Shown: positions 1-27,235 of the stretch, piece after piece | How the letters are laid out: each line of letters opens with the position of its first letter | How positions within the stretch are numbered: the stretch's first letter is position 1 | Assembly: GCF_000003605.2 (NCBI RefSeq) | Contig: NW_003143419.1 | Span: forward strand, 1-27,235 | DNA: 27,235 nucleotides | DNA from: Saccoglossus kowalevskii | Lineage: Eukaryota > Hemichordata > Enteropneusta > Harrimaniidae | Reading direction: 5' to 3' | Made by a program: the position numbers and the translations under genes | The notes under the pieces: generated by a model | What the model saw: only the letters and a program-made list of their open reading frames with translations | What the model was told of the DNA's origin: nothing | Database searches by the model: none

Positions 1-56
1 GGTTAGGACATTGCCTTGTGGCCGCAATAACCCAGGTTCGAATCCTGGTCTCGGCA
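1..56 (+). tRNA. tRNA-His (GUG), 5'-truncated by window edge
   Basis: Begins at gene position 17, inside the D loop. Anticodon GTG is at 18-20. G31C gives a C31-C39 clash at the base of the anticodon loop. The T arm and 3' acceptor strand are consensus. Class A spacer follows. It is duplicated almost exactly at 4075-4146. Confidence 0.85.
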
Positions 57-247
57 GATTGTGCTATATGTAGTTTTTGTTGTTTTGCGTCGTATTTTGG
101 AATTCTTCATTCAATTTTTAATTCCAGGGTAACAGGTTAGCAAACATAATCATGCAGTCATCAAAAACTGTAGAATAAATGCAAGATCAATGCACTATAC
201 TTATTCGTTGCGTCGTGAGTAACACGTAATACGAACATGACTGGCTA

Positions 248-319
248 GACGTGATCGTCTAGTGGTTAGGACATTCCGTTGTGGCCACAATAACCCAGGT
301 TCAAATCCTGGTTTCGGCA
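248..319 (+). tRNA. tRNA-His-like (GUG), degenerate
   Basis: Differences from consensus are C2A, G29C, G40A, G56A and C66T. A2-G70, C29-C41 and C30-A40 do not pair, and G6-U66 is a wobble. The loop half reads as the perfect palindrome TTGTGGCCACAA. Class D spacer follows. Probably a decayed copy. Its duplicate is 4338-4409. Confidence 0.65.
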
Positions 320-516
320 GATTGTGCGATATATCGTTGATTTGTTGTTTTGTGTCGTATTTTGGCATTCTACATTCAATTCCATTTCAGAGTGACAGGT
401 TAGCAAACATATTCACGCAGTCATCATAAATTGTAGATTAAAAGCAAGATCAATGCACTATACTAATTCGTTCGTCGCTTACTGAGTAGCACGTAATCCG
501 AACATGACTCTAGTTA
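320..516 (+). repeat. Class D spacer (type example)
   Basis: 197 bases. Diagnostic words are GTTGATTTG, TGTGTCG, GGCATTC, CATTTCAGAGTGACAGG and CATATTCACG. The first T4 is only at 348-351. It follows copies with TTTCGGCA or related ends and is usually followed by the ACTCTAGTTA flank. No gene seen inside. Confidence 0.8.
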
Positions 517-588
517 GCCGTGATCGTCTAGTGGTTAGGACATTGCGTTGTGGTGGCAATAACCTAAGTTCGAATCCTGGTCTCGGCA
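517..588 (+). pseudogene. tRNA-His pseudogene (GUG), chimeric
   Basis: C38T, C39G, C49T and G51A break the last anticodon-stem pair (G31-G39) and the T stem (A51-C61 mismatch). The upstream flank (ACTCTAGTTA) is the one normally found before AUG copies, yet the body is GUG, so a recombination switch lies inside the gene. Class A spacer with GTTGTTG in place of the T5 run. Confidence 0.65.
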
Positions 589-778
589 GATTGTGCTATA
601 TGTAGTTGTTGTTGTTTTGCGTCGTATTTTGGAATTCTACATTCAATTTTAATTCCAGGGTAACAGGTTGGCAAACATAATCACGCAGTCATCAAAAACT
701 GTGGATTAAATGCAAGATCATTGCACTATACTTATTCGTCGCTTACTGAGTAGCACGTAATCCGAACATGACTGGCTA

Positions 779-850
779 GCCGTGATCGTCTAGTGGTTAG
801 GACATTGCGTTGTGTTCGCAATAACCCAGTTTCGAATCCTGGTCTCGGCA
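779..850 (+). tRNA. tRNA-His-like (GUG), loop and T-stem changes
   Basis: G37T and C38T alter the 3' side of the anticodon loop, and G52T breaks the pair closing the T loop and weakens the B box. The acceptor is as in consensus. Class C spacer follows with a T7 run at 865-871. Confidence 0.7.
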
Positions 851-1038
851 GATTGTGCGATATGTTTTTTTATTGTTTTGAGTCGTATTTTGGAATTCTA
901 CATTCAATTCTATTCCAGGGTAACAGGTTAGTAAACATAATCACGCAGTCATCATCAACTGTGGATTAAATGCAAGATCAATGCACTATAATTATTCGTC
1001 GCTTACTGAGTAACACGTAATCCGAACATGACTGGCTA
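851..1038 (+). repeat. Class C spacer (type example)
   Basis: 188 bases. It carries T7, GAGTCG, CTATTCCAGGGTAACAGG, GTTAGTAAACAT and CTATAATTATTCG. The TATA-like CTATAATTA lies about 54 bases before the next gene and could serve as an upstream element, though its role is unproven. No coding content. Confidence 0.8.
865..871 (+). terminator. Pol III T7 terminator, class C spacer (representative)
   Basis: Seven T residues begin 15 bases after the 779 copy. This is the strongest terminator type in the array and is typical of class C spacers. Confidence 0.65.
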
Positions 1039-1045
1039 GCCGTGA

Positions 1046-1056
1046 TCGTCTAGTGG
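1046..1056 (+). promoter_or_regulatory. Internal A box (representative)
   Basis: TCGTCTAGTGG in the D arm of the 1039 copy fits the Pol III A box (TRGYNNAGNGG-like), with C in the second place. The same box sits 8-18 bases into every copy. A14 is replaced in the 4833, 6094, 8646, 11203 and 16806 copies. Confidence 0.75.
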
Positions 1057-1088
1057 TTAGGACATTGCGTTGTGGCCGCAATAACCCA

Positions 1089-1099
1089 GGTTCGAATCC
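1089..1099 (+). promoter_or_regulatory. Internal B box (representative)
   Basis: GGTTCGAATCC in the T arm is a textbook TFIIIC-binding B box. It is the best-kept element of the array. The core is lost in ten copies only (starts 779, 6094, 8646, 10446, 10708, 12465, 14516, 18068, 18328, 20582). Confidence 0.85.
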
Positions 1100-1110
1100 T
1101 GGTCTCGGCA

Positions 1111-1302
1111 GATTGTGCTATATGTAGTTTTTGTTGTTTTGCGTCGTATTTTGGAATTCTACATTCAATTTTAATTCCAGGGTAACGGGTTAGCAAACAT
1201 AATCATGCAGTCATCATAAACTGTAGATTAAATGCAAGATCATTGCACTATACTTATTCGTCGCTTACTGAGTAGCACGTAATCCGAACATGACTCTAGT
1301 TA
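1111..1302 (+). repeat. Class A spacer (type example)
   Basis: 192 bases and the commonest class. It has TATATGTAG, T5, GCGTCGTATTTTGG, an EcoRI site in GGAATTC, AATTTTAATTCCAGGG and CTATACTTATTCGTCG, then the ATCCGAACATGACT flank. No coding content. Confidence 0.85.
1128..1132 (+). terminator. Pol III T5 terminator, class A spacer (representative)
   Basis: A TTTTT run follows the tRNA by 17 bases in class A spacers, with a further T4 at 1137-1140. Pol III stops at runs of four or more T. The same run recurs after most class A copies. It is interrupted after the 517, 5307 and 7332 copies (GTTGTTG) and the 3321 copy (GTTTTCG). Confidence 0.7.
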
Positions 1303-1374
1303 CCCGTGATCGTTTAGTGGTTAGGACATTTCGTTATGGCCACAATAACCCAGGTTCGAATCCTGGTCTCGGCA
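1303..1374 (+). tRNA. tRNA-His-like (AUG), degenerate
   Basis: AUG class: G29T, G34A and G40A. T29-C41 and C30-A40 fail to pair, leaving three of five anticodon-stem pairs. In addition G1C breaks the terminal pair and C12T makes a wobble. Class B spacer follows. Confidence 0.6.
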
Positions 1375-1527
1375 GATTGTGCGATATGTCGTTGTTTTGT
1401 TGTTTTAAGTCGTATTTTGGGATTCTACATTCAATTCTATTCCAGGTAACAGGTTCGCAAACAAAATCAATGCACTATACTTGCTTTTCGTTTACATGAT
1501 TCTTGGAAATTCGAACATGTCTGACTA
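1375..1527 (+). repeat. Class B short spacer (type example)
   Basis: 153 bases. Relative to class A it lacks 37 bases between two ATCA words (CATAATCA and CAAGATCA), so CAAACA runs straight into AAATCAATGCAC. Its 3' part is private: GCTTTTCGTTTACATG and CTTGGAAATTCGAACATG. It has no EcoRI site (GGGATTC). Confidence 0.85.
1395..1398 (+). terminator. Pol III T4 terminator, class B spacer (representative)
   Basis: T4 is separated from a second T4 (1403-1406) by GTTG. The first is 21 bases after the 1303 copy. This is a weaker type than in class A or C. Confidence 0.5.
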
Positions 1528-1599
1528 GCCGTGATCGTCTAGTGGTTAGGACATTGCGTTGTGGCCGCAATACCCTAGGTTCGAATCCTGGTCTCGGCA
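1528..1599 (+). tRNA. tRNA-His (GUG), C49T class
   Basis: C49T gives CTAGG, a U49-G63 wobble in the T stem that is still pairable. A46C changes the variable loop. The anticodon arm is consensus. It lies behind a class B spacer and the GTCTGACTA flank, as most C49T copies do. The class A spacer has T7. Confidence 0.85.
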
Positions 1600-1788
1600 G
1601 ATTGTGCTATATGTAGTTTTTTTGTTTTGCGTCGTATTTTGGAATTCTACATTCAATTTTAATTCCAGGGTAACAGGTTGGCAAACATAATCACGCAGTC
1701 ATCATAAACTGTAGATTAAATGCAAGATCAATGCACTATACTTATTCGTTGCTTCCTGAGTAACACGTAATACGAACATGACTGGCTA

Positions 1789-1860
1789 GCCGTGATCGTC
1801 TAGTGGTTAGCACATTGCGTTGTGGCCGCAATAACCGAGGTTCGAATCCTGGTCTAGGCA
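1789..1860 (+). tRNA. tRNA-His-like (GUG), TCTAGGCA class
   Basis: G23C breaks D-stem pair 12-23, C49G breaks T-stem pair 49-63, and C68A breaks acceptor pair 4-68 next to the 5-67 mismatch. The anticodon arm is intact. Class E spacer follows. Confidence 0.65.
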
Positions 1861-2050
1861 GATTGTGCGATATGTCGTTTTTGTTGTTTTGCGTCGTATT
1901 TGGGAATTCTTCATTCAATTTTAATTCCAGGGTAACAGGTTAGCAAACATAATCATGCAGTCATCATGAACTGTGGATTAAATGCAAGATCAATGCACTA
2001 TACTTATTCGTTGCTTCCTGAGTAACACGTAATACGAACATGACTGGCTA
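1861..2050 (+). repeat. Class E spacer (type example)
   Basis: 190 bases. It starts GCGATATGTCG with a T5 run and continues with a class A-like middle reading TATTTGGGAATTCTTC. The later part has CATGAACTGTGG. It is found behind the TCTAGGCA copies (1789, 3064, 16055, 20320, 21106, 22371, 23386, 23910); the 19092 copy is an exception with class A. Confidence 0.75.
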
Positions 2051-2122
2051 GCCGTGATCGTCTAGTGGTTAGGACATTGCGTTGTGGCCGCAATAACCCA
2101 GGTTCGAATCCTGGTCTCGGCA
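2051..2122 (+). tRNA. tRNA-His (GUG), consensus copy
   Basis: Identical to the 1039 copy. Offset 1012 from it, with matching neighbours, so the pair belongs to one duplicated module. Class A spacer. Confidence 0.95.
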
Positions 2123-2314
2123 GATTGTGCTATATGTAGTTTTTGTTGTTTTGCGTCGTATTTTGGAATTCTACATTCAATTTTAATTCCAGGGTAACAG
2201 GTGAGCAAACATAATCACGCAGTCATCATAAACTGTAGATTAAATGCAAGATCATTGCACTATACTTATTCGTCGCTTACTGAGTAGCACGTAATCCGAA
2301 CATGACTCTAGTTA

Positions 2315-2386
2315 GCCGTGATCGTCTAGTGGTTAGGACATTTCGTTATGGCCACAATAACCCAGGTTCGAATCCTGGTCTCGGCA
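2315..2386 (+). tRNA. tRNA-His-like (AUG), base form
   Basis: Base form of the AUG class: only G29T, G34A and G40A. Acceptor, D and T arms equal consensus, so decay is confined to the anticodon arm. If used, A34 would be expected to become inosine. The 5' flank is ACTCTAGTTA. Class B spacer. Confidence 0.7.
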
Positions 2387-2539
2387 GATTGTGCGATATG
2401 TCGTTGTTTTGTTGTTTTAAGTCGTATTTTGGGATTCTACATTCAATTCTATTCCAGGTAACAGGTTCGCAAACAAAATTAATGCACTGTACTTGATTTT
2501 CGTTTACATGATTCTTGGAAATTCGAACATGTCTGACTA

Positions 2540-2611
2540 GCCGTGATCGTCTAGTGGTTAGGACATTGCGTTGTGGCCGCAATAACCTAGGTTCGAATCC
2601 TGGTTTCGGCA
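2540..2611 (+). tRNA. tRNA-His (GUG), C49T class
   Basis: C49T plus C66T (G6-U66 wobble); all stems otherwise as consensus. The spacer begins as class A and ends as class C (AGTAAACAT, CTATAATTA), a recombinant. Confidence 0.85.
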
Positions 2612-2801
2612 GATTGTGCTATATGTAGTTTTTGTTGTTTTGCGTCGTATTTTGGAATTCTACATTCAATTTTAATTCCAGGGTAACAGGTTAGTAAACA
2701 TAATCGCGCAGTCATCATCAACTGTGGATTAAATGCAAGATCAATGCACTATAATTATTCGTCGCTTACTGAGTAACACGTAATCCGAACATGACTGGCT
2801 A

Positions 2802-2873
2802 GCCGTGATCGTCTAGTGTTTAGGACATTGCGTTGTGGCCGCAATAACCCAGGTTCGAATCCTGGTCTCGGCA
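2802..2873 (+). tRNA. tRNA-His (GUG), D-loop variant
   Basis: G18T destroys one of the two D-loop guanines that dock with the T loop; otherwise consensus. Class A spacer. Confidence 0.8.
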
Positions 2874-3063
2874 GATTGTGCTATATGTAGTTTTTGTTGT
2901 TTTGCGTCGTATTTTGGAATTCTATATTCAACTTTAATTCCAGGGTAACAGGTTGGCAAACATAATCACGCAGTCATCAAAAACTGTACATTAAATGCAA
3001 GATCAATGCACTATACTTATTCGTTGCTTCTTGAGAAACACGTAATACGAACATGACTGGCTA

Positions 3064-3133
3064 GACGTGATCGTCTAGTGGTTAGCACATTGCGTTGTGG
3101 CCGCAATAACCGAGGTTCGAATCCTGTCTAGCA
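3064..3133 (+). pseudogene. tRNA-His pseudogene (GUG), 70 nt
   Basis: TCTAGGCA-class copy with C2A, G23C, C49G and C68A. One G is missing from each of two GG pairs near the 3' end, so the T stem and acceptor cannot close fully. The spacer behind it shows further one-base losses in runs, which may be sequencing error. Confidence 0.6.
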
Positions 3134-3320
3134 GATTGTGCGATACGTCGTTTTGTTGTTTTGCGTCGTATTTGGTTATTCTTCATTCATTTAATTCCAG
3201 GGTAACAGGTTAGCAAACATAATCATGCAGTCATCATGAACTGTGGATTAAATGCAAGATCAATGCACTATACTTATTCGTTGCTTCCTCAGTAACACGT
3301 AATACGAACATGACTGGCTA

Positions 3321-3392
3321 GCCGTGATCGTCTAGTGGTTAGGACATTGCGTTGTGGCCGCAATAACCCAGGTTCGAATCCTGGTCTCGGCA
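3321..3392 (+). tRNA. tRNA-His (GUG), consensus copy
   Basis: Identical to the consensus. The class A spacer has GTTTTCG, so the T5 run is reduced to T4. First member of the third GUG-AUG-C49T module. Confidence 0.95.
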
Positions 3393-3584
3393 GATTGTGC
3401 TATATGTAGTTTTCGTTGTTTTGCGTCGTATTTTGGAATTCTACATTCAATTTTAATTCCAGGGTAACAGGTTGGCAAACATAATCACGCAGTCATCATA
3501 AACTGTAGATTAAATGCAAGATCATTGAACTATACTTATTCGTCGCTTACTGAGTAGCACGTAATCCGAACATGACTCTAGTTA

Positions 3585-3656
3585 GCCGTGATCGTCTAGT
3601 GGTTAGGACATTTCGTTATGGCCACAATAACCCAGGTTCGAATCCTGGTCTCGGCA
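3585..3656 (+). tRNA. tRNA-His-like (AUG), base form
   Basis: G29T, G34A, G40A only. Class B spacer with GATATGGCG. Confidence 0.7.
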
Positions 3657-3809
3657 GATTGTGCGATATGGCGTTGTTTTGTTGTTTTAAGTCGTATTTT
3701 GGGATTCTACATTCAATTCTATTCCAGGTAACAGGTTCGCAAACAAAATCAATGCACTATACTTGATTTTCGTTTACATGATTCTTGGAAATTCGAACAT
3801 GTCTGACTA

Positions 3810-3881
3810 GCCGTAATCGTCTAGTGGTTAGGACATTGCGTTGTGGCCGCAATAACCTAGGTTCGAAACCTGGTCTCGGCG
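3810..3881 (+). tRNA. tRNA-His-like (GUG), discriminator G
   Basis: G6A adds an A6-C66 mismatch beside U5-U67. C49T is a wobble and T59A changes the T loop. A72G changes the discriminator, a base that histidyl-tRNA synthetase and Thg1 contact. Class C spacer. Confidence 0.65.
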
Positions 3882-4074
3882 GATTGTGCGATATGTTTTT
3901 TTATTGTTTTGAGTCGTAATTTGGAAATCTACACTCAATTCTATTCTATTCTAGGGTAACAGGTTAGTAAACTTAATCACGCAGTCATCATAAACTGTGG
4001 ATTAAATGCAAGATCAATGCACTATAATTATTCGTCGCTTACTGATTATCATGTAATCCGAACATGACTGGCTA

Positions 4075-4146
4075 GCCGTGATCGTCTAGTGGTTAGGACA
4101 TTGCCTTGTGGCCGCAATAACCCAGGTTCGAATCCTGGTCTCGGCA
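4075..4146 (+). tRNA. tRNA-His (GUG), G31C
   Basis: Full-length counterpart of the window's first copy. G31C alone, opening the pair next to the anticodon loop. Class A spacer. Confidence 0.8.
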
Positions 4147-4638
4147 GATTGTGCTATATGTAGTTTTTGTTGTTTTGCGTCGTATTTTGGAATTCTTCAT
4201 TCAATTTTTAATTCCAGGGTAACAGGTTAGCAAACATAATCATGCAGTCATCAAAAACTGTAGAATAAATGCAAGATCAATGCACTATACTTATTCGTTG
4301 CGTCGTGAGTAACACGTAATACGAACATGACTGGCTAGACGTGATCGTCTAGTGGTTAGGACATTCCGTTGTGACCACAATAACCCAGGTTCAAATCCTG
4401 GTTTCGGCAGATTGTGCGATATATCGTTGATTTGTTGTTTTGTGTCGTATTTTGGCATTCTACATTCAATTCCATTTCAGAGTGACAGGTTAGCAAACAT
4501 ATTCACGCAGTCATCATAAATTGTAGATTAAATGCAAGATCAATGCACTATACTAATTCGTTCGTCGCTTACTGAGTAGCACGTAATCCGAACATGACTC
4601 TAGTTAGCCGTGATCGTCTAGTGGTTAGGACATTCCGC
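4091..4638 (+). repeat. Higher-order repeat HOR-a, copy 2
   Basis: Partner of 1-548. Continues into the AUG copy at 4607. Confidence 0.85.
4338..4409 (+). tRNA. tRNA-His-like (GUG), degenerate
   Basis: C2A, G29C, G37A, G40A, G56A, C66T. Same as the 248 copy plus G37A, 3' of the anticodon. Class D spacer. Confidence 0.6.
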
Positions 4639-4678
4639 TATGGCCACAATAACCCAGGTTCGAATCCTGGGCTCGGCA
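4607..4678 (+). tRNA. tRNA-His-like (AUG), CTATGGC loop
   Basis: G29C, T32C, G34A and G40A, plus T65G, which breaks pair 7-65. Two anticodon-stem mismatches. Class B spacer. Confidence 0.6.
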
Positions 4679-4832
4679 GATTGTGCGATGTGTTGTTGTT
4701 TTGTTGTTTTAAGTCGTATTTTGGGATTCTACATTCAATTCTTTTCCAGGGTAACAGGTTCGCAAACAAAATCAATGCACTATACTTGCTTTTCGTTTAC
4801 ATGATTCTTGGAAATTCGAACCTGTCTGGCTA

Positions 4833-4904
4833 GCCGTGATCGTCTCGTGGTTAGGACATTGCGTTGTGGCCGCAATAACCCAGGTTCGAATCCTGGTCTT
4901 GGCA
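4833..4904 (+). tRNA. tRNA-His (GUG), A14C
   Basis: A14C removes the A that normally pairs with U8 in the tRNA core and alters the A box. C68T gives a G4-U68 wobble. The class C spacer carries an 11-base deletion (GGGTAAACATAA). Sister copies are 11203 and 16806. Confidence 0.75.
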
Positions 4905-5081
4905 GACTGTGCGATATGTTTTTTTATTGTTTTGAGTCGTATTTTGGAATTCTACATTCAATTCTATTCCAGGGTAAACATAATCACGCAGTCATCATCA
5001 ACTGTGGATTAAATGCAAGATCAATGCACTATACTCATTCGTTGCTTCCCGAGTAACACGTAATCCGAACATGACTGGCTA

Positions 5082-5153
5082 GCCGTGATCGTCTAGTGGT
5101 TAGGACATTGCGTTGTGGCCGCAATAACCCAGGTTCGAATCCTGGTCTCGGCA
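5082..5153 (+). tRNA. tRNA-His (GUG), consensus copy with class B spacer
   Basis: Consensus body, but followed by the short class B spacer normally found behind AUG copies. The exchange point is in or near the 3' half of the gene. Duplicated at 7107. Confidence 0.95.
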
Positions 5154-5306
5154 GATTGTGCGATATGTCGTTGTTTTGTTGTTTTAAGTCGTATTTTGGG
5201 ATTCTACATTCAATTCTATTCCAGGTAACAGGTTCGCAAACAAAATCAATGCACTATACTTGCTTTTCATTTACATGATTCTTGGAAATTCGAACATGTC
5301 TGACTA

Positions 5307-5378
5307 GCCGTGATCGTCAAGTGGTTAGGACATTGCGTTGTGGCCGCAATAACCTAGGTTCGAATCCTGGTCTCGGCA
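5307..5378 (+). tRNA. tRNA-His (GUG), T13A + C49T
   Basis: T13A replaces the U13-G22 wobble with an A-G mismatch. C49T is a wobble. The class A spacer has the T5 run interrupted by G. Confidence 0.8.
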
Positions 5379-5568
5379 GATTGTGCTATATGTAGTTGTT
5401 GTTGTTTTGCGTCGTATTTTGGAATTCTACATTCAATTTTAATTCCAGGGTAACAGGTTGGCAAACATAATCACGCAGTCATCATAAACTGTGGATTAAA
5501 TGCAATATCATTGCACTATAATTATTCGTCGCTTACTGAGTAACATGTAATCCGAACATGACTGGCTA

Positions 5569-5640
5569 GCCGTGATCGTCTAGTGGTTAGGACATTGCGT
5601 TGTGGCCGCAATAACCCAGGTTCGAATCCTGGTTTCGGCA
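5569..5640 (+). tRNA. tRNA-His (GUG), C66T
   Basis: Single change, C66T, giving G6-U66. Class D spacer (GTTGACTTG subtype). Marks the join between two duplicated blocks. Confidence 0.9.
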
Positions 5641-5833
5641 GATTGTGCGATATGTTGTTGACTTGCTGTTTTGTGTCGTATTTTGGCATTCTACATTCAT
5701 TTTCATATCAGAGTGACAGGTTAGCAAACATATTCACGCAGTCATCATAAACTGTAGATTAAATGCGAGATCAATGCACTATACTTATTCGTCGCTTACT
5801 GAGTAGCACGTAATACGAACATGACTCTAGTCA

Positions 5834-5905
5834 TCCGTGATCGTCTAGTGGTTATGACATTCTGTTATGGCCACAATAACCCAGGTTCGAATCCTGGACT
5901 CGGCA
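5834..5905 (+). tRNA. tRNA-His-like (AUG), degenerate
   Basis: G1T, G22T, G29C, C30T, G34A, G40A, T65A. T30-A40 pairs again, so one anticodon-stem mismatch (C29-C41) remains, but pairs 1-71 and 7-65 are lost. Class C spacer with CATTTTATTG. Confidence 0.55.
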
Positions 5906-6093
5906 GATTGTGCGAAATGTCATTTTATTGTTTTGAGTCGCATTTTGGAATTCTACATTCAATTCTATTCCAGGGTAACTGGTTAGTAAACATAATCACG
6001 CAGTCATCATAAACTGTGGATTAAATGCAAGATCAATGCACTATAATTATTCGTCGCTTACTGAGTAACACGTAATCCGAACATGACTGGCTA

Positions 6094-6165
6094 GCCGTGA
6101 TCGTCTTGTGGTTAGGACATTCCGTTGTGGCCGCAATAACCCAGGTCAGAATCCTGATCTCGGCA
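6094..6165 (+). pseudogene. tRNA-His pseudogene (GUG), B box destroyed
   Basis: T54C and C55A turn the T loop into TCAGAAT and remove the B-box core. A14T, G29C and G64A break the core, anticodon-stem and T-stem pairs. Transcription is unlikely. Duplicate at 8646. Confidence 0.65.
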
Positions 6166-6355
6166 GATTGTGCTATGTGTAGTTTTTGTTGTTTTGCGTC
6201 GTATTTTGGAATTCTTCATTCAATTTTAATTCCTGGGTAACAGGTTAGCAAACATAATCATGCAGTCATCAAAAACTGTAGATTAAATGCAAGATCAATG
6301 CACTATACTCATTCGTTGCTTCCCGAGTAACATGTAATACGAACATGACTGGCTA

Positions 6356-6427
6356 GCCGTGATCGTCTAGTGGTTAGGACATGGCGTTGTGGCCGCAATA
6401 ACCCAGGTTCAAATCCTGGTCTCGGCA
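6356..6427 (+). tRNA. tRNA-His (GUG), T28G + G56A
   Basis: T28G breaks pair 28-42. G56A still fits the B box. Class A spacer. Confidence 0.75.
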
Positions 6428-6619
6428 GATTGTACTATATGTAGTTTTTGTTGTTTTGCGTCGTATTTTGGAATTCTATATTCAATTTTAATTCCAGGGT
6501 AACAGGTTAGCAAACATAATCATGCAGTCATCAAAAACTGTAGATTAAATGCAAGATCATTGCACTATACTTATTCGTCGCTTACTGAGTAGCACGTAAT
6601 CCGAACATGACTCTAGTTA

Positions 6620-6691
6620 GCCGTGATCGTCTAGTGGTTAGTACATTTAGTTATGGCCACAATAACCCAGGTTCGAATCCTGGTCTCGGCA
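6620..6691 (+). tRNA. tRNA-His-like (AUG), degenerate
   Basis: G23T, G29T, C30A, G34A, G40A. D-stem pair 12-23 and two anticodon-stem pairs are lost. Class B spacer with TTTTCTTG. Confidence 0.55.
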
Positions 6692-6844
6692 GATTGTGCG
6701 ATATGTCGTTGTTTTCTTGTTTTAAGTCGTATTTTGGGATTCTACATTCAATTCTATTCCAGGTAACAGGTTCGCAAACAAAATCAATGCACTATACTTG
6801 CTTTTCGTTTACATGATTCTTGGAAATTCGAAAATGTCTGACTA

Positions 6845-6916
6845 GCCGTTATCGTCTAGTGGTTAGGACATTGCGTTGTGGCCGCAATAACCTAGGTTCG
6901 AATCCTGGTCTCGGCA
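6845..6916 (+). tRNA. tRNA-His (GUG), G6T + C49T
   Basis: G6T puts a U-C mismatch beside U5-U67, leaving two adjacent open acceptor pairs. T stem with wobble. Class A spacer. Confidence 0.75.
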
Positions 6917-7106
6917 GATTGTGCTATATGTAGTTTTTGTTGTTTTGCGTCGTATTTTGGAATTCTACATTCAATTTTAATTCCAGGGTAACAGGTTGGC
7001 AAACATAATCACGCAGTCATCATAAACTGTAGATTAAATGCAAGATCATTGCACTATACTTATTCGTCGCTTACTGAGTAGCACGTAATCCGAACATGAC
7101 TGGCTA

Positions 7107-7178
7107 GCCGTGATCGTCTAGTGGTTAGGACATTGCGTTGTGGCCGCAATAACCCAGGTTCGAATCCTGGTCTCGGCA
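7107..7178 (+). tRNA. tRNA-His (GUG), consensus copy with class B spacer
   Basis: Consensus body with class B spacer, the 2025-base-offset duplicate of the 5082 copy. Confidence 0.95.
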
Positions 7179-7331
7179 GATTGTGCGATATGTCGTTGTT
7201 TTGTTGTTTTAAGTCGTATTTTGGGATTCTACATTCAATTCTATTCCAGGTAACAGGTTCGCAAACAAAATCAATGCACTATACTTGCTTTTCATTTACA
7301 TGATTCTTGGAAATTCGAACATGTCTGACTA

Positions 7332-7403
7332 GCCGTAATCGTCAAGTGGTTAGGACATTGCGTTGTGGCCGCAATAACCTAGGTTCGAATCCTGGTCTCG
7401 GCA
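7332..7403 (+). tRNA. tRNA-His (GUG), G6A + T13A + C49T
   Basis: Differs from its partner at 5307 by G6A, which adds an A-C mismatch in the acceptor. Class A spacer with interrupted T5. Confidence 0.75.
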
Positions 7404-7593
7404 GATTGTGCTATATGTAGTTGTTGTTGTTTTGCGTCGTATTTTGGAATTCTACATTCAATTTTAATTCCAGGGTAACAGGTTGGCAAACATAATCACG
7501 CAGTCATCATAAACTGTAGATTAAATGCAATATCATTGCACTATACTTATTCGTCGCTTACTGAGTAGCACGTAATCCGAACATGACTGGCTA

Positions 7594-7665
7594 GCCGTGA
7601 TCGTCTAGTGGTTAGGACATTGCGTTGTGGCCGCAATAACCCAGGTTCGAATCCTGGTCTCGGCA
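7594..7665 (+). tRNA. tRNA-His (GUG), consensus copy
   Basis: Identical to consensus. Class C spacer with T7 and a CTATTCTATTCC short duplication. Confidence 0.95.
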
Positions 7666-7858
7666 GATTGTGCGATATGTTTTTTTATTGTTTTGAGTCG
7701 TAATTTGAAAATCTACATTCAATTCTATTCTATTCCAGGGTAACAGGTTAGTAAACATAATCACGCAGTCATCATAAACTGTGGATTAAATGCAAGATCA
7801 ATGCACTATAATTATTCGTCGCTTACTGAGTAACATGTAATCCGAACATGACTGGCTA

Positions 7859-7930
7859 GCCGTGATCGTCTAGTGGTTAGGACATTGCGTTGTGGCCGCA
7901 ATAACCCAGGTTCGAATCCTGGTCTCGGCA
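7859..7930 (+). tRNA. tRNA-His (GUG), consensus copy
   Basis: Identical to consensus. Class A spacer. It lies in the two-unit segment absent from the older 5-kb block. Confidence 0.95.
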
Positions 7931-8120
7931 GATTGTGCTATATGTAGTTTTTGTTGTTTTGCGTCGTATTTTGAAATTCTTCATTCAATTTTAATTCCAG
8001 GGTAACAGGTTAGCAAACATAATCATGCAGTCATCAAAAACTGTAGAATAAATGCAAGATCAATGCACTATACTTATTCGTTGCTTCTTGAGTAACACGT
8101 AATACGAACATGACTTTCTA

Positions 8121-8192
8121 GACGTGATCGTCTAGTGGTTAGGACATTCCGTTGTGGCCACAATAACCCAGGTTCGAATCCTGGTTTCGGCA
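8121..8192 (+). tRNA. tRNA-His-like (GUG), C2A + CACAA
   Basis: C2A, G29C, G40A, C66T. Mismatches A2-G70, C29-C41 and C30-A40. Flank ACTTTCTA is unusual. Class D spacer. Confidence 0.65.
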
Positions 8193-8385
8193 GATTGTGC
8201 GATATGTTGTTGACTTGCTGTTTTGTGTCGTATTTTGGCATTCTACATTCATTTTCATATCAGAGTGACAGGTTAGCAAACATATTCACGCAGTCATCAT
8301 AAACTGTAGATTAAATGCGAGATCAATGCACTATACTTATTCGTCGCTTACTGAGTAGCACGTAATACGAACATGACTCTAGTCA

Positions 8386-8457
8386 TCCGTGATCGTCTAG
8401 TGGTTATGACATTCTGTTATGGCCACAATAACCCAGGTTCGAATCCTGGTCTCGGCA
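8386..8457 (+). tRNA. tRNA-His-like (AUG), degenerate
   Basis: G1T, G22T, G29C, C30T, G34A, G40A. Duplicate of 5834 without T65A. Class C spacer. Confidence 0.55.
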
Positions 8458-8645
8458 GATTGTGCGAAATGTCATTTTATTGTTTTGAGTCGCATTTTGA
8501 AATTCTACATTCAATTCTATTCCAGGGTAACAGGTTAGTAAACATAATCACGCAGTCATCATAAACTGTGGATTAAATGCAAGATCAATGCACTATAATT
8601 ATTCGTCGCTTACTGAGTAACACGTAATCCGAACATGACTGGCTA

Positions 8646-8717
8646 GCCGTGATCGTCTTGTGGTTAGGACATTCCGTTGTGGCCGCAATAACCCAGGTCA
8701 GAATCCTGATCTCGGCA
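8646..8717 (+). pseudogene. tRNA-His pseudogene (GUG), B box destroyed
   Basis: Same five changes as 6094 (A14T, G29C, T54C, C55A, G64A), so the defect predates the duplication. Class A spacer. Confidence 0.65.
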
Positions 8718-8907
8718 GATTGTGCTATATGTAGTTTTTGTTGTTTTGCGTCGTATTTTGGAATTCTTCATTCAATTTTAATTCCTGGGTAACAGGTTAG
8801 CAAACATAATCATGCAGTCATCAAAAACTGTAGATTAAATGCAAGATCAATGCACTATACTCATTCGTTGCTTCCCGAGTAACATGTAATACGAACATGA
8901 CTGGCTA

Positions 8908-8979
8908 GCCGTGATCGTCTAGTGGTTAGGACATTGCGTTGTGGCCGCAATAACCCAGGTTCAAATCCTGGTCTCGGCA
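8908..8979 (+). tRNA. tRNA-His (GUG), G56A
   Basis: Single T-loop change. The loop reads TTCAAAT, still a good B box. Class A spacer. Confidence 0.9.
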
Positions 8980-9171
8980 GATTGTGCTATATGTAGTTTT
9001 TGTTGTTTTGCGTCGTATTTTGGAATTCTACATTCAATTTTAATTCCAGGGTAACAGGTTAGCAAACATAATCATGCAGTCATCAAAAACTGTAGATTAA
9101 ATGCAAGATCATTGCACTATACTTATTCGTCGCTTACTGAGTAGCACGTAATCCTAACATGACTCTAGTTA

Positions 9172-9243
9172 GCCGTGATCGTCTAGTGGTTAGTACATTT
9201 AGTTATGGCCACAATAACCCAGGTTCGAATCCTGGTCTCGGCA
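9172..9243 (+). tRNA. tRNA-His-like (AUG), degenerate
   Basis: G23T, G29T, C30A, G34A, G40A, as in 6620. The class B spacer has lost one A in CAAAATC. Confidence 0.55.
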
Positions 9244-9395
9244 GATTGTGCGATATGTCGTTGTTTTCTTGTTTTAAGTCGTATTTTGGGATTCTACATT
9301 CAATTCTATTCCAGGTAACAGGTTCGCAAACAAATCAATGCACTATACTTGCTTTTCGTTTACATGATTCTTGGAAATTCGAAAATGTCTGACTA

Positions 9396-9467
9396 GCCGT
9401 TATCGTCTAGTGGTTAGGACATTGCGTTGTGGCCGCAATAACCTAGGTTCGAATCCTGGTCTCGGCA
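9396..9467 (+). tRNA. tRNA-His (GUG), G6T + C49T
   Basis: Duplicate of 6845, with two adjacent acceptor mismatches. Class A spacer. Confidence 0.75.
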
Positions 9468-9657
9468 GATTGTGCTATATGTAGTTTTTGTTGTTTTGCG
9501 TCGTATTTTGGAATTCTACATTCAATTTTAATTCCAGGGTAACAGGTTGGCAAACATAATCACGCAGTCATCATAAACTGTAGATTAAATGCAAGATCAT
9601 TGCACTATACTTATTCGTCGCTTACTGAGTAGCACGTAATCCGAACATGACTGGCTA

Positions 9658-9729
9658 GCCGTGATCGTCTAGTGGTTAGGACATTGCGTTGTGGCCGCAA
9701 TAACCCAGGTTCGAATCCTGGTCTCGACA
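9658..9729 (+). tRNA. tRNA-His (GUG), G70A
   Basis: G70A gives a C2-A70 mismatch. The spacer starts GTTGTGC rather than ATTGTGC, begins as class A and changes to class D near CCATTTCATAG. Confidence 0.75.
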
Positions 9730-9920
9730 GGTTGTGCTATATGTAGTTTTTATTGTTTTGCGTCGTATTTTGGAATTCTTCATTCAATTCCATTTCATAG
9801 TGACAGGTTAGCAAACATAATCATGCAGTCATCATGAACTGTAGATTAAATGCGAGATCAATGCACTATACTTATTCGTTGCTTCTTGAGTAACATGTAA
9901 TCCGAACATGACTCTAGTTA

Positions 9921-9992
9921 GACGTGATCATCTAGTGGTTAGGACATTCCGTTGTGGCCACAATAACCCAGGTTCGAATCCTGGTTTCGGCA
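9921..9992 (+). tRNA. tRNA-His-like (GUG), degenerate
   Basis: C2A, G10A, G29C, G40A, C66T. G10A removes the first D-stem pair. It has the ACTCTAGTTA flank typical of AUG copies. Class D spacer. Confidence 0.6.
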
Positions 9993-10185
9993 GATTGTGC
10001 GATATGTAGTTGATTTGCTGTTTTGTGTCGTATTTTGGCATTCTACATTCAATTCCATTTCATAGTGACAGGTTAGCAAACATATTCACGCAGTCATCAT
10101 AAACTGTAGATTAAATGCGAGATCAATGCACTATACTTATTCGTCGCTTACTGAGTAGCACGTAATCCGAACATGACTCTAGTTA

Positions 10186-10257
10186 GCCGTGATCGTCTAG
10201 TGGTTAGGACATTCTGCTATGGCCACAATAACCCAGGTTCGAATCCTGGTCTCGGAA
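10186..10257 (+). tRNA. tRNA-His-like (AUG), C71A
   Basis: G29C, C30T, T32C, G34A, G40A, C71A. The terminal G1 faces A71, where G-1 addition and aminoacylation are read. Class C spacer. Confidence 0.55.
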
Positions 10258-10445
10258 GATTGTGCGAAATGTATTTTTATTGTTTTGAGTCGTATTTTGG
10301 AATTCTACATTCAATTCTATTCCAGGGTAACAGGTTAGTAAACATAATCACACAGTCATCATAAACTGTGGATTAAATGCAAGATCAATGCACTATAATT
10401 ATTCGTCGCTTACTGAGTAACACGTAATCCGAGCATGACTGGCTA

Positions 10446-10517
10446 GCCGAGATCGTCTAGTGGTTAGGACATTGCGTTGTGGCCGCAATAACCCAGGGTC
10501 GAATCCTGGTCTCGGCA
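10446..10517 (+). tRNA. tRNA-His (GUG), acceptor repaired, T53G
   Basis: T5A pairs with U67, so all seven acceptor pairs form. T53G changes the B box to GGGTCGAATCC and alters the first T-loop base. Class A spacer. Confidence 0.8.
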
Positions 10518-10707
10518 GATAGTGCTATATGTAGTTTTTGTTGTTTTGCGTCGTATTTTGGAATTCTTCATTCAATTTTAATTCCAGGGTAACAGGTTAG
10601 CAAACATAATCATGCAGTCATCGAAAACTGTAGAATAAATGCAAGATCAATGCACTATACTTATTCGTTGCGTCGTGAGTAACACGTAATACGAACATGA
10701 CTGGCTA

Positions 10708-10779
10708 GACGTGATCGTCTAGTGGTTAGGACATTGCGTTGTGGCCGCAATAACCCAGGGTCGAATCCTGGTTTCGGCA
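10708..10779 (+). tRNA. tRNA-His-like (GUG), C2A + T53G
   Basis: C2A, T53G, C66T. It shares T53G with the preceding copy, a sign of local conversion. The anticodon arm is intact. Class D spacer. Confidence 0.65.
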
Positions 10780-10976
10780 GATTGTGCGATATGTCGTTGA
10801 TTTGTTGTTTTGTGTCGTATTTTGGCATTCTACATTCAATTCCATTTCAGAGTGACAGGTTAGCAAACATATTCACGCAGTCATCATAAACTGTAGATTA
10901 AATGCAAGATCAATGCACTATACTTATTCGTTCGTCGCTTACTGAGTAGCACGTAATCCGAACATGACTCTAGTTA

Positions 10977-11048
10977 GCCGTGATCGTCTAGTGGTTGGGA
11001 CATTCCGCTATGGCCACAATAACCCAGGTTCGAATCCTGGGCTCGGCA
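10977..11048 (+). tRNA. tRNA-His-like (AUG), CTATGGC loop
   Basis: A21G, G29C, T32C, G34A, G40A, T65G. Close relative of 4607. Class B spacer. Confidence 0.6.
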
Positions 11049-11202
11049 GATTGTGCGATATATCGTTGTTTTGTTGTTTTAAGTCGTATTTTGGGATTCT
11101 ACATTCAATTCTTTTCCAGGGTAACAGGTTCGCAAACAAAATCAATGCACTATACTTGCTTTTCGTTTACATGATTCTTGGAAATTCGAACCTGTCTGGC
11201 TA

Positions 11203-11274
11203 GCCGTGATCGTCTCGTGGTTAGGACATTGCGTTGTGGCCGCAATAACCCAGGTTCGAATCCTGGTCTTGGCA
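11203..11274 (+). tRNA. tRNA-His (GUG), A14C
   Basis: A14C and C68T, as 4833. The class C spacer has the same 11-base deletion. Confidence 0.75.
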
Positions 11275-11451
11275 GATTGTGCGATATGTTTTTTCATTGT
11301 TTTGAGTCGGATTTTGGAATTCTACATTCAATTCTATTCCAGGGTAAACATAATCACGCAGTCATCATAAACTGTGGATTAAATGCAAGATCAATGCACT
11401 ATAATTATTCGTCGCTTACTGAGTAACACGTAATCCGAACATGACTGGCTA

Positions 11452-11523
11452 GCCGTGATCGTCTAGTGGTTAGGACATTGCGTTGTGGCCGCAATAACCC
11501 AGGTTCGAATCCTGGTCTCGGCA
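11452..11523 (+). tRNA. tRNA-His (GUG), consensus copy
   Basis: Identical to consensus. Class A spacer (TTCATTC subtype). Confidence 0.95.
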
Positions 11524-11713
11524 GATTGTGCTATATGTAGTTTTTGTTGTTTTGCGTCGTATTTTGGAATTCTTCATTCAATTTTAATTCCAGGGTAACA
11601 GGTTAGCAAACATAATCATGCAGTCATCGAAAACTGTAAATTAAATGCAAGATCAATGCAGTATACTCATTCGTTGCTTCCCGAGTAACACGTAATACGA
11701 ACATGACTGGCTA

Positions 11714-11785
11714 GACGTGATCGTCTAGTGGTTAGGACATTGCGTTGTGGCCGCAATAACCCAGGTTCGAATCCTGGTCTCGGCA
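11714..11785 (+). tRNA. tRNA-His (GUG), C2A
   Basis: C2A only: A2-G70 mismatch, flank CTAGACG. Class A spacer. Confidence 0.8.
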
Positions 11786-11977
11786 GATTGTGCTATATGT
11801 AGTTTTTGTTGTTTTGCGTCGTATTTTGGAATTCTACATTCAATTTTAATTCCAGGGTAACAGGTTGGCAAACATAATCACGCAGTCATCTTAAACTGTA
11901 GATTAAATGCAAGATCATTGCACTATACTTATTCGTCGCTTACTGAGTAGCACGTAATCCAAACTAGACTCTAGTTA

Positions 11978-12049
11978 GCCGTGATCGTCTAGTGGTTAGG
12001 ACATTTCGTTATGGCCACAATAACCCAGGTTCGAATCCTGGTCTCGGCA
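11978..12049 (+). tRNA. tRNA-His-like (AUG), base form
   Basis: G29T, G34A, G40A. The flank has AAACTAGACT instead of GAACATGACT. Class B spacer. Confidence 0.7.
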
Positions 12050-12202
12050 GATTGTGCGATATGTCGATGTTTTGTTGTTTTAAGTCGTATTTTGGGATTC
12101 TACATTCAATTCTATTCCAGGTAACAGGTTCGCAAACAAAATCAATGCACTATACTTGCTTTTCGTTTACATGATTCTTGGAAATTCGAACATGTCTGAC
12201 CA

Positions 12203-12274
12203 GCCGTGATCGTCAAGTGGTTAGGACATTGCGTTGTGGCCGCAATAACCTAGGTTCGAATCCTGGTCTCGGCA
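12203..12274 (+). tRNA. tRNA-His (GUG), T13A + C49T
   Basis: D stem loses its closing wobble; T-stem wobble 49-63. Class A spacer. Confidence 0.8.
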
Positions 12275-12464
12275 GATTGTGCTATATGTAGTTTTTGTTG
12301 TTTTGCGTCGTATTTTGGAATTCTACATTCAATTTTAATTCCAGGGTAACAGGTTGGCAAACATAATCACGCAGTCATCATAAACTGTAGATTAAATGCA
12401 ATATCATTGCACTATACTTATTCGTCGCTTACTGAGTAGCACGTAATCCGAACATGACTGGCTA

Positions 12465-12536
12465 GCCGTGATCGTCTAGTGGTTAGGACATTGCGTTGTG
12501 GCCGCAATAACCCTGTTTCGAATCATGGTCTCGGCA
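12465..12536 (+). pseudogene. tRNA-His pseudogene (GUG), T stem lost
   Basis: A50T, G52T and C61A leave only two of five T-stem pairs and damage both edges of the B box. The anticodon arm is intact. Class C spacer. Duplicate at 18068. Confidence 0.65.
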
Positions 12537-12724
12537 GATTGTGCGATATGTTTTTTTATTGTTTTGAGTCGTAATTTGGAAATCTACATTCAATTCTATT
12601 CCAGGGTAACAGGTTAGTAAACATAATCACGCAGTCATCATAAACTGTGGATTAAATGCAAGATCAATGCACTATAATTATTCGTCGCTTACTGAGTAAC
12701 ATGTAATCCGAACATGACTGGCTA

Positions 12725-12796
12725 GCCGTGATCGTCTAGTGGTTAGAACATTGTGTTGTGGCCGCAATAACCCAGGTTCGAATCCTGGTTTCGGTA
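12725..12796 (+). tRNA. tRNA-His-like (GUG), TTGTG anticodon stem
   Basis: G23A and C71T break pairs 12-23 and weaken 1-71 (to G-U). C66T is a wobble. C30T gives TTGTG, which wobbles with CGCAA but would fully pair with the CACAA of the AUG class. Class D spacer. Confidence 0.65.
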
Positions 12797-12989
12797 GATT
12801 GTGCGATATGTAGTTGATTTGCTGTTTTGTGTCGTATTTTGGCATTCTACATTCAATTCCATTTCAGAGTGACAGGTTAGCAAACATATTCACGCAGTCA
12901 TCATAAACTGTAGATTAAATGCGAGATCAATGCACTATACTTATTCGTCGCTTACTGAGTAGCACGTAATCCGAACATGACTCTAGTTA

Positions 12990-13061
12990 GCCGTGATCGT
13001 CTAGTGGTTAGGACATTCTGTTATGGCCACAATAACCCAGGTTCGAATCCTGGTCTCGGAA
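12990..13061 (+). tRNA. tRNA-His-like (AUG), C71A
   Basis: G29C, C30T, G34A, G40A, C71A. One anticodon-stem mismatch and an open terminal acceptor pair. Class C spacer. Confidence 0.55.
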
Positions 13062-13249
13062 GATTGTGCAAAATGTCTTTTTATTGTTTTGAGTCGTATT
13101 TTGGAATTCTACATTCAATTCTATTCCCGGGTAACAGGTTAGTAAACATAATCACACAGTCATCATAAACTGTGGATTAAATGCAAGATCAATGCACTAT
13201 AATTATTCGTCGCTTACTGAGTAACACGTAATCCGAGCATGACTGGCTA

Positions 13250-13321
13250 GCCGAGATCGTCTAGTGGTTAGGACATTGCGTTGTGGCCGCAATAACCCAG
13301 GTTCGAATCCTGGTCTCGGCA
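13250..13321 (+). tRNA. tRNA-His (GUG), fully paired copy
   Basis: Only change is T5A, which pairs with U67. With acceptor, D, anticodon and T stems all closed and an intact B box, it is the best-folded tRNA-His in the window. The class A spacer has T5. If only some copies are functional, this one is the first candidate. Confidence 0.95.
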
Positions 13322-13513
13322 GATTGTGCTACATGTAGTTTTTGTTGTTTTGCGTCGTATTTTGGAATTCTACATTCAATTTTAATTCCAGGGTAACGGG
13401 TTAGCAAACATAATCATGCAGTCATCATAAACTGTAGATTAAATGCAAGATCATTGCACTATACTTATTCGTCGCTTACTGAGTAGCACGTAATCCGAAC
13501 ATGACTCTACATA

Positions 13514-13585
13514 GCCGTGATCGTCTAGTGGTTAGGACATTTCGTTATGGCCACAATAACCCAGGTTCGAATCCTGGTCTCGCCA
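13514..13585 (+). tRNA. tRNA-His-like (AUG), G70C
   Basis: G29T, G34A, G40A plus G70C (C2-C70 mismatch). The flank is ACTCTACATA. The class B spacer is shortened by about 8 more bases (GTCATTGTTTTAAG). Confidence 0.6.
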
Positions 13586-13730
13586 GATTGTGCAATATGT
13601 CATTGTTTTAAGTCGTATTTTGGGATTCTACATTCAATTCTATTCCAGGTAACAGGTTCGCAAACAAAATCAATGCACTATACTTGCTTTTCGTTTACAT
13701 GATTCTTGGAAATTCGAACATGTCTGACTA

Positions 13731-13802
13731 GCCGTGATCGTCTAGTGGTTAGGACATTGCGTTGTGGCCGCAATAACCTAGGTTCGAATCCTGGTCTCGG
13801 CA
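13731..13802 (+). tRNA. tRNA-His (GUG), C49T class
   Basis: C49T alone. The spacer starts as class A and switches to class D at GGCATTC. Confidence 0.88.
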
Positions 13803-13993
13803 GATTGTGCTATATGTAGTTTTTGTTGTTTTGCGTCGTATTTTGGCATTCTACATTCAATTCCATTTCAGAGTGACAGGTTAGCAAACATATTCACGCA
13901 GTCATCATAAACTGTAGATTAAATGCGAGATCAATGCACTATACTTATTCGTCGCTTACTGAGTAGCACGTAATCCGAACATGACTCTAGTTA

Positions 13994-14065
13994 GCCGTGA
14001 TCGTCTAGTCGTTAGGACATTCTGTTATGGCCACAATAACCCAGGTTCGAATCCTGGTCTCGGCA
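13994..14065 (+). tRNA. tRNA-His-like (AUG), G17C
   Basis: G17C removes a D-loop guanine. G29C, C30T, G34A and G40A leave one anticodon-stem mismatch. Class C spacer. Confidence 0.6.
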
Positions 14066-14253
14066 GATTGTGCGAAATGTCTTTTTATTGTTTTGAGTCG
14101 TATTTTGGAATTCTACATTCAATTCTATTCCAGTGTAACAGGTTAGTAAACATAAGCACGCAGTCATCATAAACTGTGGATTAAATGCAAGATCAATGCA
14201 CTATAATTATTCGTCGCTTGCTGAGTAACACGTAATCCGAACATGACTGGCTA

Positions 14254-14325
14254 GCCGTGATCGTCTAGTGGTTAGGACATTGCGTTGTGGCCGCAATAAC
14301 CCAGGTTCGAATCCTGATCTCGGCA
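14254..14325 (+). tRNA. tRNA-His (GUG), G64A
   Basis: G64A opens T-stem pair 48-64; the B box is intact. Class A spacer. Repeated at 18830. Confidence 0.8.
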
Positions 14326-14515
14326 GATTGTGCTATATGTAGTTTTTGTTGTTTTGCGTCGTATTTTGGAATTCTTCATTCAATTTTAATTCCAGGGTAA
14401 CAGGTTAGCAAACATAATCATGCAGTCATCAAAAACTGTAGATTAAATGCAAGATCAATGCACTATACTCATTCGTTGCTCCCTGAGTAACACGTAATAC
14501 GAAAATGACTGGCTA

Positions 14516-14587
14516 GCCGTGATCGTCTAGTGGTTAGGACATTGCGCTGTGGCCGCAATAACCCAGGTTCGAATGCTGGTCTCGGCA
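14516..14587 (+). tRNA. tRNA-His (GUG), T32C + C60G
   Basis: C60G breaks the pair closing the T loop and the last conserved B-box base. T32C is in the anticodon loop. Class A spacer. Confidence 0.7.
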
Positions 14588-14779
14588 GATTGTGCTATAT
14601 GTAGTTTTTGTTGTTTTGCGTCGTATTTTGGAATTCTACATTCAATTTTATTTCCAGGGTAACAGGTTGGCAAACATAATCACGCAGTCATCATAAACTG
14701 TAGATTAAATGCAAGATCATTGCACTATACTTATTCGTCTCTTACTGAGTAGCACGTAATCCGAACATGACTCTAGTTA

Positions 14780-14851
14780 GCCGTGATCGTCTAGTGGTTA
14801 AGACATTTCGTTATGGCCACAATAACCCAGGTTCGAATCCTGGTCTCGGCA
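14780..14851 (+). tRNA. tRNA-His-like (AUG), G22A
   Basis: AUG base changes plus G22A, which turns the U13-G22 wobble into U-A. Class B spacer, last part CTTGGTTTTCG. Confidence 0.7.
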
Positions 14852-15004
14852 GATTGTGCGATATGTCGTTGTTTTGTTGTTTTAAGTCGTATTTTGGGAT
14901 TCTACATTCAATTCTATTCCAGGTAACAGGTTCGCAAACAAAATCAATGCACTATACTTGGTTTTCGTTTACATGATTCTTGGAAATTCGAACATGTCTG
15001 ACTA

Positions 15005-15076
15005 GCCGTGATCGTCTAGTGGTTAGGACATTGCGTTGTGGCCGCAATAACCCAGGTTCGAATCCTGGTCTCGGCA
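15005..15076 (+). tRNA. tRNA-His (GUG), consensus copy
   Basis: Consensus body behind a class B spacer, where a C49T copy would be expected. Class A spacer follows. Confidence 0.95.
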
Positions 15077-15266
15077 GATTGTGCTATATGTAGTTTTTGT
15101 TGTTTTGCGTCGTATTTTGGAATTCTACATTCAATTTTAATTCCAGGGTAACAGGTTGGCAAACATAATCACGCAGTCATCATAAACTGTGGATTAAATG
15201 CAAGATCATTGCACTATACTTATTCGTCGCTTACTGAGTAGCACGTAATCCGAACATGACTGGCCA

Positions 15267-15338
15267 GCCGTGATCGTCTAGTGGTTAGGACATTGCGTTG
15301 TGGCCGCAATAACCCAGGTTCGAATCCTGGTCTCGGCA
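15267..15338 (+). tRNA. tRNA-His (GUG), consensus copy
   Basis: Identical to consensus. Flank GGCCAG. Class C spacer with T7. Confidence 0.95.
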
Positions 15339-15526
15339 GATTGTGCGATATGTTTTTTTATTGTTTTGAGTCGTATTTTGGAATTCTACATTCAATTCTA
15401 TTCCAGGGTAACAGGTTAGTAAACATAATCACGCAGTCATCATCAACTGTGGATTAAATGCAAGATCAATCCACTATAATTATTCGTCGCTTACTGAGTA
15501 ACACGTAATCCGAACCTGACTGGCTA

Positions 15527-15598
15527 GCCGTGATCATCTAGTGGTTAGGACATTGCGTTGTGGCCGCAATAACCCAGGTTCGAATCCTGGTCTCGGCA
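15527..15598 (+). tRNA. tRNA-His (GUG), G10A
   Basis: G10A opens D-stem pair 10-25 and changes the A box. Class A spacer. Confidence 0.8.
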
Positions 15599-15792
15599 GA
15601 TTGTGCTATATGTAGTTTTTGTTGTTTTGCGTTGTATTTTGGAATTCTACATTCAATTTTATTTCCAGGGGGTAACGGGTTAGCAAACATAATCATGCAG
15701 TCATCATAAACTGTAGATTAAATGCAAGATCATTGCACTATACTTATTCGTCGCTTACTGAGTAGCACGTAATCCAAACATGACTCTAGTTA

Positions 15793-15864
15793 GCCGTGAT
15801 CGTCTAGTGGTTAGGACATTTCGTTATGGCCACAATAACCCAGGTTCGAATCCTGGTCTCGGCA
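15793..15864 (+). tRNA. tRNA-His-like (AUG), class A spacer
   Basis: AUG base form followed by a class A, not class B, spacer, so recombination joined an AUG body to a GUG-type 3' side. Confidence 0.7.
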
Positions 15865-16054
15865 GATTGTGCTATATGTAGTTTTTGTTGTTTTGCGTCG
15901 TATTTTGGAATTCTACATTCAATTTTAATTCCAGGGTAACAGGTTGGCAAACATAATCACGCAGTCATCATAAACTGTAGATTAAATGCAAGATCAATGC
16001 ACTATACTTATTCGTTGCTTCCTGAGTAACACGTAATACGAACATGACTGGCTA

Positions 16055-16126
16055 GCCGTGATCGTCTAGTAGTTAGCACATTGCGTTGTGGCCGCAATAA
16101 CCCTGGTTCGAATCCTGGTCTAGGCA
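16055..16126 (+). tRNA. tRNA-His-like (GUG), TCTAGGCA class
   Basis: G17A, G23C, A50T, C68A. D-loop guanine lost and mismatches 12-23, 50-62 and 4-68. Class E spacer. Confidence 0.6.
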
Positions 16127-16315
16127 GATTGTGCGATATGTCGTTTTTGTTGTTTTGCGTCGTATTTGGGAATTCTTCATTCAATTTTAATTCCAGGGTA
16201 ACAGGTTAGCAAACATAATCATGCAGTCATCATGAACTGTGATTAAATGCAAGATCAATGCACTATACTTATTCGTTGCTTCGTGAGTAACACGTAATAC
16301 GAACATGACTGGCTA

Positions 16316-16387
16316 GCCGTGATCGTCTAGTGGTTAGGACATTGCGTTGTGGCCGCAATAACCCAGGTTCGAATCCTGGTCTCGGCA
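16316..16387 (+). tRNA. tRNA-His (GUG), consensus copy
   Basis: Identical to consensus. Class A spacer. Confidence 0.95.
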
Positions 16388-16579
16388 GATTGTGCTATAT
16401 GTAGTTTTTGTTGTTTTGCGTCGTATTTTGGAATTCTACATTCAATTTTAATTCCAGGGTAACAGGTTGGCAAACATAATCACGCAGTCATCATAAACTG
16501 TAGATTAAATGCAAGATCATTGCACTATACTTATTCGTCTCTTACTGAGTAGCACGTAATCCGAACATGACTCTAGTTT

Positions 16580-16651
16580 GCCGTGATCGTCTAGTGGTTA
16601 GGACATTTCGTTATGGCAACAATAACCCAGGTTCGAATCCTGGTCTCGGCA
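16580..16651 (+). tRNA. tRNA-His-like (AUG), three stem mismatches
   Basis: G29T, G34A, C39A, G40A. Only pairs 27-43 and 28-42 remain in the anticodon stem. Flank TAGTTT. Class B spacer. Confidence 0.55.
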
Positions 16652-16805
16652 GATTGTGCGATATGTCGTTGTTTTGTTGTTTTAAGTCGTATTTTGGGAT
16701 TCTACATTCAATTCTTTTCCAGGGTAACAGGTTCGCAAACAAAATCAATGCACTATACTTGCTTTTCGTTTACATGATTCTTGGAAATTCGTACCTGTCT
16801 GGCTA

Positions 16806-16877
16806 GCCGTGATCGTCTCGTGGTTAGGACATTGCGTTGTGGCCGCAATAACCCAGGTTCGAATCCTGGTCTTGGCA
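16806..16877 (+). tRNA. tRNA-His (GUG), A14C
   Basis: A14C and C68T. Class C spacer with the shared 11-base deletion. Third member of the 4833/11203 family. Confidence 0.75.
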
Positions 16878-17054
16878 AATTGTGCGATATGTTTTTTCAT
16901 TGTTTTGAGTCGGATTTTGGAATTCTACATTCAATTCTATTCCAGGGTAAACATAATCACGCAGTCATCATAAACTGTGGATTAAATGCAAGATCAATGC
17001 ACTATAATTATTCGTCGCTTACTGAGTAACACGTAATCCGAACATGACTGGCTA

Positions 17055-17126
17055 GCCGTGATCGTCTAGTGGTTAGGACATTGCGTTGTGGCCGCAATAA
17101 CCCAGGTTCGAATCCTGGTCTCGGCA
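17055..17126 (+). tRNA. tRNA-His (GUG), consensus copy
   Basis: Identical to consensus, 5603 bases after the 11452 copy. Class A spacer. Confidence 0.95.
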
Positions 17127-17316
17127 GATTGTGCTATATGTAGTTTTTGTTGTTTTGCGTCGTATTTTGGAATTCTTCATTCAATTTTAATTCCAGGGTA
17201 ACAGGTTAGCAAACATAATCATGCAGTCATCGAAAACTGTAGATTAAATGCAAGATCAATGCAGTATACTCATTCGTTGCTTCCCGAGTAACACGTAATA
17301 CGAACATGACTGGCTA

Positions 17317-17388
17317 GACGTGATCGTCTAGTGGTTAGGACATTGCGTTGTGGCCGCAATAACCCAGGTTCGAATCCTGGTCTCGGCA
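17317..17388 (+). tRNA. tRNA-His (GUG), C2A
   Basis: C2A only. Partner of 11714. Class A spacer. Confidence 0.8.
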
Positions 17389-17580
17389 GATTGTGCTATA
17401 TGTAGTTTTTGTTGTTTTGCGTCGTATTTTGGAATTCTACATTCAATTTTAATTCCAGGGTAACAGGTTGGCAAACATAATCACGCAGTCATCTTAAACT
17501 GTAGATTAAATGCAAGATCATTGCACTATACTTATTCGTCGCTTACTGAGTAGCACGTAATCCAAACTAGACTCTAGTTA

Positions 17581-17652
17581 GCCGTGATCGTCTAGTGGTT
17601 AGGACATTTCGTTATGGCCACAATAACCCAGGTTCGAATCCTGGTCTCGGCA
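17581..17652 (+). tRNA. tRNA-His-like (AUG), base form
   Basis: AUG base form with the private AAACTAGACT flank of its partner at 11978. Class B spacer. Confidence 0.7.
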
Positions 17653-17805
17653 GATTGTGCGATATGTCGATGTTTTGTTGTTTTAAGTCGTATTTTGGGA
17701 TTCTACATTCAATTCTATTCCAGGTAACAGGTTCGCAAACAAAATCAATGCACTATACTTGCTTTTCGTTTACATGATTCTTGGAAATTCGAACATGTCT
17801 GACTA

Positions 17806-17877
17806 GCCGTGATCGTCAAGTGGTTAGGACAATGCGTTGTGGCCGCAATAACCTAGGTTCGAATCCTGGTCTCGGCA
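17806..17877 (+). tRNA. tRNA-His (GUG), T13A + T27A + C49T
   Basis: As 12203 plus T27A, which opens the outer anticodon-stem pair 27-43. Class A spacer. Confidence 0.75.
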
Positions 17878-18067
17878 GATTGTGCTATATGTAGTTTTTG
17901 TTGTTTTGCGTCGTATTTTGGAATTCTACATTCAATTTTAATTCCAGGGTAACAGGTTGGCAAACATAATCACGCAGTCATCATAAACTGTAGATTAAAT
18001 GCAATATCATTGCACTATACTTATTCGTCGCTTACTGAGTTGCACGTAATCCGAACATGACTGGCTA

Positions 18068-18139
18068 GCCGTGATCGTTTAGTGGTTAGGACATTGCGTT
18101 GTGGCCGCAATAACCCTGTTTCGAATCATGGTCTCGGCA
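18068..18139 (+). pseudogene. tRNA-His pseudogene (GUG), T stem lost
   Basis: Same A50T, G52T and C61A as 12465 plus C12T (a wobble). Class C spacer. Confidence 0.65.
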
Positions 18140-18327
18140 GATTGTGCGATATGTTTTTTTATTGTTTTGAGTCGTAATTTGGAAATCTACATTCAATTCT
18201 ATTCCAGGGTAACAGGTTAGTAAACATAATCACGCAGTCATCATAAACTGTGGATTAAATGCAAGATCAATGCACTATAATCATTCGTCGCTTACTGAGT
18301 AACATGTAATCCGAACATGACTGGCTA

Positions 18328-18399
18328 GCCGTGATCGTCTAGTGGTTAGGACATTGCGTTGTGGCCGCAATAACCCAGGTTCTAATCCTGGTCTCGGCA
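18328..18399 (+). tRNA. tRNA-His (GUG), G56T
   Basis: G56T gives TTCTAAT and removes a conserved purine of the B box; stems as in consensus. The spacer is a triple hybrid of class A, B and D and gives a 242-base unit. Confidence 0.75.
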
Positions 18400-18569
18400 G
18401 ATTGTGCCATATGTAGTTTTTGTTGTTTTGCGTCGTATTTTGGAATTCTACATTCAATTTTAATTCCAGGGTAACAGGTTCGCAAACAAATAGATTAAAT
18501 GCGAGATCAATGCACTATACTTATTCGTCGCTTACTGAGTAGCACGTAATCCGAACATGACTCTAGTTA

Positions 18570-18641
18570 GCCGTGATCGTCTAGTGGTTAGGACATTGCG
18601 TTGTGGCCACAATAACCCAGGTTCGAATCCTGGTCTCGGCA
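18570..18641 (+). tRNA. tRNA-His (GUG), G40A
   Basis: G40A only: C30-A40 mismatch. A GUG body with the AUG-type flank ACTCTAGTTA and 3' stem CACAA, so a chimera. Class C spacer. Confidence 0.75.
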
Positions 18642-18829
18642 GATTGTGCGAAATGTCTTTTTATTGTTTTGAGTCGTATTTTCGAATTCTACATTCAATT
18701 CTATTCCAGTGTAATAGGTTAGTAAACATAAGCACGCAGTCATCATAAACTGTGGATTAAATGCAAGATCAATGCACTATAATTATTCGTCGCTTACTGA
18801 GTAACACGTAATCCGAACATGACTGGCTA

Positions 18830-18901
18830 GCCGTGATCGTCTAGTGGTTAGGACATTGCGTTGTGGCCGCAATAACCCAGGTTCGAATCCTGATCTCGGC
18901 A
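18830..18901 (+). tRNA. tRNA-His (GUG), G64A
   Basis: Partner of 14254 with the same open pair 48-64. Class A spacer. Confidence 0.8.
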
Positions 18902-19091
18902 GATTGTGCTATATGTAGTTTTTGTTGTTTTGCGTCGTATTTTGGAATTCTTCATTCAATTTTAATTCCAGGGTAACAGGTTAGCAAACATAATCATGCA
19001 GTCATCAAAAACTGTAGATTAAATGCAAGATCAATGCACTATACTCATTCGTTGCTCCCTGAGTAACACGTAATACGAACATGACTGGCTA

Positions 19092-19163
19092 GCCGTGATC
19101 GTCTAGTGGTTAGGACATTGCGTTGTGGCCGCAATAACCCAGGTTCGAATCCTGGTCTAGGCA
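19092..19163 (+). tRNA. tRNA-His (GUG), C68A
   Basis: C68A opens 4-68 beside 5-67, yet the spacer is class A instead of E. The D stem is consensus. Confidence 0.75.
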
Positions 19164-19355
19164 GATTGTGCTATATGTAGTTTTTGTTGTTTTGCGTCGT
19201 ATTTTGGAATTCTACATTCAATTTTAATTCCAGGGTAACAGGATGGCAAACATAATCACGCAGTCATCATAAACTGTAGATTAAATGCAAGATCATTGCA
19301 CTATACTTATTCATCTCTTACTGAGTAGCACGTAATCCGAACATGACTCTAGTTA

Positions 19356-19427
19356 GCCGTGATCGTCTAGTGGTTAAGACATTTCGTTATGGCCACAATA
19401 ACCCAGGTTCGAATCCTGGTCTCGGCA
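19356..19427 (+). tRNA. tRNA-His-like (AUG), G22A
   Basis: Partner of 14780 (AUG base form plus G22A). Class B spacer. Confidence 0.7.
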
Positions 19428-19580
19428 GATTGTGCGATATGTCGTTGTTTTGTTGTTTTAAGTCGTATTTTGGGATTCTACATTCAATTCTATTCCAGGT
19501 AACAGGTTCGCAAACAAAATCAATGCACTATACTTGGTTTTCGTTTACATGATTCTTGGAAATTCGAACATGTCTGACTA

Positions 19581-19652
19581 GCCGTGATCGTCTAGTGGTT
19601 AGGACATTGCGTTGTGGCCGCAATAACCCAGGTTCGAATCCTGGTCTCGGCA
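19581..19652 (+). tRNA. tRNA-His (GUG), consensus copy
   Basis: Identical to consensus. Partner of 15005. Class A spacer. Confidence 0.95.
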
Positions 19653-19842
19653 GATTGTGCTATATGTAGTTTTTGTTGTTTTGCGTCGTATTTTGGAATT
19701 CTACATTCAATTTTAATTCCAGGGTAACAGGTTGGCAAACATAATCACGCAGTCATCATAAACTGTGGATTAAATGCAAGATCATTGCACTATACTTATT
19801 CGTCGCTTACTGAGTAACACGTAATCCGAACATGACTGGCTA

Positions 19843-19914
19843 GCCGTGATCATCTAGTGGTTAGGACATTGCGTTGTGGCCGCAATAACCCAGGTTCGAA
19901 TCCTGGTCTCGGCA
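19843..19914 (+). tRNA. tRNA-His (GUG), G10A
   Basis: G10A as in 15527, but it sits where the 15267 partner is expected and is followed by a shortened class B spacer (one T lost in each of two runs). Confidence 0.8.
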
Positions 19915-20057
19915 GATTGTGCGATATGTCATTGTTTTAAGTCGTATTTGGGATTCTACATTCAATTCTATTCCAGGTAACAGGTTCGCAAACAAAATCA
20001 ATGCACTATACTTGCTTTTCGTTTACATGATCTTGGAAATTCGAACATGTCTGACTA

Positions 20058-20129
20058 GCCGTGATCGTCTAGTGGTTAGGACATTGCGTTGTGGCCGCAA
20101 TAACCTAGGTTCGAATCCTGGTCTCGGCA
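20058..20129 (+). tRNA. tRNA-His (GUG), C49T class
   Basis: C49T alone, after a class B spacer. Class A spacer follows. Confidence 0.88.
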
Positions 20130-20319
20130 GATTGTGCTATATGTAGTTTTTGTTGTTTTGCGTCGTATTTTGGAATTCTACATTCAATTTTAATTCCAGG
20201 GTAACAGGTTGGCAAACATAATCACGCAGTCATCATAAACTGTAGATTAAATGCAAGATCAATGCACTATACTTATTCGTTGCTTCCTGAGTAACACGTA
20301 ATACGAACATGACTGGCTA

Positions 20320-20391
20320 GCCGTGATCGTCTAGTGGTTAGCACATTGCGTTGTGGCCGCAATAACCCAGGTTCGAATCCTGGTCTAGGCA
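20320..20391 (+). tRNA. tRNA-His-like (GUG), TCTAGGCA class
   Basis: G23C and C68A. Mismatches 12-23 and 4-68. Class E spacer. Confidence 0.7.
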
Positions 20392-20581
20392 GATTGTGCG
20401 ATATGTCGTTTTTGTTGTTTTGCGTCGTATTTGGGAATTCTTCATTCAATTTTAATTCCAGGGTAACAGGTTAGCAAACATAATCATGCAGTCATCATGA
20501 ACTGTGGATTAAATGCAAGATCAATGCACTATACTTATTCGTTGCTTCCTGAGTAACACGTAATATGAACATGACTGGCTA

Positions 20582-20653
20582 GCCGTGATCGTCTAGTGGT
20601 TAGGACATTGCGTTGTGGCCGCAATAACCCAGGTTAGAATCCTGGTCTCGGCA
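20582..20653 (+). tRNA. tRNA-His (GUG), C55A
   Basis: C55A turns the B box into GGTTAGAATCC and would impair TFIIIC binding. Stems as in consensus. The flank carries the private AATATGAACATG. Class A spacer. Confidence 0.7.
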
Positions 20654-20843
20654 GATTGTGCTATATGTAGTTTTTGTTGTTTTGAGTCGTATTTTGGAAT
20701 TCTACATTCAATTTTAATTCCAGGGTAACAGGTTGGCAAACATAATCACGCAGTCATCATAAACTGTAGATTAAATGCAAGATCATTGCACTATACTTAT
20801 TCGTCGCTTACTGAGTAACACGTAATCCGAACATGACTGGCTA

Positions 20844-20915
20844 GCCGTGATCGTCTAGTGGTTAGGACATTGCGTTGTGGCCGCAATAACCCAGGTTCGA
20901 ATCCTGGTCTCGGCA
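20844..20915 (+). tRNA. tRNA-His (GUG), consensus copy
   Basis: Identical to consensus. Class A spacer with the GGGTAACGGG subtype. Confidence 0.95.
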
Positions 20916-21105
20916 GATTGTGCTATATGTAGTTTTTGTTGTTTTGCGTCGTATTTTGGAATTCTACATTCAATTTTAATTCCAGGGTAACGGGTTAGCA
21001 AACATAATCATGCAGTCATCATAAACTGTAGATTAAATGCAAGATCAATGCACTATACTTATTCGTTGCTTCCTGAGTAACACGTAATACGAACATGACT
21101 GGCTA

Positions 21106-21177
21106 GCCGTGATCGTCTAGTGGTTAGCACATTGCGTTGTGGCCGCAATAAAACAGGTTCGAATCCTGGTCTAGGCA
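21106..21177 (+). tRNA. tRNA-His-like (GUG), TCTAGGCA class
   Basis: G23C, C47A, C48A, C68A. The outer T-stem pair 48-64 is lost. Class E spacer. Confidence 0.6.
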
Positions 21178-21367
21178 GATTGTGCGATATGTCGTTTTTG
21201 TTGTTTTGCGTCGTATTTGGGAATTCTTCATTCAATTTTAATTCCAGGGTAACAGGTTAGCAAACATAATCATGCAGTCATCATGAACTGTGGATTAAAT
21301 GCAAGATCAATGCACTATACTTATTCGTTGCTTCCTGAGTAACACGTAATATGAACATGACTGGCTA

Positions 21368-21439
21368 GCCGTGATCGTCTAGTGGTTAGGACATTGCGTT
21401 GTGGCCGCAATAACCCAGGTTCGAATCCTGGTCTCGGCA
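21368..21439 (+). tRNA. tRNA-His (GUG), consensus copy
   Basis: Identical to consensus, with the AATATGAACATG flank shared with 20582. Class A spacer. Confidence 0.95.
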
Positions 21440-21629
21440 GATTGTGCTATATGTAGTTTTTGTTGTTTTGCGTCGTATTTTGGAATTCTACATTCAATTT
21501 TAATTCCAGGGTAACAGGTTGGCAAACATAATCACGCAGTCATCATAAACTGTAGATTAAATGCAAGATCATTGCACTATACTTATTCGTCGCTTACTGA
21601 GTAACACGTAATCCGAACATGACTGGCTA

Positions 21630-21701
21630 GCCGTGATCGTCTAGTGGTTAGGACATTGCGTTGTGGCCGCAATAACCCAGGTTCGAATCCTGGTCTCGGC
21701 A
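21630..21701 (+). tRNA. tRNA-His (GUG), consensus copy
   Basis: Identical to consensus, 786 bases after 20844. Class A spacer. Confidence 0.95.
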
Positions 21702-21893
21702 GATTGTGCTATATGTAGTTTTTGTTGTTTTGCGTCGTATTTTGGAATTCTACATTCAATTTTAATTCCAGGGTAACGGGTTAGCAAACATAATCATGCA
21801 GTCATCATAAACTGTAGATTAAATGCAAGATCATTGCACTATACTTATTCGTCGCTTACTGAGTAGCACGTAATCCGAACATGACTCTAGTTA

Positions 21894-21965
21894 GCCGTGA
21901 TCGTCTAGTGGTTAAGACATTTCGTTATGGCCACAATAACCCAGGTTCGAATCCTGGTCTCGGCA
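21894..21965 (+). tRNA. tRNA-His-like (AUG), G22A
   Basis: AUG base form plus G22A. The class B spacer is shortened, with changed runs (GTTGTTTAAG, GGGGATC). Confidence 0.68.
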
Positions 21966-22108
21966 GATTGTGCGATATGTCGTTGTTTAAGTCGAATTTG
22001 GGGATCTACATTCAATTCTATTCCAGGTAACAGGTTCGCAAACAAAATCAATGCACTATACTTTCTTTTCGTTTACATGATTCTTGGAAATTCGAACATG
22101 TCTGACTA

Positions 22109-22180
22109 GCCGTGATCGTCTAGTGGTTAGGACATTGCGTTGTGGCCGCAATAACCTAGGTTCGAATCCCGGTCTCGGCA
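22109..22180 (+). tRNA. tRNA-His (GUG), C49T + T62C
   Basis: T62C opens the middle T-stem pair 50-62. C49T is a wobble. Class A spacer. Confidence 0.78.
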
Positions 22181-22370
22181 GATTGTGCTATATGTAGTTT
22201 TTGTTGTTTTGCGTCGTATTTTGGAATTCTACATTCAATTTTAATTCCAGGGTAACAGGTTGGCAAACATAATCACGCAGTCATCATAAACTGTAGATTA
22301 AATGCAAGATCAATGCACTATACTTATTCGTTGCTTCCTGAGTAACACGTAGTACGAACATGACTGGCTA

Positions 22371-22442
22371 GCCGTGATCGTCAAGTGGTTAGCACATTGC
22401 GTTGTGGCCGCAATAACCCAGGTTCGAATCCTGGTCTAGGCA
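22371..22442 (+). tRNA. tRNA-His-like (GUG), TCTAGGCA class
   Basis: T13A, G23C, C68A. Two of four D-stem pairs are lost. Class E spacer. Confidence 0.62.
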
Positions 22443-22632
22443 GATTGTGCGATATGTCGTTTTTGTTGTTTTGCGTCGTATTTGGGAATTCTTCATTCAA
22501 TTTTAATTCCAGGGTAACAGGTTAGCAAACATAATCATGCAGTCATCATGAACTGTGGATTAAATGCAACATCAATGCACTATACTTATTCGTTGCGTCC
22601 TGAGTAACACGTAATACGAACATGACTGGCTA

Positions 22633-22704
22633 GCCGTGATCGTCTAGTGGTTAGGACATTGCGTTGTGGCTGCAATAACCCAGGTTCGAATCCTGGTCTC
22701 GGCA
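22633..22704 (+). tRNA. tRNA-His (GUG), C39T
   Basis: C39T makes a G31-U39 wobble next to the loop. Class A spacer. Confidence 0.88.
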
Positions 22705-22896
22705 GATTGTGCTATATGTAGTTTTTGTTGTTTTGCGTCGTATTTTGGAATTCTACATTCAATTTTAATTCCAGGGTAACAGGTTGGCAAACATAATCAC
22801 GCAGTCATCATAAACTGTAGATTAAATGCAAGATCATTGCACTATACTTATTCGTCGCTTACTGAGTAGCACGTAATCCGAATATGACTCTAGTTA

Positions 22897-22968
22897 GCCG
22901 TGATCGTCTAGTGGTTAGGACATTTCGTTATGGCCACAATAACCCAGGTTCGAATCCTGGTCTCAGCA
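22897..22968 (+). tRNA. tRNA-His-like (AUG), G69A
   Basis: AUG base form plus G69A (C3-A69 mismatch). Class B spacer with TCATTGCACTG. Confidence 0.62.
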
Positions 22969-23121
22969 GATTGTGCGATATGTCGTTGTTTTGTTGTTTT
23001 AAGTCGTATTTTGGGATTCTACATTCAATTCTATTCCAGGTAACAGGTTCGCAAACAAAATCATTGCACTGTACTTGATTTTCGTTTACATGATTCTTGG
23101 AAATTCGAACATGTCTGACTA

Positions 23122-23193
23122 GCCGTGATCGTCTAGTGGTTAGGACATTGCGTTGTGGCCGCAATAACCTAGGTTCGAATCCTGGTCTCGGCA
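23122..23193 (+). tRNA. tRNA-His (GUG), C49T class
   Basis: C49T alone, after class B. Class A spacer. Confidence 0.88.
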
Positions 23194-23385
23194 GATTGTG
23201 CTATATGTAGTTTTTGTTGTTTTGCGTCGTATTTTGGAATTCTACATTCAATTTTAATTCCAGGGTAACGGGTTAGCAAACATAATCATGCAGTCATCAT
23301 AAACTGTAGATTAAATGCAAGATCATTGCACTATACTTATTCGTCGCTTACTGAGTAGCACGTAATCCGAACATGACTCTAGTTA

Positions 23386-23457
23386 GCCGTGATCGTCTAG
23401 TGGTTAGGACATTTCGTTATGGCCGCAATAACCCAGGTTCGAATCCTGGTCTAGGCA
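23386..23457 (+). tRNA. tRNA-His-like (AUG), chimera with TCTAGGCA end
   Basis: G29T, G34A and C68A, but G40 is kept, so only T29-C41 fails in the anticodon stem. The 5' half is AUG-class; the 3' half and class E spacer come from the TCTAGGCA class. The switch lies at positions 35-40. Confidence 0.65.
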
Positions 23458-23647
23458 GATTGTGCGATATGTCGTTTTTGTTGTTTTGCGTCGTATTTGG
23501 GAATTCTTCATTCAATTTTAATTCCAGGGTAACAGGTTAGCAAACATAATCATGCAGTCATCATGAACTGTGGATTAAATGCAAGATCAATGCACTATAC
23601 TTATTCGTTGCTTCCTGAGTAACACGTAATACGAACATGACTGGCTA

Positions 23648-23719
23648 GCCGTGATCGTCTAGTGGTTAGGACATTGCGTTGTGGCCGCAATAACCTGGGT
23701 TCGAATCCTGGTCTCGGCA
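23648..23719 (+). tRNA. tRNA-His (GUG), C49T + A50G
   Basis: Two adjacent wobbles in the T stem (49-63, 50-62). Class A spacer. Confidence 0.85.
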
Positions 23720-23909
23720 GATTGTGCTATGTGTAGTTTTTGTTGTTTTGCGTCGTATTTTGGAATTCTACATTCAATTTTAATTCCAGGGTAACAGGTT
23801 GGCAAACATAATCACGCAGTCATCATAAACTGTAGATTAAATGCAAGATCAATGCACTATACTTATTCGTTACTTCCTGAGTAACACGTAATACGAACAT
23901 GACTGGCTA

Positions 23910-23981
23910 GCCGTGATCGTCTAGTGGTTAGCACATTGCGTTGTGGCCGCAATAACCCAGGTTCGAATCCTGGTCTAGGCA
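23910..23981 (+). tRNA. tRNA-His-like (GUG), TCTAGGCA class
   Basis: G23C and C68A. The class E spacer has lost one T in each of two runs. Confidence 0.68.
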
Positions 23982-24169
23982 GATTGTGCGATATGTCGTT
24001 TTTGTTGTTTGCGTCGTATTGGGAATTCTTCATTCAATTTTAATTCCAGGGTAACAGGTTAGCAAACATAATCATGCAGTCATCATGAACTGTGGATTAA
24101 ATGCAAGATCAATGCACTATACTTATTCGTTGCTTCCTGAGTAACACGTAATATGAACATGACTGGCTA

Positions 24170-24241
24170 GCCGTGATCGTCTAGTGGTTAGGACATTTCG
24201 TTATGGCCACAATAACCCAGGTTCGAATCCTGGTCTCGGCA
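24170..24241 (+). tRNA. tRNA-His-like (AUG), GGCTA flank
   Basis: AUG base form. The only AUG copy with the GUG-type flank ACTGGCTA, and followed by class A, so an AUG core has been inserted into a GUG unit, as in gene conversion. Confidence 0.7.
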
Positions 24242-24433
24242 GATTGTGCTATATGTAGTTTTTGTTGTTTTGCGTCGTATTTTGGAATTCTACATTCAAT
24301 TTTAATTCCAGGGTAACGGGTTAGCAAACATAATCATGCAGTCATCATAAACTGTAGATTAAATGCAAGATCATTGCACTATACTTATTCGTCGCTTACT
24401 GAGTAGCACGTAATCCGAACATGACTCTAGTTA

Positions 24434-24505
24434 GCCGTGATCGTCTAGTGGTTAGGACATTTCGTTATGGCCACAATAACCCAGGTTCGAATCCTGGTCT
24501 CGGCA
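24434..24505 (+). tRNA. tRNA-His-like (AUG), base form
   Basis: AUG base form directly after another AUG copy. Shortened class B spacer. Confidence 0.7.
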
Positions 24506-24650
24506 GATTGTGCGATATGTCATTGTTTTAAGTCGTATTTTGGGATTCTACATTCAATTCTATTCCAGGTAACAGGTTCGCAAACAAAATCAATGCACTA
24601 TACTTGCTTTTCGTTTACATGATTCTTGGAAATTCGAACATGTCTGACTA

Positions 24651-24722
24651 GCCGTGATCGTCTAGTGGTTAGGACATTGCGTTGTGGCCGCAATAACCTA
24701 GGTTCGAATCCTGGTCTCGGCA
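24651..24722 (+). tRNA. tRNA-His (GUG), C49T class
   Basis: C49T alone. Class A spacer ends in the rare GTAGTTCGAATATG flank. Confidence 0.88.
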
Positions 24723-24912
24723 GATTGTGCTATATGTAGTTTTTGTTGTTTTGCGTCGTATTTTGGAATTCTACATTCAATTTTAATTCCAGGGTAACAG
24801 GTTGGCAAACATAATCACGCAGTCATCATAAACTGTAGATTAAATGCAAGATCAATGCACTATACTTATTCGTTGCTTCTTGAGTAACACGTAGTTCGAA
24901 TATGACTGGCTA

Positions 24913-24984
24913 GACGTGATCGTCTAGTGGTTAGGACATTCCGTTGTGGCCACAATAACCCAGGTTCGAATCCTGGTTTCGGCA
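24913..24984 (+). tRNA. tRNA-His-like (GUG), C2A + CACAA
   Basis: C2A, G29C, G40A, C66T. The spacer starts as class C (T7) and continues as class A. Partner of 26440. Confidence 0.65.
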
Positions 24985-25175
24985 GATTGTGCGATATGTT
25001 TTTTTGTTGTTTTGCGTCATATTTTGGAATTCTACATTCAATTTTAATTCCAGGGTAACAGGTTGGCAAACATAATCACGCAGTCATCATAAACTGTAGA
25101 TTAAATGCAAGATCATTGCACTATACTTATTCGTCGCTTACTGAGTAGCACGTAATCCGAACATGACTCTAGTTA

Positions 25176-25247
25176 GCCGTGATCGTCTAGTGGTTAGGAC
25201 ATTTCGTTATGGCCACAATAACCCAGGTTCGAATCCTGGTCTCGGCA
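25176..25247 (+). tRNA. tRNA-His-like (AUG), class A/C spacer
   Basis: AUG base form. The spacer is class A at the start, class C at the end (CATCAACTGTGG, CTATAATTA). Three single A residues are missing just before the next gene (about 25410-25422). Confidence 0.7.
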
Positions 25248-25434
25248 GATTGTGCTATATGTAGTTTTTGTTGTTTTGCGTCGTATTTTGGAATTCTACA
25301 TTCAATTTTAATTCCAGGGTAACAGGTTGGCAAACATAATCACGCAGTCATCATCAACTGTGGATTAAATGCAAGATCAATGCACTATAATTATTCGTCG
25401 CTTACTGAGTACACGTATCCGACATGACTGGTTA

Positions 25435-25506
25435 GCCGTGATCGTCTAGTGGTTAGGACATTGCGTTGTGGCCGCAATAACCCAGGTTCGAATCCTGGTC
25501 TCGGCA
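25435..25506 (+). tRNA. tRNA-His (GUG), consensus copy
   Basis: Identical to consensus, flank GGTTA. Class A spacer. Confidence 0.95.
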
Positions 25507-25698
25507 GATTGTGCTATATGTAGTTTTTGTTGTTTTGCGTCGTATTTTGGAATTCTACATTCAATTTTAATTCCAGGGTAACGGGTTAGCAAACATAATC
25601 ATGCAGTCATCATAAACTGTAGATTAAATGCAAGATCATTGCACTATACTTATTCGTCGCTTACTGAGTAGCACGTAATCCGAACATGACTCTAGTTA

Positions 25699-25770
25699 GC
25701 CGTGATCGTCTAGTGGTTAGGACATTTCGTTATGGCCACAATAACCCAGGTTCGAAACCTGGTCTCGGCA
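25699..25770 (+). tRNA. tRNA-His-like (AUG), T59A
   Basis: AUG base form plus T59A in the T loop. Shortened class B spacer. Confidence 0.66.
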
Positions 25771-25915
25771 GATTGTGCGATATGTCATTGTTTTAAGTCG
25801 TATTTTGGGATTCTACATTCAATTCTATTCCAGGTAACAGGTTCGCAAACAAAATCAATGCACTATACTTGCTTTTCGTTTACATGATTCTTGGAAATTC
25901 GAACATGTCTGACTA

Positions 25916-25987
25916 GCCGTGATCGTCTAGTGGTTAGGACATTGCGTTGTGGCCGCAATAACCTAGGTTCGAATCCTGGTCTCGGCA
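25916..25987 (+). tRNA. tRNA-His (GUG), C49T class
   Basis: C49T alone. Class A spacer. Confidence 0.88.
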
Positions 25988-26177
25988 GATTGTGCTATAT
26001 GTAGTTTTTGTTGTTTTGCGTCGTATTTTGGAATTCTACATTCAATTTTAATTCCAGGGTAACAGGTTGGCAAACATAATCACGCAGTCATCATAAACTG
26101 TGGATTAAATGCAAGACCATTGCACTATACTTATTCGTCGCTTACTGAGTAGCACGTAATCCGAACATGACTGGCTA

Positions 26178-26249
26178 GCCGTGATCGTCTAGTGGTTAGG
26201 ACATTGCGTTGTGGCCGCAATAACCCAGGTTCGAATCCTGGTCTCGGCA
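26178..26249 (+). tRNA. tRNA-His (GUG), consensus copy
   Basis: Identical to consensus. An extra unit with no partner in the preceding 24.7-25.2 kb module. Class A spacer. Confidence 0.95.
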
Positions 26250-26439
26250 GATTGTGCTATATGTAGTTTTTGTTGTTTTGTGTCGTATTTTGGAATTCTA
26301 CATTCAACTTTAATTCCAGGGTAACAGGTTAGCAAACATAATCATGCAGTCATCAAAAACTGTAGAATAAATGCAAGATCAATGCACTATACTTCTTGGT
26401 TGCTTCTTGAGTAACACGTAGTTCGAACATGACTGGCTA

Positions 26440-26511
26440 GACGTGATCGTCTAGTGGTTAGGACATTCCGTTGTGGCCACAATAACCCAGGTTCGAATCC
26501 TGGTTTCGGCA
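26440..26511 (+). tRNA. tRNA-His-like (GUG), C2A + CACAA
   Basis: Same changes as 24913 (C2A, G29C, G40A, C66T) and same T7 hybrid spacer. Confidence 0.65.
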
Positions 26512-26702
26512 GATTGTGCGATATGTTTTTTTGTTGTTTTGCGTCATATTTTGGAATTCTACATTCAATTTTAATTCCAGGGTAACAGGTTGGCAAACAT
26601 AATCACGCAGTCATCATAAACTGTAGATTAAATGCAAGATCATTGCACTATACTTATTCGTCGCTTACTGAGTAGCACGTAATCCGAACATGACTGTAGT
26701 TA

Positions 26703-26774
26703 GCCGTGATCGTCTAGTGGTTAGGACATTTCGTTATGGCCACAATAACCCAGGTTCGAATCCTGGTCTCGGCA
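26703..26774 (+). tRNA. tRNA-His-like (AUG), base form
   Basis: AUG base form with flank ACTGTAGTTA. The spacer is the A/C hybrid of 25176, here without the missing A residues. Confidence 0.7.
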
Positions 26775-26964
26775 GATTGTGCTATATGTAGTTTTTGTTG
26801 TTTTGCGTCGTATTTTGGAATTCTACATTCAATTTTAATTCCAGGGTAACAGGTTGGCAAACATAATCACGCAGTCATCATCAACTGTGGATTAAATGCA
26901 AGATCAATGCACTATAATTATTCGTCGCTTACTGAGTAACACGTAATCCGAACATGACTGGTTA

Positions 26965-27036
26965 GCCGTGATCGTCTAGTGGTTAGGACATTGCGTTGTG
27001 GCCGCAATAACCCAGGTTCGAATCCTGGTCTCGGCA
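26965..27036 (+). tRNA. tRNA-His (GUG), consensus copy
   Basis: Identical to consensus, flank GGTTA as in 25435. Class A spacer. Confidence 0.95.
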
Positions 27037-27228
27037 GATTGTGCTATATGTAGTTTTTGTTGTTTTGCGTCGTATTTTGGAATTCTACATTCAATTTTAA
27101 TTCCAGGGTAACGGGTTAGCAAACATAATCATGCAGTCATCATAAACTGTAGATTAAATGCAAGATCATTGCACTATACTTATTCGTCGCTTACTGAGTA
27201 GCACGTAATCCGAACATGACTCTAGTTA

Positions 27229-27235
27229 GCCGTGA
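27229..27235 (+). tRNA. tRNA-His-like, 3'-truncated by window edge
   Basis: Only GCCGTGA is present. The ACTCTAGTTA flank predicts an AUG copy, as does the partner at 25699. Confidence 0.6.

Follow-up and report, generated by a model that had tools for sequence, protein, structure and literature searches.

A tRNA-His gene of Saccoglossus kowalevskii has probably been amplified by block duplication into a satellite-like array, in which most copies would have decayed and an intact minority may still be transcribed. With most copies damaged, a spread repeat is likelier than a histidine tRNA factory.

The array in the window and on other contigs

The window analyzed here is a whole contig (C3441) of 27,235 bases from a genome of 572 Mb. 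A first-pass annotation had described it as at least 108 head-to-tail tRNA-His copies, and this is borne out. With a 72-base query, BLAST returns 107 copies, of which 107/107 lie on the plus strand and the first is truncated by the left edge; the final 7 bases are the opening of another copy, so the count of at least 108 holds when both edge-cut copies are included. Two window-derived queries cover 27,235 of the 27,235 bases, in line with the earlier statement that nothing but tRNA and spacer fills the 27 kb, and both edges indeed cut through copies. ARAGORN reports 102 genes (101 His, 1 undetermined), and 106 matches score at or above the gathering threshold of the Rfam tRNA model. The repeat unit measures about 262 bases (72 of tRNA and 190 of spacer), with shorter length classes of 215-226 and 249 bases. 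The GC content is about 0.40, and no open reading frame of at least 100 amino acids (table 11) was found in the window. The main features are as follows.

1..27235 (+): tandem tRNA-His array, 107 copies and 7 bases of a 108th, unit of about 262 bases
1..56 (+): left-edge copy lacking its 5' side, tRNA bases 17-72
1039..1110 (+): copy bearing the most frequent tRNA sequence (19/106 whole window units), T.T at 5/68
1046..1057 (+): region of copy 1039..1110 that we take to be the A box of a Pol III promoter; identical letters in 88/106 window units
1089..1099 (+): presumed B box of the same promoter, same copy; identical letters in 89/106 window units
1128..1132 (+): T-run 17 bases 3' of tRNA 1039..1110, presumably Pol III terminator-like
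2315..2386 (+): example of the ATG subfamily (27/106 units), with two unpaired anticodon-stem positions
8105..12858 (+): block aligning to 13715-18459, 95.9% over 4,761 positions
9380..16310 (+): block aligning to 20304-27221, 93.1% over 6,963 positions
13250..13321 (+): best-scoring copy, 66.9 bits, with an A5-T68 pair; this and one other window unit are free of stem mismatches
27229..27235 (+): 7-base start of the 108th copy, which the right edge truncates

The window units carry 62 distinct tRNA sequences (n=106) and differ from each other by 14.9% on average, gaps counted, more variation than a concatemer artefact built from a single unit would show. The possibility that only a few copies exist thus finds no support in the assembly. 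For a junction pattern, 58 exact matches stand against 0 in 100 shuffles.

The window is one of several contigs filled by tRNA-His array. Three further contigs consist of it end to end, with 137 (C824), 97 (C1317), and 232 (C2577) copies, bringing the four to 573 copies. Within each of these, too, all matches lie on one strand (137/137, 97/97, and 232/232), and all four fully read contigs terminate inside the array. Two more contigs are array over the parts inspected, namely 700 bases of C2206 and 1,001 bases of C3151. Genome-wide, a junction pattern has 346 exact matches, 223 of them in the four array contigs, from which we extrapolate to about 890 copies, or some 0.04% of the genome (890 x 262 bases of 572 Mb). 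One spacer pattern had 0 matches in each of the viral and prokaryote collections. For all further comparisons 567 units were aligned (106 from the window, 135 from C824, 95 from C1317, and 231 from C2577).

Since the unit is headed by a tRNA and has a SINE-like length, tandem copies of a tRNA-derived SINE should be considered. Such SINEs have a body beyond the tRNA and an A-rich or simple tail, and they are dispersed. Here, 558 of the 567 units (105/106 in the window) have a run of at least four T no more than 36 bases from the tRNA, where Pol III would stop early; the unit consensus has neither a 3' A-tail nor a simple repeat; the arrangement is strictly head-to-tail; and the junction-pattern matches, among those listed, fall only in C824 and C1317. 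We therefore regard a SINE origin as hardly credible.

Integrity of the copies and the genes outside the array

One feature recurs in nearly every copy, namely a T.T opposition at 5/68 (103 of the 106 window units). Four tRNA-His genes were found outside the array, by pattern searches that would miss a quite different tRNA-His sequence or a lone gene whose trailer begins with G. They share an identical 72-mer and have their own shared flanks, unlike those of the array: their trailers read TTACTCC..., against GATTGTGC... in the array. All four carry the same T.T opposition. We thus dropped it as proof of a pseudogene array; because the outside genes share the 72-mer, the fixed U5-U68 opposition probably belongs to the genome's own tRNA-His and would not reflect decay. 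In the genome-wide searches, the outside trailer gave 4 matches, a Watson-Crick-type 3' end 1 match (within the C824 array), an anticodon-side pattern excluding T27 10 matches (all on array contigs), and non-G trailers 30 matches. Of the three non-G-trailer matches on C2206, two fall beyond the 700 bases inspected.

Only a minority of units is intact. The exact tRNA sequence that is commonest in the window occurs in 72 of the 567 aligned units, and 145 of the 567 retain GTG and all stem pairs except 5/68. The array is a tRNA-His array, as first described, without being the pure single-isoacceptor array that had been claimed: ATG replaces GTG in 27 of the 106 whole window copies, 21 of these 27 having at least two broken anticodon-stem pairs. 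Stem-breaking and pairing-keeping alleles stand at 109:29 among rare and 17:5 among common alleles, for an opportunity of 99:21, so stem breaks are not depleted among the common ones. Among the cells in which both sides of a stem pair have changed, 6 are paired and 4 unpaired, too few to serve as evidence of compensatory change, which we dropped. We likewise drew no conclusion from folding isolated copies as RNA, since even the best-scoring copy and the most frequent sequence failed: none of four copies gave a full cloverleaf, 3/4 formed acceptor and T stems with a different middle fold, and copy 8121-8192 had no acceptor stem.

The promoter-like boxes are kept more often than the cloverleaf (268/567 units with both regions unchanged, against the 145), though they are also the shorter target. 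This would suit a structural role, in which Pol III boxes recruit TFIIIC and the array serves as a boundary, pairing, centromeric, or chromosome-end element, the tRNA product being irrelevant. Box alleles stay at 10 copies or fewer in the window, where the rest of the tRNA has 0.12 alleles per site above that number, and for the tRNA arrays of Entamoeba, whose function is described as unclear in the part of PMC2652664 available, a role at telomeres has been suggested. Over the four contigs, on the other hand, common box alleles exist at positions 52 (77 and 23 copies), 60 (35), 19 (36), and 13 (30), and both boxes are unchanged in only 34/95 C1317 and 95/231 C2577 units. A structural role is, in our view, very unlikely.

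Diversity, blocks, and selection

Within the window, the eight longest block matches span 3.3-7.0 kb. No single lag dominates between 1 and 39 units, arguing against a simple higher-order period over that range; the lowest mean differences are at lags 25 (0.129) and 11 (0.131), against 0.149 overall. Satellite DNA with higher-order repeats has head-to-tail units, subfamilies shuffled in multi-unit blocks, and contigs filled by array. All of this is found here, with four array-filled contigs and block-wise homogenization; unlike in satellite DNA, the unit holds a recognizable tRNA gene, identical in 72 of the 567 units to the genes outside.

The contigs differ in their spacer variants and agree in their tRNA consensus: among the four consensus sequences 0 of 72 tRNA columns differ, against 11 of 189 in the spacer (p 0.038). 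In all four contigs the tRNA shows lower diversity than the spacer (ratio 0.53-0.69). Per site it has fewer common alleles (0.50 of the spacer value) and more rare ones (1.40), with a Fisher p of 1e-6 that is overstated because alleles are linked and contigs are not independent. These patterns are what weak selection on the spread of variants would give. In favor of the satellite reading, the tRNA differs no less than the spacer in the window's young pairs (<1% apart, n=40), with 0.0069 and 0.0031 differences per site; the tRNA excess as such lacks significance (p 0.054 for mutual nearest pairs and 0.40 for private changes). Rare alleles per site, counted per contig, amount to 0.81 in the tRNA, 0.65 and 0.76 in the flanks, and about 0.5 in mid-spacer. 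When alleles are pooled over contigs, the flank effect is mostly gone and a weak tRNA excess remains (p 0.15 for singletons, 0.076 up to 3 copies, and 0.006 up to 5); as pooling erased most of the flank effect, we do not claim transcription-linked mutation.

Could the host still rely on the array? In a working gene array, selection would act on how many good copies there are, with decayed units as tolerated by-products in the manner of rDNA arrays. The same 72-mer is the top sequence in both the window and C824 (36/135), and it also occurs in C1317 (6/95) and C2577 (11/231), although it tops neither. The window and C824 (93 and 82 distinct spacers, respectively) share 0 whole spacers, yet the tRNA region alone keeps its top haplotype: among 72-column stretches along the unit, none but the ones that begin at columns 1 and 11 do so. 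The near-complete retention of T-runs and the deficit of common tRNA alleles point the same way. Against this stand the low share of units with GTG and sound stems, the stem-breaking alleles, which attain high copy numbers no less easily than other alleles, the four identical genes outside, and the slight common-allele deficit in C2577 (0.82). Taken together, a working array seems rather unlikely. A related, rDNA-like reservoir, with most intact tRNA-His genes sitting in a decaying satellite and selection on good-copy number only, is more doubtful still; mutant tRNA-His(AUG), whose A34 might be editable to inosine, may then also be made.

Of the three roles offered by the first-pass annotation (a Pol III-based satellite, bulk supply of histidyl-tRNA, and a source of tRNA fragments), the first would fit best, as several contigs are filled, blocks are duplicated, and tRNA stems are freely broken. 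Bulk supply of histidyl-tRNA is weakened by the few units that keep GTG and their stem pairs bar 5/68 and by the four genes outside; it may still hold, given that the exact array copies outnumber those genes. The latter fact, the lower diversity and invariant consensus of the tRNA, its deficit of common alleles, and the top haplotype shared by the window and C824 run against the satellite reading.

For the preferred decaying, satellite-like array, we envisage head-to-tail amplification of one tRNA-His gene together with its spacer, the array presumably growing through unequal exchange or replication slippage. Single copies would be under little or no selection for function, and the outside genes with the same tRNA sequence may free the array from constraint. 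The internal boxes of intact copies could still drive Pol III transcription. Most likely a large part of the array is silent, since the cell would otherwise carry a load of mutant tRNAs.

Comparison with known tRNA arrays and significance

According to the available part of PMC2652664, Entamoeba histolytica carries almost all its tRNA genes in 25 arrays that make up >10% of its genome. Both systems have long head-to-tail units with at least one tRNA gene and AT-rich spacers, here in one orientation; some Entamoeba arrays also hold a single gene type, with dispersed genes alongside. In that account Entamoeba copies are mostly uniform and clear evidence of pseudogenes is absent, whereas here one isotype (the only one looked for) takes up a minute share of the genome, the copies vary widely, and most are damaged. 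Bermudez-Santana et al. 2010 (PMC2888827) report tDNA clusters of at least 50 members in Nematostella and teleosts. As far as the available part describes them, such clusters resemble the array in being same-strand, homogeneous in some species, mixed in genes and pseudogenes, and fast in turnover, and they differ in that most pairs in Nematostella and zebrafish are heterogeneous; no tRNA-His array with hundreds of copies is named in it. Rapid pseudogenization of tRNAs is background in the part of PMC4981973 available.

In short, a single tRNA gene is here probably becoming satellite-like, with intact, damaged, and anticodon-changed copies together, and the identical genes outside provide a yardstick for the array copies. 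The array thus offers a natural test of how far unequal exchange sets tRNA gene number rather than tRNA demand, and of the ways in which cells keep clear of mutant tRNAs when hundreds of copies are present.

Extent and composition of the array

The window is identical with an entire contig (C3441, 27,235 bases) of an assembly comprising 572,110,611 bases in 4,830 contigs, and it carries 107 tRNA-His copies, all of them (107/107) on the plus strand. The first copy is truncated by the left edge and the final 7 bases are the start of a 108th, bearing out, with the two truncated copies counted, the first-pass annotation, which had claimed at least 108 head-to-tail copies with both edges lying inside copies. 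ARAGORN reports 102 tRNA genes in the window (101 His and one undetermined) and Rfam 106 tRNA copies. A 72-base tRNA and a 190-base spacer make up the unit of about 262 bases, shorter unit classes also occur, and no ORF of at least 100 amino acids (translation table 11) was found in the window.

Three further contigs of the assembly consist of array over their whole length:

C824, 35.7 kb: 137 copies, one of them a 20-base remnant
C1317, 25.0 kb: 97 copies
C2577, 60.2 kb: 232 copies

Together with the window they hold 573 tRNA-His copies, on a single strand within each contig, and window units cover all three save for one base. Array was also found in the portions read of C2206 and C3151. Genome-wide, a junction pattern of 29 bases matches exactly at 346 sites, 223 of which fall in the four array contigs; extrapolation from this ratio gives about 890 copies in the genome, assuming an equal junction ratio where the actual one varies by contig from 58/107 to 59/232. 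The remnant belongs to a truncated unit at 30186-30679 of C824 (about 186-679 of L005, a stretch of that contig); the normal copies on either side of it are separated by 422 bases.

tRNA-His genes outside the array

T5 stands opposite T68 (index 67 in 72-base numbering) in 103 of 106 window units, as well as in 133/135, 93/95, and 224/230 units of C824, C1317, and C2577, respectively. Units without any stem mismatch number two in the window and one in C824. In fly and human tRNA-His, position 5/68 is a T-A pair. Of 30 matches to the tRNA 3' end followed by a non-G trailer, four lie in non-array surroundings, and a search with the trailer of these outside genes returned exactly the same four loci:

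C2452: one tRNA-His gene
C4205: one tRNA-His gene
C4530: two tRNA-His genes

In all four, the 72 bases are those of the commonest window sequence, T5/T68 included. The opposition is therefore probably native to the genome's own tRNA-His, barring a missed working gene of other sequence; the idea that it marks array decay was dropped, since the outside genes carry it too.

The common flanks of these genes (ATTTAGCTC 5' of the tRNA, TTACTCC... 3') are unlike those in the array. They comprise about 16 upstream bases and about 40 trailer bases up to a T-run, the trailer opening with an imperfect inverted repeat (TTACTCC...GGTGTAA). Beyond them, the three contigs look unrelated in alignment. The two intact genes on C4530 lie 972 bases apart, and amid them a degenerate tRNA-His 5' half with a similar upstream element occupies the minus strand (about 457-400 of L058, a stretch of this contig).

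Variation and selection among copies

The window's 106 units contain 62 distinct tRNA sequences, the top one occurring 19 times. This sequence also tops C824 (36/135) and is present in C1317 (6/95) and C2577 (11/231), being the top one in neither. Across the 567 whole units aligned (573 less 6 cut, remnant, or end copies), 72 match it exactly, 145 combine a GTG anticodon with all stem pairs except 5/68 intact, 268 have both A-box and B-box regions unaltered, and 558 have a run of at least four T within 36 bases of the tRNA; these we take to be the box regions and the terminator from familiar motifs. ATG (A34) replaces the usual anticodon in 27 of 106 window units (e.g., 2315-2386), with at least two anticodon-stem pairs broken in 21 of the 27. 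Elsewhere it occurs in 1/135 (C824), 0/95 (C1317), and 0/230 (C2577) units; among the four array contigs, the subfamily is nearly confined to C3441.

Evidence for selection on array copies as tRNA is mixed. In young pairs of window units, tRNA divergence is not below spacer divergence, and alleles that break a stem make up about the same share of common alleles as of rare ones and of those expected by chance (break:keep 17:5, 109:29, and 99:21, respectively). On the other hand, tRNA diversity lies below that of the spacer in 4/4 contigs (ratio 0.53 to 0.69), and the contig consensuses differ at 0/72 tRNA and 11/189 spacer columns (p 0.038, this and the other selection p-values being too small owing to subfamily linkage and shared descent). 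Per site, common alleles in the tRNA are half, and rare ones 1.4 times, those in the spacer. The window and C824 share their top tRNA haplotype, but not the top haplotypes of equally long spacer stretches. We read this as selection that is at most weak, acting on which variants spread, with no maintenance of single copies.

Growth and nature of the array

Window units differ pairwise by 14.9% on average, and adjacent ones are less similar (17.5%). Multi-unit blocks are repeated within the window, as in these two pairs:

9380-16310 versus 20304-27221: 93.1% match
8105-12858 versus 13715-18459: 95.9% match

None of the 93 distinct whole spacers of the window is found among the 82 of C824. The array would thus have grown by block duplication, via unequal exchange or a like process, rather than by neighbor-to-neighbor copying.

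Our searches of open-licence papers turned up no comparable tRNA-His array. The tRNA-His sequence suggests an animal-type genome, and among animals, Nematostella and teleosts are reported to have large tRNA gene clusters of at least fifty members (PMC2888827). The tandem layout is shared by the tRNA arrays of Entamoeba, some with single-gene units, which also have dispersed genes alongside and whose function is called unclear; unlike here, their copies are mostly uniform, with no clear evidence reported for pseudogenes (PMC2652664).

The array could be read as a working reservoir of tRNA-His genes, as its 72 exact copies outnumber the four outside genes. Those four, encoding the same tRNA, could themselves meet the demand for tRNA-His, and the array is most likely a tRNA-His gene turned satellite-like DNA.
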